Assembly (NCBI GenBank): GCA_038744685.1
Contig: JBCDMB010000004.1
Location: forward strand, 124,001 to 188,000
DNA from: Verrucomicrobiota bacterium
GTDB lineage: Bacteria; Verrucomicrobiota; Verrucomicrobiia; Opitutales; Puniceicoccaceae
Reading direction: 5' to 3'
DNA length: 64,000 nucleotides
A program made the position numbers and the translations under genes. Positions 1 to 64,000 of this stretch are shown here, piece after piece (position 1 is the stretch's first letter; each line of letters opens with the position of its first letter). The notes under the pieces were generated by a model. The model was not told the DNA's origin and made no database searches. It was given only the letters and a program-made list of their open reading frames with translations.

Positions 1-1
1 G

Positions 2-1927
2 TCGCAGCGCTGGCTTCTTGCGCAGGTTGGAGAGGATGATCTGAACTTAATCAATGATCCGATCGAACCGGTTGAGTTACTTCCACAAGTTGCTGAACTC
101 ATGAAACTTGCAGTTAACCGGGAAGGTCGAGATCAATGGGATCAGGCAGATGCGGTCTACGATTACCGGGTAACCTCGTTTGCCTTCAACTTTGGGCAGC
201 CATTACGTCGAACCGACCGATCCAGAGTGACCCTTCAGCAAAGGTCTGCGATGGAAGATTTCTCAACCCTGGAGTTCGAGTTCGATCGTTCTTACGAGAC
301 CTTTTACGTGAACTACATCCGCGTTCTTGACGCAGACGGGGAAATGGTTTGGGAGCATAAGCGCGACTCTTTCTATGTCTCAGAGAATTCGGATGAGACT
401 CTCGCTACCGATAGCGTTTCGGTGTATGCACCAGTTGGTTCGTTATCGGTCGGGTCAGTGTTGGAATGGGAAGCGACCTGGGAGTCGGACGAAAGTAGTT
501 TCCCTTTCAGAGAGATCCTCTTTGCTTCTGGAAAACCAAGGAAAGAGCGGATTGTTTCTGTTTCAGGTGATATCGAACAGGTTTCGTTTGAATCTACCGC
601 TGTTGATTCGATTGAGATGAAATCCAAGGAATCTCTCGCATGGCACCTATCGGATGCGGATGGATTTATATGGGAGAACGGGATGCCGGAACTCTCCAGT
701 TTTATTCCGACGTTGCGTCTCTCCGCCGCTGGGGAAACCTGGGAATCACTCGTGAATGATTATTACGCAAAGATCGTGGACAAGCTCCTTCCCGATGAGA
801 AAATCCAGCAGTTGGCTGTTTCGGAAGGTTTGTCGGGCGAGACGCCTATCGAAACCGTGAAGAGAGTGGTCGGAATGGCTCAGGATCGGGTAGTTTACAA
901 GGCACTCGAGTTTGGAAGTCGCGGAATTATCCCAATGGACGCTCGAACAACTTGGGAGAATAGTTATGGAGACTGTAAGGATCAGACCGTTTTGTTGATT
1001 CAGATGTTAGAAGGTGCCGGTATTGAGGCGTTTCCTTTTCTCATCTCGACTGATAGCGCCTTCGTTTCGGAAATGCCATCTCTGGATCAATTCAATCACA
1101 TGATCCTCTATATTCCTGCACTCGGCGAACAGCCCTTCGTCGACGTGGTGGACACTCATTTTGACACAGGCTACGGACCACCCGCCGGTCTCGGCGGCCG
1201 TTTTGGAGTGCGGATTGATCCAGATGGAGGAGAGATTTTGAGGGTTCCGGATTACCCCCATTCGATCGAAGAACCAGTCGCTCTGGTCGAGGTAACTGTG
1301 GAAAAGCATGAAGAGTCCCCGGACACGCTCGTTTTTTCCGAAAAGCTCTCCCTTAATGGGTACTATGCGATTTGGACAAGGCGGGAGTTCATCGATTTGG
1401 GGCCCGATCACTATGAGTGGGAAGTCAAAGATCTGGTTAGCCGTTATCTTCCTGACGAAGCGACAATAAAGACAGGGAACATTTCAAATCTAAATGATCT
1501 ATCGAAGCCTTTTGAACTTTCGATTGATTATGAGATGCCGTTATCGGAGTCGGAGAACTTGGACTTCCGTCCTGCGTGGGAGCAGTATTACTTTGATCAC
1601 GAGCCATCATCCCGCAGGACAAAACCCTATGAGATCTACTATCCTTTTTCCCTCAGATCCTCTGTTTTAGTACAGGATCCGAATCTCGAACTTGGATTTG
1701 CTGAAAGTCTTGAATCCCGCAGATCACTCAACTCGGAGGTAGTCGAGCTTCAGTTTGAGACTGCCACCGAAGAAACCGAGTTGGCTCAGTCAGGTGCTTT
1801 TGGAAAGAACTCCTTCAGCCTTGGGTGGCCGTCGTTGGTCCTGTCTTCTGATCAATACCAGCGGTTCTACGACGACATTGATGCTGCAGAAAAGCTTGGT
1901 GTGCGGTCAATCCACTGGAAAAAATAG
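2..1927 (+). CDS. Transglutaminase-like (DUF3857-type) protein, 5' end missing
   Basis: The reading frame is open from base 2 without a stop, so the ATG at 101 is probably internal and the gene begins upstream of the window; 641 residues are visible. The central part has a papain-like transglutaminase core: the catalytic Cys lies in the motif YGDCKD (Cys codon 974-976), followed about 40 residues later by FNHMIL (His) and then an Asp-rich DVVDTHFD segment. The flanking beta-rich regions resemble the DUF3857 plus transglutaminase arrangement common in Bacteroidota and Verrucomicrobiota, usually exported and of unknown substrate. No signal peptide can be judged because the N-terminus is missing. 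The family call is fairly secure, the biological role is not. Confidence 0.75.
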   Translation, partial: SQRWLLAQVGEDDLNLINDPIEPVELLPQVAELMKLAVNREGRDQWDQADAVYDYRVTSFAFNFGQPLRRTDRSRVTLQQRSAMEDFSTLEFEFDRSYETFYVNYIRVLDADGEMVWEHKRDSFYVSENSDETLATDSVSVYAPVGSLSVGSVLEWEATWESDESSFPFREILFASGKPRKERIVSVSGDIEQVSFESTAVDSIEMKSKESLAWHLSDADGFIWENGMPELSSFIPTLRLSAAGETWESLVNDYYAKIVDKLLPDEKIQQLAVSEGLSGETPIETVKRVVGMAQDRVVYKALEFGSRGIIPMDARTTWENSYGDCKDQTVLLIQMLEGAGIEAFPFLISTDSAFVSEMPSLDQFNHMILYIPALGEQPFVDVVDTHFDTGYGPPAGLGGRFGVRIDPDGGEILRVPDYPHSIEEPVALVEVTVEKHEESPDTLVFSEKLSLNGYYAIWTRREFIDLGPDHYEWEVKDLVSRYLPDEATIKTGNISNLNDLSKPFELSIDYEMPLSESENLDFRPAWEQYYFDHEPSSRRTKPYEIYYPFSLRSSVLVQDPNLELGFAESLESRRSLNSEVVELQFETATEETELAQSGAFGKNSFSLGWPSLVLSSDQYQRFYDDIDAAEKLGVRSIHWKK

Positions 1928-2320
1928 GAAGGGGTCATAACAAATGTCGGAGGGATTAGTATTCGAGCCGGAGACTGTGCAATTTATTCTGAGAAGTCGT
2001 TCGCTACTCTGGCAGTCCGTCTATTCCTAAATCACTCGGTAAGGGTGGTCACCCGTGAGAATGCGAAAACTGCCAGTGCCTAGTCTTCGTCATCGGCGAA
2101 GGCCAGGCGAGCGATGCTTCCCTAACGCGTTGGAATTATGGGATGGATGGCTATGGGAGTAGTCGAACAATGACCACTATCATGATGACCTAGACTAGGG
2201 TAAACCCTGTTATGACCTGCAAAACAGAAGAAAAAACCTGAGTTGGGCAGCGCACATCACTGCACTTGGTGGCGGGGGATGGCCACATTCGACGTTAGAA
2301 AAGGTTAACCCATCTGGCTT
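1928..2320. other. Intergenic stretch, nothing recognised
   Basis: About 390 bases between the converging transglutaminase-like gene and ppk2. No ORF with coding character, tRNA or clear terminator stands out. It may hold the terminators of both converging genes, but I see no strong hairpin with a T-run. Confidence 0.4.
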
Positions 2321-3316
2321 CTATCCCTTGTTCGCTACTTTTTCGTCGGCTTCGTAGATATGCTTGGCGGATCCGATGATGAGTGGGTCGACTTCTAGGA
2401 GGGAGTCGATTCGGCCTTCGTAGGGAACCGAGCTGAGAAGATATTTGATCGCATTGAGCCTTGCGCGCTTCTTGTCGTCTGACCGGACGATCGTCCAAGG
2501 TGCGTCTTTCGTATCGGTGTAGAAAAGCATGGACTCCTTCGCCTTGGTGTAGGCATCCCAGCGCCCCAGTGATTCAACGTCCATCGGGCTCAACTTCCAC
2601 TGCTTGAGAGGATCTTTAGCTCGACCAAGGAAGCGGCGAAGCTGTTCTTCACGACTCACCGAAAACCAGAACTTGAAGAAGCGGATTCCACTTCGGGTAA
2701 TCATTCGTTCAAACTCCGGCGCTTGCCGCATGAACTCGAGGTAATCCTTGGGCGTGCAGAATCCCATGACCCGCTCGACTCCGGCCCGGTTGTACCAAGA
2801 ACGGTCAAAGAGCACAAACTCTCCACTGGTAGGAAGGTTTCTGATGTAGCGTTGGAAGTACCATTGCCCGAATTCCGTTTCGGAAGGTTTCGCCAATGCG
2901 ATCACGTGCGCGCCTCGTGGATTTAGGTATTCGGTAAATCTCTTGATGGTTCCCCCTTTACCTGCGGCGTCCCGTCCTTCGAAGAGGGCGGCGATCCGCT
3001 CGCCACTTTTTCCGAGCCAGACCTGCATTTTGACTAGCTCGATATGGAGTTTATAAATTTCTTTTTCGTATTCCTTGGTCGGCATCATCCGCTCGTAAGG
3101 ATATACGGTACCCACGATCTGCTTCTTGTCCTTGGTCTGTTTCACCCGATCAACGATTTCCGCAGGTATATTTTTGTTAACCGTCTCGTCGATCGCGCTG
3201 GCCATTGGAAATGCTTTTTCGAGAACTTGTTCCGCCTTTTTCTGCTGAGCTTTGCGGGATGAGGTCTTTTTCTGCGTTTTGCGGGTAGCTTTCTTCGGAC
3301 TGGTTTTGGTGGGCAT
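2321..3316 (-). CDS. ppk2: Polyphosphate kinase 2 family protein
   Basis: 331 residues. PPK2 enzymes transfer phosphate between polyphosphate and nucleotides in the cytoplasm. The sequence shows the Walker A motif GRDAAGKGG (about residues 114-122), the conserved PSETEFGQWYFQRY segment, and the Walker B/lid motif FDRSWYNRAGVE (about 170-181), all typical of the one-domain class I PPK2 proteins. The first 40 residues are very rich in Lys, Thr and Ala, like an extra basic tail that could contact polyphosphate or nucleic acid (inference). It is transcribed divergently from imuA across a 336-base gap. Whether it mainly makes GTP/ATP from polyP or the reverse cannot be told from sequence. Confidence 0.93.
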   Translation of the reverse strand: MPTKTSPKKATRKTQKKTSSRKAQQKKAEQVLEKAFPMASAIDETVNKNIPAEIVDRVKQTKDKKQIVGTVYPYERMMPTKEYEKEIYKLHIELVKMQVWLGKSGERIAALFEGRDAAGKGGTIKRFTEYLNPRGAHVIALAKPSETEFGQWYFQRYIRNLPTSGEFVLFDRSWYNRAGVERVMGFCTPKDYLEFMRQAPEFERMITRSGIRFFKFWFSVSREEQLRRFLGRAKDPLKQWKLSPMDVESLGRWDAYTKAKESMLFYTDTKDAPWTIVRSDDKKRARLNAIKYLLSSVPYEGRIDSLLEVDPLIIGSAKHIYEADEKVANKG

Positions 3317-3652
3317 AGTGTTGTTGGTCTGGAAGTTATCGGTGGTGAGAGATCTTTGCTAGGGAAGGAAGGCAAAGAGCACGAAGCAGGCCAACTGCAT
3401 GTGATTGACCGAGAGGAATCAGAAGCATCGATTGGAAGAAATTTGTAGAGTCCCGCCGGCCAGGTGGATGATAGCGTCCGTTGAGAAATTGAGAGGTCAT
3501 TCTGAGTCATCGGTCTTAGGACCGATGCTACGCTTACTGCTGAAGAAACTCCTTGAGCGGCAAGTGGTCCGAACGGAGTCGGACCCTCCCCGAAGAATGA
3601 GTTCAGTCGATGTATGACTACCGAATTTGCGGAGGTTTGACATAGCTGCAAG
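3317..3652. other. Intergenic region with two perfect hairpins
   Basis: Divergent promoter region between ppk2 and imuA. It contains two perfect inverted repeats: 8-bp arms at 3508-3515 and 3520-3527 with loop TTAG, and 7-bp arms at 3566-3572 and 3579-3585 with a 6-nt loop. Neither is followed by a T-run, so they are not clear terminators; they could be protein binding sites or part of a structured transcript. Confidence 0.5.
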
Positions 3653-3704
3653 GTGCTCTTCTTCCAAAAATTCACGGGTTTGGCTTGCAATCGTTCAGTA
3701 GTCA

Positions 3705-3730
3705 AAATAGTGAACATAATTACACTATTT
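3705..3730. promoter_or_regulatory. Inverted repeat, candidate operator of imuA-imuB-dnaE2
   Basis: Perfect 8-bp inverted repeat AAATAGTG / CACTATTT (3705-3712 and 3723-3730) with a 10-nt AT-rich spacer, just before the likely start of imuA. Mutagenesis cassettes of this type are normally LexA controlled. The site contains one GAACA half (3712-3716) but not the full TGTTC-N4-GAACA motif reported for Verrucomicrobia, so LexA binding is only a possibility. Confidence 0.45.
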
Positions 3731-3733
3731 ATC

Positions 3734-4426
3734 GTGAATATTTCCTTTCCACAACCGACTTCTACCAGTGATTCCGATTGGTTGAAAACTTGTCGTAGCC
3801 TGGGAGTTTTTTCGGGTTCAGAAGTGGAGCGACGGGAAGAGGAGAGGCATCCTTCGGGCGTTTCGGCAATGGATGAGGCCTTGGGGGGAGGGTTTCCCAT
3901 GCGGGCGATTTCCGAAGTGGTCGCTCCTGAGCGGAGTTGTGGGGCTTCTCTCCTGCTTCATCGGTTGCTGCGGACGGCGCGGATAAAGAATAGCTACGTG
4001 GCGATTGTGGATGCCGATGATCGTTTTGCACCAGAAATGGTCGAGGAAGAAGATGATTTGGCCTACTGCTACTGGGTTCGTTGCCGTGGGGTGGAGGAGG
4101 CACTTGTGGTGGGCGATATTCTCTCCTCGGATGAGAATTTTGGTCTTCTCTTGATCGATTTGTGCGGAGCAAGTGCCTCTGCATTAACCCGTATTCCAGG
4201 AAATCGCTGGTTTCGTCTGCAGCGGGCCGTTCGTAAGCATGGGCTTACCTGCGTGGTTTTCACTCCGGTGCCCACGGTGTCGGCGGCGACGGTCCGTCTG
4301 AGATTACTCAACCGATTTTGCCTTGCAGACATTACCGGGGATGTCGATGCCCTCGCAGAGACTTTCTCTTTTGAGTGGATGCGCACTGGGCGCTCGCAAC
4401 GGTTGGAAGAGCTGCGGTCGGCTTAA
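3734..4426 (+). CDS. imuA: ImuA-like RecA-fold protein of the mutagenesis cassette
   Basis: The frame is open from an ATG at 3653, but the stretch 3653-3733 looks non-coding and holds the operator-like inverted repeat, so I place the start at GTG 3734 (GTG 3710 is an alternative; neither has a clear ribosome binding site). The protein (about 230 residues) shows the ImuA pattern: SAMDEALGGGFPMRAISEVV followed by a degenerate P-loop APERSCGASLL, then RecA-like strands. In characterised systems ImuA helps assemble ImuB and DnaE2 for translesion DNA synthesis after damage. It is followed by imuB after 16 bases, and the three genes form an operon. Start uncertain, identity good. Confidence 0.8.
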   Translation: MNISFPQPTSTSDSDWLKTCRSLGVFSGSEVERREEERHPSGVSAMDEALGGGFPMRAISEVVAPERSCGASLLLHRLLRTARIKNSYVAIVDADDRFAPEMVEEEDDLAYCYWVRCRGVEEALVVGDILSSDENFGLLLIDLCGASASALTRIPGNRWFRLQRAVRKHGLTCVVFTPVPTVSAATVRLRLLNRFCLADITGDVDALAETFSFEWMRTGRSQRLEELRSA

Positions 4427-4442
4427 AGTTCTCTTTCCGGGG

Positions 4443-5903
4443 ATGTATGCGGTCATCGAGATTCCTTTGGTTGCCTTGCAGGCGGTCCAGCGTTGGAAGA
4501 AGTCGCAGAAGCGGGGGTCGATTGCGGTGCTCGATGAGACGAGGGAGAAATCGATTGTTTGCGAGGTGAACGCAATGGCTGCGCGGGAAGGGGTGGAGGT
4601 AGGCATGAACCCGGCTCAGGCCCAGGCCCGGTCGCCGGAGGTTCAACTGATTGCCCGCTCCACGGTTGCAGAGGATAATCTTGGAAGGGTCCTACTGTTA
4701 CTGGCCCAGACTCTCTCGCCGCGGGTGGAGCATACGAATCCGGGAATTGCGACGATTGATCTTCGGGGAGTCATGATGGAGGGACTTCGCGCGGATGCTG
4801 AAGCGTTGATTGATCGTTTTTCCGTTCATGGGGTAAAGGTGCGTATCGGAATATCCATTACGCCGGAGCATGCCCGATGGAGTGCCCTGTTTGCCAAGCC
4901 CATTCTCTGGGTGAGCTCGGTGGAGGCGTTTCTGCGAAAGATTCCCCTTACCGTGAGTGGGGCGGATGAGGATTTGATCGAGATCCTCCTGCAATACGGC
5001 GTTCGGAGTATGGCGGATTTGGTCAACATCCCGCGTGACGATATCGGTAAACGTTTGGGGAAACGAGGGATCATTCTCTGGGATACGGTTTCCGGAAGAA
5101 CTCCTAGGTTGCTCAACTGTATCCGACCAGCCGCCCGTTTTGTGCGAAAGATTGCGCTCGAAGATCGTCTGGAGTCACTGGAGGCGCTTCTTTTTCTGCT
5201 GAACCGCTTCCTTGGGGAGTTGGTTCTTGAGCTGGAATCGGCGCAAATGGCCGCTTACGAGATGGAGCTTGTTCTGCAATTGGAGAACAAGACGCTCCAG
5301 AGGCAGGTAATCAGTATGCCGGAACCCAGCGGAAGGCAGGAGACTCTCTTTCGCGTATTGGAAACTGCACTGGAGCAGTTGCGGACCCAGGATGCGGTGA
5401 TCGAGGTGAAGTTGTCTCTGCGGGTTCATCCGGCTCAGGGGAATCAAGGAGATCTTTTTGCGGTAACCCTCAAGGATACGGTGGCCTTTGCCGAGATTGC
5501 CGACCGGATCGCTGCAATCGTGGGATCCGAACGCAGCGGGTTTCCCCGGCTGATCGATTCATGGAAGCCCGACCATTTTTGCCTGGAACCCCTTCACGGA
5601 TGTGGCCATTCACGAGCCTCGCCATTGCAGAAGGGAGACCTGCGGTCTTCCTTGCCGCTTTCCCGTTTTCGTCCGCCCCGGCGGATTTTTTTATCTTTGC
5701 GCGATGGTTATCCGGATCGTGTGCAGGGAAATCATTGTTCGGGAATTGTTCGCGAAGCAGTAGGGCCTTGGCGCGCCTCGGGGACTTGGTGGAGTCTTTC
5801 TTTCTGGAAGCGGGAAGAGTGGGACATCGAGATCGAGGGGGGTGAACTCTACCGCATCTTCAAAGAATCGGATGACTGGTTCGTGGAGGGCGCCTATGGG
5901 TGA
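4443..5903 (+). CDS. imuB: ImuB, Y-family-like polymerase subunit lacking catalytic residues
   Basis: I start the gene at ATG 4443 (MYAVIEIP, the usual ImuB opening strand), giving about 486 residues; the longer frame from 4323 overlaps imuA and is unlikely. The fold follows Y-family polymerases, but the acidic active-site residues are absent (IPLVAL instead of a DxD-type strand; TIDLRG in place of the SIDE motif), which is normal for ImuB. The C-terminal GPWRASGTWWS and WFVEGAYG blocks are family signatures. ImuB acts as the hub that links ImuA, DnaE2 and the sliding clamp. The stop overlaps the dnaE2 start by 8 bases, indicating coupled translation. Confidence 0.9.
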   Translation: MYAVIEIPLVALQAVQRWKKSQKRGSIAVLDETREKSIVCEVNAMAAREGVEVGMNPAQAQARSPEVQLIARSTVAEDNLGRVLLLLAQTLSPRVEHTNPGIATIDLRGVMMEGLRADAEALIDRFSVHGVKVRIGISITPEHARWSALFAKPILWVSSVEAFLRKIPLTVSGADEDLIEILLQYGVRSMADLVNIPRDDIGKRLGKRGIILWDTVSGRTPRLLNCIRPAARFVRKIALEDRLESLEALLFLLNRFLGELVLELESAQMAAYEMELVLQLENKTLQRQVISMPEPSGRQETLFRVLETALEQLRTQDAVIEVKLSLRVHPAQGNQGDLFAVTLKDTVAFAEIADRIAAIVGSERSGFPRLIDSWKPDHFCLEPLHGCGHSRASPLQKGDLRSSLPLSRFRPPRRIFLSLRDGYPDRVQGNHCSGIVREAVGPWRASGTWWSLSFWKREEWDIEIEGGELYRIFKESDDWFVEGAYG

Positions 5904-8900
5904 TTATGTCGAGCTTCATGCTGCGAGTGCTTTTAGTTTTTTGCGGGGCGCTTCTCAGCCACAGGATCTGGTGGATACTGCTGCGTCGCTGGGTCTCGAA
6001 GCGCTCTCGCTGACTGACCGGGAAGGAGTTTATGGGGCACCCCGTTTTCATCAACGTGCCCGTGAATGTGGCCTGCGGGCAATCATTGGAGCGGAATTGA
6101 CTCTGGCGGGAGGAGGGGTGATTCCCGTTTTGGCCATCTCGCGACGAGGTTATCAGAATCTTTGCCAACTGATCACCCGTACCCAACTGGCTTCGCCCAA
6201 AGGAGAGGCTTCCTTTTCATGGGATGAGATCGTCGAATATAGCGAAGGTCTCGTCGCTCTGACGGGTGATGCCGATGAGGGGATCTTTGTGGGGCAACCC
6301 CGTAGCCGTTGGTTGGAAATTCTCGATGACCTACGGCGCGCTTTTCCCGAGGAAGGGCAGGTCTATGTGGAGTTGAACCATCACCTTCGCCGTGTCGATC
6401 CCGGCCACCGGGCCGCTCTTTGCGATTTGGCGGAAGCCAACCACCTTCCGGTGCTGGCAACCAATGCTGCTCGTTACGCGACTCCGGCTGAACGATGCGT
6501 TGCCGATGTGTTTACCTGTTTGCGGCACCACACGGATCTGGACGAGGCAGGTCGATTGCTGTCTCAAAACGCAGAACGGCATTTGAAACCACCGGAAACG
6601 ATGAAGCAGATCTTTCGGGATTATCCGGAAGCGGTTCGCAACACGGTTCGGTTGGCAGATCGGATCGATTTTTCGCTCGAGGATCTTGGGTATGAGTTTC
6701 CCCGCTACAAAGTTCCGGCCGGTGAGACGATGGATAGTTTTCTCCGCAAGCTCACGTGGTTTGGTGCCGAGCAACGGTATGGCAGTCTTTCTAAAAAGGT
6801 TCGTCGCCAATTGGAGCACGAGCTGGGAATCATCGCGCGGCTGGGTTTTTCCGGTTACTTCCTGATTGTCTGGGACATCGTCAACTACTGTCGGGAGACA
6901 AGGGTGATGGTGCAGGGGAGAGGTAGCGCAGCCAATAGTGCGGTTTGCTACAGTTTGGGAATTACCGCGGTAGACCCGATTGGAGGTGGTCTTCTCTTTG
7001 AGCGATTTCTCAGTGAGGGCCGGTCCGGCTGGCCTGATATTGATCTGGATCTCCCGAGCGGGGATCGGAGAGAGAGTGTGATTCAGGAGGTTTATCGTCG
7101 ATACGGGAAACATGGCTCTGCGATGACGGCCAACGTGATCACTTATCGGGGCAAAAGTGCGATTCGTGAGATTGGGAAGGTGCTTGGATTTCCGACCGCG
7201 TTAATCAATCGGTTTTCCAACCTCTACCCTCACAGTGAACACAAGGAAAAGGATGACCTGAAGACGCGTTTGAAGAATTCGGGGATTGAGGCCGATCATC
7301 CCCGTGCAAAAGCCTTACGGGGTCTCTACCAGCGTATTTATGGGCTTCCGAGACATCTGGGTCAGCATTCGGGTGGAATGATCGTTTGCGAAGGAACCCT
7401 CTCGAAGGTAGTGCCTTTGGAAAACGCTTCGATGCCGGGGAGAGTCGTGGCCCAATGGGATAAGGACGATTGCGAAGGTCTGGGTATCGTCAAAGTGGAC
7501 CTGCTGGGTCTAGGGATGATGGCGGCAATGCAAGATGCCATCGAACTCACGGCCGAACGGGGCACTCCGGTCGATCTTGCCCACCTTCCCAAGGACGATC
7601 CGGCGACCTTCAAATGTATGCAGAAGGCGGATACGATTGGGGTCTTTCAAATCGAAAGTCGGGCGCAGCAGGCCACCCTTCCGAGAATGAAGCCGGAGTG
7701 CTTCTATGATCTGGCGATCGAGATCGCGATTATCCGACCCGGGCCGATTCAAGGCGATCTCCTGCATCCCTATTTGGCTAGAAGACAGGGGTTGGCTCCG
7801 GTCGATTACATTGATGACAGCCTCGAACCGGTTTTAAAGCGTACCCTCGGCATACCGCTCTTTCAGGAGCAGATGTTGCGCGTTGCGATGATCATGGCGG
7901 ATTTCTCAGCGAGTGAGGCGGATGAATTGCGTCGAGCGTTGAATTTTACCCGCGATCATGAGCGGCTGAAAAAAGTGCAGGGGAAAATGTGTGACGCTAT
8001 GCGGCGGAAAGGAGTGGAGCCCGCCAAGATCGAGCAGATCCTCCAGGCGACTAGTTCATTTGCCCTTTATGGTTTTCCTGAGTCCCACGCGATCAGCTTT
8101 GCGTTACTGGCCTATGGCAGCACCTACCTGAAAGTCCATTATCCGGCGGAATTTTATTGTGCCTTGTTGAACAATCAACCGATGGGATTCTACTCGCCGG
8201 CGACCTTGGTGCAGGATGCGAAGAGGAGGGGAGTGCGGTTCAAGCCTCCGTGCGTGAGGTATTCCGCAATCGCTTGCACCATCGCAGATGATCAGGCTAT
8301 CCGACTCGGATTGAAATGGATCAAGAACGTTGCCGTGGGAAAGCACGATCAGCTACTGGCAGAGCGCCAGTTGCGTCCGTTTTCAGGAGTCGCCGATTTT
8401 CGCGCCCGTACTGCTTATGACAAAGATGAGCTTCGGTGGTTGGGGGTGAGTGGAGCGCTCAATTGTTTCTCGGGCGACCGGCGTTCTGCTCTTTGGGAGG
8501 TGAGTGAGATCCGGGAGAATGATTTACTCGGCGAAGTGATTTCCCCGCAAGTAGAGAAGGTCCCGTTGCAGGCGATGTCGCTTTTGGAAAGGCTTCAGGC
8601 GGACTATGAAAGCGTAGGTCTTACGGTTGGATCGCATCCGATGAAGCAGATCCGAAATCGCCATCCTGAGCTGTGGCGTGCGAGTGATTTGCCAAAGGGT
8701 AAGGATGGTCAGCGTCTAGCGGTGGGCGGAGCAGTCATCTGTCGACAGCGTCCTGGGACGGCGAAGGGATTTGTTTTCGTCAGTCTGGAGGATGAAACCG
8801 GAATCATTAACGCGATTCTACGGCCGGACTTTTTTGAGAAGTATCGCTTCGTCGTTTCGCAGGAAGCTTTCCTGCAAGTGGAAGGGTTGCTTCAGAATCG

Positions 8901-8988
8901 GCAGGGAGTGATTCACATTATGGCGGAGAAAGTCTCTCCTCTGGAAGGAGAAGAGTTACCGGCGGGGGCTTCTCATGATTTCCATTAA
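5896..8988 (+). CDS. dnaE2: Error-prone DNA polymerase DnaE2 (ImuC)
   Basis: 1030 residues from ATG 5896, preceded by the good ribosome binding site GGAGGG at 5885-5890; the longer frame from 5842 lies inside imuB. A PHP domain opens the protein (YVELHAASAFSFLRGAS, then LSLTDREGVYG). The polymerase palm has GRGSAANSAVCYSLGITA and the catalytic PDIDLDLPSGDR near residue 380, and a C-terminal OB fold region ends the protein. This is the replicative-type C-family polymerase that performs mutagenic bypass with ImuA and ImuB. Length and motifs match the DnaE2 branch rather than DnaE1. Confidence 0.96.
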   Translation: MGDYVELHAASAFSFLRGASQPQDLVDTAASLGLEALSLTDREGVYGAPRFHQRARECGLRAIIGAELTLAGGGVIPVLAISRRGYQNLCQLITRTQLASPKGEASFSWDEIVEYSEGLVALTGDADEGIFVGQPRSRWLEILDDLRRAFPEEGQVYVELNHHLRRVDPGHRAALCDLAEANHLPVLATNAARYATPAERCVADVFTCLRHHTDLDEAGRLLSQNAERHLKPPETMKQIFRDYPEAVRNTVRLADRIDFSLEDLGYEFPRYKVPAGETMDSFLRKLTWFGAEQRYGSLSKKVRRQLEHELGIIARLGFSGYFLIVWDIVNYCRETRVMVQGRGSAANSAVCYSLGITAVDPIGGGLLFERFLSEGRSGWPDIDLDLPSGDRRESVIQEVYRRYGKHGSAMTANVITYRGKSAIREIGKVLGFPTALINRFSNLYPHSEHKEKDDLKTRLKNSGIEADHPRAKALRGLYQRIYGLPRHLGQHSGGMIVCEGTLSKVVPLENASMPGRVVAQWDKDDCEGLGIVKVDLLGLGMMAAMQDAIELTAERGTPVDLAHLPKDDPATFKCMQKADTIGVFQIESRAQQATLPRMKPECFYDLAIEIAIIRPGPIQGDLLHPYLARRQGLAPVDYIDDSLEPVLKRTLGIPLFQEQMLRVAMIMADFSASEADELRRALNFTRDHERLKKVQGKMCDAMRRKGVEPAKIEQILQATSSFALYGFPESHAISFALLAYGSTYLKVHYPAEFYCALLNNQPMGFYSPATLVQDAKRRGVRFKPPCVRYSAIACTIADDQAIRLGLKWIKNVAVGKHDQLLAERQLRPFSGVADFRARTAYDKDELRWLGVSGALNCFSGDRRSALWEVSEIRENDLLGEVISPQVEKVPLQAMSLLERLQADYESVGLTVGSHPMKQIRNRHPELWRASDLPKGKDGQRLAVGGAVICRQRPGTAKGFVFVSLEDETGIINAILRPDFFEKYRFVVSQEAFLQVEGLLQNRQGVIHIMAEKVSPLEGEELPAGASHDFH

Positions 8989-9208
8989 TCGAGGGAATTC
9001 GGTGAACCACGGATTACACGGATCGACACGGATTACCTGGGGGTTCCTGTTGTATTCAAGATGCAAAGGCCCACGAGGCCGCGGGCTCTCTATGGTGAGA
9101 CTGTTCCGAATTGAGTGACCGGAAGAGCGTACATCCTTCAAGGCGTTCACTCATCAGACATAGGGATTACGATCACGAGTACGATTATGATTATGATTAG
9201 GATTGGAG
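8989..9208. repeat. Short-period intergenic repeats
   Basis: Two repeat blocks lie between dnaE2 and the convergent redox operon. At 9008-9033 the heptamer CACGGAT occurs three times with 9-10 base spacing. At 9165-9204 a degenerate hexamer of the GATTAC/GATTAT type is repeated about six times. Repeats of this kind are frequent between genes in Verrucomicrobiota genomes (general knowledge); their role is not known. Confidence 0.6.
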
Positions 9209-9802
9209 CTAGCGCGTTTGATTGATTCGACTCAGTTCGCGGATGATTTCAGAACCGGTTGCCCGTTGGGTATAATCCCGTTTTGCGTGCTTGTAGAGGA
9301 TTTGGCCGGTTCCTGAATCGACAATGTAGGTCGCGGGGACATTAAGCTCACTGGTGTCATAGTAACCCTCGATGGGCTCATCGATACCGAGATCGTTGTA
9401 GATGCGAGTCATCTCTTCTGTCGCATAGTAGGTCATTCCGAGATCCTTGCCGAATGAGTTGGTCATATCCGTTACAAGGGTGAGTTCTTCGGATTCAAAG
9501 GTTGAGTCCTCCGGCTCCTCCCGGCTGATGACCACAATCTCGCAGCCAATCTCCTTAAAGGTGGTTGCCATACCCTTCAGCATTTCGAGCTGTGCGCGGC
9601 AGTAAGGACACCATGAGGCTCGCATGAAGGCCAAAAGGAGAGGTTTCTCGCTGAAGAACTTTTTAAGCAGCAAGTCTTCTCCGGCAAAGGTCTTTACCGT
9701 TACTGCGGGGAGTTTCTCACCGACGGGAATAATCTTTCGTTCGATGCGCTCGTTCAAAACCTCGATTGCGCGTAGTTTGAGGTGTTCGGTTTTGGTGATC
9801 AT
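9209..9802 (-). CDS. Peroxiredoxin-like (AhpC/TSA, thioredoxin fold) protein
   Basis: 197 residues without signal peptide. The active site is MRASWCPYCRAQLEML, a CxxC redox pair of the AhpC/TSA-redoxin superfamily, following a strand FSEKPLLLAFM. A cis-Pro-like VPATYIVD segment lies about 90 residues later, as in thioredoxin folds. It probably reduces peroxides or disulfides in the cytoplasm. It sits 14 bases downstream of mdaB on the same strand, so the two are likely co-transcribed as a redox stress operon with the upstream TetR gene. The exact electron donor cannot be told. Confidence 0.8.
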   Translation of the reverse strand: MITKTEHLKLRAIEVLNERIERKIIPVGEKLPAVTVKTFAGEDLLLKKFFSEKPLLLAFMRASWCPYCRAQLEMLKGMATTFKEIGCEIVVISREEPEDSTFESEELTLVTDMTNSFGKDLGMTYYATEEMTRIYNDLGIDEPIEGYYDTSELNVPATYIVDSGTGQILYKHAKRDYTQRATGSEIIRELSRINQTR

Positions 9803-9816
9803 GACCGGTCCGGTGG

Positions 9817-10413
9817 TTAAGCAACAGGCGGGAAGTTCTGCTTGAGATGGACCTCAAAGCGTTCGAGGTCATCCTCGATACTGGGGTTCTTCATCACGTC
9901 GTAGCAGGCAAACGTTTCCATCGGCTCCATATCGAAGAAACGGAAATTGAGGTGCATGGGTTGGAAAAGATCATCCGGACTCATCCCTCGGAAGAAGACC
10001 TGATCTGGATCATTAAAAGACTCCTTGGGAGCGTTGAATGTCAGGGAGATCAAGTACTTCTTCCCTGTGAGACGACCACCCTGACCGTACTGAATTGAAG
10101 GGTCCTTGCGGGTCCGGCCATCCCCGTCGCACAGGCGACCATCCATTCCATACGAATAGATCTGGTCCATATACTTTTTGAAGGACCACGGGACACCCAT
10201 CCAGTTGACCGGACTCTGAAGAAAGACGGCGTCTGCCCAGACGTGCTTACCGATTTCCTCTTCAATATCGTAGTCATCCTTCATGGTGGTGACCTTCACC
10301 TCATAGCCGTTGGATTCGAGATGTGCTTTCGCCTTCTCCGTGAGCGTTGCGTTGAGTTCTCCTTTTGAGAAGGGATACTCCTGGTGCGCGTTGATGAGGA
10401 AAACGTTCTTCAT
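9817..10413 (-). CDS. mdaB: NAD(P)H:quinone oxidoreductase MdaB
   Basis: 198 residues, flavodoxin-like fold. Family blocks of MdaB are clear: NVFLINAHQ at the start, [18 protein letters not shown] (the flavin-binding loop), [16 protein letters not shown] and [14 protein letters not shown]. MdaB reduces quinones by two electrons using NAD(P)H and FAD, avoiding semiquinone formation. The neighbours (peroxiredoxin-like protein downstream, TetR repressor upstream, same strand) fit a response to quinones or other electrophiles. Confidence 0.9.
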
Positions 10414-10521
10414 GGTGTTTGTAGTTTATTTGTTTGTTTGGTTGCTGAGTTGAGAAATTTGGTGGACGGTCGTGTTGGGGGATTGGATAGCTACAGAAGG
10501 CCTCCTGGGTGCTTCGATCAA

Positions 10522-11076
10522 TCAGCACTCAATGGTTTTGATGTAGGATTCGACGGAGGTGTTGAAAATCTTGACGTCATCACTATAACGGGCGAGATGT
10601 TGAAGTCCCTGAAGCAGGGCGAGAAATGTCTGGGCAGCATCGGTGGCGGTTCCTTTAAAAGAAAGGCTTCGTTCTTCGCGCCCTTGCTCAAAAATGGCGC
10701 TGATGGTTTGAACAGCTGCTTGGGCGGTGGCCCGCAGTTCCTTTTGTAACTTACGGGAAAGGGTGGTTTGGCTGCTGCCCAGTGCTCCAAGAAGACAAAG
10801 CCGATGATTGCGAAGACCGTTGTCGAAACTGGCGGCAATCTGTCGCAGTTTATCGGACGCAGTGTGATCCGTGTCCCGGATCAGCGAATACTCCTCTCCG
10901 TATTTACTTCGGCAGCGTTCAATGAGACCAAGGGCGAGTGCTTCGCTGTTGGGAAAGTGGTGAAAGACACTGGCTTTACTGAGACCCACAGCGTCGGCAA
11001 GTTGCTGGAAGCTGATGGCAGCGAGTCCTTTGTCCTGCACTACTTTTTCAGCGTGGTCTAGTAACGCCTCTTTCAT
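10522..11076 (-). CDS. TetR family transcriptional regulator
   Basis: 184 residues from ATG 11076 (a TTG one codon earlier is possible). The N-terminal helix-turn-helix is typical: ISFQQLADAVGLSKASVFHHFPN. The C-terminal ligand domain is helical, with the TetR_C look of YcdC/AcrR relatives (GLRNHRLCLLGALG). It precedes mdaB by 108 bases on the same strand, and a palindrome lies 18 bases before its start codon. Autorepression and control of the redox operon are likely; the ligand is unknown. Confidence 0.88.
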   Translation of the reverse strand: MKEALLDHAEKVVQDKGLAAISFQQLADAVGLSKASVFHHFPNSEALALGLIERCRSKYGEEYSLIRDTDHTASDKLRQIAASFDNGLRNHRLCLLGALGSSQTTLSRKLQKELRATAQAAVQTISAIFEQGREERSLSFKGTATDAAQTFLALLQGLQHLARYSDDVKIFNTSVESYIKTIEC

Positions 11077-11094
11077 CAAGCTGCAGGTAAACGA

Positions 11095-11110
11095 CCGACC
11101 GATCGGTTGG
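11095..11110. promoter_or_regulatory. Palindrome, candidate TetR operator
   Basis: The perfect palindrome ACCGATCGGT (11098-11107) extends to 16 bp with one mismatched pair (CCG / TGG ends). It sits just upstream of the tetR start codon, where TetR-family repressors usually bind their own promoter. Confidence 0.6.
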
Positions 11111-11350
11111 CAAGAAGAATGATGCTGGTCGGAGCTACAGAGTCACCGACAGTCACTTCTCATGACATCCATTGAGTGGGTGATTACACTACTAATCGTG
11201 GGCGGGTCGCACACGCTCCACTGGGATTGTGGGTGACCCGGCCCCCAGGGCAAGGAATCGGTGTTTTAAGGGGTAGTAGCACCGTTTGCACTTTAACCGT
11301 AACTGTAGGATGCGGTTCTTTAGCTTCGTGGCTCGCCGAGCGAAGTTGCC

Positions 11351-11505
11351 TTACGCCTCAATAAGATTGTCGATTTATGAACTGGCCCATCGAGGGGTGA
11401 ACCCTCTTCCTGCGGGCGCGTCTTCGTAGGATGAGGCTTAACGCCTCGATAATCTTTTCTGTGTTGTGGTTTGGTTGATCGAGGGATGAACCCTCTTCCT
11501 ACGGG
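11351..11505. repeat. Two degenerate copies of an intergenic repeat unit
   Basis: The roughly 400-base gap between tetR and pdc contains no gene but a repeated pattern of about 90 bases. A box ACGCCTCAATAA / ACGCCTCGATAA is followed by a 28-nt box at 11389-11416 and again at 11478-11505, which differ at only two positions (ATCGAGGG-TGAACCCTCTTCC core). The second box contains its own short inverted repeat (GAGGG...CCCTC), so the transcript could form small hairpins just downstream of the pdc stop codon. Confidence 0.65.
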
Positions 11506-11514
11506 GAGGTGGTC

Positions 11515-13203
11515 CTAATCCGCAAACTTGGGTGGCGCGCCGTTGATGTGGGCGACTCGGCTTCCCCATTCGAGGAGTTCCTTAGAGCAATCGTCCTTGT
11601 CGATGGTGACTTCGATCAGGCTAGGGCCTTTACAGGCTAACGCCCCTTTGATGGCATCCGCCAGCTCTCCTTCGGTATCCACTTTCGCATTAAAGGCTTC
11701 GCCGCCGCCACGCTTGAAACAGTCGACCAAGCCAGCGTAATCCCAATTCTGAATCTCGTTGTAGGGACCGTCGTGAATTTCTACTTCAATGGTGTACCCG
11801 CCGTTGTTGATCAGGAAGATGATCGGGTTCACCCCGTAGCGGATCATGGTCGACACCTCTTGGGCGGTGAGCTGGAAGGAACCATCCCCGATCAGCGCAA
11901 TCAATCGCTTGAGTCCCTTGGTCGCCAAAGCGTAACCGAGGGTCGCGCCGACGGACCAACCAATCGAACCGTACTGCATCTGAATTTCGTAGCCTGCACC
12001 GTCAGGAAGCCTGAGTTTGGTTCCGTTGAACCAACTGTCGCCGGTTTCAGCTATGACCACGTTCTCGGAGCTGAGAAGCTCCTCAATACGAGCCATGAGC
12101 CGCCGCGTCATGACGGGTTTATCAGCCTCATATGGCTCGGGCGCCTCCGGGTTCGGTTTTATGCGTTCGTAGGCGGAAAGTGACGCAGGGTTGGGGGTTA
12201 GTTGTTCTGCGAGTCTCTTGAGAAACAAAGCAAGCGGGACATTGTTGTAGGTATGCCCGGGTAGCTTGACCCTTTCCGGGTTGGCTTGAATCAGTTTGCC
12301 GGGTTGGATCAGGGTAGTGTAGCCAACCGTGGTGTAATCGGTAAATGTGGGTCCCGCAAAAAGGTAGGCATCGCTGCTCTCCACAATTTCTGCACATCCT
12401 GGGCTACTTACGGGCCCCCAATAGGTGCCGATGTACTGTGGATGATTTTCTGGAAAAAACCCTTTGGCGTTGGGCATCATCGCCGTTGCATAGCCGCTGG
12501 CTTCTGCCAGATCCCGAAATGAATCTACCGCATCCCATGGGCGAAGTTTGACGCCGCCAACGAGCACCGGTTTCACAGCGCTGCCAAGCATCTTAGCTGC
12601 ATGATCCACAGCTGCATCAAGGGCACTTTCATCCACGGGGACTGGAGCTGTCAGTCTCTGGTTCGGGGCTGCCGGGACATGAAGTCCCGCAAGATTACAG
12701 GCGATTTCGATGTACACTGGCTTGCGTCGTCGAAGAGCCATGTTGATCGCGTGGTCAATCAATTCAGGAGCATCATCGAGGTGCTCGATTGCGACTGCTT
12801 CGGCCGTTACCTGTTTGAACATATCCAGCTGGTAGCGGTAACGAACCTCGCCGAGAGTGTGGTGGAGTGGACGGTTTTCCGGCCATGCATTGGTGTTGGG
12901 TGCGCCGGAGACAAAAACAATCGGCAGGTCCTCGGCGTAGGCACCAGCAACGGCATTGATCGCACTAAGGCCTCCTACCGAGAATGTGACAAAACCAGCC
13001 GCCACGCCACGAGCCCTTGCGTAACCGTCACAGGCATAGCCGAGGTTCAGCTCATTGCAGCAGCTGATCATTTGCATCGACTTTTGCTTGAGCATCTGGT
13101 CCAGCAGGACGAGGTTGTAGTCTCCGGGAACCACAAAGTAATCCCTGATTCCCACCTGCTCCAGCCTAGCGGCCAGATAAGATCCGACAGTCGTCTCCGC
13201 CAT
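11515..13203 (-). CDS. pdc: Pyruvate decarboxylase (thiamine diphosphate dependent)
   Basis: 562 residues, close to the 568 of the Zymomonas enzyme. It converts pyruvate to acetaldehyde and CO2 in the cytoplasm. The catalytic set of true PDCs is present: Asp28 in VPGDYNL, Glu51 in CCNELN, the adjacent His114-His115 in PLHHTLG, the GDGSFQLTAQEV...NNGGYTIE cofactor motif, and the Glu in that last block. This argues against indolepyruvate or phenylpyruvate decarboxylase, though specificity cannot be proven from sequence. No alcohol dehydrogenase is adjacent; the gene is single, with intergenic repeats after its stop. PDC is rare in bacteria. Confidence 0.9.
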   Translation of the reverse strand: MAETTVGSYLAARLEQVGIRDYFVVPGDYNLVLLDQMLKQKSMQMISCCNELNLGYACDGYARARGVAAGFVTFSVGGLSAINAVAGAYAEDLPIVFVSGAPNTNAWPENRPLHHTLGEVRYRYQLDMFKQVTAEAVAIEHLDDAPELIDHAINMALRRRKPVYIEIACNLAGLHVPAAPNQRLTAPVPVDESALDAAVDHAAKMLGSAVKPVLVGGVKLRPWDAVDSFRDLAEASGYATAMMPNAKGFFPENHPQYIGTYWGPVSSPGCAEIVESSDAYLFAGPTFTDYTTVGYTTLIQPGKLIQANPERVKLPGHTYNNVPLALFLKRLAEQLTPNPASLSAYERIKPNPEAPEPYEADKPVMTRRLMARIEELLSSENVVIAETGDSWFNGTKLRLPDGAGYEIQMQYGSIGWSVGATLGYALATKGLKRLIALIGDGSFQLTAQEVSTMIRYGVNPIIFLINNGGYTIEVEIHDGPYNEIQNWDYAGLVDCFKRGGGEAFNAKVDTEGELADAIKGALACKGPSLIEVTIDKDDCSKELLEWGSRVAHINGAPPKFAD

Positions 13204-13249
13204 GAATCAAACCATACAGGTTTGAGGCTTCGAGGGAAGCTGCTTTTGA

Positions 13250-13685
13250 GGAGGGGAGTCTACAATTCAAATCGGGAGAGAAGTATATGCTCCACAAGAT
13301 CCAAATGATCCCGAACAATTAACGTCGTTTGTCGAAACAGAGGTAATTAGAAGGCCAATCGAAGGTCGTTGGTTTTTCGGCTATATACAAGTCCCTCGCG
13401 AATCGTATTGGAATACTCTCTCACGACACGTTTCATGCTAACGTCGAGAGCGGTTTGCCACAGGATTCTGACAACCACCGTCTTCCCGATCCTTTTTGGG
13501 AGACTAATAATTTGGATCCCGATAACGAGTTTAGTGCTTCCGAAGACACTCCTTTTGTTGGATTCTTGGATAATGAAATTTACGCTGCTGGTCCGATTGA
13601 AGAAGCTGCCATCTCAAATGCGGACACGTCGGAAGATTGGGCCAATCCAGGATCGAATTTCGGCTCTGAGAGAAACGATGAATAG
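13250..13685 (+). pseudogene. Frameshifted remnant of an unknown acidic protein
   Basis: Two plus-strand frames look like parts of one protein. Frame 2 reads from 13250 to the stop at 13439-13441 and includes EVYAPQDPNDPEQLTSF and GRWFFGYIQVPRESYWNTLS. Frame 3 takes over at about 13422 and runs to 13685 with acidic text (DPDNEFSASEDTPF, AISNADTSEDWANPG). The switch falls in a CTCTCTC tract at 13416-13421, a slippage-prone site; one base too many or two too few would explain it. No ATG, GTG or TTG start exists in frame 2, so the 5' end is also damaged or lies elsewhere. The stop overlaps the next gene's ATG by 8 bases. A sequencing error is an alternative. I do not recognise the family. Confidence 0.4.
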
Positions 13686-14259
13686 ACCCATATTTGGTAT
13701 CGTTTTACTTGTCTCTGTATTAGCCACGGAGGTTATCGCGAACCGTGCGCTTCCAAGAAGTATTGAAGAAATGCACGAACAGAGTTTGTTTGTTGCAGAT
13801 GGGGTCGTTCTAGAAAGCACCGTTGTGAATGAAGAGGTAATTGAAGTGCCAAATGCGCCTCCGGTTGTTCTAGAAAATTTTGAAAGTCGATTCTTGATCC
13901 AAGACGTCCTAAAGGTCGATCCTCTCTATACTGAGAAGTTTCGGGGAGGTCGTGAAGTTTTGCTCTCATATCAACGGACGAATGATTCCCGATTTCGGGG
14001 TGACAATCCTTCATTGCTTAGAGAAGGCGACAGATTTCGGTTTTACGGGCACAGGCCTTCTTCTTCGGATGGCGAGGAGCTCGTTTTTCAGGTGCTTACT
14101 GCCAATAGTATACGCCCCGAAGCTTATGAGATAGAGAAACGGCAGGCGACAGATTCTGTAGAAGACGAGAAGGTTTCACAGCCTCGCTGGTGGATCATTG
14201 TGATCCTACTTCTATTCATCGCAGGACTGCTTGCTGTATTTTTCCGGAGGCGTAAATAA
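13678..14259 (+). CDS. Hypothetical exported protein with C-terminal membrane anchor
   Basis: 193 residues from ATG 13678, which overlaps the stop of the preceding frame (ATGAATAG) and is followed by a clear signal peptide (IFGIVLLVSVLATEVIA); the longer frame from 13369 is not credible. The middle is a beta-rich soluble domain (LFVADGVVLESTV, GGREVLLSYQRTND, GDRFRFYGHRP), and the C-terminus is a hydrophobic helix (WWIIVILLLFIAGLLAVFF) ending in RRRK. It would be anchored in the inner membrane with the domain outside the cytoplasm. The function is not recognised. It lies directly outside the left edge of the proposed island. Confidence 0.6.
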   Translation: MNRPIFGIVLLVSVLATEVIANRALPRSIEEMHEQSLFVADGVVLESTVVNEEVIEVPNAPPVVLENFESRFLIQDVLKVDPLYTEKFRGGREVLLSYQRTNDSRFRGDNPSLLREGDRFRFYGHRPSSSDGEELVFQVLTANSIRPEAYEIEKRQATDSVEDEKVSQPRWWIIVILLLFIAGLLAVFFRRRK

Positions 14260-14320
14260 AGGGCAGCCAATCGTGCTGTTGTCCTCCAAAGCACCTTTCC
14301 CGCACCAAAGCTTTCCTTAG

Positions 14321-14478
14321 TACTCCCGCCGGGATTCGAACTCTCAAAATCCGTTCATTTATTTTCATCCAAATTCACTTCATGTTGTTTATAAACACCT
14401 TAAGGAAAAGAGGAGATGCAGGTAAATGCGGATAAATGCCGTAATATTACTTTAATTCCGCAAATAATCTGCAAATTC
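14321..14478. repeat. Att-like direct repeat, copy A (tRNA-Arg 3' fragment plus arms)
   Basis: Begins with the 20 nt TACTCCCGCCGGGATTCGAA that is the 3' end of tRNA-Arg (acceptor and T-arm, same orientation as the intact gene at 46359-46433). It continues into a 138-nt segment with spaced TTCAT units and AAATGC/GATAAATGC units, like core- and arm-type integrase sites. It is exactly as long as copy B (158 bp) and aligns to it without gaps at roughly three quarters identity. Confidence 0.7.
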
Positions 14479-14552
14479 GGTGAGTGAGATCTTGATCGTG
14501 AAAGCCGGGAATCCCGAAGCTAAAGACCAAGCCTCCGAAAACAGGCACTAAA

Positions 14553-14852
14553 TCAAACGTCTTTAATCTGTTGGACTAGATCCATGCGTTCATGCAGGAC
14601 GCGAACAATAACAACTGGATTTTGGTTTCTCAGATAGAAAATATAATGGTGTCCGCACCGCACAAAGAACAAATTTTTGTTCGTGCCATTCAAAGAGCGG
14701 TCTACGATTTTACCCGCTGCGATTTGCTCAAAGCACTCGATCAAAGACGCGATATACCTGTCGTTTTGATCTTTACCCCATTTTTTGAGGGTATAGCGGA
14801 CAATTGCCTCAATGTCCTTATCAGCACTGGGTGCGAGCTTGTAGCCGGGCAT
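14553..14852 (-). CDS. parE: ParE/RelE-superfamily toxin
   Basis: 99 residues. Typical plasmid stabilisation toxin: YKLAPSADKDIEAIVRYTLKKWG at the N-terminus, VRCGHHYIFYLRNQNPVVIVRVLHERMD at the end, the last block being the ParE signature. ParE toxins poison DNA gyrase; RelE relatives cleave mRNA, and I cannot fully exclude the latter, though the LHERMD ending favours ParE. The start codon overlaps the antitoxin stop by one base (TAATG), the usual coupled order of antitoxin then toxin. It sits inside the 1.9-kb mini-element. Confidence 0.88.
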   Translation of the reverse strand: MPGYKLAPSADKDIEAIVRYTLKKWGKDQNDRYIASLIECFEQIAAGKIVDRSLNGTNKNLFFVRCGHHYIFYLRNQNPVVIVRVLHERMDLVQQIKDV

Positions 14853-15097
14853 TATTTCGCATCAAGCTCTTGATATACGTCTTTGACTATATCCTGAACC
14901 GAACGAGGGGAAAATTCCCCGCGTTCTGCTTGCTCAATACTTGGCTGCAAATGAGCCTCTAAGTCTTTGATCGCGTCTGACTGATCCACGCCGGACTTTA
15001 TGAAATCCACGGCGACTTGCTCGACTGAAACACCGTCTTGAGCTGCAATGTGCTCAAGCTTACCTGCTATCTCTGCATCGGTGATCTCGATCAGCAT
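14852..15097 (-). CDS. parD: ParD-like antitoxin
   Basis: 81 residues, first gene of the toxin-antitoxin pair. The sequence is helical and acidic: an N-terminal segment that could form a DNA-binding dimer (ITDAEIAGKLEHIAAQDGVSVEQVAVDFIKSG), and a C-terminal acidic tail that would wrap the toxin (EAHLQPSIEQAERGEFS...VKDVYQELDAK). The length, position and 1-base overlap with the toxin support the call. It is expected to neutralise the toxin and repress the promoter in the 116-base region upstream (15098-15213). Confidence 0.8.
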   Translation of the reverse strand: MLIEITDAEIAGKLEHIAAQDGVSVEQVAVDFIKSGVDQSDAIKDLEAHLQPSIEQAERGEFSPRSVQDIVKDVYQELDAK

Positions 15098-15213
15098 TAT
15101 TCCACGGTGCCGTATTTGGACATTTTTGTCAATGTTTGGGACATTGCGATGCTTGTCTATCCAAGCTTTTCATCCACTAAACACCGACCAAGGATTAGAA
15201 TAAGTGATTCTCT

Positions 15214-15471
15214 ATGATTATTCTCGCATCATTAGATGGTTTAATTAATTTTATTGCCGTGAAAAAGCCAGGTTTTGCTCTCTTTACTCCATTGGTCATC
15301 CTTGCGCAAAATGACGATGAGATTCTTGAGGAAGCGTCAACGCCGCTTCTCCGGACAGTCGATCTTGAAAGCACTGTCGAGAGCTACAGGAGTAAGGCAT
15401 TCGTAGAGATAGCTTTCCGCGGAGAGAGACACACCAGTCCTTTTCTGATTTGGAACCAAATCGAGGCTTAA
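15214..15471 (+). CDS. Small hypothetical protein, doubtful
   Basis: 85 codons between the toxin-antitoxin pair and the exported protein gene. The N-terminus is hydrophobic (two short runs, IILASLDGLINFIAV and FALFTPLVILA), the rest polar. No family is recognised and no good ribosome binding site is visible. It could be a small membrane protein or a chance frame in a degenerating region. Confidence 0.3.
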   Translation: MIILASLDGLINFIAVKKPGFALFTPLVILAQNDDEILEEASTPLLRTVDLESTVESYRSKAFVEIAFRGERHTSPFLIWNQIEA

Positions 15472-15547
15472 TTTTGCCTATAATTACTTCATCCGCTACG
15501 TTGGCTCTATGTGTGGTGTGGTGGTTTGTCGACAGGGGCGCAGATAG

Positions 15548-16222
15548 ATGAAGGTAGTCCCATTATTTGTTTCTCTAATTCTCTCAGCTCATTTCGTCCA
15601 CGGTGTTTCAGTCGTCGAGCAGACAGGACAGTTCACTGGCTTTTTGCCCTTGGATACAGGGGTTGCTGACGACTTTGAGCTATCGGAGCGTTCAAGCATC
15701 GAAGGAATAGGAGTTTGGGTCGTTGACATTGCCTCTGATGTGCAGGACGGCGTAATTGACGGATGGTCTGGTCTGGGTTGGGGCATTTTTGAGAATGACC
15801 GAGGACGGCCGGGTGACATAGTTACAAGCGGCTTCTCTCCTAATCCGTCGTTATCACTTACAGGAACCTTCGAGAATGGAGGCATTACCTACGAAACATT
15901 TTATGTTGAAGCGGTGATTGTTGGTCCAGTAGTTTTGGAGAGTGGCGATTTCTGGCTCTCTATTCGAGAGGGTGAATGGAACACCGAAGATAATGCGAAC
16001 TCCTCAATCGGTTGGCTTCTCTCAGATGGTAGAGGAATTTCAGGCTTTGTTCCTATCGAAGCGGATACTCTGATTAACCCTGAGTTTTGGGATAGGGTTC
16101 CTGAAAAGGCGACGAATTTTCAATTGACCGGAAGCATTGTTCCTGAGGTTTCCAACTATGCACTCTGGTTTGGTTTTCTGGCTTTCGTGCCAGTGCTCCT
16201 TTGGAGGCGAGTTAGGCCCTAA
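15548..16222 (+). CDS. Exported protein with PEP-CTERM-like tail
   Basis: 224 residues. Signal peptide at the N-terminus (VVPLFVSLILSAHFVHG), a beta-rich exported domain resembling choice-of-anchor type proteins (DFELSERSSIEGIGVWVVDI), and a C-terminal sorting-like signal of the form VPEVSNYALWFG, hydrophobic helix, then WRRVRP. Normal PEP-CTERM signals read VPEPS; here the second Pro is Val. If recognised, an exosortase would process it and attach or release it at the cell surface. It is the last gene of the mini-element, ending 11 bases before copy B. Confidence 0.65.
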   Translation: MKVVPLFVSLILSAHFVHGVSVVEQTGQFTGFLPLDTGVADDFELSERSSIEGIGVWVVDIASDVQDGVIDGWSGLGWGIFENDRGRPGDIVTSGFSPNPSLSLTGTFENGGITYETFYVEAVIVGPVVLESGDFWLSIREGEWNTEDNANSSIGWLLSDGRGISGFVPIEADTLINPEFWDRVPEKATNFQLTGSIVPEVSNYALWFGFLAFVPVLLWRRVRP

Positions 16223-16233
16223 AGAAAAACTGG

Positions 16234-16391
16234 TACTCCCGCCGGGATTCGAACCCTCTCAGTTCGTTCATCTATATTCATCTAAGTTCATTTCATGTTA
16301 TATATAAGCGACTTATGAATTAGAAGAGTTGCAGAGAAATGCAGATAAGTGACGCAAAACTACTTTAGTTCTGCAAGTAATCTGCAAATTC
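16234..16391. repeat. Att-like direct repeat, copy B (tRNA-Arg 3' fragment plus arms)
   Basis: Same structure as copy A. The tRNA-derived part is longer here (TACTCCCGCCGGGATTCGAACC plus the preceding GG), matching the intact tRNA-Arg 3' end more closely. The arm region keeps TTCAT units about 10 bases apart (near 16266-16296) and two GCAGA units (16331-16346), and ends in the shared TAATCTGCAAATTC. This copy would be the left junction of the 30-kb element. Confidence 0.7.
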
Positions 16392-16922
16392 CAAATTCGA
16401 ACCCGAGCAAAAGTGGTGAGTTGACGATGTGTCGTCTGCTTGAAAAGTCTCTCTGCCGGCATGGAGTTAAACGTGCAATTGAATTATCCAAATTGAGTTC
16501 CGGAGTGTCTGCAGGTTCTGATCCACTGTTGTAAGAGAAGACCACCAGAATCTGAATCAACATATCTTCCAAGAGATTATTTCAAAAAAGGCGCCGAAGC
16601 CTCCACGGAAGATGATCGTGGTGACCCGTTCGGCGATCGTATGAGACTCAATTGTTTTTAAAGTTGCAGGCTACTGCATATGTATATTTCGACATTATTC
16701 TTACGAGGTCCTGGAGATGCTTGCACAATCGCGACTCGATTACAACGCCATCGCAAAACACCTAACGGGCTCCTTGATAATCACTACTCGACTGCATCTT
16801 CTCGCGATAGGAGCGAGTCCGTTGGAGATGGCATAATTATGCGGGTTTATGGCACGCATGTTAAGGACGAAGAATATATCGTGTGATAAGTTTCTGTTGT
16901 TAACACGTTTACTAACCCAATT
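16392..16922. other. Intergenic region without a supported gene
   Basis: 530 bases between copy B and the PEP-CTERM protein gene. Several frames of 60-80 codons exist on both strands, but none shows a recognisable domain or consistent coding character. A 39-codon frame near 16715 (MLAQSRLDYNAIAKHLTGSL) hints at a helix-turn-helix fragment, too short to call. An integrase would be expected here and is absent. Confidence 0.4.
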
Positions 16923-17618
16923 ATGAATCACTACCCTAAAATCTCTACACTCGTTCTTTCCGTCGGTTCTGTCCTCTTCATTCAAGCGGCAAGCGCTTCT
17001 ACGTTGATCTTTACTGAGGGGTTTAATTCAGGCTTTTCTAGTCCTTACTCCGATGGTTTTGGAATTCGATATGGGATTACTGCTCCAGGCATCGTTTTAA
17101 GCCCCAATAGCGGCACGGTTGCAACTGAAGGCGACGCGTTTGCAGGTATGAACTCGAGCCAGACGAACACTACCCCCACAGTCATTTCAGGCATGGATAT
17201 AGACCTTGGAACGGTCACTGAAGAAGGAACGACTTACATTTTCACAGGGGAGTTTGGATGGCGCTTCGGTTCGGTGGCGGCAGCCAGCGATTTGGCCTTT
17301 AATAATGGCCAGACCGGCTTCCGTATTGGCACCGATACGAAGAAGGATGGCGTCGTGGCCGTGAACTTTGGAGAGGATTTCACAGCAGGCGTGTTCAACC
17401 AGGTGTCGTTTTCCTACACGACCGTCATCGGCGATGTGGGTCAGGATCTGGGTCTTCGGATCAGGCTCCAAGACAATGGCGCTGTGTCGGGACTGACACA
17501 ATTGCTTACAGATAACTGGCAAGTGACTTCGATTCCTGAGCCCTCGGCTGGCGGCGCCCTCATCGGCATTGGCTCGTTGGCACTCTTGACCTTACGGAGG
17601 CACAGGATCAGGACGTAG
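16923..17618 (+). CDS. PEP-CTERM protein sharing a module with the sulfatase at 29011
   Basis: 231 residues: signal peptide to about residue 25 (SVLFIQAASA), a beta-rich module (residues about 28-200), and a textbook PEP-CTERM tail (SIPEPSAGGALIGIGSLALL, then RRHRIRT). The module is clearly related to the last 170 residues of the sulfatase at 29011-31431: both have F-EGFNS-FS-PY, the block GMD-DLGTV, TYIFTG-FGWR-G-V-AA-DL, and SGLTQLL-D-W. It may be a lectin-like sugar-binding domain (inference). This copy carries the surface sorting signal, the sulfatase copy does not. An exosortase must be supplied from elsewhere. Confidence 0.8.
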   Translation: MNHYPKISTLVLSVGSVLFIQAASASTLIFTEGFNSGFSSPYSDGFGIRYGITAPGIVLSPNSGTVATEGDAFAGMNSSQTNTTPTVISGMDIDLGTVTEEGTTYIFTGEFGWRFGSVAAASDLAFNNGQTGFRIGTDTKKDGVVAVNFGEDFTAGVFNQVSFSYTTVIGDVGQDLGLRIRLQDNGAVSGLTQLLTDNWQVTSIPEPSAGGALIGIGSLALLTLRRHRIRT

Positions 17619-17631
17619 CAGCCGAACCCCT

Positions 17632-17697
17632 CGCTTGACGACAAATCTTTGGATGCCGGTTGAATCGTTCGATATTTGTCGGTTTGTCGTCAAAGCG
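17632..17697. terminator. Long-arm inverted repeat after the PEP-CTERM gene
   Basis: CGCTTGACGACAAA (17632-17645) pairs with TTTGTCGTCAAAGCG (17683-17697), 14 pairs with one bulged A, enclosing a 37-nt loop, 13 bases after the stop codon. No T-run follows, so a factor-independent terminator is uncertain; it may instead stabilise the transcript end. Confidence 0.4.
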
Positions 17698-18074
17698 GGT
17701 GGTGTTGGAGTTGATCCTGATCTCAATCATCTTCGATATCGGCCGACGGTCTTGTCTGCGGAGCCACTTTGCCTTGTGCTTCTGCACAAACCTGAGCTTC
17801 GCTACCTTTTAATTAATGGTGTCGTTTGATTCTTGCCGAGAACGAGCTGATCCTGACAACAGGGGTTCTTCGAACGTTCTTGTCGGTTTTACGACTTCGT
17901 GCTACCCGCATTGCAGTGCCGCCCAGGCTCTTCAACGTCTTATCTACTGATTCAAGGTTCTGGATAACGTCTCTCATCACTGACTCTAAGACGACCGTGC
18001 CAGATCACTAAGTGTTAATTCTCAACGGAGCTATGATTCTGCAGAGATTTGTTCGGTTTCAATTTTGATCTAAG
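17698..18074. other. Intergenic region, no gene supported
   Basis: Upstream region of the first sulfatase gene. Two 60-codon frames occur but lack domains or start signals. None of the TGGCA-type operator motif found before other island genes is seen here. Confidence 0.4.
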
Positions 18075-19505
18075 ATGAGATTTGCTCCCAGCATTTTCCT
18101 GGTCTTCGGAGTTTTTGTGGACGCCGTTGTCTGTTTTGCAGACGAGCGGCCACCGAACATTCTCTTTGTCATGGTCGATGACCTGGGTGCACGAGACTTG
18201 GGATGTTACGGAAGTGACTATTATCGCACACCAAATTTGGATGATCTGGCTGCGGAAGGGATACGCTTCACGCGGGCGTACTCGGCTGCGAGTGTGTGTT
18301 CACCGACGCGCGCTTCAGTTCTTACAGGACGCTATCCGCATCGTATTCATCTAACGGATGCCTTGCCTTGGGATCGCTTACACGAAAATCCAAAGATGGT
18401 GCCGCCGAATCATATCAAGGAGCTGCCACAGGAACTGCCGACTTTTGCGAACGCTTTGCAGGAAGCTGGTTATCGAACTGCGTTGTTTGGTAAGTGGCAC
18501 TTGGGGAACGAATGGCAGTTTTTCTCCGAAGGTAAGCACCTTGAGTATGGTTTCGACGTTGCGGCGGATTGCTCGGGAAGGGAGAAGATGCGTGACAAGG
18601 GGGTAGATGAACTGACCCGTTTTGCTGTCGAGTTTATCCAGGAAAACAAAGACAATCCATTCCTGCTATGCTTGATGCATCATGTTCCTCATGTGCCGGT
18701 GGCCAGCCCTCCAGAAGCGGAGGCGATATACGATGGTGTTGTGAAGGGGCGCTTCCAGAAAAATCAAGGATACGCTGGTATGGTTTCGCATCTGGACCAG
18801 TCGATCCAAACTCTTCTGGATGAGCTGGTCGCACTAGGATTGGAAGATGATACTATGGTAGTGTTCACCTCCGACAATGGTGGCCTGATGAATCTAACCA
18901 GTAACCAGCCGTGGCGTGGAGGTAAGGGTAATTTGTACGAGGGTGGACTGAGAGTCCCTTTAATTATCCGTTGGCCCGGGAACGTTTCGCCCGGGAGCGT
19001 TAGTGAATCGATGGTGATGAGCTCTGATTTTTTCCCAACTTTTCGTGAGGTGGCTGGGTTGCCGCCTATGCCGGATGCGCATGTGGATGGTTCCAGTCTT
19101 ATGCCAATTTTGAGGGGGGATAGCGTGCCACCTCGGACTTTGTATTGGCACTTTCCTCATCGCAACGGGCCGTCGTCCGCTATGATTGAAGGTGACTGGA
19201 AATTGGTGCATAAGATCGTTTCGGATCAATATGAGTTATTCGACTTGGAGGCCGATCCAGCAGAGAGTAATAATGTTGCTCGGACTCATCCAGAGGAAGT
19301 AGAGCGGTTGGCAAATAGGCTCCAAGGTCACTTGCAATCATCTTCGGCACAGCTCATGCGGCCTAATCCAGATTGGGATCCTGATCTTCCGATTGGAAAG
19401 GTTAGGAATTTTGGGATTTTCTATCCAGCGGGGGGGGGAACTTATCAAGTGGTCGATGAGCCGCTTCCCAAATGGTTTGATCCTCCAAACGAACCGGATG
19501 AATAG
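18075..19505 (+). CDS. Exported sulfatase, Cys-type (S1 family)
   Basis: 476 residues with a signal peptide (IFLVFGVFVDAVVCFA). The alkaline-phosphatase fold metal site opens with PNILFVMVDDLG, and the formylglycine motif is VCSPTRASVLTGRYPHR, a Cys-type C-x-P-x-R needing modification by a maturase not present in the window. Further active-site blocks are GKWHLG, the FTSDNGG metal site and EGGLRVPLIIRWPG. It would remove sulfate esters from a polysaccharide in the periplasm or outside. The best family is the arylsulfatase A-like branch of S1; the sugar and position are unknown. A homopolymer of nine G lies near the 3' end (19431-19439). Confidence 0.93.
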   Translation: MRFAPSIFLVFGVFVDAVVCFADERPPNILFVMVDDLGARDLGCYGSDYYRTPNLDDLAAEGIRFTRAYSAASVCSPTRASVLTGRYPHRIHLTDALPWDRLHENPKMVPPNHIKELPQELPTFANALQEAGYRTALFGKWHLGNEWQFFSEGKHLEYGFDVAADCSGREKMRDKGVDELTRFAVEFIQENKDNPFLLCLMHHVPHVPVASPPEAEAIYDGVVKGRFQKNQGYAGMVSHLDQSIQTLLDELVALGLEDDTMVVFTSDNGGLMNLTSNQPWRGGKGNLYEGGLRVPLIIRWPGNVSPGSVSESMVMSSDFFPTFREVAGLPPMPDAHVDGSSLMPILRGDSVPPRTLYWHFPHRNGPSSAMIEGDWKLVHKIVSDQYELFDLEADPAESNNVARTHPEEVERLANRLQGHLQSSSAQLMRPNPDWDPDLPIGKVRNFGIFYPAGGGTYQVVDEPLPKWFDPPNEPDE

Positions 19506-19855
19506 GGAACAAGATTCACCAAAACTCGAAGATATCACTATCTTTACTGTCCCCGTTTTGCTCTGTGTCAGCAGCTTCAAGATCTTTCTACAGACCATCA
19601 AGGGCCGTGCCGTCCTAACAGACAAGGTTCGGTTCATTCAAATTCAGAGGGCCCGCTGATGATTGGGAGAACGCCTGCGTCTGCGTTTGAGCCAATCTAC
19701 TCGGGGTAAGTAACCTCTCTCCCACATACTGAAAGCGTGTGGAATTTTTTGGCACAGCGATGCTAGATTTTGGCATGTAGGTGCGGGCAAAAAGTAGCTC
19801 GATATGGTAGATTTTCCTGCGCTGTTGCGTTATATTTTCATAGTACTCCGGAAGA
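19506..19855. other. Intergenic region carrying one operator motif
   Basis: 350 bases between the sulfatase and the pilin-like gene. It holds the operator-like motif at 19750-19775 and a TATATT box near 19831. No gene seen. Confidence 0.5.
19750..19775 (+). promoter_or_regulatory. Island operator motif, site 1
   Basis: TGGCA (19750), TGCTA (19761) and TGGCA (19771): three half-sites about one helical turn apart, the pattern shared with four other island promoters. It lies 80 bases before the pilin-like gene at 19856. The spacing suits tandem-helix AraC-type regulators. Confidence 0.65.
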
Positions 19856-20530
19856 ATGAAAGCCCCGAATAAAAAAGCATTTACTGTCATCGAGCTCCTA
19901 ACAGTGATAGCCGTGATCGCGGTTATCGGTGCGATCCTTATCCCTATTGTTGGTCGTTCCCGTGACTCCGCGAATCAGGCAAAGAGTGTTGCCAACCTCA
20001 GGCAAATTGGACTGGCAATACAAAGCTACGTAAATGACAATGGTGGGAAGTACCCCGAAGCGTGGCACTACGGAGACAAAGGCAAGCCGTGGTGCCGGGC
20101 AATTGAACCTTACGTTGGAATGGAAAGCGATGGCACGAAGCCCAACAACCTGTTTCGTTGTCCAGCGCTTGAAGAGGATCAGCACCATGGCTGGTCTGAC
20201 TATGGTTACAATGAGAATCTTGGAGTGGGTAAGCCCGATGATCGTGGCGTATCGGCGAGCGCCGCGAATATTCTAGAGCCGTCAAAGACCGTTTTAGTTG
20301 GTGATGCCGCGAATTTGGAAACCGGACAAGGCGCGTGGGTCTACCAAGCCTTGCAGTATGCTCGTGGTTGGCAAACAACCAACAATGTGCCTCATTTCCG
20401 TCATAACGGGATGGCAAATTTCGTGTTTCTCGACAACCATGCAGAGAGCTTGACGCAAGAGGAAGTTGAGCTCCGCAGGGAAGAAATGTTTGGCACCGAT
20501 CGTTTCTACGGCCCTGGGATCGGATTCTAG
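19856..20530 (+). CDS. Prepilin-like protein (type II secretion/DUF1559-like pseudopilin)
   Basis: 224 residues. The N-terminus is a prepilin cleavage and methylation signal: a short basic leader, then FTVIELLTVIAVIAVIGAILIP. The rest is a small globular head with the HxG-type ending usual in PVC pseudopilins (PHFRHNGMANFVFLDNHAESL). Such proteins are abundant in Verrucomicrobiota and Planctomycetota, often beside sulfatases, and are thought to form short periplasmic fibres or substrate-handling structures; the true role is unknown. It is preceded by the island operator motif. Confidence 0.88.
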   Translation: MKAPNKKAFTVIELLTVIAVIAVIGAILIPIVGRSRDSANQAKSVANLRQIGLAIQSYVNDNGGKYPEAWHYGDKGKPWCRAIEPYVGMESDGTKPNNLFRCPALEEDQHHGWSDYGYNENLGVGKPDDRGVSASAANILEPSKTVLVGDAANLETGQGAWVYQALQYARGWQTTNNVPHFRHNGMANFVFLDNHAESLTQEEVELRREEMFGTDRFYGPGIGF

Positions 20531-20647
20531 CCTGGTTTATTCAGCGGCTCTGCTAAAGCGGGAGTGTCTGTGTCTGAGGGCGATCAGAACAGAAGGGTTC
20601 ATCCTTTCGCTGGCTTTAATCTAATTATCGCTTCGAGCGCTGTTTTT

Positions 20648-20673
20648 TGGCAGGTTTTTGCTGTTTTCTGGCA
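20648..20673 (+). promoter_or_regulatory. Island operator motif, site 2
   Basis: TGGCA (20648), TGCTG (20659), TGGCA (20669), 69 bases before the giant gene at 20743; a TATATT box follows at 20705. Half-site spacing is identical to the other four sites. Confidence 0.65.
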
Positions 20674-20742
20674 CGGGTGTTCTAGCTGCTACCGAAATGG
20701 TGAGTATATTAGGCTAGAGGCAATAACGGAGTTCAACAATCG

Positions 20743-23700
20743 ATGAAGCATGTTCTTCGCTGGCCAAGAGACTGCCACCCAATAACCCGACGAAAACAAA
20801 TCGTGTCTAAAGTATTTGCCCACTTCTTTGGTACTTGGAAAAGCTGGATCTCCTGCCGTCTCTTTCTAGTGCTTAGCTGCCTCTTTGTGGCAAGCACTCT
20901 TCAAGCAGTTAACTGGCTTGGTCTGGAGGATAGTTCATGGGACAATAATGCGAACTGGCAGGGTGACGTGCCAGCATCCACAGCTGAGAGCGCATTTATT
21001 CAATTGACGGCTAACGACCCGGTAATTAGCAGCGGCAATCAGGTGTGTAATGACATTTTACTGCCGGCTGGGTGGCAGGGTGAAGGTGCGGCTTCGCTCA
21101 CGATTACTGGAGGCTCACTCAATGCGCGTAACATTTTCTGCGGGTCAACCAGCCCGGTTGCGCACACTGGGGTCTTAGTCGTTACTGGCGGTTCGGTCAA
21201 TCTAACTAGAGAGCTGTTTGTCGGTCATACGAGTGAGGGTGGTATTTTGGAAGTTTCAGGTGGAGATGTCACCATTGCATCGGGTTTAAGAATCGCTTTC
21301 ACGGACAGTGCTTATGGTCAGGTTACCCTGACTGGCGGCAGTGTTACGTGTTCTATCTTGACGATTGGTGCGAATGGTCTGCTGGACATTGCTGGCGGGC
21401 AGTTGACGATCACTAATCTCTCAGCGCGTATGGCGGTGCGGCTGCTGGTGGATCAGGGGAAAATCACTGCTTATGGCGGGCAGGGGAGATTGGTGTTCGG
21501 CAGCTCGGGAACGGACCTGGTATTGACAGCATACCGCATGGACGAGCTGGCACATGCGCCCAGTCCGGCAGATCTGGCTACGCAAATTGCCTCCGGTTTT
21601 TCTGCGCAGCTCTCGTGGACTCCGAGCGGCAGTGCTCTCAGTCACGACATCTACTTCAGTGCGGTTGCTGATGAGGTGATTGAGGGAGATCAGAACTCGC
21701 CGGCGTTCCAGGGTAACCAGCAGGAAACGACTTTTGATACGCCGGTATTGGAACCCAATACCGTTTATTATTGGCGGGTTGATGAGGTGACTGCCTCGAA
21801 TACGAATCCGGGAGAGGTGTGGAGTTTTCGCACGGATAACCCCGGTATAATCCGCCCGACCATTGGCGTCATTCGTTGGGATATGTATTCCGGTATGGCA
21901 GCGACGCAGCAGCAGGAGCTGGGCTACCTTCCCGGAGGTCAAGGATTTCTAGCCCCGGAAAAATGGAATTGGCGTGCACCGTTTTTCTGTCGCTACGTGG
22001 AGGATGTGCCGGAGATCGACCACGTTGCCAATGGTGCAACCGGACCGCTTTGGTTTAATTCGGAGGAGGACTTTTCACTCACGCGGGAGGTTACGGATCA
22101 GGAGATTGCTTTTGCGGGAACTGCCGGTGCTGGGCTCGATTACTGGATTTTTGGAACTGCACCCGCATCGGCCGGGGGTAATGGCTGGGGCCTCCACTGG
22201 AACCTCGATGCGTTGCTGCAGAGCGAGCGCCGCCAGGAAATCAATTATGCGATGATGTATCGGCTCGATCCGATCGATGACGTGCCGGAACTCGAAATGG
22301 CGATCGCAGAATTCGTCTGGCATGCAAAGCAATCGAATTATCAGACCGTGCTAAACGGTCGGCCTATTTTCTACTTTCTGAATTATAAGGATTTATCTCA
22401 GACATTTGGTGATCCAGCGGACGGCTCCAGCGTCGACGGACTCGCAATGGCTCTGCAGACCATTCGTGATCGGTTTGCTGCCGCCGGTCTTCCCAACCCT
22501 TACCTGGTAGCAAGTGCGGTACCAGCACATGCGCGAACTGAAGGGAATTGGATTGATGGCGGAGGATTCGATGCGGGGAATGATTACCGTGGTGCTTACG
22601 GCGGTACGACTGCTCCAGGCACATCTTTTGACGAATTAGGTGGCAATATTGAGCCATTTTGGAATTTGAATGGAACTGGCCTTTCTGCTGCGCTGGTTCC
22701 AGCAGCACCCTGTGGTGGAAACAACCTGCCTCGCTGGGAAAAAGGAACGGGTGGTGATTTTCATTATCAGGAGCCTGAGCCGGGAGATTTGACGAATTTG
22801 ATGAACCGCGTGATGAATTACATCGTCGAGAATCAAGTCGAGTGTGAAGCCAACACCTTTACGATGTACTCATGGAACGAGCACTCGGAAGGTGGCTTTC
22901 TTTGTCCATTAATTGGCGAACCACCCGAGTACATCCCGGTCACGTGGCGGTTAGATGAAGTAGGTGCTGCAGTTAACGCATATGAACCTCCTTCAGAGCC
23001 AGCGCTAGTGATGGTGCGGGCAGACGGAGTAGTGTTTTATACGGGAACCAGCACTTTCGAGCCCGTCTTGGCACTCGATCTAACCTCGGGTAGTGAGCTG
23101 GTGGTTGCTGCTGCTGCGGATGATCGTTATGTCTATGCATTGCTGGATAACGGTGATGTGGTGCGAGCCAACCTGCTCAATGGATATTTTAAAAATACAC
23201 GGGTGCTTGGCTCCTTCAGTAGCGTTACTACCGAGCTGGTAGGGTTAGATGTGAAAAATGGCGTAGTGACGGTCGTGGATGTTGAGGGCAATGTATACCA
23301 GGACTTCGATCCAGTTCCTTTTGCTGTATTAACCGGTTCAAGCTTTCGGGATTTTGCGATGCAGTCACCTACGGCATTCAGAGCGCTTTATGCTAGTGAC
23401 GGGACTCGTGCGTGGACGAGAGATGAATCTGATACATTCGTCAACTTCAGCAATAACAGCATCGGTACCGCGATTAGTAGTGAGGCCGGCAGTGGTTATT
23501 ATCTCATTAGATCCGATGGTTTAGCTTATGGTCCTGATAGTGGCTCCGTATACCAGGGTAACTTTGAGGGCGCCACAACCGATCTAACGGTTTTGGATTC
23601 TGGTGACATATATGCCATAGGCCAAGACGGACTGGTCATGCGACCACTGAGTGCTGGGAGTGTTACACCTTCGGAATGGTTTTTAGAGGTTGATGGATTG

Positions 23701-26550
23701 GTAGTGATGGAGGCGGAGCATTTCTCTAGCCAGAATCCGGGCACCAATGCCGCATCCGGCAGCACATGGACCACGACCACGTCCGAGGCTGGTTTTTCAG
23801 GCGACGCGGCGCTTGAAGTTACACCTAATGCCCAGGTCAATGTTCTAGATAGCGATGACGGCCCGCGGCTGGACTATGCCATTAATTTTCAGACGGCAGG
23901 CACCTATTATGTTTGGATTCGCACTTTAGGTCCTTCCGCACAAGACAATTCGCTCCATGCTGGCCTGGATGGTGTGATTGCTTCTACTGGTGGCAACGGA
24001 CTGGTTTCGAGTCGCCGCTGGGAATGGGTTAACGCTGTCAAAGCTAACTCCCTTACGCTGCAGGTTGATGCTCCCGGAGTTCACACCTTCAATGTGTGGA
24101 TGCGCGAAGACGGCACGCTCTTCGATAAGGCGATCTTGACTACGGATCCTAATTTTACACCGAGTTCGCAAGGACCGCCCGAAAGTGTTTTGCAGGATAG
24201 TAATATCGGGCAGGAAGAGAATGCGGGCGAGAAAGCGACCACTACGTTCGGGATAGCAGATTCAGGATCTTCCAGCTTTGTCGCGATTGATTGGCTCAAT
24301 GTCACGGCGTATGATGCCTTTGCGACACGTCCAAATATAATTGTCATACTCACAGATGACCATGGATATACCGACTTGGGTGTGCACGGTATCGATGCCA
24401 ACGTCGATACACCGGCAATGGATACGTTAATCAATAACGGTGCGTTGATGAGGCAGGGCTATTCCTCATCACCACAGTGTTCACCATCGCGGGCAGGTTT
24501 ATTGACTGGGCGTTATCAGAATCGTTTCGGACTCCGCACTAATAACGATCTTCCTTTGCCACTCACCGAAACGCTAAATGCCGAGCGAATTGGAGCAGCG
24601 GGTTACGTTACAGGGTTTGTAGGCAAGTGGCATGTGAGTGAGCCGGAAACGATTTATCCTCGACCAGACTCAGCATATGAACCCTCGCAACGCGGGTTTG
24701 AGGACTATTGGATCGGTAAGCGCAATCCGTATACGGCTAACTTTAATCTATCCGGGCAAAGCGTTGCACACCAGGTCATTAATGATTCACGAAACCGAGT
24801 TATTGTGCAGGGTGAAGCAGCAGAAGCATTTATTGAACGGAACGCCACGGATCCGTTTTATCTGCATTTGGCATTCTTTGGTCCACATGTTCCCAGAATT
24901 GATCTTACCGATCCATATTACACAAACTTCCCTGAGTTAGACTACCCCAACTATAGCGACGAACTCGACGATGTGCGGCGACAGGGTTTGGCAATGATTA
25001 AGGCGATAGATGATGCTGTCGATGGTATTATGCAAAAGCTCCGTGAACTGGGCATTGAGGAGGACACGTTAATTCTCTTTGCCAGTGATAATGGAGGTAA
25101 TCCTAAGTTCTTTGATGCAATACCAGGAACCGAGACGATCGAGAAGTGGACAGGATCTGAAAATATCCCTCGTCGGGGTGAAAAGGGCACCCTCTGGGAG
25201 GGGGGTATTAACGTGCCGATGTGGGCATATTGGAAAGGCGTGATTCCGGCTGGACAAGTGATCAATGAACCGGTGATAACGCTCGATTTTGCAACAACAG
25301 CCCTGAAGCTGGCTGGTGGAGTTGTTCCATCAAGTTACGATGGGGTAGATCTGATGCCACGCTTGTCGGGCCAGGTGCCATCTATTGCCCGCAGCGAACC
25401 GCTTTTCTGGGATTTCGGAAATGAAGGTGATGGTGAGCTTGCCATTCGCAAGGGTGACTGGAAGATGAGACGTTCCGGTGCGGGAGACTTTCTGTTCAAC
25501 ATCACCGAGGATCCCAATGAGTTAACCAACCTAGTCCATCTTCATCCGGAGATTCAGGCAGAACTTGAGGGTGATTTGGTTGCCTGGCAAGGTTCATTGC
25601 CTGCCGAAGGCCGTGCCTTTATGGGCGATACCCTCGGTGATTTGAATTACATCACCGGAGCGCCGGACGGGGCGAATGTTGATACACGTTATCTTTTGCC
25701 GTCTCAGGCATATCCGGCGGCGATTGCTTCGCCCGGTGCTCCGGATAGTAGTGATTCCGATGGGGATGGTATGAAGGACGTAGATGAGCTTGCATCCGGA
25801 CGAAATCCTAACCATGCGGGTGATTTGGCCTTTCAGTTCAACCAACCAGGGGACTTCAGATATTATTCCGAGGGTGATTTTGAGGGCTGGAAGCCCTCTG
25901 GTGTTACAGATCCAGCGGTTGTGAATGGTACTCTTACAGGACAGGCAGAATCAGACAGTCGTTTAATTCATAGCAGTCTTGGGTTCTCGGCCGATGAGGT
26001 ATCCTATCTTGTGGTGCGCATTCGCTCTCCCCAAGCGACTGCATTCCGACTCTATTGGGCGCACTTGGGAGATGATACGTTTGCAGGCTCCCGATTATTT
26101 TATACGACGTATAATAGCGGTCGGACAGAAACCATTGTCATTCCGATGGCAGGCCATGCAGAATGGGATGGGCAGACGATTACTCAACTCAGGATCAATC
26201 CGGTGGATGTTACCACCGAATTTGAAATTGATTATATTGCGGCTTCTGACGGGGACCTGGATGGCGACGGTTGGAGCGATACTGAAGAAGCAACTGCAGG
26301 CACCGATGCAGGCCGTGCCGATTCTGTGTTTACACTGGTGCCTTCGGCATCGGAATCTCCATCTAGTGCTTTTCAATGGCAGGGAAGAGCTGGGCGAAGT
26401 TATATAATCTGGTATTCGACTACATTGAGTCCTACGGATTGGAGTGTGTATGAGACCATTGAAGCATTAGCGAATGATCAAATTCTCGAGTTACCGATTT
26501 TGCCATCTGAGCCGAGGGCATTCTTCCGCGTTGAAGTAAGGTATCCCTAA
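20743..26550 (+). CDS. Giant exported WbsX-like hydrolase / CBM / sulfatase fusion
   Basis: 1935 residues. A basic leader and hydrophobic segment (about 38-56) suggest export. Domains in order: beta-helix-like repeats rich in TGGS (about 60-235); Fn3-like segment (275-368); WbsX/GH99-like barrel (370-745, with the YSWNEHSEGG block matching NAWNEWTEGS of the protein at 43859); beta-propeller-like region (750-980); carbohydrate-binding module opening VVMEAEHFS (985-1145); a full Cys-type sulfatase (1196-1625) with PNIIVILTDDHG, QCSPSRAGLLTGRY (Cys1246), GKWH and FASDNGG; then thrombospondin-3-like calcium repeats (DSDGDGMKDVDE near 1670, DLDGDGWSDTEE near 1839) around another beta domain. Combining glycosidase, binding and desulfation in one chain is unusual. 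It stands alone after operator site 2. Confidence 0.85.
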   Translation: MKHVLRWPRDCHPITRRKQIVSKVFAHFFGTWKSWISCRLFLVLSCLFVASTLQAVNWLGLEDSSWDNNANWQGDVPASTAESAFIQLTANDPVISSGNQVCNDILLPAGWQGEGAASLTITGGSLNARNIFCGSTSPVAHTGVLVVTGGSVNLTRELFVGHTSEGGILEVSGGDVTIASGLRIAFTDSAYGQVTLTGGSVTCSILTIGANGLLDIAGGQLTITNLSARMAVRLLVDQGKITAYGGQGRLVFGSSGTDLVLTAYRMDELAHAPSPADLATQIASGFSAQLSWTPSGSALSHDIYFSAVADEVIEGDQNSPAFQGNQQETTFDTPVLEPNTVYYWRVDEVTASNTNPGEVWSFRTDNPGIIRPTIGVIRWDMYSGMAATQQQELGYLPGGQGFLAPEKWNWRAPFFCRYVEDVPEIDHVANGATGPLWFNSEEDFSLTREVTDQEIAFAGTAGAGLDYWIFGTAPASAGGNGWGLHWNLDALLQSERRQEINYAMMYRLDPIDDVPELEMAIAEFVWHAKQSNYQTVLNGRPIFYFLNYKDLSQTFGDPADGSSVDGLAMALQTIRDRFAAAGLPNPYLVASAVPAHARTEGNWIDGGGFDAGNDYRGAYGGTTAPGTSFDELGGNIEPFWNLNGTGLSAALVPAAPCGGNNLPRWEKGTGGDFHYQEPEPGDLTNLMNRVMNYIVENQVECEANTFTMYSWNEHSEGGFLCPLIGEPPEYIPVTWRLDEVGAAVNAYEPPSEPALVMVRADGVVFYTGTSTFEPVLALDLTSGSELVVAAAADDRYVYALLDNGDVVRANLLNGYFKNTRVLGSFSSVTTELVGLDVKNGVVTVVDVEGNVYQDFDPVPFAVLTGSSFRDFAMQSPTAFRALYASDGTRAWTRDESDTFVNFSNNSIGTAISSEAGSGYYLIRSDGLAYGPDSGSVYQGNFEGATTDLTVLDSGDIYAIGQDGLVMRPLSAGSVTPSEWFLEVDGLVVMEAEHFSSQNPGTNAASGSTWTTTTSEAGFSGDAALEVTPNAQVNVLDSDDGPRLDYAINFQTAGTYYVWIRTLGPSAQDNSLHAGLDGVIASTGGNGLVSSRRWEWVNAVKANSLTLQVDAPGVHTFNVWMREDGTLFDKAILTTDPNFTPSSQGPPESVLQDSNIGQEENAGEKATTTFGIADSGSSSFVAIDWLNVTAYDAFATRPNIIVILTDDHGYTDLGVHGIDANVDTPAMDTLINNGALMRQGYSSSPQCSPSRAGLLTGRYQNRFGLRTNNDLPLPLTETLNAERIGAAGYVTGFVGKWHVSEPETIYPRPDSAYEPSQRGFEDYWIGKRNPYTANFNLSGQSVAHQVINDSRNRVIVQGEAAEAFIERNATDPFYLHLAFFGPHVPRIDLTDPYYTNFPELDYPNYSDELDDVRRQGLAMIKAIDDAVDGIMQKLRELGIEEDTLILFASDNGGNPKFFDAIPGTETIEKWTGSENIPRRGEKGTLWEGGINVPMWAYWKGVIPAGQVINEPVITLDFATTALKLAGGVVPSSYDGVDLMPRLSGQVPSIARSEPLFWDFGNEGDGELAIRKGDWKMRRSGAGDFLFNITEDPNELTNLVHLHPEIQAELEGDLVAWQGSLPAEGRAFMGDTLGDLNYITGAPDGANVDTRYLLPSQAYPAAIASPGAPDSSDSDGDGMKDVDELASGRNPNHAGDLAFQFNQPGDFRYYSEGDFEGWKPSGVTDPAVVNGTLTGQAESDSRLIHSSLGFSADEVSYLVVRIRSPQATAFRLYWAHLGDDTFAGSRLFYTTYNSGRTETIVIPMAGHAEWDGQTITQLRINPVDVTTEFEIDYIAASDGDLDGDGWSDTEEATAGTDAGRADSVFTLVPSASESPSSAFQWQGRAGRSYIIWYSTTLSPTDWSVYETIEALANDQILELPILPSEPRAFFRVEVRYP

Positions 26551-26567
26551 ACGTTTACGCTTCTTTT

Positions 26568-26593
26568 TGGCATTAACGTGCTACTTTATGGCA
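26568..26593 (+). promoter_or_regulatory. Island operator motif, site 3
   Basis: TGGCA (26568), TGCTA (26579), TGGCA (26589), 28 bases before the GH106-like gene at 26622; a further TGGCA lies at 26603. It heads the longest operon of the island (26622-38964). Confidence 0.65.
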
Positions 26594-26621
26594 GCAAAGG
26601 AATGGCAGCCAGACTTTAAAG

Positions 26622-28997
26622 TTGGTAGTATCTAATGCCGACCGTTTCCCTTTAACCTCATCAATTAACTCATCTACTTTGGCCCCACTTCTACGTCATT
26701 GGCGCTCGATTAGTCTCTTGGCGCTCATCGCATTCACGTCGGTCTACTTCGGTGGTTTGTTTGCTGTGCAATCGCTGTTAGATGCGGAAGATGGTAAGGT
26801 GACGGAGTCGGCAAGCTCGGTGCAGGTTCCAGTGATATCAGAGGCGGGACCTGACCTCGCAGACGACACGTTCAGAAATCCGCCGAATGAATTCCGGATA
26901 ACTCAATATCAACTGACGCCAGGCACCTTGAAAAAGTATCCGCGGTATGGAATCGGGGGCGTAATGGGATTTTTCTACAGCATGATTTATCCAGAGTCTA
27001 ACCGGGGTAACTTCCGTTTGGGCAAAGATGGACCCTCAATCATCGGGGATTTAGTGAAAGCAGCGCAAGAAATTGATTACAAGGTATGGCTTGCGGATGA
27101 TTGGGGATACCCAAGTGGCATGGCCGGTGGTCGCGTCGTGGAAGAAAACCCGGACTTCGAAGTGAAGGGACTAACGATGCTAACACTATCGGGTCGTGAT
27201 CAAAAACCAATCAATTACGAGTTGCCCGAAGATTTGCATGATATCGTGGCCGCCACATTGTATCCGGTCACCGGAGGCAGGATTGATTTAAGTGAAGGTA
27301 AACCAGTAGAGTGTACTGGGAGAGAGATTCGTACAAGAGGCTTGAATGGTGAATGGGAGCTGCGGATTTTCGCGCGTTACGTGCGGTCCGTTGATGTCCA
27401 GGCGCAATCGACTATGGCGCAGTTTGGGCATTCGGGTCGCTACCCTGACCTCATGAATCGAGAGGCCATGGGGCGTTTTATCGCAAATATGCACGAACCG
27501 ATCTTGGCTCAGATCGAGGATCCGGCAATCCAAGTCGAAGGATTTTACGCGAATGAGCCGAACCTAATGCAGACTCATTGGACGCGGGACTATGATTCAA
27601 GTTATGCTTGTGTTCCTTGGAGTGACGGTATGGCAGAACAGTTCGAACGGATGCATGGCTATGAACTCAATTCAATTCTGCCGGCCCTATTCGAGGGAGA
27701 TGATGATATGTCGCGGCGCAGTCGGATACATTATCGTCAGGCAGTTGCAGAGTTGTTGACCGATAGTTTTGCGAGGCAGGTTCGCGAGTGGTGCAATGAG
27801 CGGGGCATAAAATCAAGCGGTCACTTTTTGCTCAACGATTATCTTTCAATGCACGTGCAGGGCTATGGCGACCTAATGAAGTTTGTATCGGAATTTGACG
27901 TGCCTGCTTTAGACATCCCAATCCCCAATCCGGATGAATTCCAAACGTTTCCCTATCAGCAGACCCGCTTTTTTAGCTCTGTGGCTTCGTGGAAAGAGCG
28001 GGACTCCACTATTGTCCTCCTTGACCCGATCATCGGAGGTTACGGTCTCTCAAGGCTCTCTCCAGGTTTACCACTGCTGATCAACTCAGTGAATATGGCC
28101 TGCTTTCATGGGGCTGATCACTTTACCGCATACCTGCCACTTGACCCTCAAGCTAGCAAGGATGCCAAAGGAAGAGATAAGTCTGCTGAGGGCTACACCG
28201 AGGAAGAATATACATTCCTCAACGAGTATACGGGGCGTTTGACGCAGGTATTACGCGGAGCACAGCGAGAAGCGGGCGTAGGGTTGTATTATCCTATTGC
28301 TGTGTTTCAGGCGGATCTGCTCGCATCGGACGAATTTTGGCCGGATATAGTTGGGTTACATAGAGATTCTCAACGGGCATGGGATCGCACGGAAAAAGCC
28401 CTCATTGAAGGTGACATCGAGTACATGATCGTTCATCCCGAAGCTGTCGCTGAGGCATCCATTTCAGATGGTCATATTCAGATTGGCTTTGGTTCGTATC
28501 ACACATTGGTGATGCCTCAGCTCGATTTCATTCCTTTGGTAGTTGCCGAAAAGTTGAAGAGTTTTGAACGTTCAGGGGGGGCTCTGATTTGGGTCGATCA
28601 GGTGCCACATGGTGCTGAGCATGTCGAGAACGACCGACTTGCTCTGAAGAGTTTGAAAGATGCCGAGGCGATTTCTGTAGAGGAAATAGCCGCTATGATA
28701 CCAGAGTCTTTCTCGCCTGAGTTCGACTTACGTTTTACGCCGGGCACCGATCAGCTCACGGTCGGGCGCTTTAATAAGGACGGCAGGCAAGTATACCTTT
28801 TGATTAACCGCACTCAGCGGGCTTTGGATGTTGAGGTAAAGGGAGATCGGGTCGGGGACGTTCCTATGGGGAGAGTGCTCGATCCGTCGACTGGACTAGT
28901 GCAACGGATGCAACTACCAGTATCCTTACAGTTGCAGGCGAACCGTAGCGTGCTGCTGATTCCTGATAGCGAGTATCTCGCGCAGGATCTTCGTTGA
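26622..28997 (+). CDS. GH106-like glycoside hydrolase with N-terminal membrane segment
   Basis: 791 residues from TTG 26622; no in-frame ATG occurs before the conserved domain, so the start is approximate. A hydrophobic segment (ISLLALIAFTSVYFGGLFAV, about 31-50) may be a signal anchor. The catalytic barrel follows the GH106 alpha-L-rhamnosidase-like pattern shared with the protein at 34557: GGVMGFFY early, WLADDWGYPSGMAGG, and VEGFYANEPN, whose Glu is a candidate acid. The C-terminal third is a Rossmann-like domain and a beta sandwich. It should hydrolyse a glycan outside the cytoplasm; substrate inferred only. First gene of an operon, 13 bases before a sulfatase. Confidence 0.7.
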   Translation: MVVSNADRFPLTSSINSSTLAPLLRHWRSISLLALIAFTSVYFGGLFAVQSLLDAEDGKVTESASSVQVPVISEAGPDLADDTFRNPPNEFRITQYQLTPGTLKKYPRYGIGGVMGFFYSMIYPESNRGNFRLGKDGPSIIGDLVKAAQEIDYKVWLADDWGYPSGMAGGRVVEENPDFEVKGLTMLTLSGRDQKPINYELPEDLHDIVAATLYPVTGGRIDLSEGKPVECTGREIRTRGLNGEWELRIFARYVRSVDVQAQSTMAQFGHSGRYPDLMNREAMGRFIANMHEPILAQIEDPAIQVEGFYANEPNLMQTHWTRDYDSSYACVPWSDGMAEQFERMHGYELNSILPALFEGDDDMSRRSRIHYRQAVAELLTDSFARQVREWCNERGIKSSGHFLLNDYLSMHVQGYGDLMKFVSEFDVPALDIPIPNPDEFQTFPYQQTRFFSSVASWKERDSTIVLLDPIIGGYGLSRLSPGLPLLINSVNMACFHGADHFTAYLPLDPQASKDAKGRDKSAEGYTEEEYTFLNEYTGRLTQVLRGAQREAGVGLYYPIAVFQADLLASDEFWPDIVGLHRDSQRAWDRTEKALIEGDIEYMIVHPEAVAEASISDGHIQIGFGSYHTLVMPQLDFIPLVVAEKLKSFERSGGALIWVDQVPHGAEHVENDRLALKSLKDAEAISVEEIAAMIPESFSPEFDLRFTPGTDQLTVGRFNKDGRQVYLLINRTQRALDVEVKGDRVGDVPMGRVLDPSTGLVQRMQLPVSLQLQANRSVLLIPDSEYLAQDLR

Positions 28998-29010
28998 GAA
29001 CTAGTTTCTA

Positions 29011-31431
29011 ATGAACGCAAAACTTAGTGGATTTTTTGTCACACTCGCCGTGCCCTTTTTTATTGCTACGGGACTGTATGCGGGCGTTCGGCAACCCAAT
29101 GTGGTCGTGATCTTGATTGACGACATGGGATGGGCCGACAGCTCGACCTATGGATCGACTTACTACGAAACCCCGAATCTTACTCGTTTGGCTGAGGAGG
29201 GTATGGTGTTCACGAATGCCTATGCCGCGAGTCCTTTGTGCTCGCCAACACGTGCGAGTATAATGTCAGGGCAGCATCCTTCACGATTGCGGATGACACA
29301 GGCAGTCACTCCTAAGGACGTTTTTGAACCGGTGGCTTTACCGCCTGCGAACAAAGCGTATTGCGGGGTAGTGGAGAATCGCAATCACCTGCCTCTTGAT
29401 ATAGTCACTCTACCGGAAGCTTTGAAGGAAAAGGACTATCTGACTGCACATATTGGAAAATGGCATCTTGTTCCTTTGATCAATGGCTGGAAAGATTACG
29501 ACGAGAGGTACAGCGCGGAGGAGCACGGATTTGATTTTGTGATCGGTGGTCAACAGCTTCCGGGACCTCCAGACTACTATTCACCCTATCAGAACGGAAT
29601 CAAGAATCTGAGCCCTGGAGCGGAGGGAGAGTATCTCAACGAGCGTTTGGCTGAAGAGTCGATCAATTGGATTCGTTCGGTTGAGAATAGTGATCAGCCG
29701 TTTTTCCTGAATCTGTGGCATTATGCAGTGCATGGTCCAATTATTCCGAATAAGGCCCTATTGCCCAAATACGAGGCTCTCCGAGATCCCAATGCGAACC
29801 AACGGTTGCCGGAAATGGGGACTATGCTCGAGAGTCTGGATAACAGTCTTGGCATCTTGCTAGACTGGCTCGACTTACCAGAAAACCTTGAGTTAAAGGA
29901 GAATACGGTGATCTTCTTGACCTCCGATAACGGTGGAGTGACTCACAGAGACTTGGAAGGGGATCCATGGACTTCAAATCGCCCTTTGCGAGGCGGTAAA
30001 GCGAGTACTTACGAAGGCGGTGTTCGCGTGCCTTGGATCGTTAGTTGGCCTGGACATATTGAACCAGGCACAGTTTGTGACACTCCTGTTCAGTCGGTTG
30101 ACATCTATCCGACGGTATTGGAACTCGCTAACGTTAGTCTGGATAGGAGCCAGCCAATAGACGGTCAGAGCATTGTGCCATTGTTGAATGGAGATTCGAT
30201 GGATCGCCAACCGGTCTTTACTCATTTTCCTCATTTATTTGGACATCTAAGCGCACCGTCGACTTCGGTACGCTTGGATGACTGGAAATTGATACGCTTT
30301 CATCATGCCGGAGCCAACGCCGCGTCCGATGCGTTTGAGTTATTCAACCTGAAGCTGGACCCCTATGAGGCAATTGAACTTTCGACTTATTATCCTGAAA
30401 AAGTCTTGGAGTTGAATCTCTTGATTGATGAGCATTTGCAAGCGACTGATGCTTTGTTGCCGATACGAAACAACAACTTTCAAGGTAACCCACGAAAATC
30501 GCGCACCAACCCAAAAAAAGCACCGAGACGTCCGAAAAAATTGTATCTCGCTGAGTCCGCAATCCAGACTAACGAAGCTGGTGAGCGACAAGTGCAGTTA
30601 TTAGACGAGTATGGACAGCCGAGAAAAACAAATGCACTTGTCCTTGAAGGGGATGACTGGGTGCGCGTCGAGAGTCGGACGGACGGTGTTGTAAATATCA
30701 CTTGGGACACTCCGCCTGCTGATGCATCAGCAAGAGTTCTGTTTGGTTGGAAAGGGGGTGCTACTTCGTGGGAAATCAACGACTGGACGATGGCTCCCTC
30801 TGAGTTGCTACTCGGCCCTTCGGTTGAACCAGTTGTTTCTGACCACAAACCAGCTCAGCAAGCGGCGTTTAATGAAAGTCAGCCCTTGCGTTGGTCGGAG
30901 GGATTCAATTCTGATTTTTCAAACCCGTATGTTACGGGGAGTTTCGGCCACCAGTTTGGAGTACGGTCTCCGGGTGTTATTACGGATGGTAGTCTAATGG
31001 GCGTAGAGGGAGATGGCTTTGCTGCGTTGAACACCAGGAGAATGGACATAGATGGAGCTCCTATGCAAATTGGAGGCATGGATCTAAATCTCGGCACCGT
31101 TAGAGCGGCCGACGTGACTTACATATTTACAGGAAAGTTTGGCTGGCGCTATGGTCCGGTCTCCGCCGCTAGGGACTTAGTTATATTTGACCGTTTGACC
31201 GGCTTTTTGATTGATGGGGAGAGGGCTCCTTCGATGGAAGTGCCTGCTTTCAATTTCGGTGACGCTAGGCAGAGCCGATTGGATTCCTTCAGCTTTAAAT
31301 ACACAACTACTGAAGGAGACGTTGGCAAACGTATTGGGTTGCGCCTGCGCTTGGCCGATTTGAACAAAGAGAGTGGTTTGACGCAGTTGTTAGCGGATGA
31401 CTGGGTAGTTTTAGCGACGACTGAACGATGA
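29011..31431 (+). CDS. Exported sulfatase with extra C-terminal binding-type module
   Basis: 806 residues. Signal peptide (FFVTLAVPFFIATGLYAG), then a complete Cys-type sulfatase: PNVVVILIDDMGWAD, LCSPTRASIMSGQHPSR (Cys77), GKWHLV and FLTSDNGG, EGGVRVPWIVSWPG. The core ends near residue 500, followed by a Pro/Lys-rich linker (PRKSRTNPKKAPRRPKK), a small beta domain, and residues about 640-806 that are homologous to the body of the PEP-CTERM protein at 16923. Normal sulfatases of this branch are about 450-550 residues, so the tail is an addition, perhaps for substrate binding. It lacks the PEP-CTERM signal. A maturase must act in trans. Confidence 0.92.
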   Translation: MNAKLSGFFVTLAVPFFIATGLYAGVRQPNVVVILIDDMGWADSSTYGSTYYETPNLTRLAEEGMVFTNAYAASPLCSPTRASIMSGQHPSRLRMTQAVTPKDVFEPVALPPANKAYCGVVENRNHLPLDIVTLPEALKEKDYLTAHIGKWHLVPLINGWKDYDERYSAEEHGFDFVIGGQQLPGPPDYYSPYQNGIKNLSPGAEGEYLNERLAEESINWIRSVENSDQPFFLNLWHYAVHGPIIPNKALLPKYEALRDPNANQRLPEMGTMLESLDNSLGILLDWLDLPENLELKENTVIFLTSDNGGVTHRDLEGDPWTSNRPLRGGKASTYEGGVRVPWIVSWPGHIEPGTVCDTPVQSVDIYPTVLELANVSLDRSQPIDGQSIVPLLNGDSMDRQPVFTHFPHLFGHLSAPSTSVRLDDWKLIRFHHAGANAASDAFELFNLKLDPYEAIELSTYYPEKVLELNLLIDEHLQATDALLPIRNNNFQGNPRKSRTNPKKAPRRPKKLYLAESAIQTNEAGERQVQLLDEYGQPRKTNALVLEGDDWVRVESRTDGVVNITWDTPPADASARVLFGWKGGATSWEINDWTMAPSELLLGPSVEPVVSDHKPAQQAAFNESQPLRWSEGFNSDFSNPYVTGSFGHQFGVRSPGVITDGSLMGVEGDGFAALNTRRMDIDGAPMQIGGMDLNLGTVRAADVTYIFTGKFGWRYGPVSAARDLVIFDRLTGFLIDGERAPSMEVPAFNFGDARQSRLDSFSFKYTTTEGDVGKRIGLRLRLADLNKESGLTQLLADDWVVLATTER

Positions 31432-31602
31432 AGAGCGGAGCGTCTTTAACGTGAACAAAACACAGGTTTTGGCTCTCGCGAATACCATTCTTGTCAATCA
31501 AGGGAAGTAGATGGTCAATCGGCGAAATTAGTAGTAAACGATGAAGAATCCGTTCCACATGGCAGGAGAGGGTCCAGGTCTGTTTCTATTTGTGCCGAGT
31601 CA

Positions 31603-33114
31603 ATGTATGGATTCGATACCCGTAGTATGAACCGAGTGAATAAAAGGGTTCCGATGAAAGAAAAGCTTTCTTGGGGCCTCGGTGGTTTCAGTGAACAGAT
31701 TGCGGTGAACGGTTTGAACAACTTGTTCATGCCAGTTTTCAATATCGGTTTAGGGCTCGATTCCAAGTTGATTGGCTGGGCCATGACTATACCGCGGTTT
31801 TTCGACATGATCTCAGATCCTCTTGTTGGCAATTTGTCGGATAATTGCCGCAGTCGTTTCGGGCGTCGTCGGCCATTCATTTTGACGGGTGGCATACTAA
31901 TGGCGTTGATATTTGGAGTGACTTACATGGTTCCGCCTGCGATGGAACAATGGGCGATGTTTGGTTATGCGACTGTGTCCTGCGTTTTGTTTTATTTAGC
32001 CTATACCGTATATTCTGTTCCATACACTGCTCTCGGTCTGGAGCTTACGGATGACTACGATGAGCGCGCGCACATCCAAAAATATCGCAGCATCTTCAAT
32101 TCAATGTCTGCTTTTGCGCTGCCGTGGATATACAAGATGTGTTTAGTCGTTGGGAACTACTCTCGTGATTTAATCGAACAGCCGGAGGTGGCTTGGTATC
32201 AAAAACCGTTAATGGTTTTTGCTGAAATGGCTGCGGATACCTCGATCAACGTGGAGGTTTTGGGGGCGCGGTATGTTGCTTGGGGCTGCGCCCTGTTCAT
32301 TGTATGTGCGATTCTCCCAGTATCGTTCTTTGTCAGAGAGCGCGTTCGGCACGAGAGTCAGGGAACGATCAAGCTTTTCGAGTCTGTAAAACTGGTAACA
32401 AAGAATAAGTCCTTCCTCTTACTGTGCGGAATGATTTTGCTGGTTATTACGGGGATGTTTTTCGTCAACCCGCTTTTGATGTACCTCAATATCTTTTATG
32501 TGCATGGAGGTAACAAAGCAGCGGGTGCAACGCTTTCCGGCATGAACGGCAGCGTGCTTGCTGTTGCAATGCTCGGAAGTGCTTTCATCGTTCCGCTTCT
32601 GGTTCAAGTCTTGGACAAAAAAAAGGTGCTTTTGATTGGGCTCCTAGTTGGATCTGTAGCGAATCTTCTAAATCTATTTTTGGTAAATCCGAGCTTCCCG
32701 TATCTGCAGTTGATTACTGCTGCGATGCTTGGTTTTGGACTTAATTGCTGCTGGCTGCTGAATGGTGCATTTCTCGCTGATATCTGTGATCAGGATGAGC
32801 TAGACTTTGGCTATCGTCGGGAGGGCATGTTTGCCGCAGCCTTCGGGTTCATTGTTAAGTTGGCATTTACCGTTATAGGTGTTGCTCTAGGCTATCTGCT
32901 TGCAATTGCCGGTTACGAGGCTGGTTCGGATGCAATGTCGGCAGAGACCATAACACGGTTACGTTTCTTTCTGACCTTTTTCCCTATGGGATGTCTGCTG
33001 ATCGCAGCCGCCATTTTTAAGTTCTATCCGCTGACACGCGAACGTATCTGGGAAATTCAGAATGAACTAGAAGTGCGTCATAAAGGCTCTGGAGATTCAG
33101 GGACCGTTGGGTGA
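31603..33114 (+). CDS. GPH-type (MFS) sugar:cation symporter
   Basis: 503 residues from ATG 31603; starts at 31627 or 31654 are possible because no ribosome binding site decides. About 12 membrane helices. Signatures of the glycoside-pentoside-hexuronide family: DPLVGNLSDNCRSRFGRRRPFILTG after helix 2, then a Tyr/Pro-rich YTVYSVPYTALGLELTDDYDER loop. Such symporters import oligosaccharides or uronic acid sugars with Na+ or H+. It sits between exported and cytoplasmic sulfatase genes and overlaps the next gene by 4 bases, so it probably imports sulfated oligosaccharides (inference). Confidence 0.9.
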   Translation: MYGFDTRSMNRVNKRVPMKEKLSWGLGGFSEQIAVNGLNNLFMPVFNIGLGLDSKLIGWAMTIPRFFDMISDPLVGNLSDNCRSRFGRRRPFILTGGILMALIFGVTYMVPPAMEQWAMFGYATVSCVLFYLAYTVYSVPYTALGLELTDDYDERAHIQKYRSIFNSMSAFALPWIYKMCLVVGNYSRDLIEQPEVAWYQKPLMVFAEMAADTSINVEVLGARYVAWGCALFIVCAILPVSFFVRERVRHESQGTIKLFESVKLVTKNKSFLLLCGMILLVITGMFFVNPLLMYLNIFYVHGGNKAAGATLSGMNGSVLAVAMLGSAFIVPLLVQVLDKKKVLLIGLLVGSVANLLNLFLVNPSFPYLQLITAAMLGFGLNCCWLLNGAFLADICDQDELDFGYRREGMFAAAFGFIVKLAFTVIGVALGYLLAIAGYEAGSDAMSAETITRLRFFLTFFPMGCLLIAAAIFKFYPLTRERIWEIQNELEVRHKGSGDSGTVG

Positions 33115-34520
33115 TGATAAAACCAAATATTTTATACATATTAACTGACCAAATGCGCTCGACTGCGATGGGGTGCGCGGGCGTGGAAAAGATAAAGACG
33201 CCGTACTTAGACCAGATTGCATCAGAAGGTACGCGTTTTACGAATGCCGTTTGCAACACGCCGTCTTGCGCGCCGTCGCGCGGAACAATTTTTACTGGCC
33301 TGCACGCTTTGGACCACGGGGTCGTAAACAATGAACTGCGAGTGATGAACGACGGACCGAGCTTCGCAGGCGCTTTAAGAGATGAGGGTTATAAGTGTGG
33401 GTATATCGGCAAGTGGCACTTGGACGGTGGACCTCGCACAGGGTTCACGCCGCCCGGACCGAGGCGTCTTGGTTTTGATGATTACTGGGCGGCGGCTAAC
33501 TGCACGCACAACTATATGGATGGGTTTTATTATAACGACGAGCCAGAGCCAGTGTTTATTGAGGGCTATGAGCCGATTCATCAGACGGATTTAGCGATCA
33601 ACTACATCTTGGAGAAAGGGCAGGACAAGGATCCCTTTTTTCTAGTGCTTTCGATCGGTTCACCACACGACCCGTATCGAGAAATGCCGGAAAATTTGTT
33701 GGATCGGTTTCCTTCGGAAGCTGTCGAATTGATGGAGACTAACAGCGTGTATGTCCCGAACGAGATCCTGCAGGCAAAGAAGGAGGCACTGGCGGGATAC
33801 TATGCCCACATTGAGAGCCTTGATGAGCAGATAGCACGCCTCGAAGGAGTGCTTAAAGAGCAAGGACTATACGAAAATACGATCGTCGTCTTTACATCGG
33901 ATCACGGTGACATGCTGGGCAATCATGAACAGTATTACAAGAGCCAGCCTTGGCGGGAGTCTGTTGGTATCCCGTTGTTGATGCGCTGGCCTGGCCACAT
34001 TCCAGCCGGCCGTGTGACAGATGCTCCGATTAGCTTGATTGAGTTGACCAGTTCTTTGATAGCATTAGCAGGGTGTGAAATTCCTGAATCAATGCAGGGT
34101 GATGAACTGTCGGATTTGATCCTCGGTGATGAATCGGCTGCTCCCGATTCGGTCTTTATCAATTTTCCGGTCAACGTACATTGCATTCCATCACCCCCTT
34201 TTCGTGGAGTCGTTACCCGCACTCATACCTACGCTGAAACGGTGGAAGGACCTTGGTTGCTCTTTGATGACAAAGCCGATCCATTTCAGAAAAATAACTT
34301 AATCACATGGATAAATCGCGATGATGCGGAAGTAGTTGCTTTGCAAAAAGCAATGCATGAGAAGCTCCGATTTTGGTTGGGGCGCACAGGTGATACATTT
34401 GAAGATGGCGATACCATAAACGACCGCTTTCAACCTGGGCACGTAGGTGGCGTTTTGCCTCTGGCACCTAGGCCTGACTATTTCCCTGAAGGTAGAGGTG
34501 GACCCACCGCTGGGGTATGA
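33111..34520 (+). CDS. Cytoplasmic-type sulfatase, Cys-type
   Basis: 469 residues. The protein starts directly with the first strand of the fold (KPNILYILTDQMRSTAMG) and has no signal peptide, so it should act in the cytoplasm. The formylglycine motif is SCAPSRGTIFTG (Cys53); GKWHLDGG, FTSDHGDMLGNH and a PWRESVGIPLLMRWPG block follow. The DHGD version of the metal site and short N-terminus place it near choline-sulfatase-like/S1 subfamilies with carbohydrate substrates. It overlaps the transporter stop by 4 bases, indicating tight coupling with import. Confidence 0.92.
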   Translation: MMIKPNILYILTDQMRSTAMGCAGVEKIKTPYLDQIASEGTRFTNAVCNTPSCAPSRGTIFTGLHALDHGVVNNELRVMNDGPSFAGALRDEGYKCGYIGKWHLDGGPRTGFTPPGPRRLGFDDYWAAANCTHNYMDGFYYNDEPEPVFIEGYEPIHQTDLAINYILEKGQDKDPFFLVLSIGSPHDPYREMPENLLDRFPSEAVELMETNSVYVPNEILQAKKEALAGYYAHIESLDEQIARLEGVLKEQGLYENTIVVFTSDHGDMLGNHEQYYKSQPWRESVGIPLLMRWPGHIPAGRVTDAPISLIELTSSLIALAGCEIPESMQGDELSDLILGDESAAPDSVFINFPVNVHCIPSPPFRGVVTRTHTYAETVEGPWLLFDDKADPFQKNNLITWINRDDAEVVALQKAMHEKLRFWLGRTGDTFEDGDTINDRFQPGHVGGVLPLAPRPDYFPEGRGGPTAGV

Positions 34521-34556
34521 AGTTCTGAAGAAGGCTGCAAGTCTCGATACCGTTTC

Positions 34557-37526
34557 ATGAAGTTTGAAAACCTAGATACTCTTTTTCAGCAGTGGTTGGA
34601 TCCCTCAGTAGAATTTCGGGGTAAGCCCTTCTGGAGCTGGAACGGTAAGTTGGAGAAAGAGGAGTTATGCTACCAGATCGATGTGATGAAGGAAATGGGT
34701 ATGGGGGGCTTTTTCATGCACGCTCGTACCGGTCTCGAAACAGAGTATCTTGGTCAGGAATGGTTTGATCTGATCAACACCTGTGCGGAATATGCAAAAG
34801 GTCTTGGTCTCGAGGCGTGGATTTACGACGAGGATCGGTGGCCTTCAGGGCTTGCGGGCGGAATCGTATCAAAGCACCCCGAGTTTCGACAGAAGGCTAT
34901 TCTACTAGAGGTTGATCCTGAGGGAGAGGGTGAACAGGTTATTGCCGAGTTTGATTGTGATCTCGATGGAGCGGTTTGCACTAATTTAGGTTCCGGTAAT
35001 AAGACGATCCGCTTCTCGGTGGTCGAACAGGGTAAGTCGGGTTTTTATAATGGCTTCACTTACGTAGATACAATGAACCGCGAGGCGACTGAAGCCTTTC
35101 TGCACTGCACTCACGAGAGGTACGCGAAGGAGTGTGGCAGGCTGCTCGGGAAGTCCATTAAGGGAGTTTTTACTGACGAACCTCATCGTGGTGCGCTGCT
35201 GGATGGGTTCTCAATGTATATGGAGAATGGCGGAATGACCGTTCCTTACACGCAGAAGCTGTTTCAAGAGTTTAAAGCACGTTTTGGTTATGACCTTATC
35301 CCGAAGTTACCTGAGCTGTTTCTGCAGGTAAATGGTAAGCGGATTTCACCAGTGAAGTGGAATTTTGTTGAATTACTGCAGCAGCTTTTTCTGGAGAATT
35401 TCGCAATTCCTTGCGGTGAGTGGTGCGAAAAGCACAATCTTGTTTTAACTGGGCACGTTTTACATGAAGACAATCTCACAGCCCAGACTGCAATGTCAGG
35501 ATCGGTGATGCGCTATTACGAGTATATGGGCGCACCAGGAGTAGATATTTTAGGTAAGGACAACCTAAATTACTGGGTCGTAAAACAACTTAGATCGGCG
35601 GCACGTCAAACCGGTAAGACACATCTTCTCTCTGAGCTTTACGGGTGCACGGGTTGGGAATTACCGTTTTCTGGCCACAAAGCGATAGGGGATTGGCAGA
35701 CACTACTAGGCATCAATTTTCGCTGTCATCATCTGTCGTGGTATACGATGCGAGGCGAGGCTAAGCGTGATTATCCAGCTAGTATCTTGCACCAATCGCC
35801 ATGGTATAGAGAATATTCTCACGTCGAAGACTATTTTGCCCGTTTCGGATTAATGATGACTCAGGGTGATCCGATCTGTGATCTACTTGTACTTAATCCC
35901 GTCGAGAGTTTTTGGGCACAGATTCATCTTGGCTGGTCCAAAGAATTGGAGTTGCAGAACTCGCATATGAGAGCTTTGGAAAGGAACTACCAAACTCTTT
36001 CTACTTGGTTACTGGAATCTCAAATTGATTTCGACTATGGAGATGAATCGATGCTCTCGAAAATGGGCAGAGTAGAGGATGGCGCACTAGAAGTTGGGCT
36101 TGCCAGATATAAGGTAGTTCTGATTTCAGGTGTCGAAACGATCCGCTCGTCCACTGTTGCATTGTTAGATCAATTTGTTGCCGCCGGTGGTAGTGTAGTC
36201 ATTGCTGGAGACGCACCCACACATGTAGACGCTTGTGAATCATCAGTTTTCCAGTCGAATCTCGGTGGCTACAAGCACGTTGCCTTCACGAAGTCAGACG
36301 TTTTGGCCGTTGTGCCGAAAGCCCTTGCGACTGTCGCTGCGCCCAACGTTTTCGGCCAACTGCGTGCGGTGAATAGTGGTCTAATATTTGCCGCTTTGAG
36401 TGTGAACCGGGAGGACCGACTTAAGCAGGTAACCGTTCGCATCCAGACGGATTTACCAATATCAGAATGGGATTGCACAAGCGGTGAAGTAGCAAGAGTG
36501 GACTCGACAAAAGAGGAAGGCTGGCAGGTCTTTAAGACCGACTTCCCGGTTGGGGGTCAGAAACTTTGGGTAGCTCACTCTTATGAACCGCCTGTGGCGA
36601 GGTGTTCTTTGCAGCCTCTTCGTGACGATGCATTTGATGCGACCGTTGACGGTCCTTTTGACTATTCTCTGATGGAGCCAAATATTTGTGTGCTCGATTT
36701 CGCTTCCTACCGGATCGATGGTAAGGATTCGCTAGACGAGACTGAAGTTCTCAAAATTGACCAGCAGGTCCGCGATGCGCATTCCGTTATGCGACGAGGC
36801 GGAGCGATGCTTCAACCTTGGTATGTCGCTCAGAAACCGATTAAGGAGTTGTGTCATCTGAATCTGAGTTACTCTTTTGAGATCGACGTAATGCCTGAAT
36901 GGGTAGACTTGGTTATCGAAGAACCTGAAAGATTTAAGGTCGAAGTTAATGATCAAATTCTTGATCTCTCCAATTCGAAGCGATGGATCGATATCGCATT
37001 TCACCGTTTCCGTATACCCGCTCGTGCTCTGCGGGTGGGCGAAAATTCGATTGTTTTGAGGACACGCTACACTGAAAATAGTAACGTGGAGGCAGTGTAC
37101 TTGCTTGGTGATTTTGCCGTTCAACTTGAGGGTGTCAAAAGACGTTTGTCATCAATCCCTAAGAGAATCAGCGTCGGGGACTTATGCATTCAGGGTTTTC
37201 CGTTTTATTCCGGCTCGATCAGATATAGGTTTCCACTTCCGGAAGGGACGAGTCATATTCGCTTGCCGGAGTTTGGTGGTGCTTGTGCGAAGATTAATGG
37301 CCAAGTGGTTGGTTGGGACCCCTATGAAGCAGAGGTGTCAGGAGCGACTGTCGAAGTGGAGGTTGTTGTTGATCGGCATAATACTTTCGGACCTTTGCAC
37401 GATAGGGAGCAGAATCGTTACTGGAACTCTCCGGCTCTATGGGTTACCGAGGGTGACGAGTTCGATCCTAGTCCTGTGCTGCATCCAAGTGGCCTGCTTG
37501 CTGCTCCAATGATTGCGTGTAAGTAG
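34557..37526 (+). CDS. GH106-like glycoside hydrolase (alpha-L-rhamnosidase-like), cytoplasmic
   Basis: 989 residues, no signal peptide. The N-terminal barrel has the typical opening FRGKPFWSWNGKL, MGMGGFFMHARTGLETEYL, then WIYDEDRWPSGLAGG and IKGVFTDEPHRG with a candidate catalytic Glu. A Rossmann-like domain (about 500-640) and C-terminal jelly rolls with galactose-binding look (about 780-960) complete the family layout. GH106 enzymes release alpha-L-rhamnose, but large parts of this clan are uncharacterised, so the sugar is not certain. Located 36 bases after a cytoplasmic sulfatase in one operon, fitting intracellular breakdown of desulfated oligosaccharides. Confidence 0.78.
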   Translation: MKFENLDTLFQQWLDPSVEFRGKPFWSWNGKLEKEELCYQIDVMKEMGMGGFFMHARTGLETEYLGQEWFDLINTCAEYAKGLGLEAWIYDEDRWPSGLAGGIVSKHPEFRQKAILLEVDPEGEGEQVIAEFDCDLDGAVCTNLGSGNKTIRFSVVEQGKSGFYNGFTYVDTMNREATEAFLHCTHERYAKECGRLLGKSIKGVFTDEPHRGALLDGFSMYMENGGMTVPYTQKLFQEFKARFGYDLIPKLPELFLQVNGKRISPVKWNFVELLQQLFLENFAIPCGEWCEKHNLVLTGHVLHEDNLTAQTAMSGSVMRYYEYMGAPGVDILGKDNLNYWVVKQLRSAARQTGKTHLLSELYGCTGWELPFSGHKAIGDWQTLLGINFRCHHLSWYTMRGEAKRDYPASILHQSPWYREYSHVEDYFARFGLMMTQGDPICDLLVLNPVESFWAQIHLGWSKELELQNSHMRALERNYQTLSTWLLESQIDFDYGDESMLSKMGRVEDGALEVGLARYKVVLISGVETIRSSTVALLDQFVAAGGSVVIAGDAPTHVDACESSVFQSNLGGYKHVAFTKSDVLAVVPKALATVAAPNVFGQLRAVNSGLIFAALSVNREDRLKQVTVRIQTDLPISEWDCTSGEVARVDSTKEEGWQVFKTDFPVGGQKLWVAHSYEPPVARCSLQPLRDDAFDATVDGPFDYSLMEPNICVLDFASYRIDGKDSLDETEVLKIDQQVRDAHSVMRRGGAMLQPWYVAQKPIKELCHLNLSYSFEIDVMPEWVDLVIEEPERFKVEVNDQILDLSNSKRWIDIAFHRFRIPARALRVGENSIVLRTRYTENSNVEAVYLLGDFAVQLEGVKRRLSSIPKRISVGDLCIQGFPFYSGSIRYRFPLPEGTSHIRLPEFGGACAKINGQVVGWDPYEAEVSGATVEVEVVVDRHNTFGPLHDREQNRYWNSPALWVTEGDEFDPSPVLHPSGLLAAPMIACK

Positions 37527-37548
37527 GAGTCAATTTTGAATAGAACGA

Positions 37549-38964
37549 ATGTGTTCCATGAATACGCGTCCGAATATCTTGTTCATTAACCTAGATCAGC
37601 TGCGTTATGATTCTCTTGGGTTTACGGGGCATCCTTTTGTAAAAACACCTAACATCGACAAGTTAGCGTCCGGTGGTATACAGTTTGATTCAGCATACAC
37701 GCCACTACCGAGTTGTTGTCCTTCGAGACAGTGTTTGATTACTGGTGTAATGCCCGAGCAGCACGGTGGTATGTGGAATTACGGAGGAGGTGGTTCGCTG
37801 CCTATCCCTTCAATAGATCCGAACCGCGATATGTGGTTGCGTCTACTGCAAGGGGCTGGTTATCGCACCGCATATTTTGGAAAGTGGCACGTGCATCCTG
37901 ACCTCGATCCGACAGCTTTCGGCTTCGATAGTTTCGAAGATCCTCCGAATGATAACTATGAAACGCCACACAAGGCGGTAAAGCATGTCATTGAGAACAA
38001 TCCATGGCCTGAGTTTCCTATCGGGTATTACGAGACTCTGCCGTTTGAAGAGTGTCATACACATGTTCTGGCAAGAGATTGTATAGAAACGATAAAGACA
38101 CTTTCAGACGATGGAGCACCTTGGCATATTCGGTTGGACTTTTCGGAGCCACATCTGCCATGCGTGCCAGCTGAGCCTTTTGCTTCGATGTATCCGCCTG
38201 AGACGATACCTCCATGGGAAAATTTCGATGAGAGTTTTGATGGCAAGCCATACATTCAGAAGCAGCAGTTACGAAACTGGAAACTGGAAGATTGGAGTTG
38301 GAAAGAGTGGTCAGTTTATCTCTCCGGCTACCTTGGTATTATTTCTCAAGTGGATGATGCAATTGGAAGGGTCGTAGAAACTCTAGAGAATCATGATTTG
38401 CGAAAGGATACTTTGATCATCTTTACCACGGACCACGGTGATGCCGCGGGCAGTCATCGGCAGATTGACAAGCACTACGTTATGTACGAAGAGGAGACGC
38501 ATGTTCCTCTGGTTCTCAACTGGGATGGTGTCATAAATCCTAATACAACGTGTAATGACTTCCTGAGTCATTTTTTAGATCTACCAGTCACTTTGCTTGA
38601 TCTTCTAGAGTTGCCGGTGCCGAGGTCTTTCCAAGGTCGAAGTTTTCTACCCCAACTGTGCGGAAAGAAGGCTAAGAATCCTCGCCGTTTTGCCTTTAGC
38701 ACTTACAACGGTCAGCAGTTTGGCTTGTTTTGCCAACGTATGATCCGCGATCAGAACTATAAATATGTTTGGAATGCGACGGACGTGGACGAATGCTATG
38801 ACCTCGTAAAGGATCCATTCGAAATGAACAATCTTGCAGCAGAGAATGAAGATTCGGAGCTCTGTCGATGCTATCGAAGGAACCTTTATGAAGTGTTTTC
38901 TGATTTGAATGATCCATTGGTGACGGGCTTCTGGAACAAGCGGTACCTTACGAGTCAGCCCTAG
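37549..38964 (+). CDS. Cytoplasmic-type sulfatase, Cys-type
   Basis: 471 residues; ATG 37558 (MNTRPNILFINLDQLRYD) is an equally good start. No signal peptide. The formylglycine motif is SCCPSRQCLITG, where the first of the two Cys fits C-x-P-x-R. GKWHVHPDL, FTTDHGDAAGSHR and EEETHVPLVLNW follow. It is a paralogue, not a copy, of the sulfatase at 33111 and probably removes a differently placed sulfate. Last gene of the operon that starts at 26622; a short inverted repeat (CCCTAG/CTAGGG, 38959-38980) overlaps its stop codon. Confidence 0.92.
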   Translation: MCSMNTRPNILFINLDQLRYDSLGFTGHPFVKTPNIDKLASGGIQFDSAYTPLPSCCPSRQCLITGVMPEQHGGMWNYGGGGSLPIPSIDPNRDMWLRLLQGAGYRTAYFGKWHVHPDLDPTAFGFDSFEDPPNDNYETPHKAVKHVIENNPWPEFPIGYYETLPFEECHTHVLARDCIETIKTLSDDGAPWHIRLDFSEPHLPCVPAEPFASMYPPETIPPWENFDESFDGKPYIQKQQLRNWKLEDWSWKEWSVYLSGYLGIISQVDDAIGRVVETLENHDLRKDTLIIFTTDHGDAAGSHRQIDKHYVMYEEETHVPLVLNWDGVINPNTTCNDFLSHFLDLPVTLLDLLELPVPRSFQGRSFLPQLCGKKAKNPRRFAFSTYNGQQFGLFCQRMIRDQNYKYVWNATDVDECYDLVKDPFEMNNLAAENEDSELCRCYRRNLYEVFSDLNDPLVTGFWNKRYLTSQP

Positions 38965-39337
38965 TTTGATTGATCTAGGGATTATTGCTTTACTGACGCT
39001 CACGGGGCCGAAGTTTGCACGGAAGACTACAATCGCACTACTCCAGAATACCTTGTTACTCTTTGCCTATCTCGAAAGCGGATGCATTCGTTCATGGCTC
39101 TAGTTCGCAGGGCGTTAGCAATTTTGACCGTTGGCAAGATCCTGCTTATCTTTGGCATGAATTGTAAGGTTTTGGCATCAGAGCAAATTGTATTCTGTTG
39201 AGGGTGGGCGGTTCGAAACGCTCCGCACAGTATGACCCAACTAACACGCCTAAAGGCATACAGTTGCCCGGGAGTAATTTGAGAAAAATCCCTAACTAAC
39301 TACCCAATGCTCTCAATACAGACCCAAGCCTTAGATA
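38965..39337. other. Intergenic region with operator motif
   Basis: 372 bases holding operator site 4. A 39-codon frame (39082-39201) reads like a signal peptide (LAILTVGKILLIFG) but has no body after it, so I do not call a gene. Confidence 0.5.
39132..39157 (+). promoter_or_regulatory. Island operator motif, site 4
   Basis: TGGCA (39132), TGCTT (39143), TGGCA (39153), with an extra TGGCA 20 bases further (39173). It lies 180 bases before ATG 39338, or 300 before the preferred start 39458, which is further than at the other sites. Confidence 0.6.
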
Positions 39338-39457
39338 ATGAGAACCTCAGATAAACAAGAGTTCGAAGGAGGAATATGTATTCATGCCGTTTCTGAAACT
39401 GAATCAAACGGACTGGAGGCTTCACCGCCCAGAAAGCCATCGCGAAGGTTTCAAGTT

Positions 39458-42400
39458 ATGTCGGTAGAACAGGAGTCGAATCGACATGGGTTTGCTCTCG
39501 TAATTGCGCTAAGCTTGATGGCGTTGATACTTCTGCTCTTAGTTTCACTAACCACTCTTGTAAGTATTGAAGCTCAAGCATATCAATCAGAAGCGGTAAC
39601 ACTGGAAGCTCACAATCAATCCTTGATGGGTCTGTCCATTGCACTTGGTGAGCTTCAGAGATTCGCTGGTCCTGATCAGCGGGTAACAACGAACGCAACA
39701 GTTAATGCGGAGCTCAATGCAACGAGCCAAGCCGGCGCTCGACATTGGACAGGGGTTTGGGGAAACGCTAACAGCCCAAACGCCGCAGTAAGTGCTCCGG
39801 TATTGTTGAATTGGCTCATTAGTGGAAATCAACGGCAGCCCTTAGCAGTGAGTAACGATGGGAGTGTAACGGGAACAAGTGTTTCATTTGCTCCGGATGA
39901 TCCGATTGTCTTTAATGGTGATAATACCACGGTGAATAGCCAGCGTGCCTCGGTACTTGTCGGTGGAGGGACTGTTGATAACGTTGCGGACTCAGTTGTC
40001 GTCCCGATTGTTCCAATCTCTGGAGACAATGGCAATCCTGTTGGAGGCTACGCTTATTGGGTAGGTGATGAAGGAATCAAAGCTAACGTGAGTTTAACCG
40101 AAGGTGCTAACTTGAGAGTTAACGCGGATAGCTCCCCCTTAGGCACAACAGCCGTCAGACGCGTTCAGGCGAGCCAGGGTAGTGATACCGCTGCTCAACT
40201 AATAGAGACATCGGTAGATGGAGGGAGTGAATGGGGAACGGGGTATGATCTGAATGATCCAGGGTTCTTAAGCAGCCTCGATAGGCTCGGAGATTTCCCT
40301 GATCTAAGTTTGATCGCGTCAACTCCGCAAGAGTTACTCGGCAATCGATTTCATGATATTACCGTTCAAAGTAGGGGAGTTCTTGCGGATTCCTTGTCGG
40401 GTGGCCTCAAAACAGATCTTTCTCTGGCCTTTGAAATGCCGGAAACTGATTTCGACCAAACGAATATGGTCCAACAGAGTCCCGATGGTCATGTTGTCTC
40501 ATTTCAGGGTGTTTACGGACCTAAATGGAAGGTGTTTCGCGACTATTATCGTCTGTATAAGTCGGTCGAAACCCCCAACGAGACGCCTTTGCTGGAAACC
40601 CAGTTAGTGACTCCGTTGCCGCCTGAAGATCCTGACCTTGGAATTCCTTATCTTTTCGGTGGTTCTGACGGTGATCAGCTTCGTGACCGTACTACCGAAA
40701 ACACAACGATACCGGGGTATCCCAATGCTCATAACCTCCCTCCTGCGGTACGTGATGTTATTTTTCCCGAGAGGATGAAGGTTTCACCTGTATTGGCTGA
40801 CTTGAAATTCCTGATTTCTGTCGATACGGAGCTTCTCGCGAGCCAGAGGCAAGTCATGATTGGTTCTGCTGGAAGCAGCATCCTTGCAGACCGCAAAATG
40901 CGTTTGGTGATCGATCCCATCGTCAAGTTGTGGAACCCTTACAATGTCCGTCTAAAATTTGATGCATTTACAATAAGAACCAGCCATTTGCCACTGGGCT
41001 TCAAATGGGATATTCAATACCCGAACGTTGTGGGTGGTGGATCTGAAAACTACATCACTCAGCAGACACACTTGAGAGCATTCCTGAATAAATATTACGG
41101 GAGTGGTTTCGGCAATTTTGGGAATTGGCTTGATTCCATTGTCGTATCCGTTGGAGATCCGGAAGGAGTAGTGCTGGAGCCCGGCGAGGTAAAGATCTTC
41201 TCATCGGGTGAGGTATCACCGATACCGTTTCCTGACCGCACTACAGATCACATGGATTTAGTTGCAGGGTGGGAAGACCAAGGAGGCTACCAGCTGGATG
41301 TAATCGACCCCTCGAATACTAGCACAAACTCCCAAATAATGGCCGATGAGGAGACGGAGTTCTCCGTGGAAATGACAAGTCGTTCACCTGAGTCTGGTTG
41401 GAATTTTTTTATGATCAGCACATATCTCTTTAGCGAGGGACAATACGAGATACGACATGATGTAAAAGAATCTAGTTCAGCTGACTTCTACAACACGGCA
41501 TTTTATAGGATCAGATCAAATGCCATACCATTTACTGTCTCCGGCGCTCTCGGGGGAGATACTATCCGAAGTCCTTCTGGCGTTCAACGATGGCCACTGC
41601 CTGCACCTGGGGATAAACAGTACCTTATGACTATTGAGTTGAATCTGAAGGCGGAGGACGAGCTCGAAAACCCAGTACCGTTTGCTCAATTCTCTCCCAC
41701 AGCATATGTCAACAGCTACGAACAAAATTCGGTCAGTAACTTGAGAGTGGGACCTGCGAATACCATTCGTTATCGAAAAATCAATAATCAGGCCGATGCT
41801 GATATCCAGTATGATGCCACAACAAATCGGGGATACTATGGTTCGAGTCATAGTGTCAGTGGCCAAACGCATGTGCCTCTCCTTGACATTCCCCACTATC
41901 CTCTCTTCTCGATTGGACAATTACAGAATGCAGATACGTCCTTATATGCAGTAGATCCCTTACTAGCGGTAGGCAACTCGTTTGCTTCGCCCCAACTGCC
42001 TGCAAGCGAGTTGGCGGGTATTCAGGTTAACCGCTCCCGTATTGATACTGCCTACTTGCTCAACAGAACACTTTGGGATAAGTACTTTTTTTCGACGCTA
42101 GCGCCCCAAGATACAGAGCTTTTCAGAGAGGATCGCAGTATCCGTGATGTTGTTGAAGCTGTGTTTGAAGAAGGCCAGATTGCATTAAATCCCAACTTCA
42201 AGAGATTCGAATCAAATTCTTCTTCTGCTGAATCTACGTTGCTTGTTGGCGAAAGAATCGCTCTTGATGCTCCTGAACGATCAGCAGCGTTTCTTCTGCA
42301 AGACGGACAGTTCAATGTAAACTCAACTTCTAAAGAGGCGTGGAGAAGCTTTCTGGGCAGTCGTTACCGAGGTGAGATACCCATACTCGAACGAGAAACG

Positions 42401-43033
42401 GGATCAGTTTTACCCAGACAGGATCAAGGCGTGCCGGTAAGCAGGTTTAGTCTGCCAATTAGCGGCAATGATGCCGGTAATTTGTGGGAAGGTTATCGTA
42501 GTCTGAGTGAAGGAGAACTGGATTCGTTGACTGATGCTGTGATTGATGAAATCCGCGACCGTGGACCTTTTCTTACTCTGGGTGATTTCGTCAATCGTGA
42601 TTTGGCCGACGGTGGTAAACGAGGACTACTGGACCGCGCAATCGAAGCAGCAGACGTAAATCAAATCTACACCAAAGTAGTTGAATCCAGTGATTTGAAT
42701 TATTTACCCTCAGATGCTCGTGCAAGCGTTGAAGGGTCGAGGGCTCAGGGAGCAGCAAAATTTGTTCTTCAGGGAGATATACTCAGCCAGGTTGGGCATC
42801 GTATGGCGACGCGATCTGATACTTTTCGAATACGTGCGTATGGAGAAGTTGTTAGTCCAAACACAAGAGAAGTTATCGGCCAATCATGGGTTGAAGCGCT
42901 TGTCCAAAGAGTACCTGACTATGTCGATTCTGTTACAGATCTTCCTTGGGAAGATCCTAGCGGAATGAATCAGAGTTTCGGTCGCCGTTTCGTAATAACT
43001 TCACTTCGTTTTCTACGGGAGGAACAGATCTAG
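39458..43033 (+). CDS. Verru_Chthon cassette A-like pilus-assembly (PilX-type) protein
   Basis: I prefer ATG 39458 (1191 residues); the frame is open from ATG 39338, but those 40 residues are polar and precede the usual start. A prepilin-like membrane segment opens the protein (HGFALVIALSLMALILLLLVSLTTLV), with no Glu at position 5, as in PilX/GspK-type minor components. The long remainder is an exported beta-rich region without repeats. Size and N-terminus match the Verru_Chthon cassette protein A family of Verrucomicrobiota, of unknown function. The next gene starts directly after its stop (TAGATG). Expression under the same motif as the polysaccharide enzymes suggests a joint role. Confidence 0.65.
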   Translation: MSVEQESNRHGFALVIALSLMALILLLLVSLTTLVSIEAQAYQSEAVTLEAHNQSLMGLSIALGELQRFAGPDQRVTTNATVNAELNATSQAGARHWTGVWGNANSPNAAVSAPVLLNWLISGNQRQPLAVSNDGSVTGTSVSFAPDDPIVFNGDNTTVNSQRASVLVGGGTVDNVADSVVVPIVPISGDNGNPVGGYAYWVGDEGIKANVSLTEGANLRVNADSSPLGTTAVRRVQASQGSDTAAQLIETSVDGGSEWGTGYDLNDPGFLSSLDRLGDFPDLSLIASTPQELLGNRFHDITVQSRGVLADSLSGGLKTDLSLAFEMPETDFDQTNMVQQSPDGHVVSFQGVYGPKWKVFRDYYRLYKSVETPNETPLLETQLVTPLPPEDPDLGIPYLFGGSDGDQLRDRTTENTTIPGYPNAHNLPPAVRDVIFPERMKVSPVLADLKFLISVDTELLASQRQVMIGSAGSSILADRKMRLVIDPIVKLWNPYNVRLKFDAFTIRTSHLPLGFKWDIQYPNVVGGGSENYITQQTHLRAFLNKYYGSGFGNFGNWLDSIVVSVGDPEGVVLEPGEVKIFSSGEVSPIPFPDRTTDHMDLVAGWEDQGGYQLDVIDPSNTSTNSQIMADEETEFSVEMTSRSPESGWNFFMISTYLFSEGQYEIRHDVKESSSADFYNTAFYRIRSNAIPFTVSGALGGDTIRSPSGVQRWPLPAPGDKQYLMTIELNLKAEDELENPVPFAQFSPTAYVNSYEQNSVSNLRVGPANTIRYRKINNQADADIQYDATTNRGYYGSSHSVSGQTHVPLLDIPHYPLFSIGQLQNADTSLYAVDPLLAVGNSFASPQLPASELAGIQVNRSRIDTAYLLNRTLWDKYFFSTLAPQDTELFREDRSIRDVVEAVFEEGQIALNPNFKRFESNSSSAESTLLVGERIALDAPERSAAFLLQDGQFNVNSTSKEAWRSFLGSRYRGEIPILERETGSVLPRQDQGVPVSRFSLPISGNDAGNLWEGYRSLSEGELDSLTDAVIDEIRDRGPFLTLGDFVNRDLADGGKRGLLDRAIEAADVNQIYTKVVESSDLNYLPSDARASVEGSRAQGAAKFVLQGDILSQVGHRMATRSDTFRIRAYGEVVSPNTREVIGQSWVEALVQRVPDYVDSVTDLPWEDPSGMNQSFGRRFVITSLRFLREEQI

Positions 43034-43717
43034 ATGATAATCGAGACCACAGTTCGTCTCAGATCTATCCTGATACTTGCGATATGTGGCCTTTTCGTAG
43101 CTGGTTCACATGGTGAGGAGGAGTCCGAAGTAAGTTTTTCCTTCAGGACCCTTTTTCTTGATTCACCGAGTCGAGAATTTACTTTTTTGAGTGAGGGCGA
43201 GATTCGCCCATTTCCAATTGGATTCGACCTCTTATCAAAGCGAGCAAGTTATCGTGGTGACGGAAGTTTGATGATTTTCTCTCAAGAACCAAACCTTGAG
43301 AAAGATCTAGAAGATCAGGCTGTTGCCACAGTTTCCTTCGTTAGAACAGATTCCATGGTAACTTTGATCTGTTTTGATACCGGTGATAAACTGGAGTGTT
43401 TAAAAGTCGACAGTGATTTCGGGGTTTTCCCAAAAGGGACTTTCTGCTTTATCAATGCAACGGCCGATCAGGTTGTGGGGCTTTTGGGAGAAGAGAGGAT
43501 TTCAATCAGCCCCGGAAGTCTATTCAAGGCCAAGGCTGAGGATTTTGATACAAGAAGAGTCCCTATCAAAATGGCCTACTTGGATGATGCTGGAGAGTGG
43601 CGTGTCTTTTATTCATCGAAGTGGACGATGCTAGGAGAGAAGCGTTCCTTCATAATAATCTATTGGGACGAACAGAGCAGGAGATTGCGTGCAAGGGGAG
43701 TGAATTTCAGTGACTAG
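43034..43717 (+). CDS. Hypothetical exported protein, partner of the pilin-like giant
   Basis: 227 residues with a signal peptide (SILILAICGLFVAGSHG). The body is a compact beta-rich domain: SFSFRTLFLDSPSREFTFL, then CFINATADQVVGLLGEERISISPGS, then WRVFYSSKWTMLGEKRSF. I do not recognise a named family, but this type of short secreted protein is often found directly after Verru_Chthon A-like genes (general impression). The ATG abuts the preceding TAG, so the two proteins are very likely made together and may interact in the periplasm. Confidence 0.75.
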   Translation: MIIETTVRLRSILILAICGLFVAGSHGEEESEVSFSFRTLFLDSPSREFTFLSEGEIRPFPIGFDLLSKRASYRGDGSLMIFSQEPNLEKDLEDQAVATVSFVRTDSMVTLICFDTGDKLECLKVDSDFGVFPKGTFCFINATADQVVGLLGEERISISPGSLFKAKAEDFDTRRVPIKMAYLDDAGEWRVFYSSKWTMLGEKRSFIIIYWDEQSRRLRARGVNFSD

Positions 43718-43787
43718 CGACTCAGAGGAGGAGTTTTCCCTTCATCGCTTGGCCCTTTTTTCATTTTTGCGAGACCATCAGTAGCGC

Positions 43788-43813
43788 TGGCACAGCCGTG
43801 CTAACTAATGGCA
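43788..43813 (+). promoter_or_regulatory. Island operator motif, site 5
   Basis: TGGCA (43788), TGCTA (43799), TGGCA (43809), 45 bases before the WbsX-like gene at 43859. Confidence 0.65.
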
Positions 43814-43858
43814 CGTGAGTTATGGTTTGGTCTTTTGTTCGTGTGTATTCTTATCTGA

Positions 43859-45064
43859 ATGAGTGGAAGAAGCGTTGAGGTAGCGGTTTATTATTTCCCA
43901 AACTTTCACTCTGACCCACGTAATCGTGCGCTGCACGGCGAGAATTGGACGGAATGGGAATTGGTCCGCCGTGCGGAGCCTCGTTTTGATGGGCATATGT
44001 TGCCAAATTTGCCGGCATGGGGCGAAACTGATGAGGCCGATCCGCGGCAAATGGAGCAAAAAATCGGTGCGGCCGCAGATCATGGAATTGATACGTTTAT
44101 CTTCGATTGGTACTGGTATGATGATGGCCCATTTCTAGAACGCGGACTTGATTCGGGTTTTATGAATTCTCGTAACAATGACCGCTTAAAGTTTGCTCTC
44201 ATGTGGGCTAACCACGACTGGATCGACATCCACCCGATGAAGGCTTGTCACAATGCGCTCGAAAACGCCGATGTTCTTCATCGCGGAGCAGTTACGCCAA
44301 ATACTTTCGCCGCGATTATAGATGTTTGTATCGAGCGCTACTTTATTCATCCGTCCTATTGGTTAATCGATGGTTGCCCGTATTTTTCAGTCTACGAGTT
44401 GAATAAGTTGATTGAGGGACTTGGGAGCGTTGAGAGGACCCGCGAGTTTCTCGATCTTTTTCGGCAAAGGGTCAAGGCTGCAGGTTTCAAGGATTTGCAC
44501 TTAAACGCAATCGTTTGGAATAACCCAATCCTTCCTGGGGAAACAGCTCCAACAGATATTAAATCGCTACTGGATTTTCTCGGTTTCGACAGCGTTAACT
44601 CTTATGTTTGGATTCATCACCACGCTACCGATGATTTTCCCAAAGTTGAGTATAACGACATATGTGATGCTTATTTTGATTATTGGGATGAAGCTGCTAG
44701 TAAATTCACACAACCATACTACCCAAATGTGACGATGGGTTGGGATGCTTCACCCAGGACGGTCCAATCAGACGCGTACGAAAACCGTGGTTACCCTTTC
44801 ATGTACACAATCGCTAACAACACCCCGAAAAACTTCAGGAGGGCTCTGGAACGGGTGAAAGCAAAACTTGAATCAAATTCAATGCCAGCTCCGTTTTTGA
44901 CGATCAATGCTTGGAACGAATGGACCGAGGGTAGCTATCTGGAGCCGGATCTTAGAAACGGCATGAAGTACCTAGAGGCTGTCCGTGATGTTTTTTCAGA
45001 TAAGGGCTTGGAAGGTTTCGGCAGAAGTGCGAAGGGCGAGGCGGCTACCTTCGGTGTCAAATAG
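43859..45064 (+). CDS. WbsX/GH99-like glycan-processing protein
   Basis: 401 residues, no signal peptide. The family pattern is complete: VAVYYFPNFHSDPRNRALHG at the start, NWTEWELVRRAEPRFDGH, IDTFIFDWYWYDDG, and the end block INAWNEWTEGSYLEPD. WbsX-type domains were first named in O-antigen clusters as glycosyltransferases, but the fold is that of GH99-like hydrolases, and members in sulfatase loci are thought to be glycosidases acting on mannose- or fucose-like sugars. A cytoplasmic location fits oligosaccharide breakdown after import. It converges on the AraC gene with an 8-base overlap of the 3' ends. Confidence 0.85.
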   Translation: MSGRSVEVAVYYFPNFHSDPRNRALHGENWTEWELVRRAEPRFDGHMLPNLPAWGETDEADPRQMEQKIGAAADHGIDTFIFDWYWYDDGPFLERGLDSGFMNSRNNDRLKFALMWANHDWIDIHPMKACHNALENADVLHRGAVTPNTFAAIIDVCIERYFIHPSYWLIDGCPYFSVYELNKLIEGLGSVERTREFLDLFRQRVKAAGFKDLHLNAIVWNNPILPGETAPTDIKSLLDFLGFDSVNSYVWIHHHATDDFPKVEYNDICDAYFDYWDEAASKFTQPYYPNVTMGWDASPRTVQSDAYENRGYPFMYTIANNTPKNFRRALERVKAKLESNSMPAPFLTINAWNEWTEGSYLEPDLRNGMKYLEAVRDVFSDKGLEGFGRSAKGEAATFGVK

Positions 45065-46022
45065 ATTGGCTTTTCGTCGCTGACGTAGTCGGGTGGGTTC
45101 TATAGGCGCGCGGGGTAATGCCCATAATTCTGCGGAATTGCCTGGAAAAGTAATTGCTATCCTCGAAGCCACACTCAAAGGCAGTCTCCGTAACGTTTTT
45201 GTCTGTAGTTTGCAGCAAGTGAGCGGCTTGTGCGATTCGTAAATTCAGCAGATATGACATTGGTGTGTTTCCAGTCAAATCGCTAAAAGCGCGATAGAAG
45301 CTCCTCCTCGACATACCGGACCGCTTGGTAAGTTCATTGATATCGAAAGGCTCAGTATAGTGAGTTTCTAGATAGCTGAGCACTTTGCCTATTTTGTGGG
45401 TTCTGTCGGGTGTTTTTGTAGGTTTTCCTGCATACCAGCGAGAGAGCGTACCAACTAGTGTCATAAAGTGGCCTAGTGCGATTAAACGGCTACCCTCGTC
45501 AATCGGATGCATCTCTACGTTAGCGTCTTCTTTTCGGTTGCCGAAAGCGACAGCTTTCCTGCTTCTGGATGATGAGTTCAACTCGATCTCCATCTCATTG
45601 GTTAGAGCGCGGACTCTCGTTAATTGTGAAAAGTCGAGCTGAAGATGACGCTCAAAGTCGCCGAACTCCAGCAGTGCTGGTTCCACTTCGAATAATGCCT
45701 GGTAGCCCTTAAGTTTTGATATTTCCAGCTGGTGAACGTCCAGCAAGCTACGATCAAAGATGACGTTGACCAATGACAACTCTTTGGTGTCTCGCAAACC
45801 ATGAGGCCGATTTCCATGAAGGACAAAAACGTCTCCAGCTCCTATGGAAAAACTCTCTTTGTTGATAACGTTTATCGCGGTGCCGCCAAGCACTACAACA
45901 ATCTCTGAAAAATTGTGAACATGCAGTGGGTAATCTGGGTGATTGTGCCATGTGGCAACGTTCAATGGAAAGTCACCATCTCGAAAGACGAGTCGGCGTT
46001 CAAACTCGAGATGCGGGTGCAT
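45057..46022 (-). CDS. AraC family regulator with cupin sensor domain
   Basis: About 321 residues from ATG 46022 (MHPHLEFERRLVFRDG); an ATG at 46079 adds 19 unlikely residues. N-terminal cupin: HNHPDYPLHVHNFSEIVVVLGG and GAGDVFVLHGNRPHGL, as in RhaS/RhaR-like sugar sensors. C-terminal double helix-turn-helix: INELTKRSGMSRRSFYRAF and TETAFECGFEDSNYFSRQFRR. These proteins bind two adjacent major grooves as tandem half-sites about 10-11 bases apart and usually activate in response to a sugar. It is the only regulator seen in the island and thus the prime candidate for the TGGCA motif. The resemblance to rhamnose sensors fits the GH106-like enzymes, but the inducer is unknown. Confidence 0.88.
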   Translation of the reverse strand: MHPHLEFERRLVFRDGDFPLNVATWHNHPDYPLHVHNFSEIVVVLGGTAINVINKESFSIGAGDVFVLHGNRPHGLRDTKELSLVNVIFDRSLLDVHQLEISKLKGYQALFEVEPALLEFGDFERHLQLDFSQLTRVRALTNEMEIELNSSSRSRKAVAFGNRKEDANVEMHPIDEGSRLIALGHFMTLVGTLSRWYAGKPTKTPDRTHKIGKVLSYLETHYTEPFDINELTKRSGMSRRSFYRAFSDLTGNTPMSYLLNLRIAQAAHLLQTTDKNVTETAFECGFEDSNYFSRQFRRIMGITPRAYRTHPTTSATKSQSI

Positions 46023-46358
46023 AGTTGACGGCAAAAGGGGCGTATGTTTTTGTTTTTTCCTACTACAAATAAACAGCACTGAACTTAAGCGAAATAGTGC
46101 GACTGTTGCAAACCGGAGTTTGCGTAAACACTAGTATTGCAACCTAATAAAAACTTAGCGATTATGATTGGGCGATGTTCCCGAAAGATTCTGTGATTTG
46201 ATAGGTTTCAAAAAGCTAGTCTTCCGGTTCGTAGAGATAAATCGAGACGAACCCGATCATGCACTCTGCGATTTTTCGAGCGGAGAGCCTTTGTCAGATT
46301 GGCTATCATCCTGTGAGCCAGAAGAGGAGGTAACTCCGCCGAGGATTCGTAAGACTTT

Positions 46359-46433
46359 TGGTACTCCCGCCGGGATTCGAACCCAGATCTACGGCTCCGG
46401 AGGCCATTGTTCTATCCATTGAACTACGGGAGC
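46359..46433 (-). tRNA. tRNA-Arg(CCG), island attachment gene
   Basis: 75 nt with encoded CCA (3' end at 46359). Acceptor stem GCTCCCG/CGGGAGT (terminal G-U), D-arm GTTC/GAAC, anticodon stem ATGGC/GCCGT with loop CTCCGGA (anticodon CCG, reading CGG), T-arm CTGGG/CCCGG with loop TTCGAAT. Its 3' end points left to the sulfatase island, and the last 20-plus nt recur at 14321 and 16234. Confidence 0.97.
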
Positions 46434-46499
46434 GAAAGGCGAAGAGTAAGCGCGGAAGAGTTTAATCTGACAAGGGCAAAGATCGCATTTGATTTGGCA

Positions 46500-48095
46500 T
46501 TACAGAAGATTCTTTACCGTTTCCAAGGTATCGATGTCTTTCGGGAGTTTGTCCCGTCGCCATCGGGAAATGCGTGGAAAGCGCAAAGCGAAGCCGGCTT
46601 TGTGGCGTTTGGACTCGCGTATGGAATCAAATGCGAGCTCGAAGACTTTCTCTGCCGGAACGGAACGGACAGGGCCAAATTTTTCTCGCGTGTTCTTCTT
46701 GATCCACCCGTCGAGTTCCTTGATTTCCTTATCCGAAAGTCCGGAGTAGGCTTTCGCGATCGGAACCAGTTGATCACCGTCCCTTACCGAGAAAGTGTAG
46801 TCCGTAAAGAGTCCGGACCGCCTTCCATGGCCGGCTTGCGCGTAGACCAGAACCGCGTCGATTCGCAGCGGCTCGACTTTCCATTTCCACCAAGTGCGCT
46901 TCACTCGACCAGCCCGGTAAACGCTTGTCCTGTCTTTTAGCATGACACCTTCGATGTGTCGCTCCCGTGCGGATTGAACTATGGATTTTACCTCATTCCA
47001 GTCCTCTGCGGGGAAGAGGGGTGAGAGATGGATCTGGCCCTGCGCTTGGATTAAAATCTCCTCTAAAAGTCGACGCCGACTTGAAGTCACTTCTTCCCGC
47101 AAGTCGGCGTGTTCGAATTCGAGAATGTCATAGGCAAGGAAACGAACCGGTAGTTCACTGACCATTTTTTGCGAAACCTTTTTCCTCCCAAGACGTTTCT
47201 GAAGTTCCCCGAAAGACTCAGGGTAACTCTCTTTCTCTTTCCAAACAAGGATCTCCCCGTCCAGGACCGTTCCATCTGCGAGGTGCTTAGCGGACTCTGT
47301 AATCTCAGGGAAGCTTTCCCCGACCGACTCCTCACCACGGCTCCAGAGAAAAGTCTGGCCGGAACGCCGGATTAGCTGGGCCCGGATTCCGTCCCATTTG
47401 GGTTCAATTTGCCATCGAGAAGCCTCGCCGAGGGAGGCGAAGTCTGGCTGTTCAACCGGATAGGCCAGGCAAAATGGGTAGGGCAACGAAGGTTCGCCTT
47501 TCTCGGCAACTGGTTTCCTTAATCTCCGGAACCATTCGGGTGTCGGCCGCCATTTTCCCATCATGCGATGAGCGATGACAGCGGGATCGATTTTATAGAG
47601 GTTGCCTAAAGCATTTTGGACCGTTTTTCGCTGAACACCGATCCGAAGTCCACCGGTCAGCAGCTTGTGAAAGACGAGTTTTTCGGCGGAACTCAGGATG
47701 TTCCATGTCGATTGAATCAACTCCTTTTGCTCTACCTCGGTTTGGCTGGAAAGAGGGAGTAGCCTGGACTCGATAAACTGCGCAAGAGGCTCTGGAGAAG
47801 AGGATTCTGACTCCTGTGCTGAACCAAGGACAAGAGCAGCGGTTTCTGCAAGATCTCCAACATGACTGTAGCACTCTTCGAATAGCCAGGTTGGCATGGA
47901 AGCACGCTCTGCGGACCATTCGCGAAGCAATCGGGTGGAGATCAGCCTCTTCACTCTAGAACCGCTCAGAAAATACACAGCCCATGCACCGTCGGCTTCC
48001 GAGACCTTAGCAAAGTACTCCTCCAATAGAGTTTTCTTTTCGTTGGTCCGATTCGTTTGCTCGAGATCGGTATAGAGCTGGGCGAATTTTTGAAT
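46500..48095 (-). CDS. ATP-dependent DNA ligase (LigB-type), non-standard start
   Basis: A TTG at 48026 gives 508 residues, but 23 upstream codons read FAQLYTDLEQTNRTNEKKTL, the conserved N-terminal helix of this family, and no ATG, GTG or TTG lies before them after the preceding stop. The first plausible codon is ATT at 48095, so either a rare ATT start or a sequence error must be assumed. The catalytic Lys is in EPKWDGIRAQ; LDGEILVW, EGVMLKDRTSVYRAGR and TWWKWK are motifs III-V. The N-terminal 180 residues form the helical DNA-binding domain. It joins nicks using ATP, likely in repair. It is 23 bases downstream of tsaC, same strand. Confidence 0.9.
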   Translation of the reverse strand: MQKFAQLYTDLEQTNRTNEKKTLLEEYFAKVSEADGAWAVYFLSGSRVKRLISTRLLREWSAERASMPTWLFEECYSHVGDLAETAALVLGSAQESESSSPEPLAQFIESRLLPLSSQTEVEQKELIQSTWNILSSAEKLVFHKLLTGGLRIGVQRKTVQNALGNLYKIDPAVIAHRMMGKWRPTPEWFRRLRKPVAEKGEPSLPYPFCLAYPVEQPDFASLGEASRWQIEPKWDGIRAQLIRRSGQTFLWSRGEESVGESFPEITESAKHLADGTVLDGEILVWKEKESYPESFGELQKRLGRKKVSQKMVSELPVRFLAYDILEFEHADLREEVTSSRRRLLEEILIQAQGQIHLSPLFPAEDWNEVKSIVQSARERHIEGVMLKDRTSVYRAGRVKRTWWKWKVEPLRIDAVLVYAQAGHGRRSGLFTDYTFSVRDGDQLVPIAKAYSGLSDKEIKELDGWIKKNTREKFGPVRSVPAEKVFELAFDSIRESKRHKAGFALRFPRISRWRRDKLPKDIDTLETVKNLL

Positions 48096-48118
48096 GGGTA
48101 AACGTCGGTTGTTGGCAA

Positions 48119-49117
48119 CTACCCTAACGGAGCAGCGGCTCTCTGCAACCGATCACGGACAGCGGACAACACCCCCTCGTTTCCACTCGGAAATTCAACA
48201 GCGATCTTACGCACGCGGGGATCGTTATCGATTTTTCGCAAGGTGTGGAAGAGATTGTGCGCGATCTCACGTCCGCTACCGTCTTCGCTCAACCAGAACG
48301 CCAAGTCGGTAAATTCGGGAGGTTTGCGAAGATAGACAAAGGCGGTTTGCGGATCGCCTGAAGGAGGATCCGAGTTTTCGGGGAAAAGGATTAGTCCTTT
48401 GGAGGGGCGATAGTGGCTCTTCATCATCCCTGGGGCAGGGTGGGCTCTCCTAGCGTCCGACTCTCCGTCGCGCGAGTCGTTATAAAGTTTCACATTGGGG
48501 GCAAACTTTGCGAGGTCTGCTTGAGTAATCGGGCCTGGGCGTAGAATGGTGACCTCTTCACGATCGTCCACTTGGACAATGGTTGACTCGATTCCGTGCT
48601 GGCATGGTCCGCCATCCAACAGTGCATCTATGCGGTCGCCCATCGTCTGTTCGACGTGCTCTGGCCGGGTAGGGCTGATGTAGCCAAAAGGGTTGGCGCT
48701 TGGAGCGGCCAGAAAAAGTTGACCTTCTTCCAGCAGACTTCGAAGAGACGGGTGACCCGGCATGCGAAGAGCGAGCGTGGGATGGCCTGAGGATACCAAA
48801 GTGGGAATCATCCGGGAGGATAATCGGGGCAACACGATCGTCAGTGGGCCTGGCCAGAAAGTCTCCATTAGCAGGCGGGCGATCACAGGAAGATGGCATA
48901 CTTGCTCGGCCTGACCACGGTCAGCAATGTGCACAATCAGCGGGTCATTCTGCGGCCGACCCTTCGCTTCAAAGATGGTAGATACTGCCGAAGAGTTTGT
49001 GGCATCCGCAGCCAAACCGTAAACGGTTTCGGTCGGAACCGCTACGAGTCCACCCGATCGGAGGATTTGGATCGCTTCAGAGCGATCCGCTGCGTCGGAA
49101 CCTTGCAGCCGTCTCAT
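48119..49117 (-). CDS. tsaC: Threonylcarbamoyl-AMP synthase (Sua5/TsaC)
   Basis: 332 residues, the long Sua5 form. The YrdC domain (about 1-200) has GLVAVPTETVYGLAADATN, FEAKGRPQNDPLIVHI, WPGPLTIVLP and LAAPSANPFGYISPT; the C-terminal Sua5 domain follows the linker HPAPGMMKSHYRP. It makes threonylcarbamoyl-AMP from Thr, bicarbonate and ATP for the t6A modification at position 37 of ANN-decoding tRNAs. It sits between rpsR and the ligase gene on the same strand, with 34 bases to rpsR. Confidence 0.95.
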   Translation of the reverse strand: MRRLQGSDAADRSEAIQILRSGGLVAVPTETVYGLAADATNSSAVSTIFEAKGRPQNDPLIVHIADRGQAEQVCHLPVIARLLMETFWPGPLTIVLPRLSSRMIPTLVSSGHPTLALRMPGHPSLRSLLEEGQLFLAAPSANPFGYISPTRPEHVEQTMGDRIDALLDGGPCQHGIESTIVQVDDREEVTILRPGPITQADLAKFAPNVKLYNDSRDGESDARRAHPAPGMMKSHYRPSKGLILFPENSDPPSGDPQTAFVYLRKPPEFTDLAFWLSEDGSGREIAHNLFHTLRKIDNDPRVRKIAVEFPSGNEGVLSAVRDRLQRAAAPLG

Positions 49118-49151
49118 GGGAAACGGATGTTCCGAGAGATAGCCAGATGCC

Positions 49152-49349
49152 TTACTTCATCAACAGCATCGACCGCGACTGCTTGATCGTGCGGGAGATG
49201 TGACGCTGCTGTTTCGCCGTTAGACCCGTGTATTTGCGCGGGAGAATTTTTCCCGTGTCAGTTACAAAGCGGGTGAGTTCCGTAGTATCGCGAAAGGTAA
49301 GCTCGGAGGGATTTTTTCTAGGTGTTTCTGTGCCTTCTGTTTCAGACAT
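49152..49349 (-). CDS. rpsR: Ribosomal protein bS18
   Basis: 65 residues, slightly short for bS18. The conserved core is complete: FVTDTGKILPRKYTGLTAKQ, then QRHISRTIKQSRSMLLM. The N-terminus lacks the usual Cys/Arg-rich block and has an acidic-polar stretch instead, so it may be a zinc-free version. The gene is apart from rpsF and rplI, its common partners, and instead stands between tsaC and a helicase gene. Confidence 0.95.
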   Translation of the reverse strand: MSETEGTETPRKNPSELTFRDTTELTRFVTDTGKILPRKYTGLTAKQQRHISRTIKQSRSMLLMK

Positions 49350-49591
49350 AAGGGAAGGAGGATGCCTGCCAGTAAAGGTGCCGCAAGCCCAAATTGAGGA
49401 AAAAAATAGAGTTGGGAGCTCTTTTCGACACGCACAGAATTGGAGATTTTTCGCTCCGAGAAATGCCTTGTGGCTGGAATGGAGGGGCTGCTTAAGCTTC
49501 CGATTGGGCCGAACTCTAGGAAATCAGGGAGATTTTGAGGCCGTCTGCTCGGCGGCTGAAGTCGCCGCTCCTCCATTAGTCCGATTTATCG

Positions 49592-51589
49592 CTACCAAGC
49601 GCTCCGGTATCTCACGTTTTCGTAGTAGTCGGGGCGTATTGAGCCGAGAAAGCGACTGGGTTGTAGTCTTCTGGGCGGGCCTCCCTGCGAATGGACCATT
49701 GGGTAGGACAGAAATAGCTGATCCTGAGCACGAGTCACCGAGACGTAAAACAGACGCATTTCCTCATCGAGATTCCCTTCTTCGATGGCGCGGTTTAGGG
49801 GGAACATACCGTCGGCAAGACCGAGAACAAAGACGACCGGAAACTCGAGGCCTTTTGCCTGATGAATCGTAGTCAGACGGACTGCATTCTCGCTGGGATC
49901 GATGGATCGGTCACTGGACTCCGAGTTGAGAAGGATGAGTTGAGCGAGAAGCTCGCTCAGCTCTTCGAACCTAGACGCGAATCCGATAACCCCGATTAGA
50001 TCATCCTCACGGGATTTCCAGTTAGTAAATAACGTTCTCAGGTAGGTGCCGTACCACCCATCGATTGCCAGGCGGACCACCTCTTCCGGGTCTTCCTCTC
50101 CGCTTGCTTGGCGGCAAGATTGAAGGGTAGTCGCTAGAGACTCCCAATCATCTCTTGCAGCAGCGGGAATCTTTGCAAGCACTGCCTTATCCGTGAGGAT
50201 ATCGAAGAGATTTTTCTCATTTTTTTGCGCATAATCGACGATGAATGCGTAGATCTTTTCTGCGGTTTTCGGGCCAACTTTGGGGAGAAGTCCGGCGAAT
50301 CGATAAAATGCTGTAGCGTCTCTTGGATTCGCAACGAAGCGAATCTGCGACACCAAGTCCTTTACGTGAGCCTGTTCGAAAAACCGGACTCCACTTGTGA
50401 TTTGAAAGGGGATTCCAGAACGGGAAAGCTCCATCTGAAGATCCATTGCCTGAAAATGCGCGCGGTAGAGAATGGCTATGTCTCCGAAAGCCCGCCCCTG
50501 ATCAACGAGCTGAGTGACTGTTCGGATGACAAATTCTGCCTGCTGTCGGGTGTCTACGGTCGAGACGAGAACAGGTAGGTCGGAGTCTGGACGAACCGGG
50601 CGCAATTCCTTGCGAAACCCTCCGCCCGAATGCCCGTCGAGGATACCATTTGCGAAATGAAGAATCTGCGGGGTGCTCCGATAATTGGTTTCGATTTTGA
50701 ATATCTCTCCTCCAACGTGGCGATCGGGGAAAGTCATGATGTTGTCAAACTCCGCGCCTCTCCAAGTGTAGATGCACTGAGAATCATCACCGACCGCCAT
50801 CACTTGGTGGTGCCCGGCAACTGCATCGACAATCCCAGCCTGGAGCCGGTTGGTATCCTGATACTCGTCGACAAGAACCTGCTCGAACTGTTGGTTACAA
50901 TATTCTCGAAACCCTGGATCAGTTTCCAAGAGCCGCAGCCAGAGTTCGAGAAGATCATCGTAGTCGGCAACTTCCTGCTTCCGTTTCGCCTTTTCGTAGG
51001 CTACGGCAAAATCAGCGATTTTCTCAGAAAGCCCTTGAGGGTAGGGGTAGCGTTCTGAGGCGAGCGATCCTACCGCCTGAAGGGTGTTGCGGGCATAGCT
51101 GATTAACCCTGCAACTACCCGGGGTTTCGGGTTGTTTCGGTCTTTTAGAAATCCTGAATCAATCTTACGAATAACGTCTCCCAGGAGTGACTCGGAGTCG
51201 CCCTGATCGAGTATATTGAACCCCGGTGCAATGCCTACAGGAGCACCATGGCGCCGAAGAAGTCGCTGACCAATGTGGTGAAACGTGCCTCCCCAGAACA
51301 AACGGGAAGACACTCCGGTCAGCTCCTCTACCCGCGAGAGCATTTCCCTAGCAGCCTTATTGGTGAACGTGAGCAGGAGGATGCTACTGGGATGCACACC
51401 CTGCTCGAGAAGCCACGCAACTCGGTAGGTGAGAGTGCGTGTTTTTCCGGATCCCGCTCCCGCGAGAACGAGGGAGGGACCGAACGGAGCGGTGACTGCT
51501 TCCAACTGTTCGGCGTTCAGTTCCGTCTGAAAATCGATACCCGAGCTAGACAATGCGTTGGCTTGATCTGATGCCTCAAAGAAATCCAC
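49592..51589 (-). CDS. uvrD: UvrD/PcrA-type superfamily 1 DNA helicase
   Basis: 665 residues, on the short side for UvrD/PcrA (about 720). Motifs in order: Q motif LNAEQLEAVTA, Walker A AGAGSGKTRTLTYR, LLLTFTNKAAREM, DEYQDTNRLQ, VGDDSQCIYTWRGA, NYRSTPQIL, VRLTTIHQAKGLEFPVVFVLG and VSVTRAQDQLFLSYP. A 3'-5' helicase for repair or replication restart. The C-terminus stops soon after motif VI without the long tail of PcrA. The 240 bases between its stop and rpsR contain no gene. Confidence 0.93.
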   Translation of the reverse strand: MDFFEASDQANALSSSGIDFQTELNAEQLEAVTAPFGPSLVLAGAGSGKTRTLTYRVAWLLEQGVHPSSILLLTFTNKAAREMLSRVEELTGVSSRLFWGGTFHHIGQRLLRRHGAPVGIAPGFNILDQGDSESLLGDVIRKIDSGFLKDRNNPKPRVVAGLISYARNTLQAVGSLASERYPYPQGLSEKIADFAVAYEKAKRKQEVADYDDLLELWLRLLETDPGFREYCNQQFEQVLVDEYQDTNRLQAGIVDAVAGHHQVMAVGDDSQCIYTWRGAEFDNIMTFPDRHVGGEIFKIETNYRSTPQILHFANGILDGHSGGGFRKELRPVRPDSDLPVLVSTVDTRQQAEFVIRTVTQLVDQGRAFGDIAILYRAHFQAMDLQMELSRSGIPFQITSGVRFFEQAHVKDLVSQIRFVANPRDATAFYRFAGLLPKVGPKTAEKIYAFIVDYAQKNEKNLFDILTDKAVLAKIPAAARDDWESLATTLQSCRQASGEEDPEEVVRLAIDGWYGTYLRTLFTNWKSREDDLIGVIGFASRFEELSELLAQLILLNSESSDRSIDPSENAVRLTTIHQAKGLEFPVVFVLGLADGMFPLNRAIEEGNLDEEMRLFYVSVTRAQDQLFLSYPMVHSQGGPPRRLQPSRFLGSIRPDYYENVRYRSAW

Positions 51590-51698
51590 ACCGGTAGATT
51601 TGGTGAGTCCGGGGGACGGCGCAAACGCGAAACCGAGGGAAATTCACGAGAATTCACTTGCCTTACCAGTCCGAAACATCGAAGACATTGGCCTATGG

Positions 51699-51774
<76 letters not shown>

Positions 51775-51994
51775 TTTCTGTTTTGTAGCAATCCAGCAAT
51801 TTTCCGGCGCACCGGCCAACGTTGTTTGTCGACATTCAATTCCTTGCGGTTATGGTCAAAGGTCTACAGCTGCCTAGTCGAAGTCATCAACAACTCTCAG
51901 TTCACCCGGTAAGTCTGCACTGTGGAGATCAATGGGGAAGAGTGGAGTTTCAGTGAGGCGACCAGTGGCTCGCTCTACTCCTTTGTTTCGTTTT

Positions 51995-53527
51995 ATGAAG
52001 AAAAGTAACCTTCCTACCTTCGTTTCGATCCTTTGTTTTGGAGCTTTGATCTCATCTGGAAACGAGTTTGTTCCACTCTTCGATGGGGAGACGATCGACG
52101 GATGGGAGGGTGACCCGAAGTTTTGGCGAATTGAGGACGGTGTAATCGTTGGTGAAACGACGAAAGAGAACCCGACTAAGCACAATACCTTTCTAATCTG
52201 GGATGGAGGCGAAGTCGCAGACTTTGAACTGAAGGTCGAATTCAAGCTCACTAATCACAATAGCGGAGTTCAGTACCGGAGTTTTCCATTGAAAGATCGG
52301 CCTTGGGGACTTGGAGGTTATCAGGCAGATATCGCGGATGATCCGAAATGGATGGGTGCTGCTTACGGAGAACAATACAAGAGACTACTCGCTTCTCGTG
52401 GGGAAAAGACCGTGGTAGGGAAATTCGGTGACGAAAGAACCGTAATCGCCCAGATTGGCGACCCGGACGAAATCCTATCGCACATCGATCCAAACGGTTG
52501 GAACGAGTACCACATCACTGCAGTTGGCAATCAGATCATTCAGAGAATCAATGGTGTTACTACCGCGGAGTTTTCCGAGTCGACGCCGGAGAGACTCGAA
52601 AAGGGATTGATTGGTCTTCAGTTGCACGCTGGGCCACCAATGAAAGTGAGTTTTCGAAATATTCGCCTACGTGAATTGAACGAGGGGGACGTGAAAAAGG
52701 TTCTCTTTTTAGCGGGTCCGAAGAGTCACGGCTACGGCGCCCACGAGCACAAGGCTGGAAGTCATTTGCTGGCTCGTGCTTTGAACGAGAGTGACATTGG
52801 GGTGATTGCTCAGGTGGTTGAAGAAGGCAAATGGCCAGCGTCATGGATGGGATATAACAACCCAAGTGCAATCGTCATTTACAGTGACGGATACGAATGG
52901 CATCTAGCCAAGGACCATCAAGATGAGATTCAGAAGTTAGTCGACGAGGGAGTGGGAGTTGCGTGTTTGCATTTCGCTGTTGAGGTTGAACCGGCTGAGC
53001 TTGGGCCGACGTTTTTAAACTGGATCGGCGGTTTCTTCGAAGTTGGATGGTCGGTCAATCCCAAGTGGGATGCTTCGTTTGAGGATCTCCCAAGTCACCC
53101 CGTCACGCGGGGTGTTGCGCCATTCTCAATCTACGACGAATGGTACTACCACATGCGATTTCGTCCAGATATGGAAGGAATTACGCCAATCCTGTCTGCG
53201 CATCCGCCGGTAGAAACCTTGATCAAACCAAGGGAAAGACATCAGGAGAGAATTACAAATCCTACGGTCCGAGCTTCGGTGGACGCTGGAGAGATTCAAC
53301 ATGTCGCTTGGGCATATGAACGACCGGATGGAGGGCTCGGGTTCGGTTTCACTGGTGGGGATTTTCACACGAACTGGATGAACGATGATTTTAGAAAGAT
53401 CGTTCTGAACGCGATCGTTTGGACAGCAAAAATACCCGTTCCCGAGGAAGGAGTAGTCTCTCGAACACCCAGCGTTTTCGACATTGAAATGAATCAGGAT
53501 TATCCGAAACCAGCGAAAAAGCGATGA
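51995..53527 (+). CDS. DUF1080 (3-keto-disaccharide hydrolase-like) / ThuA-like fusion, exported
   Basis: 510 residues from ATG 51995, chosen because a signal peptide follows ([18 protein letters not shown]); the frame extends to 51932 without coding sense. The first half is a DUF1080/concanavalin-like domain: [35 protein letters not shown] and [20 protein letters not shown]. The second half, from [20 protein letters not shown], is ThuA-like with [10 protein letters not shown] and [11 protein letters not shown]1080 proteins act on 3-keto sugars; ThuA domains belong to the same oxidised-sugar pathways, so the fusion probably handles 3-ketoglycosides in the periplasm. Confidence 0.87.
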
Positions 53528-53687
53528 TTCCTTCTCCGGCAACATCGAATGTGCAGCCTGAGGGAGTGCTGGTAGAATCGCCCATCATAGAACCTGCAAA
53601 TGAAAGGATCATCAAGTAAGCCCAGTCGCAAAGACTGAATGATGAGCGTTTTCAAAATCTCCCTGTATGTTCAAGCGTCTCTAGGAT

Positions 53688-54506
53688 ATGGATGAGGAAT
53701 ATCTAGCAAGCGGTTTTGCAAAGGTCGATGAAGCACGCGATCCGGATGCTTACGGGAGATGCCTTTCGCTCATCCATTCGCTCCCTTTTTATCAGAGGTG
53801 TAAAGAAGAGTCTTTTGTTCTTCTGGATATCAAGCGGGGAGACCGGATTCTCGATGCAGGTTGCGGTCTTGGTGAGGACGTGTTTCAGATGGCGGAACGT
53901 GTGGGTGAAGGAGGCGTTGTTGTCGGATTCGACGCTAGCGAAAAATTGATCAGCGATGCGCGAACGGATTCAAGGGTCTCCCGATTGCCGGTTCAGTTTA
54001 AAGTTGGCGATCTTCACGATACGGGCTTTCCAGACAACTCCTTTGACAAGATCAGAATCGACAGGGTTCTTCAGCATATCACTAAGCCGCAGCTAGTGAT
54101 TCAGGAACTCTACCGCATACTGAAGTGCGGGGGGTCTCTTCTGGTCTACGACAATGATTGGAGCACTTTCAAAATTAGATCACACAATGGAGCTTTTACC
54201 CGAATGGTAGAGACGGAGTGGGCGGAATCGTTTCGCTCCGGGTTCGTAGGTCGTCACGCAAAGAAGTTCATGGGTGAGGTTGGGATCAGCGACATTGAAG
54301 TGATTGCCAAAGAGTCGACACTGAAAGATTTCGGAGTAGCCGATGAACTCTATAACCTCCATCAAACTGCCCGGAAACTTGTAATGGCTGGGACAATTTC
54401 CTCAATTGGTTGTGAGAGTTGGATTGAGGAACTGAAGCTCCAGTCGGATGAGAAGAGCTTTGTGGTGACCCTCACTTCATTTCTCGTCATAGGTAGGAAA
54501 CCGTGA
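53688..54506 (+). CDS. Class I SAM-dependent methyltransferase
   Basis: 272 residues. Motif I ILDAGCGLGEDVFQMA binds S-adenosylmethionine, followed by VVVGFDASEKLI (motif II acid), VGDLHDTGFPDNSFDKIRI and LYRILKCGGSLLVYD. It resembles the UbiE/COQ5-like Methyltransf_11 group, with a small-molecule substrate that cannot be named. It is a single gene between the DUF1080-ThuA and DUF1800 genes, with no clear functional link. Confidence 0.88.
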   Translation: MDEEYLASGFAKVDEARDPDAYGRCLSLIHSLPFYQRCKEESFVLLDIKRGDRILDAGCGLGEDVFQMAERVGEGGVVVGFDASEKLISDARTDSRVSRLPVQFKVGDLHDTGFPDNSFDKIRIDRVLQHITKPQLVIQELYRILKCGGSLLVYDNDWSTFKIRSHNGAFTRMVETEWAESFRSGFVGRHAKKFMGEVGISDIEVIAKESTLKDFGVADELYNLHQTARKLVMAGTISSIGCESWIEELKLQSDEKSFVVTLTSFLVIGRKP

Positions 54507-54583
54507 TTGAGCTAGCGAGAAAGACTGGGGAAGTTCAGGCGGCTTTCCAATAAAACCGGTCTTTGAAGCGTTGTCTTGGGTAG

Positions 54584-56872
54584 ATGCTCAGGACCCCAGC
54601 GCAAACCTTTCTTCTTCTACCACTAGTCTTTCTCTACGCTGCCGCGCAGGTGCCCTCTGCGATTGGAGGGTCTGGTCTCGACCTCGATGGAGACGGAATG
54701 AGTGACCTCTGGGAGGCTCAATTTCAGGCAAGAGGGTTGTTGCCAAATGGTGATGATGATGGTGACGGAAAAACAAATCTTTTTGAGAGTCAGAGCGGCA
54801 CAGATCCGTTCGATCCGCAGAGCCAACTCGTCGTCGATGTGTCAAGGGTTGACCGGATAAACCGTGTGATGGACCTAACGTTTGATGATGTGGTTGGCAA
54901 ACGATATCAAGTTCGTGGTAGCCAGGATTTGGAGAGTTGGCAGGACTTGGAAGGACCGTTCACTGGTTCTGGCGTCAGGAATATCAACTCCTATTCTTCC
55001 CCCACGGTCATGCCGAAAACCTTTTTTGCAAGGGTTGATGTTCAGGAGATGGACGTCGACGGCGACGGTTTGACTGCCTACGAGGAGTTGCTTCTTGGGT
55101 TCTCGGATTCGAATCCTTACTCAGTCAGTTCAAGCTCGCAGAACGACTACGCTAGGGCGGTCGAACAATTCAGCAACGGTCAGAGTTTTACGTTGGAGGG
55201 AAGGACGGTTTCCGGTCAGCTGCCAACGCCCGAGGAGGCATCACGATTTCTCCTTCAGGCCGGGATGGGTGCCGACTATGAGCTGATCCAACAAGTTGCT
55301 CAGACGGGTTTCTCCTCGTGGATCGAGAACGAATTCGTTCAACCTCCGAATTACCATCTGCCACGGGTGCTCAGTTTTCTGTATACCGTTCAGGACGATA
55401 ATGGAGAAACCTTGTCGATCTCCAACTTTCTCTGGAGTTGGTGGGATATCAATATGCGTGGTCAAGACATGCTTCGCCAGAGAACTGCCTACGCCTTAAG
55501 CCAAATTTTTGTAGCTTCCATGGTGGGTAGTGATGAGCTGGAGGATAGTCCGTGGGGTTTGGCGGACTACTACGATGTTCTGGTCCGCAATTCCTTTGGG
55601 AACTTCGAAAACCTTCTCTACGAAGTTACATATCATCCAGTGATGGGGCTGTACCTGAGTCACGTGAGGAATCGAAAGGCTAATCCGGTCACAAACCGTT
55701 TTCCGGATGAAAATTATGCGCGGGAGATTCTTCAGCTCTTCTCGATTGGCCTCTATGAACTGAATCAGGATGGAACTCGTCGAAAAGACCCATCAGGAAA
55801 CGATATTCCGACTTACTCGAACGCGGACATTCGCGAGTTTGCTCGGATATTCACGGGTCTAACCTACGACGGCTCAAACGTGGCAGGAATTCCGTACGGA
55901 CTGGATCCGGGTGACGATGCCACGATTCTCAACGAGGCAGAGTTTTTGGAAGCTGATCCCTATTTCAACAACCCTATGCAGGTGTTTGAGCCCGCTCACG
56001 ACACTGGGTCAAAGCAACTACTCAGCTACACAACGGTAAATGGGGTGTTTGTGAATGGTCTTGTGCCAGGAGGGCTAACGACGGATCAAGATATCCAGGC
56101 AGCTCTACAGAATATCTTTAACCACCCGAATGTCGGACCGTTTATTGGGAAGCAGTTGATTCAACGCCTAGTGAAGAGCAACCCGAGTCCCGCCTACATC
56201 CGCCGGGTTGCTATGGCCTTCAATGACAATGGGCAGGGGGTGCGTGGTGACATGAAGTCGGTAATTCGTGCCATCCTTCTTGATCCGGAAGCGCGGAATC
56301 GTGGTTTTCTGAACGATCCGACCAATGGAAGACTACGGGAACCGTATATGCGCTACCTCCATTTGTGCCGGGCGTTCAATCTTTCGAGTTCGAGTGGATT
56401 TTATCGAAACCTGGGAATCGAAGCCCGCATGGCCTTTCAGCAGCAGCCACTCGCGGCGCCCAGTGTATTCAACTTTTACCTTCCCAACCATTCACCGCTT
56501 GGACCGTTGAATGCTGCGGGTTTGGTTGCGCCAGAGTTTCAGATCACGACAGCCTCGACGACAATCGCTACAATGAATTTCTGGCTGGGTGCTACCTTCT
56601 ACGGTGAGGCAATTCAGTTTGACGAAGATCTTGGGCAATACGAATCGGTTTTTGACCTAGAGACGGAATATGAGATTGCGGATTCAGACCATGCGGCACT
56701 GGTCGACCGATTTGATCTTATTCTTACGTATGGCTCTATGAGCAGCTCTGCAAAAAACCTCTTGGTGTCGCTTTTGGATCAGGCGCAATCGCAAGGGTTC
56801 GATTCATGGGATCGAGTCCACCTTCTCTTGTATCTCTTCGTCAATTCTCCGGAATTCTCCGTCCTCCGCTAA
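54584..56872 (+). CDS. DUF1800 protein with N-terminal calcium-binding repeats
   Basis: 762 residues, signal peptide at the start (FLLLPLVFLYAAAQ). Residues about 30-85 carry thrombospondin-3-like calcium motifs (DLDGDGMSDLWEAQ, DDDGDGKTNLFESQ), followed by a small beta domain and another DVDGDGLTAYEE. DUF1800 proper begins near residue 210 (LLQAGMGADYELIQQVAQTGFSSWIENEF) with WSWWDINMRG, YHPVMGLYLSH, NYAREILQLFSIGLYELNQDG and the C-terminal GPFIGKQLIQRLV. The function is unknown, but DUF1800 and DUF1501 genes are regularly paired in PVC and other bacteria, as here (18-base gap). Confidence 0.9.
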   Translation: MLRTPAQTFLLLPLVFLYAAAQVPSAIGGSGLDLDGDGMSDLWEAQFQARGLLPNGDDDGDGKTNLFESQSGTDPFDPQSQLVVDVSRVDRINRVMDLTFDDVVGKRYQVRGSQDLESWQDLEGPFTGSGVRNINSYSSPTVMPKTFFARVDVQEMDVDGDGLTAYEELLLGFSDSNPYSVSSSSQNDYARAVEQFSNGQSFTLEGRTVSGQLPTPEEASRFLLQAGMGADYELIQQVAQTGFSSWIENEFVQPPNYHLPRVLSFLYTVQDDNGETLSISNFLWSWWDINMRGQDMLRQRTAYALSQIFVASMVGSDELEDSPWGLADYYDVLVRNSFGNFENLLYEVTYHPVMGLYLSHVRNRKANPVTNRFPDENYAREILQLFSIGLYELNQDGTRRKDPSGNDIPTYSNADIREFARIFTGLTYDGSNVAGIPYGLDPGDDATILNEAEFLEADPYFNNPMQVFEPAHDTGSKQLLSYTTVNGVFVNGLVPGGLTTDQDIQAALQNIFNHPNVGPFIGKQLIQRLVKSNPSPAYIRRVAMAFNDNGQGVRGDMKSVIRAILLDPEARNRGFLNDPTNGRLREPYMRYLHLCRAFNLSSSSGFYRNLGIEARMAFQQQPLAAPSVFNFYLPNHSPLGPLNAAGLVAPEFQITTASTTIATMNFWLGATFYGEAIQFDEDLGQYESVFDLETEYEIADSDHAALVDRFDLILTYGSMSSSAKNLLVSLLDQAQSQGFDSWDRVHLLLYLFVNSPEFSVLR

Positions 56873-56890
56873 CCTCAACCCCAACCGATC

Positions 56891-58291
56891 ATGAGTAGCC
56901 CCATATCTCGAAGGAAGTTTCTCGGAGAGGCAGCGTGCGCAGCAGTGACCGCAACGCCTTTGATCTCCACGCTTCTCAACCTTTCGATGACCAACGCGAT
57001 GGCATCGGGGACAGGAGCATTGGGTGCGGGCAACGACTATCGGGCCTTGGTTTGCATCCTCCTCGCTGGGGGGAACGACTCTTTCAACATGTTGGTGCCT
57101 CGCGGGGCCACCGAATACGCCGATTATCAAGGGGTTCGTTCCAATCTAGCGCTATCGCAGGCGAGTCTACTACCGATCAACGGTGTCTATCAGGGCAAGA
57201 CTTTTGGCCTTCATCCGGGGATGCCGGAACTGGCCAGTCTGTTCAACAGTGGCGACGCGGCTTTCGTAGCGAACGTGGGCACACTGGTCGAACCGACCAC
57301 TCTGGGTTCCTACGAATCGGGATCTGCTCGATTACCCTTGGGATTGTACTCACACTCCGATCAGATCATGCATTGGCAGACCAGTGTCCCCGATTCCCGA
57401 TCCGCAAGAGGGTGGGGAGGTCGGGTCGCCGACATCCTGCAGAGTGCGAATACCAATTCGAGGATCTCGATGAATATCTCGCTGGCAGGCACCAACACGT
57501 TTCAATCCGGCGACCAAACGGTGAGCTACGAGATTCTTCCAGACGGAAACGGGGCCGTCCTGCCTGATTTTCTGTCAGGTGAATCGCCCGGATTGTCCGC
57601 AATCGCACAGACGGGAGTGCGGAGTATGATGGATCTGCAGTATCGTAACTTGTTTCAAGAAACCTTTGCGCAGAGAAATCGGAGTGCGATTGATGCGAGC
57701 AATGAGTTCGCTACCGCACTTAGTGGGCAGGCCCTGGCGACCACTTTTTCGAATACCGAGTTGTCGAGCGCTCTGAGAATGGTGGCCCGCACCATCGCAG
57801 CCCGCGATACACTTGGAATGAAACGGCAGACTTTTTTCGTGATGATGGGGGGTTACGATCACCACGATGAATTGTTGAACAACCATGCAGCGATGCTTCC
57901 GGTCGTCAGTCGGGCTCTCTTCGAGTTCAACGCAGCGATGAAGGAGCTCAACGTTCACGATTGTGTCACCACGTTTACGGCGTCTGATTTTGCGCGAACG
58001 CTCACGTCAAACGGCCGTGGCTCGGACCACGGATGGGGAGGGAATCAGATTGTGATGGGTGGAGCGGTGAACGGTGGTTCGATCCACGGAATGTATCCAG
58101 ATCTTGGTCTTGGGAATTCGCTCGACACCGGGCGGGGGCGACTGATTCCGACCCTTTCGACCGACGAGTATTTCGCTGAGCTGGCCCAATGGTTCGGTGT
58201 GAGTTCTGGTCAGCTGAACGATATTTTTCCTAACTTGAACCGATTCTACAGTGGTGGAGCGAGCTTCCCAATCGGCTTCCTTGCCTCATGA
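56891..58291 (+). CDS. DUF1501 protein with Tat signal
   Basis: 466 residues. The twin-arginine signal SRRKFLGEAACAAVTATPL points to folded export. DUF1501 blocks: YRALVCILLAGGNDSFNMLVP, GLHPGMPELASLFNSGDAAFVANVGTL, SHSDQIMHWQT, VMMGGYDHHDELLNNH and TFTASDFARTLTSNGRGSDHGWGGNQIVMGG, which together resemble the metal site of alkaline-phosphatase-superfamily sulfatases. Co-transcribed with the DUF1800 gene. An exported metalloenzyme of unknown substrate is likely. Confidence 0.93.
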   Translation: MSSPISRRKFLGEAACAAVTATPLISTLLNLSMTNAMASGTGALGAGNDYRALVCILLAGGNDSFNMLVPRGATEYADYQGVRSNLALSQASLLPINGVYQGKTFGLHPGMPELASLFNSGDAAFVANVGTLVEPTTLGSYESGSARLPLGLYSHSDQIMHWQTSVPDSRSARGWGGRVADILQSANTNSRISMNISLAGTNTFQSGDQTVSYEILPDGNGAVLPDFLSGESPGLSAIAQTGVRSMMDLQYRNLFQETFAQRNRSAIDASNEFATALSGQALATTFSNTELSSALRMVARTIAARDTLGMKRQTFFVMMGGYDHHDELLNNHAAMLPVVSRALFEFNAAMKELNVHDCVTTFTASDFARTLTSNGRGSDHGWGGNQIVMGGAVNGGSIHGMYPDLGLGNSLDTGRGRLIPTLSTDEYFAELAQWFGVSSGQLNDIFPNLNRFYSGGASFPIGFLAS

Positions 58292-58352
58292 CATCTGCCG
58301 CGCCGGTAACTGCTTCTGCGGATCAATCAGGCTCTCCAGGATGTCGTTTAGC

Positions 58353-58377
58353 CCGCCCGGCATCCTCACCCGGGCGG
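58353..58377. terminator. GC-rich hairpin after the DUF1501 gene
   Basis: CCGCCCGG (58353-58360) and CCGGGCGG (58370-58377) form a perfect 8-bp stem with a 9-nt loop about 60 bases after the DUF1501 stop. No T-run follows, so termination efficiency is uncertain. The remaining 150 bases up to the convergent gene hold no feature I can support. Confidence 0.45.
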
Positions 58378-58527
58378 AGTCGGTGGTAAGTATTTCGCGA
58401 TCGGTCAGAGACTCTTACGGATCTAGAAGGGCGAGCCCAAGAACAGTGATGAGGGACAGTTCTGTTTTGGGAGAGCGTGCTTCAAAGTGGACAAGGTTGC
58501 TGACGGGTCCGGGATAGTGGCAGCGCT

Positions 58528-58740
58528 CTAGAAGGTAGCCGTCGTTCCACCAAGGACCCGATGGTGGGGGTGAGGATTGGTCTGCCGAATTTGGAGTGCG
58601 GATTCACCCGGATCAGCTGGAAGTTTTCCTCGGTGGTACCGGGTGTGGCCATCGGGATCGTGATGACTTTCCGGCCAAACTTCTCGGCCGATAGCTATCC
58701 CGATAATCACTAGGAGGAGAAGAACGAGAAAGGCACGCAT
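58528..58740 (-). CDS. Small membrane protein next to adiC
   Basis: 70 residues: one hydrophobic helix at the N-terminus (FLVLLLLVIIGIAIG), then a hydrophilic His/Pro-rich tail (ESHHDPDGHTRYHRG, NPHPHHRV). It begins 3 bases after the adiC stop codon on the same strand, so co-transcription is likely. I do not recognise a family. The His-rich tail could be pH responsive or bind metal, which would fit the acid resistance context, but that is speculation. It could still be a chance frame. Confidence 0.5.
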   Translation of the reverse strand: MRAFLVLLLLVIIGIAIGREVWPESHHDPDGHTRYHRGKLPADPGESALQIRQTNPHPHHRVLGGTTATF

Positions 58741-58743
58741 GGA

Positions 58744-60063
58744 TCAGTCCCTCGTTTTCGGTGTAGCCGATCGTTCTTGAGAGAGCTCATTCCAGCTGTA
58801 GAGAGCGGCGCTGATCAGTAAGATGACTGCTAGCCAGGCGACTTGTTTAGGATCGGATCCGACGACCGCCCACGAGCAATAGGCGAGGGAAATTACGATG
58901 AAGACAGCGGTGAGAATCCGGTTTTTCGCTTGCTTCAGATAAAGAATCAAAGCGCCGGTCACGTACAGGTAGGCGACAACCGTCATCAAGACGGCGATAG
59001 AGGATATAACCCCGAATTCCTTGGCTGCCGTCGGTGATATAGTGAGCAGTTGTGCAATCGTCATTAAAACAGCCACTACCAACAAACCAGCAACGGGCAC
59101 GCCCTTGTGATTAGCCCTTCCGAAGATTCTTGGGAAGAGACCGTCGTCTGCCGCGGCCTTACCGCTTTGTGCAGTAGCGAGAATCCAGCCTCCGAGAGAT
59201 CCGAGGCAGCCAACCGCTGCACAGAAGGAAACAACGGCTCCACCGGTTTCACCAAGGGCAATTTTCGCAGCGTCGGCAAAAGGTGCTTGGGATTTGATCA
59301 GCTGGTCGTTCGGTATCGCCCCCATGATGGCAGTGCAGGAGAGCACGTAGGTCACTGCTGCGATGACCACTCCGCCGATTGTCGCAATGGGTACATTCTT
59401 TTTTGGATTCTTAACGACCGCTGCGGCAACCGAGGCCGTTTCGACTCCGATAAAAGACCAGAGAGTCACGTTGAGCACCCCTTGGATTGCCCCGAAAGAA
59501 TCTTTTCCGCTCACGTTCCAAGCATCCATGTATGTATCGAGGCTGAAGCTGAACCAACCGATGATTGCGACTCCGACAATAGCGATAAGAGCAAGAATCG
59601 TTGTTACTGTTTGGACCTTTGCCACGAGATTCGGGCCGATGATATTGATTAAAGTGAACAGCCACATAAGTGCTACACAGCTAAGACCAAGCACCCATGG
59701 CTCATCAAAAATCGGAAAGAAGTAGGAAAGATAACCCACACCAACCACTGCCAAGGCAACGTTACCAATCCAACCTGCTAACCAGTAGAGAAGATTCGTT
59801 TGGTAGCCTACGAATGGTCCGAAAGCTTTCTTTGCGTAGGCGTAGGACCCGCCCGGACTATCGTCGATCGAAGACATCCGGGCATAGACCATGGCCAGAC
59901 CGATAGCTCCGGTGATGGTTACCAACCACCCAAAAATGGCTATGCCACCAGTGGACGCGAGATTGGCCGGGAGCATGAAAACGCCGGATCCCATAATGTT
60001 GCCGGCCACCATGATGGTCGCAGCGACCACACCGACTTTGTGTTTTTCAGATACTTCGCTCAT
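58744..60063 (-). CDS. adiC: Arginine:agmatine antiporter AdiC
   Basis: 439 residues, 12 membrane helices of the APC superfamily. Close similarity to E. coli AdiC along the whole length: [20 protein letters not shown] (the substrate-binding helix 1 GSG motif), LAGWIGNVA (Asn101 equivalent), [11 protein letters not shown] (Trp202 equivalent) and [12 protein letters not shown] (Trp293 equivalent). It exchanges external arginine for internal agmatine, exporting the proton consumed by decarboxylation. It stands 56 bases downstream of an AdiA-type decarboxylase, completing the acid resistance module. Confidence 0.95.
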
Positions 60064-60119
60064 TCCGGTCAGAGAGTGGGATTCATGCTCGAATTGAAAG
60101 GTTTTCGTTTACGGTGTCC

Positions 60120-62414
60120 TCAACGCAGGCACCAAACGTTGTATTTGCCATCTCTGATCTCAGCACCTTCGACGACTTTTTCGAATCCAGGGAAAGATCT
60201 GCCGGACTCCTCGAGGGCGAGTAGATAAGAGATCCACGGTCCATCGGCCTCACCAAGATTTTCGCCCGGCATAACGATGGGGATACCCGGAGGATAGGGA
60301 ATCAGGCCGACTCCGGCTGTTCGCCCCGCAGCCTCAGCCAACGGCAATAGATCAGCTGCGCCTTCCTGCAACTGAAAATAAGCTTCCCGAGGCGCCAGGT
60401 CAGGACGAGGCAGTGAGGCAAATGCTTCTGCCTGCCAACGATCAATTCGATTCTCCTTCATGTGGGAGAACATTTTCTCGCCAAGGTCACGGAGACCCAT
60501 TGGTCCATAAACTCCCGGATCAGCGTCGACCAGTTTCGGAAGCACGTGTTCGAGGCGGAGGTTCGCGTCGTAGTCTTCTTTGAAGTTGAGGAGCGCATTG
60601 ACCAGTGAACCCCATTTTCCTTTTGTCACTCCGATCGAAAAGAGTGGCAGGATCATAAAGTCAGTTGTTCGCGAAGGGATGATTCCGCGGGCTTCGAGAT
60701 AGGAAGAAACCACAGCTGCGGGAACACCTTTCGCCGCCATGCGTCCATCCATATTCATTCCAGGGCTAAGGATACCGGGCTTCACAGGATCGAGAAGACA
60801 CCAGTCTTCCGGTAAGCCTTTGAAACCGTGCCATTCTTCTTCTGGTTTCAATGTCCAGCAAGAGGGTTCGGTAGCGAGCAGCTCATCGGGGGCCTCGGTG
60901 AAAGGGTATTCTTTGCCCGACCTGGGGTCTTTCACAATTGGTGCATTCCAAGGCTCGAAAAACCAATCCCCATTCTTCGCAAAAGTAGCGTGCGCCCGAC
61001 CAAGAGCTTTGCGGAAGTGAATGGCTTCAAGAATTACCTCATCCAAAAGTGCCTTTCCGGCTGGGCCGTCCATCATGGCAGCCCCCATTTCGTTTGAAGC
61101 AGCCATTGCATAAAGGGGAGAGGTAGTAGCCTGCGCACAGTAGGCCTCGTTGAATCGACTGTGTTCGATCGGGTTGCGGCCATTGCGAACGTGGATAAAC
61201 GAGGACTGCGAAAGAGCGGCGAGGAGTTTGTGGGTGGAGTGAGTCGCAAAAACGGTCGGCGCATCTGAAGGATGATCGGCAGGTGCGCCTCTCATTGCGT
61301 GGCGATTCTCATAGAGTGGATGGAAACGGGCATAAGCGAACCACGCTTCGTCGAAGTGAATCCGGTCGGTGCTCGCCGCAAGCAGTTCCTGCACGTTTGC
61401 GGCATGGACGCACATGCCGTCATAGGTGCAGTTGGTCACTACAGCATAGTCAGGAGACTCCGTGCGGAAGAGATTCTTGAGCGGGTGAGTAGCGAGTTTT
61501 GCCTTTATTTCTTTCGAATCGTATTCCACCGGAGGGATAGGCCCGATGATGCCATATCGATTACGGGTGGGGAGGAGGAAGGTCGGGATGGCTCCAGATT
61601 GGATTAGCCCCTGCTCGATTGATTTGTGGCAGTTTCTATCACAAAGAGCGATGGAACCATCACGCAGAACGGCCGTCATGATGGTCCGGTTGGAGGCAGA
61701 CGTTCCGTTGAGGACATTGTAGGTGCGATGGGCTCCGAAAACCTGTGCAGCGTACGTTTCGGCCTCGCCGAGCGGTCCCTCATGGTCAAGGAGCGAACCG
61801 AGCGGAGAACGTTCTATCCCGGAATCGGTCCGAAAGAGGTTTTCTCCAAAAAAGTCGTAGAAAACCCGACCCGGCGCACTCTTCGTGAATGCGACGCCTC
61901 CCTGATGGCCCGGGGCGGCCCAGGAGTATTCCTCGACCTCCATATATTTCAGAAGGGCCCGGTTGAACGGAGGAAGCAGGTTATCCCGATAACGCTTGAC
62001 CGCTGCCACTACCCGCCCGGCGAGGAAGGGGGCGGAATCCTGGAGGAGCCAGAAAAACTCGTTCGCCTGCGAAAGATCGTTCACCTCGATCTGATGGTCC
62101 TGAGCGCGATCCGCCATGAGAACCACAGGCAGGCGAAGATTTCGTCGACGGATGGCTGAGAGCAGTTTGCGCGCTTCGCCGGCGTTTTCATGGTCCGCTG
62201 TCCAATCGACTAGCACCGCAGAGAGAGAGGCGTCATTTTCGACAACGACTTGACCATCGGCGAAACTGAGTGCCTCGACCACCTCCAGATCGAGAGCCTC
62301 GATCTCTTCGACCAGTGAGCGGATCGCTCGACCTCGGATAGTGCGGGTAGAATCGAGTAGCTCGTTGACGACTAAGACTCGAAGACGGTTAATAGTGTTG
62401 GTGCGTTCAATCAT
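60120..62414 (-). CDS. adiA: Biodegradative arginine decarboxylase, AdiA-type
   Basis: 764 residues (E. coli AdiA has about 755). An N-terminal response-regulator-like wing domain (LRVLVVNELLDSTRT), then the PLP fold I core: NGTSASNRTIMTA, DRNCHKSIEQGL, IHFDEAWFAYARFHP and FATHSTHKLLAALSQ with the PLP-binding Lys; the C-terminal part has IPYPPGIPIVMPGENLG. It converts arginine and a proton to agmatine and CO2 at low pH. Followed by adiC and preceded, after 82 bases, by a second decarboxylase gene. Arginine specificity rests on overall similarity and the antiporter. Confidence 0.93.
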   Translation of the reverse strand: MIERTNTINRLRVLVVNELLDSTRTIRGRAIRSLVEEIEALDLEVVEALSFADGQVVVENDASLSAVLVDWTADHENAGEARKLLSAIRRRNLRLPVVLMADRAQDHQIEVNDLSQANEFFWLLQDSAPFLAGRVVAAVKRYRDNLLPPFNRALLKYMEVEEYSWAAPGHQGGVAFTKSAPGRVFYDFFGENLFRTDSGIERSPLGSLLDHEGPLGEAETYAAQVFGAHRTYNVLNGTSASNRTIMTAVLRDGSIALCDRNCHKSIEQGLIQSGAIPTFLLPTRNRYGIIGPIPPVEYDSKEIKAKLATHPLKNLFRTESPDYAVVTNCTYDGMCVHAANVQELLAASTDRIHFDEAWFAYARFHPLYENRHAMRGAPADHPSDAPTVFATHSTHKLLAALSQSSFIHVRNGRNPIEHSRFNEAYCAQATTSPLYAMAASNEMGAAMMDGPAGKALLDEVILEAIHFRKALGRAHATFAKNGDWFFEPWNAPIVKDPRSGKEYPFTEAPDELLATEPSCWTLKPEEEWHGFKGLPEDWCLLDPVKPGILSPGMNMDGRMAAKGVPAAVVSSYLEARGIIPSRTTDFMILPLFSIGVTKGKWGSLVNALLNFKEDYDANLRLEHVLPKLVDADPGVYGPMGLRDLGEKMFSHMKENRIDRWQAEAFASLPRPDLAPREAYFQLQEGAADLLPLAEAAGRTAGVGLIPYPPGIPIVMPGENLGEADGPWISYLLALEESGRSFPGFEKVVEGAEIRDGKYNVWCLR

Positions 62415-62496
62415 GGGATGCGGTTTTTATCAGAGGGGTTGGCGTCAATGAACGTTTCGGTCTCAAAACTAGTAAGCGGAGGTCAATGTAGGTCTG

Positions 62497-64000
62497 CTAC
62501 TCCTTTAGGACCATCAGTTGATAGTTTCCGTCCACTGCTTCAATGCCGTGGATATCATGAGCAAATCCAGGGAAGAAGCGATCCCATTCCTCAAGTGCGG
62601 TCAGGTAGGCCAGAAAAGGATCATCGTTACTGCCGAGATTTTCACCGGGCATCACCAAAGGGATTCCGGGAGGGTAGGGAACGAGTCCAGTGGCCGCTAT
62701 CCGGCCAGCTGCTGATTTCAGAGTTATCGTCTCTACGTCATTGTTAACTAGGTGCTGATAGGCCTCCGCCGGGTTCATCTTTTGCACGGGCAAGACAGAA
62801 AAGGCCTCGGATTGCAGGCTGAGCTGTTGGCTTTGAATAAGATGGCGCATCATTGTACGCGCTAGATCGCGAAGGCCATGACCCGGATAGTGGGTGGCAA
62901 GATGGGGAATCGTGTCAGCAAGCGGGCGGTTGTTGTCGACGTCCCGTTTGAAAGCGAGTAGCGCGTGAACGAGGGTGCTCCACTTGGCGTTCGTGACACC
63001 GATCGAAAAGAGAAAGAGGATGGTAAAGTCCGTTGTCTTTTCCACGATGATTCCCCTTTCGTCCAGGTAGGCGGTTAGAAGAGCAGCGGGTATTCCTTCC
63101 TCGTCGAGGCTACCGTCGTCGCCCACCCCGGGGGTGAGAAGTGATACCTTGATCGGATCCAACATGCAGTATTCGTCCTCCAGATCGAAGCCATGCCAGG
63201 CTTCACCGGGGCGTAACACCCAATGGGAAGGATCGTTTTCGAGAGCCGCCGGATCGGCTTCGTCGAATGGAATAGTGCCGCCTTTACCGTCGGATACCTC
63301 CGACGGGTTCCAAGTGCGAAGAAACCAATCGTTGCGTTCCCGATGGGCGCGCCAGATGCGCATCACAGTCTGGCGGAAAGCAACCGCTTCAAGAATGGAC
63401 TCACCAACCAAAGTTTCTCCCCCTTTGCCATCCATCATTGAGCAGGTCACGTCGTTTGAGGCGATGATCGGATAGAACGGTGAGGTAGATCCGTGCATCA
63501 TGAAGGACTCGTTGAATCGTGCGTGGTCAACCGGATTTCTTCCGTCGCGGATATGGATGAATGATGCTTGAGAGAAGGCTGCTAAAAGCTTGTGGGTAGA
63601 GTGGGTGGCGAAAAGAGTTGGGCCGTCATCCGGATGGCTATCGGGGTTTCCGCGCATGGTAAATCTTCCAGCGTAGATGGAATGGAAACGAGCATAGCCA
63701 TACCATGCTTCATCGAAGTGTATACGGTCGACGCTCTGTCCCAGTAATTCAACTACGCGGTCAACATTATAAGTTAGCCCGTCGTAGGTGGAATTCGTAA
63801 TGATTGAGTAAACGGGCCCATCAACACTGGCAAGTTTGTCTGGGGTCAGACGTTCAGGAGGAATAGGGCCGATAATCCCATAGCGGTTTCGCGTAGGGAG
63901 CAGGTAATGGGGTGCACCTCCAGTGAGGGTGAGGCCCTGCTCGGTCGACTTGTGGCAGTTGCGGTCGACAAGGACGGGTTTGTCGCGACCAACACAGGCC
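62497..64000 (-). CDS. Second AdiA-type decarboxylase, cut by the window end
   Basis: The frame is open to base 64000, so the 5' part lies outside; about 500 C-terminal residues are visible. An apparent ATG at 63657 is internal, because codons before it read on through family blocks (VDRNCHKSTEQG, LLPTRNRYGIIGPIPPE, IHFDEAWYGYARFHS). The PLP Lys is in FATHSTHKLLAAFSQ, and IPYPPGIPLVMPGENLG is near the end. It is a diverged tandem paralogue of the adiA gene downstream, and in several blocks (MMHGSTSPFYPIIASNDV, PGEAWHGF) is closer in wording to E. coli AdiA. It could decarboxylate arginine or a related amino acid. Confidence 0.92.
   Translation of the reverse strand, partial: ACVGRDKPVLVDRNCHKSTEQGLTLTGGAPHYLLPTRNRYGIIGPIPPERLTPDKLASVDGPVYSIITNSTYDGLTYNVDRVVELLGQSVDRIHFDEAWYGYARFHSIYAGRFTMRGNPDSHPDDGPTLFATHSTHKLLAAFSQASFIHIRDGRNPVDHARFNESFMMHGSTSPFYPIIASNDVTCSMMDGKGGETLVGESILEAVAFRQTVMRIWRAHRERNDWFLRTWNPSEVSDGKGGTIPFDEADPAALENDPSHWVLRPGEAWHGFDLEDEYCMLDPIKVSLLTPGVGDDGSLDEEGIPAALLTAYLDERGIIVEKTTDFTILFLFSIGVTNAKWSTLVHALLAFKRDVDNNRPLADTIPHLATHYPGHGLRDLARTMMRHLIQSQQLSLQSEAFSVLPVQKMNPAEAYQHLVNNDVETITLKSAAGRIAATGLVPYPPGIPLVMPGENLGSNDDPFLAYLTALEEWDRFFPGFAHDIHGIEAVDGNYQLMVLKE

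Follow-up and report, generated by a model that had tools for sequence, protein, structure and literature searches.

A conserved 38-bp tandem operator and its candidate AraC-type regulator in a Verrucomicrobiota sulfatase island

At the araBAD promoter of E. coli, the araI1 and araI2 half-sites are direct and 21 bp apart, at positions of about -69 to -35. The downstream half-site abuts the promoter core and recruits RNA polymerase, and without inducer AraC represses through a distant site (PMC4760080). In Bacillales, Bacteroides and Enterococcus, RhaR regulators of the AraC type have predicted operators that are direct repeats with 21-bp periodicity, associated with sugar catabolism regulons, and the RhaR and RhaS proteins of E. 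coli bind inverted repeats of 17-bp half-sites (both PMC3870299). For GntR and IclR factors, the co-evolution of factors with their motifs has been analysed (PMC4494728 and PMC8222616). A literature search (AraC, PEP-CTERM, Verrucomicrobiota, 21-bp repeats) returned no AraC operator description for this phylum, the control of whose many sulfatase and glycan islands is little studied. Neither the regulon nor the A-box rule proposed below for the phylum appears to have been described before.

The 38-bp operator and its gene units

The window, i.e., the whole 64,000-nucleotide stretch of DNA that was analysed, contains TGGCA-N6-TGCTN-N5-TGGCA five times, versus 0.00 expected (100 dinucleotide shuffles). 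A sequence-only reading had placed these copies at 19750, 20648, 26568, 39132 and 43788 on the coding strand, with half-sites at offsets 0, 11 and 21 and always upstream of island transcription units; coordinates, strand and offsets proved correct, and all five are intergenic and share the orientation of such a unit. The three half-sites are present as described, but they form the upstream two thirds of a longer operator, with conservation continuing past the third into a fourth box. That operator is A1(TGGCA)-N6-B1(TGCT)-N6-A2(TGGCA)-N6-B2(T[TC]AAGG-like), i.e., 38 bp, with B2 in relatives being TTAAGG or TCAAGG at offset 32-37. Likewise, the count of five holds for exact copies but missed a sixth with one mismatch at 16829, in which TGCG replaces TGCT, 94 nt 5' of the gene at 16923. 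In the gap-free alignment of the six, offsets 27, 31 and 36-37 (GG) are also conserved, with B2 weak in three sites (TGCGGG, TTCTAG, GAATGG). The operators, and the units proposed as regulon members, are as follows.

16829..16866, + strand: sixth operator (one mismatch, TGCG), complete A1-B1-A2-B2, TGGCATAATTATGCGGGTTTATGGCACGCATGTTAAGG; 5' of the PEP-CTERM-like gene
16923..17618, + strand: PEP-CTERM-like secreted protein with PEPSAGGALIGIGSLALLTLRRHR tail (from sequence; no Pfam/NCBIfam match), proposed member
19750..19787, + strand: operator 5' of the pilin-like gene; orthologous site in Coraliomargarita sp. SDUM461004 (L066 -6401)
19856..20530, + strand: pilin-like protein, prepilin N-terminus (N-methylation; Pfam/NCBIfam search), proposed member
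20648..20685, + strand: operator 5' of the giant GH115_C/sulfatase fusion
20743..26550, + strand: 1935-aa fusion of GH115_C and sulfatase domains (domain search), proposed member
26568..26605, + strand: operator 5' of the following run; orthologous sites L065 -15789 and L150 -8857
26622..38964, + strand: six same-strand genes, i.e., GH106-like, sulfatase, GPH symporter, sulfatase, GH106-like, sulfatase, proposed member
39132..39169, + strand: operator 5' of the gene pair 39338-43033 and 43034-43717
39338..43717, + strand: two genes without assigned function (no matches in Pfam/NCBIfam search), proposed member
43788..43825, + strand: operator 5' of the WbsX-like gene; orthologous sites L065 -1413 and L069 -14807
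43859..45064, + strand: WbsX-like protein (PF14307, Pfam), proposed member

The earlier label of 'Verru_Chthon-like' for the pair at 39338-43717 had to be dropped, there being no NCBIfam match at 0.01.

A genome scan, set beforehand as a test, relied on mismatch-tolerant patterns in place of a matrix, and occurrence was not random-like: exact copies in the 3.64-Mb assembly are the five of the window only, all at island upstream sites (control pattern, 0). Allowing one mismatch adds five further matches, i.e., 16829 and four inside or overlapping ORFs. The extended 38-bp pattern, with the relatives' B2 box and up to three mismatches tolerated, finds five sites genome-wide, all in this island (controls, 0). 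Conservation in related islands had been named as a further check. The motif indeed is found at the same promoters, with boxes identical in 84/100 (84%) versus 44/90 (49%) for linkers, though some orthologous sites have decayed (A1 of the Coraliomargarita GH operon is CTTCA). The linkers too are partly constrained: in the six-site alignment, offset 18 and offset 19 are each T in 5/6 copies.

All copies do lie within one island, as would be seen with chance occurrence or with a mobile repeat copied before island genes. That explanation, however, is refuted by the shuffle expectation, by the differing linkers, by the unrelated flanks, and by the same promoters in other families keeping boxes over linkers, such that its probability is negligible.

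The operator is a direct repeat of two-box half-sites with a 21-bp period, both in the six own sites and in relatives, with an A1/A2 identity of 6.2/9 versus 2.2/9 in shuffles. An AraC-type tandem layout of this sort is itself of an already known kind. PhoB/OmpR-type response regulators are compatible as well with tandem half-sites at helical pitch, and such a protein, on three or four head-to-tail half-sites of 10-11-bp pitch, would make the AraC neighbour incidental. Neighbouring boxes are unlike one another, however (TGGCA/TGCT/TGGCA/TTAAGG), and the period is 21 bp rather than 11; a domain search recognised no response regulator among the island proteins scanned; and, as described below, pattern-found sites adjoin AraC genes, protein-found homologues carry sites, and the A-box word varies in step with HTH1 of the AraC protein. 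A PhoB/OmpR-type regulator is very unlikely.

Position relative to the promoter

Downstream of the operator, and also unnoticed in the sequence-only reading, a -10 TANNNT is present at offset 57-59 in 20/20 sites (own plus relatives) versus 5.8% at control offsets (p 2e-25), and in 6/6 of the own sites alone (p 4e-8). The latter, as predicted from sequence, are these.

16887..16892, + strand: -10 TAAGTT, offset 58
19808..19813, + strand: -10 TAGATT, offset 58
20705..20710, + strand: -10 TATATT, offset 57
26626..26631, + strand: -10 TAGTAT, offset 58
39191..39196, + strand: -10 TATTCT, offset 59
43846..43851, + strand: -10 TATTCT, offset 58

The first of these, that of the 16829 site, is poor. 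The last ends 7 nt before an ATG, so that a leaderless WbsX-like mRNA is predicted. The fixed distance places the operator at about -70 to -33, thus overlapping -35. Of the two half-sites, it is the downstream one that extends over the -35 region of the predicted sigma-70-like promoter, and no recognisable -35 hexamer stands where the A1-A2 tandem abuts -35.

Sigma-54 promoters consist of TGGC plus TTGC, with GG and GC 10 nt apart and the GC invariant at -12. TGGCA is similar to the -24 element, and the sequence-only reading had hinted at sigma-54 given a GG-GC spacing one base short. The hint did not survive: every one of the six copies has its first pair spaced one base too closely, no GC stands at -12 after either TGGCA (the second GG likewise lacks a GC 10 nt on), and a sigma-70-like -10 is found instead at a fixed distance, on which grounds the sigma-54 reading is rejected. 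The A-box word, moreover, varies with the neighbouring AraC protein. That the motif itself is the promoter of an alternative sigma factor, whether of sigma-54 or ECF type, is very unlikely.

A downstream monomer at -35 together with a fixed sigma-70-like -10 would make the regulator most likely an activator which recruits RNA polymerase. From a different perspective, an AraC protein might bind these sites as a repressor or autoregulatory anti-activator, with island genes on upon loss of binding. A protein sitting over -35 could equally keep RNA polymerase out, and AraC itself can repress from afar (PMC4760080), but the direct A1-A2 tandem abutting -35, without a recognisable -35 hexamer, is the arrangement of active araI1-I2 (PMC4760080 for the function). 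Repression is therefore rather unlikely.

The AraC protein, its homologues and the A-box word

45057..46022, - strand: AraC-type regulator, cupin/AraC_binding N-terminus and HTH_18 C-terminus (Pfam/NCBIfam)

By both domain criteria, this predicted product is an AraC/XylS family regulator, with a C-terminal two-HTH domain (PF12833, 2.7e-25; PF00165, 1.1e-19) and an N-terminal cupin (AraC_binding; PF02311, 3.7e-8). Its best NCBIfam model is RhaS, though it falls under the curated cut-offs of the RhaS/RhaR equivalogs (134.7 versus 288 and 121.5 versus 363 bits) and of the AraC model (57 versus 208 bits). The gene is convergent with the WbsX gene and, unlike most homologues, has no operator-type site upstream; no other gene of the genome encodes a strong member of the clade.

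That these sites form an AraC regulon had been inferred by proximity, and co-occurrence, running in both directions, now supports this. When only the six own sites are used to train a matrix, its best matches outside this genome are all at AraC-orthologue loci, in Coraliomargarita and in a MAG of the Kiritimatiellales (23-30 bits). The Pelagicoccus mobilis orthologue locus scores lower with that matrix (13 bits), two strong sites being on another contig, one 5' of the GH operon orthologue and one 5' of a different gene. In the reverse test, a phylum scan with the extended pattern, new matches (G436, G617, G558) each lie beside an AraC homologue, as do looser matches in G444 and G652. Matches in G448 and G478 were rejected, being inside coding sequence and without an AraC neighbour, as were exact-motif matches in four other members of the order, all within ORFs. 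Same-genus genomes, scanned directly, have neither the exact motif nor the orthologous AraC. Starting instead from protein similarity, among 87 AraC homologues of the phylum a site divergent to the gene is present in 59 and, at a threshold score of 18, absent in 28; the opposite orientation gives 1 and shuffles 0/261.

The A-box word varies among regulators, and its similarity correlates with that of the HTH1 helix, taken as the model's match columns (r 0.51; partial r 0.46, 0/2000 permutations), but does not track HTH2 (r 0.02). TG[GT]C is seen with 17/17 proteins that have Arg as the third residue of the HTH1 helix and with 0/47 that lack it (p 7e-16), five changes being found on the best tree; these counts are from related proteins, so that p-values overstate independence. 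The window protein carries this Arg (HTH1 helix SRRSFYRAF; HTH2 helix DSNYFSRQF), all of which suggests it as the binder of the six sites.

Very probably, then, the local AraC/cupin protein would as a dimer bind the 38-bp operator and activate a six-unit sulfated-glycan regulon. We infer binding, dimerisation, activation, inducer and substrate alike, with activation rather than repression read from position only. Each monomer would contact an A-box (TGGCA) through HTH1 and, through HTH2, a B-box that is either TGCT or T[TC]AAGG-like. The two monomers would lie head to tail at a distance of 21 bp, and the one nearer the gene would cover -38 to -33, the usual place of the -35 box. An inducer sugar in the cupin domain may then prompt RNA polymerase recruitment across one island: the PEP-CTERM-like, pilin-like and fusion sulfatase genes, the GH106-like/sulfatase/GPH-symporter operon, the gene pair and the WbsX-like gene. 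As a set, the six units would act in concert on a polysaccharide that is sulfated and possibly contains rhamnose.

More broadly, we think it reasonably likely that a Verrucomicrobiota AraC clade shares one modular operator, in which a near-invariant HTH2 reads constant B-boxes (RTGCT, T[TC]AAGG) and a variable HTH1 reads variable A-boxes, 21 bp apart, Arg3 specifying TG[GT]C, such that glycan regulons may be readable from sequence even where genetic tools are scarce. If true, the A-box rule would make the regulons of many uncharacterised AraC proteins predictable, and would serve as a test of how one HTH in a two-HTH protein determines specificity. A validated operator would point, in addition, to genes working jointly on one substrate, i.e., surface PEP-CTERM-like and pilin-like proteins, sulfatases, GH106-like enzymes and a transporter.

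Comparison with described systems

As with araI1-I2 of E. coli AraC, two direct two-box half-sites are found 21 bp apart, next to the promoter core. The box words here are unrelated, however, six promoters in one island are involved, and the window regulator has only general AraC domains in common with AraC. RhaS of E. coli supplies the top NCBIfam model, and GH106-like (rhamnosidase family) genes are among the proposed targets, but the score is below the curated cut-off and the operator is a direct rather than inverted repeat. Direct-repeat operators of 21-bp period are likewise predicted for the RhaR regulators in Bacillales, Bacteroides and Enterococcus; those involve other phyla and motifs, and monosaccharide catabolism rather than sulfatase islands, and no helix/box rule is reported in the available part of PMC3870299. 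Protein residues are set against motif positions across a factor family, as in the GntR and IclR studies, though here with one AraC clade whose proteins have two HTHs, the first varying along with the site and the second not.

Operator sites in the home genome

A pattern search of the window bears out five exact copies of TGGCA-N6-TGCT-N6-TGGCA where the sequence-only reading had placed them (19750, 20648, 26568, 39132 and 43788), all on the + strand, with none expected by chance. Nor is the motif scattered, there being no further exact copy in the whole 3.64-Mb, 56-contig assembly, as scanned with patterns allowing mismatches rather than with a matrix. Up to two mismatches give 39 matches across the assembly vs 21 for a reversed control pattern. 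Its one-mismatch matches number five: four are in or overlap ORFs, and the fifth, at 16829 in the window (TGCG), lies 94 nt 5' of a same-strand PEP-CTERM-like gene. The genome's total is six sites, in a single cluster and a single orientation.

The three half-sites originally described are present, but the site is longer. Aligned without gaps, the six copies keep G at offsets 27 and 31 and GG at 36-37, past the third half-site (TT at 18-19 is conserved as well), because a fourth box lies there, as is seen from relatives' sites, which have TTAAGG or TCAAGG at offset 32-37. The full site thus measures 38 bp and consists of two A-B half-sites, directly repeated every 21 bp. An extended pattern including the relatives' B2 box, with up to three mismatches, gives five matches in the home genome, all in the island, and none for controls.

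Boxes of the operator (window sites all on the + strand)
Box A1, TGGCA, offset 0
Box B1, TGCT, offset 11
Box A2, TGGCA, offset 21
Box B2, T[TC]AAGG-like, offset 32

Among neighboring genes, the PEP-CTERM-like protein (16923-17618) resembles by eye the C-terminal region of the 29011-31431 sulfatase (ISGMDIDLGTV...YIFTGEFGWRFGSVAAASDL vs IGGMDLNLGTV...YIFTGKFGWRYGPVSAARDL), as though a single domain occurred both on its own and in fusion. A second sorting-tail-like protein (15548-16222), directly upstream of the island, is without an operator of this type and may lie outside of the regulon. An ATP-dependent DNA ligase gene (46500-48026) flanks the island beside the AraC gene.

Operator and regulator in relatives

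Three relatives from different families within the order (Coraliomargarita sp. SDUM461004, Pelagicoccus mobilis and an Opitutia MAG) carry orthologues 68-73% identical to the window's AraC protein (45057-46022, - strand), and a Kiritimatiellales MAG has one that is 42% identical. Same-genus genomes lack an orthologue, which suggests horizontal movement of the island. When a matrix built solely from the home genome's six sites was run across 932 kb of fetched loci (some of them duplicates, some picked via the motif), the strongest matches outside that genome, at 23-30 bits, fell in Coraliomargarita and Kiritimatiellales. The Coraliomargarita sites precede a WbsX-like gene, a pilin-like gene, a GH operon (here with A1 decayed) and PEP-CTERM/autotransporter-like genes. 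In P. mobilis, a WbsX-like gene and a sulfatase are each preceded by sites, and a second contig has them before a GH operon and one further gene. Half-sites had been proposed for comparison with linkers across such islands, and across orthologous site pairs the boxes are indeed better kept (identity 84/100 vs 44/90).

That the AraC protein reads the motif, as had been suggested, is supported by co-occurrence in both directions. Starting from the extended pattern with one mismatch, 8 of 388 phylum genomes match. Three (G000, G035 and G444) carry the orthologue, and in three (G436, G617 and G558) sites adjoin an AraC homologue that was not part of the search, the G558 site overlapping the long reading of that neighbor's ORF. 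The matches in G448 and G478 were set aside as coding, with no AraC homologue beside them. Looser matches in G444 and G652 likewise adjoin AraC homologues, and the sites at L152 (G617) and L155 (G652) face a divergent GH106-like gene.

Starting instead from protein similarity, 87 homologues of the AraC group were fetched phylum-wide, at least six of whose loci (L161-L164, L214, L231) had been examined earlier, with the scoring rule derived from earlier sites. A site scoring at least 18 lies divergent from the AraC gene, mostly within 20 nt, for 59 of the 87, vs 1/87 in the opposite orientation and 0/261 shuffles; at that threshold none is recognised at 28. The divergent site typical of relatives is absent at the window's own AraC gene.

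Same-layout operators with other A-box words (TGGGA, TCGTA, TGACA, TGTCG, TGCAT) stand divergent to many AraC genes of the phylum (L151-L155, L161-L247). G444 has at least two such regulators (L154, 9015 and 11283), with A-boxes TGGC[AG] vs TGTC[AG], the second also with two sites; apparently these are separate, parallel regulons within one cell.

A-box words and the first helix-turn-helix

Among protein-first sites the B-boxes (RTGCT, TCAAGG) hardly vary, and the same holds for the HTH2 helix (D-S-N-Y-F-[ST]-R-Q-F). A-box words vary (TGGCA, TGGCG, TGTCG, TGGGA, TGACA, TCGTA and others), A1 and A2 being more or less exactly the same word within one site. Among these sequences, which are related and hence not independent, A-box similarity tracks HTH1 helix similarity (r 0.51, or a partial 0.46 once the remainder of the protein is accounted for; 0/2000 permutations) and shows no relation to HTH2 similarity (r 0.02). 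With Arg at HTH1 helix position 3, TG[GT]C is found in 17/17; without it, in 0/47. Since Arg3 needs five changes on the maximum-likelihood tree (bootstrap range 3-5), the association looks to be a repeated one, though a single origin is possible. The window's protein, the only clade member in its genome at E 1e-50, has Arg3 (SRRSFYRAF), and its own sites read TGGC.

Predicted promoter, proposed mechanism and known systems

All 20 sites, drawn from five genomes, have a TANNNT hexamer beginning at offset 57-59, vs 5.8% at control offsets (p 2e-25; p 4e-8 for the home genome's six). Taken as the -10, it would place the operator at about -70 to -33, with B2 replacing the -35 box. The E. coli araI1-I2 sites have this layout, at about -69 to -35, likewise abutting the promoter core. 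There, AraC-arabinose bound at I1-I2 recruits RNA polymerase (PMC4760080). The earlier hint of a sigma-54 promoter does not hold, being excluded by spacing and the absence of GC at -12.

Gene starts are consistent with the predicted -10. In three orthologous WbsX-like genes (43846-43861 in the window; near 1340 in L065 and near 14736 in L069, both loci from relatives) ATG follows its end by 7-9 nt, and conserved leaderless mRNAs are thus predicted. As the GH106-like ORF's TTG at 26622 lies before the point where transcription is predicted to begin (about 26638), translation probably starts at TTG 26679 or beyond.

The analysis shows the sites and the layout of their boxes, the -10 at a fixed distance, and the conservation, co-occurrence and covariation described above; onto these a mechanism may be placed. 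An AraC dimer would bind head to tail, HTH1 reading the A-box and HTH2 the B-box, with the promoter-proximal monomer replacing the -35 contact and recruiting polymerase; the trigger would be a sugar bound by the cupin. Given five sulfatase-domain proteins in the island (18075-38964; four within regulon units), two GH106-like proteins (a rhamnosidase family; one under the Pfam cut-off) and one GPH symporter, a guess at the substrate is a sulfated, perhaps rhamnose-containing polymer.

The literature searched, with most subscription journals outside it, yielded no earlier report of the regulon or of a phylum-wide A-box rule. According to PMC3870299, AraC operators with 21-bp direct repeats, as here, are predicted for several L-rhamnose regulators of other phyla, whereas E. 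coli RhaR and RhaS operators are inverted repeats. The window's protein scores below the RhaR and RhaS family cut-offs. The mechanism itself is therefore of an already known AraC operator type.
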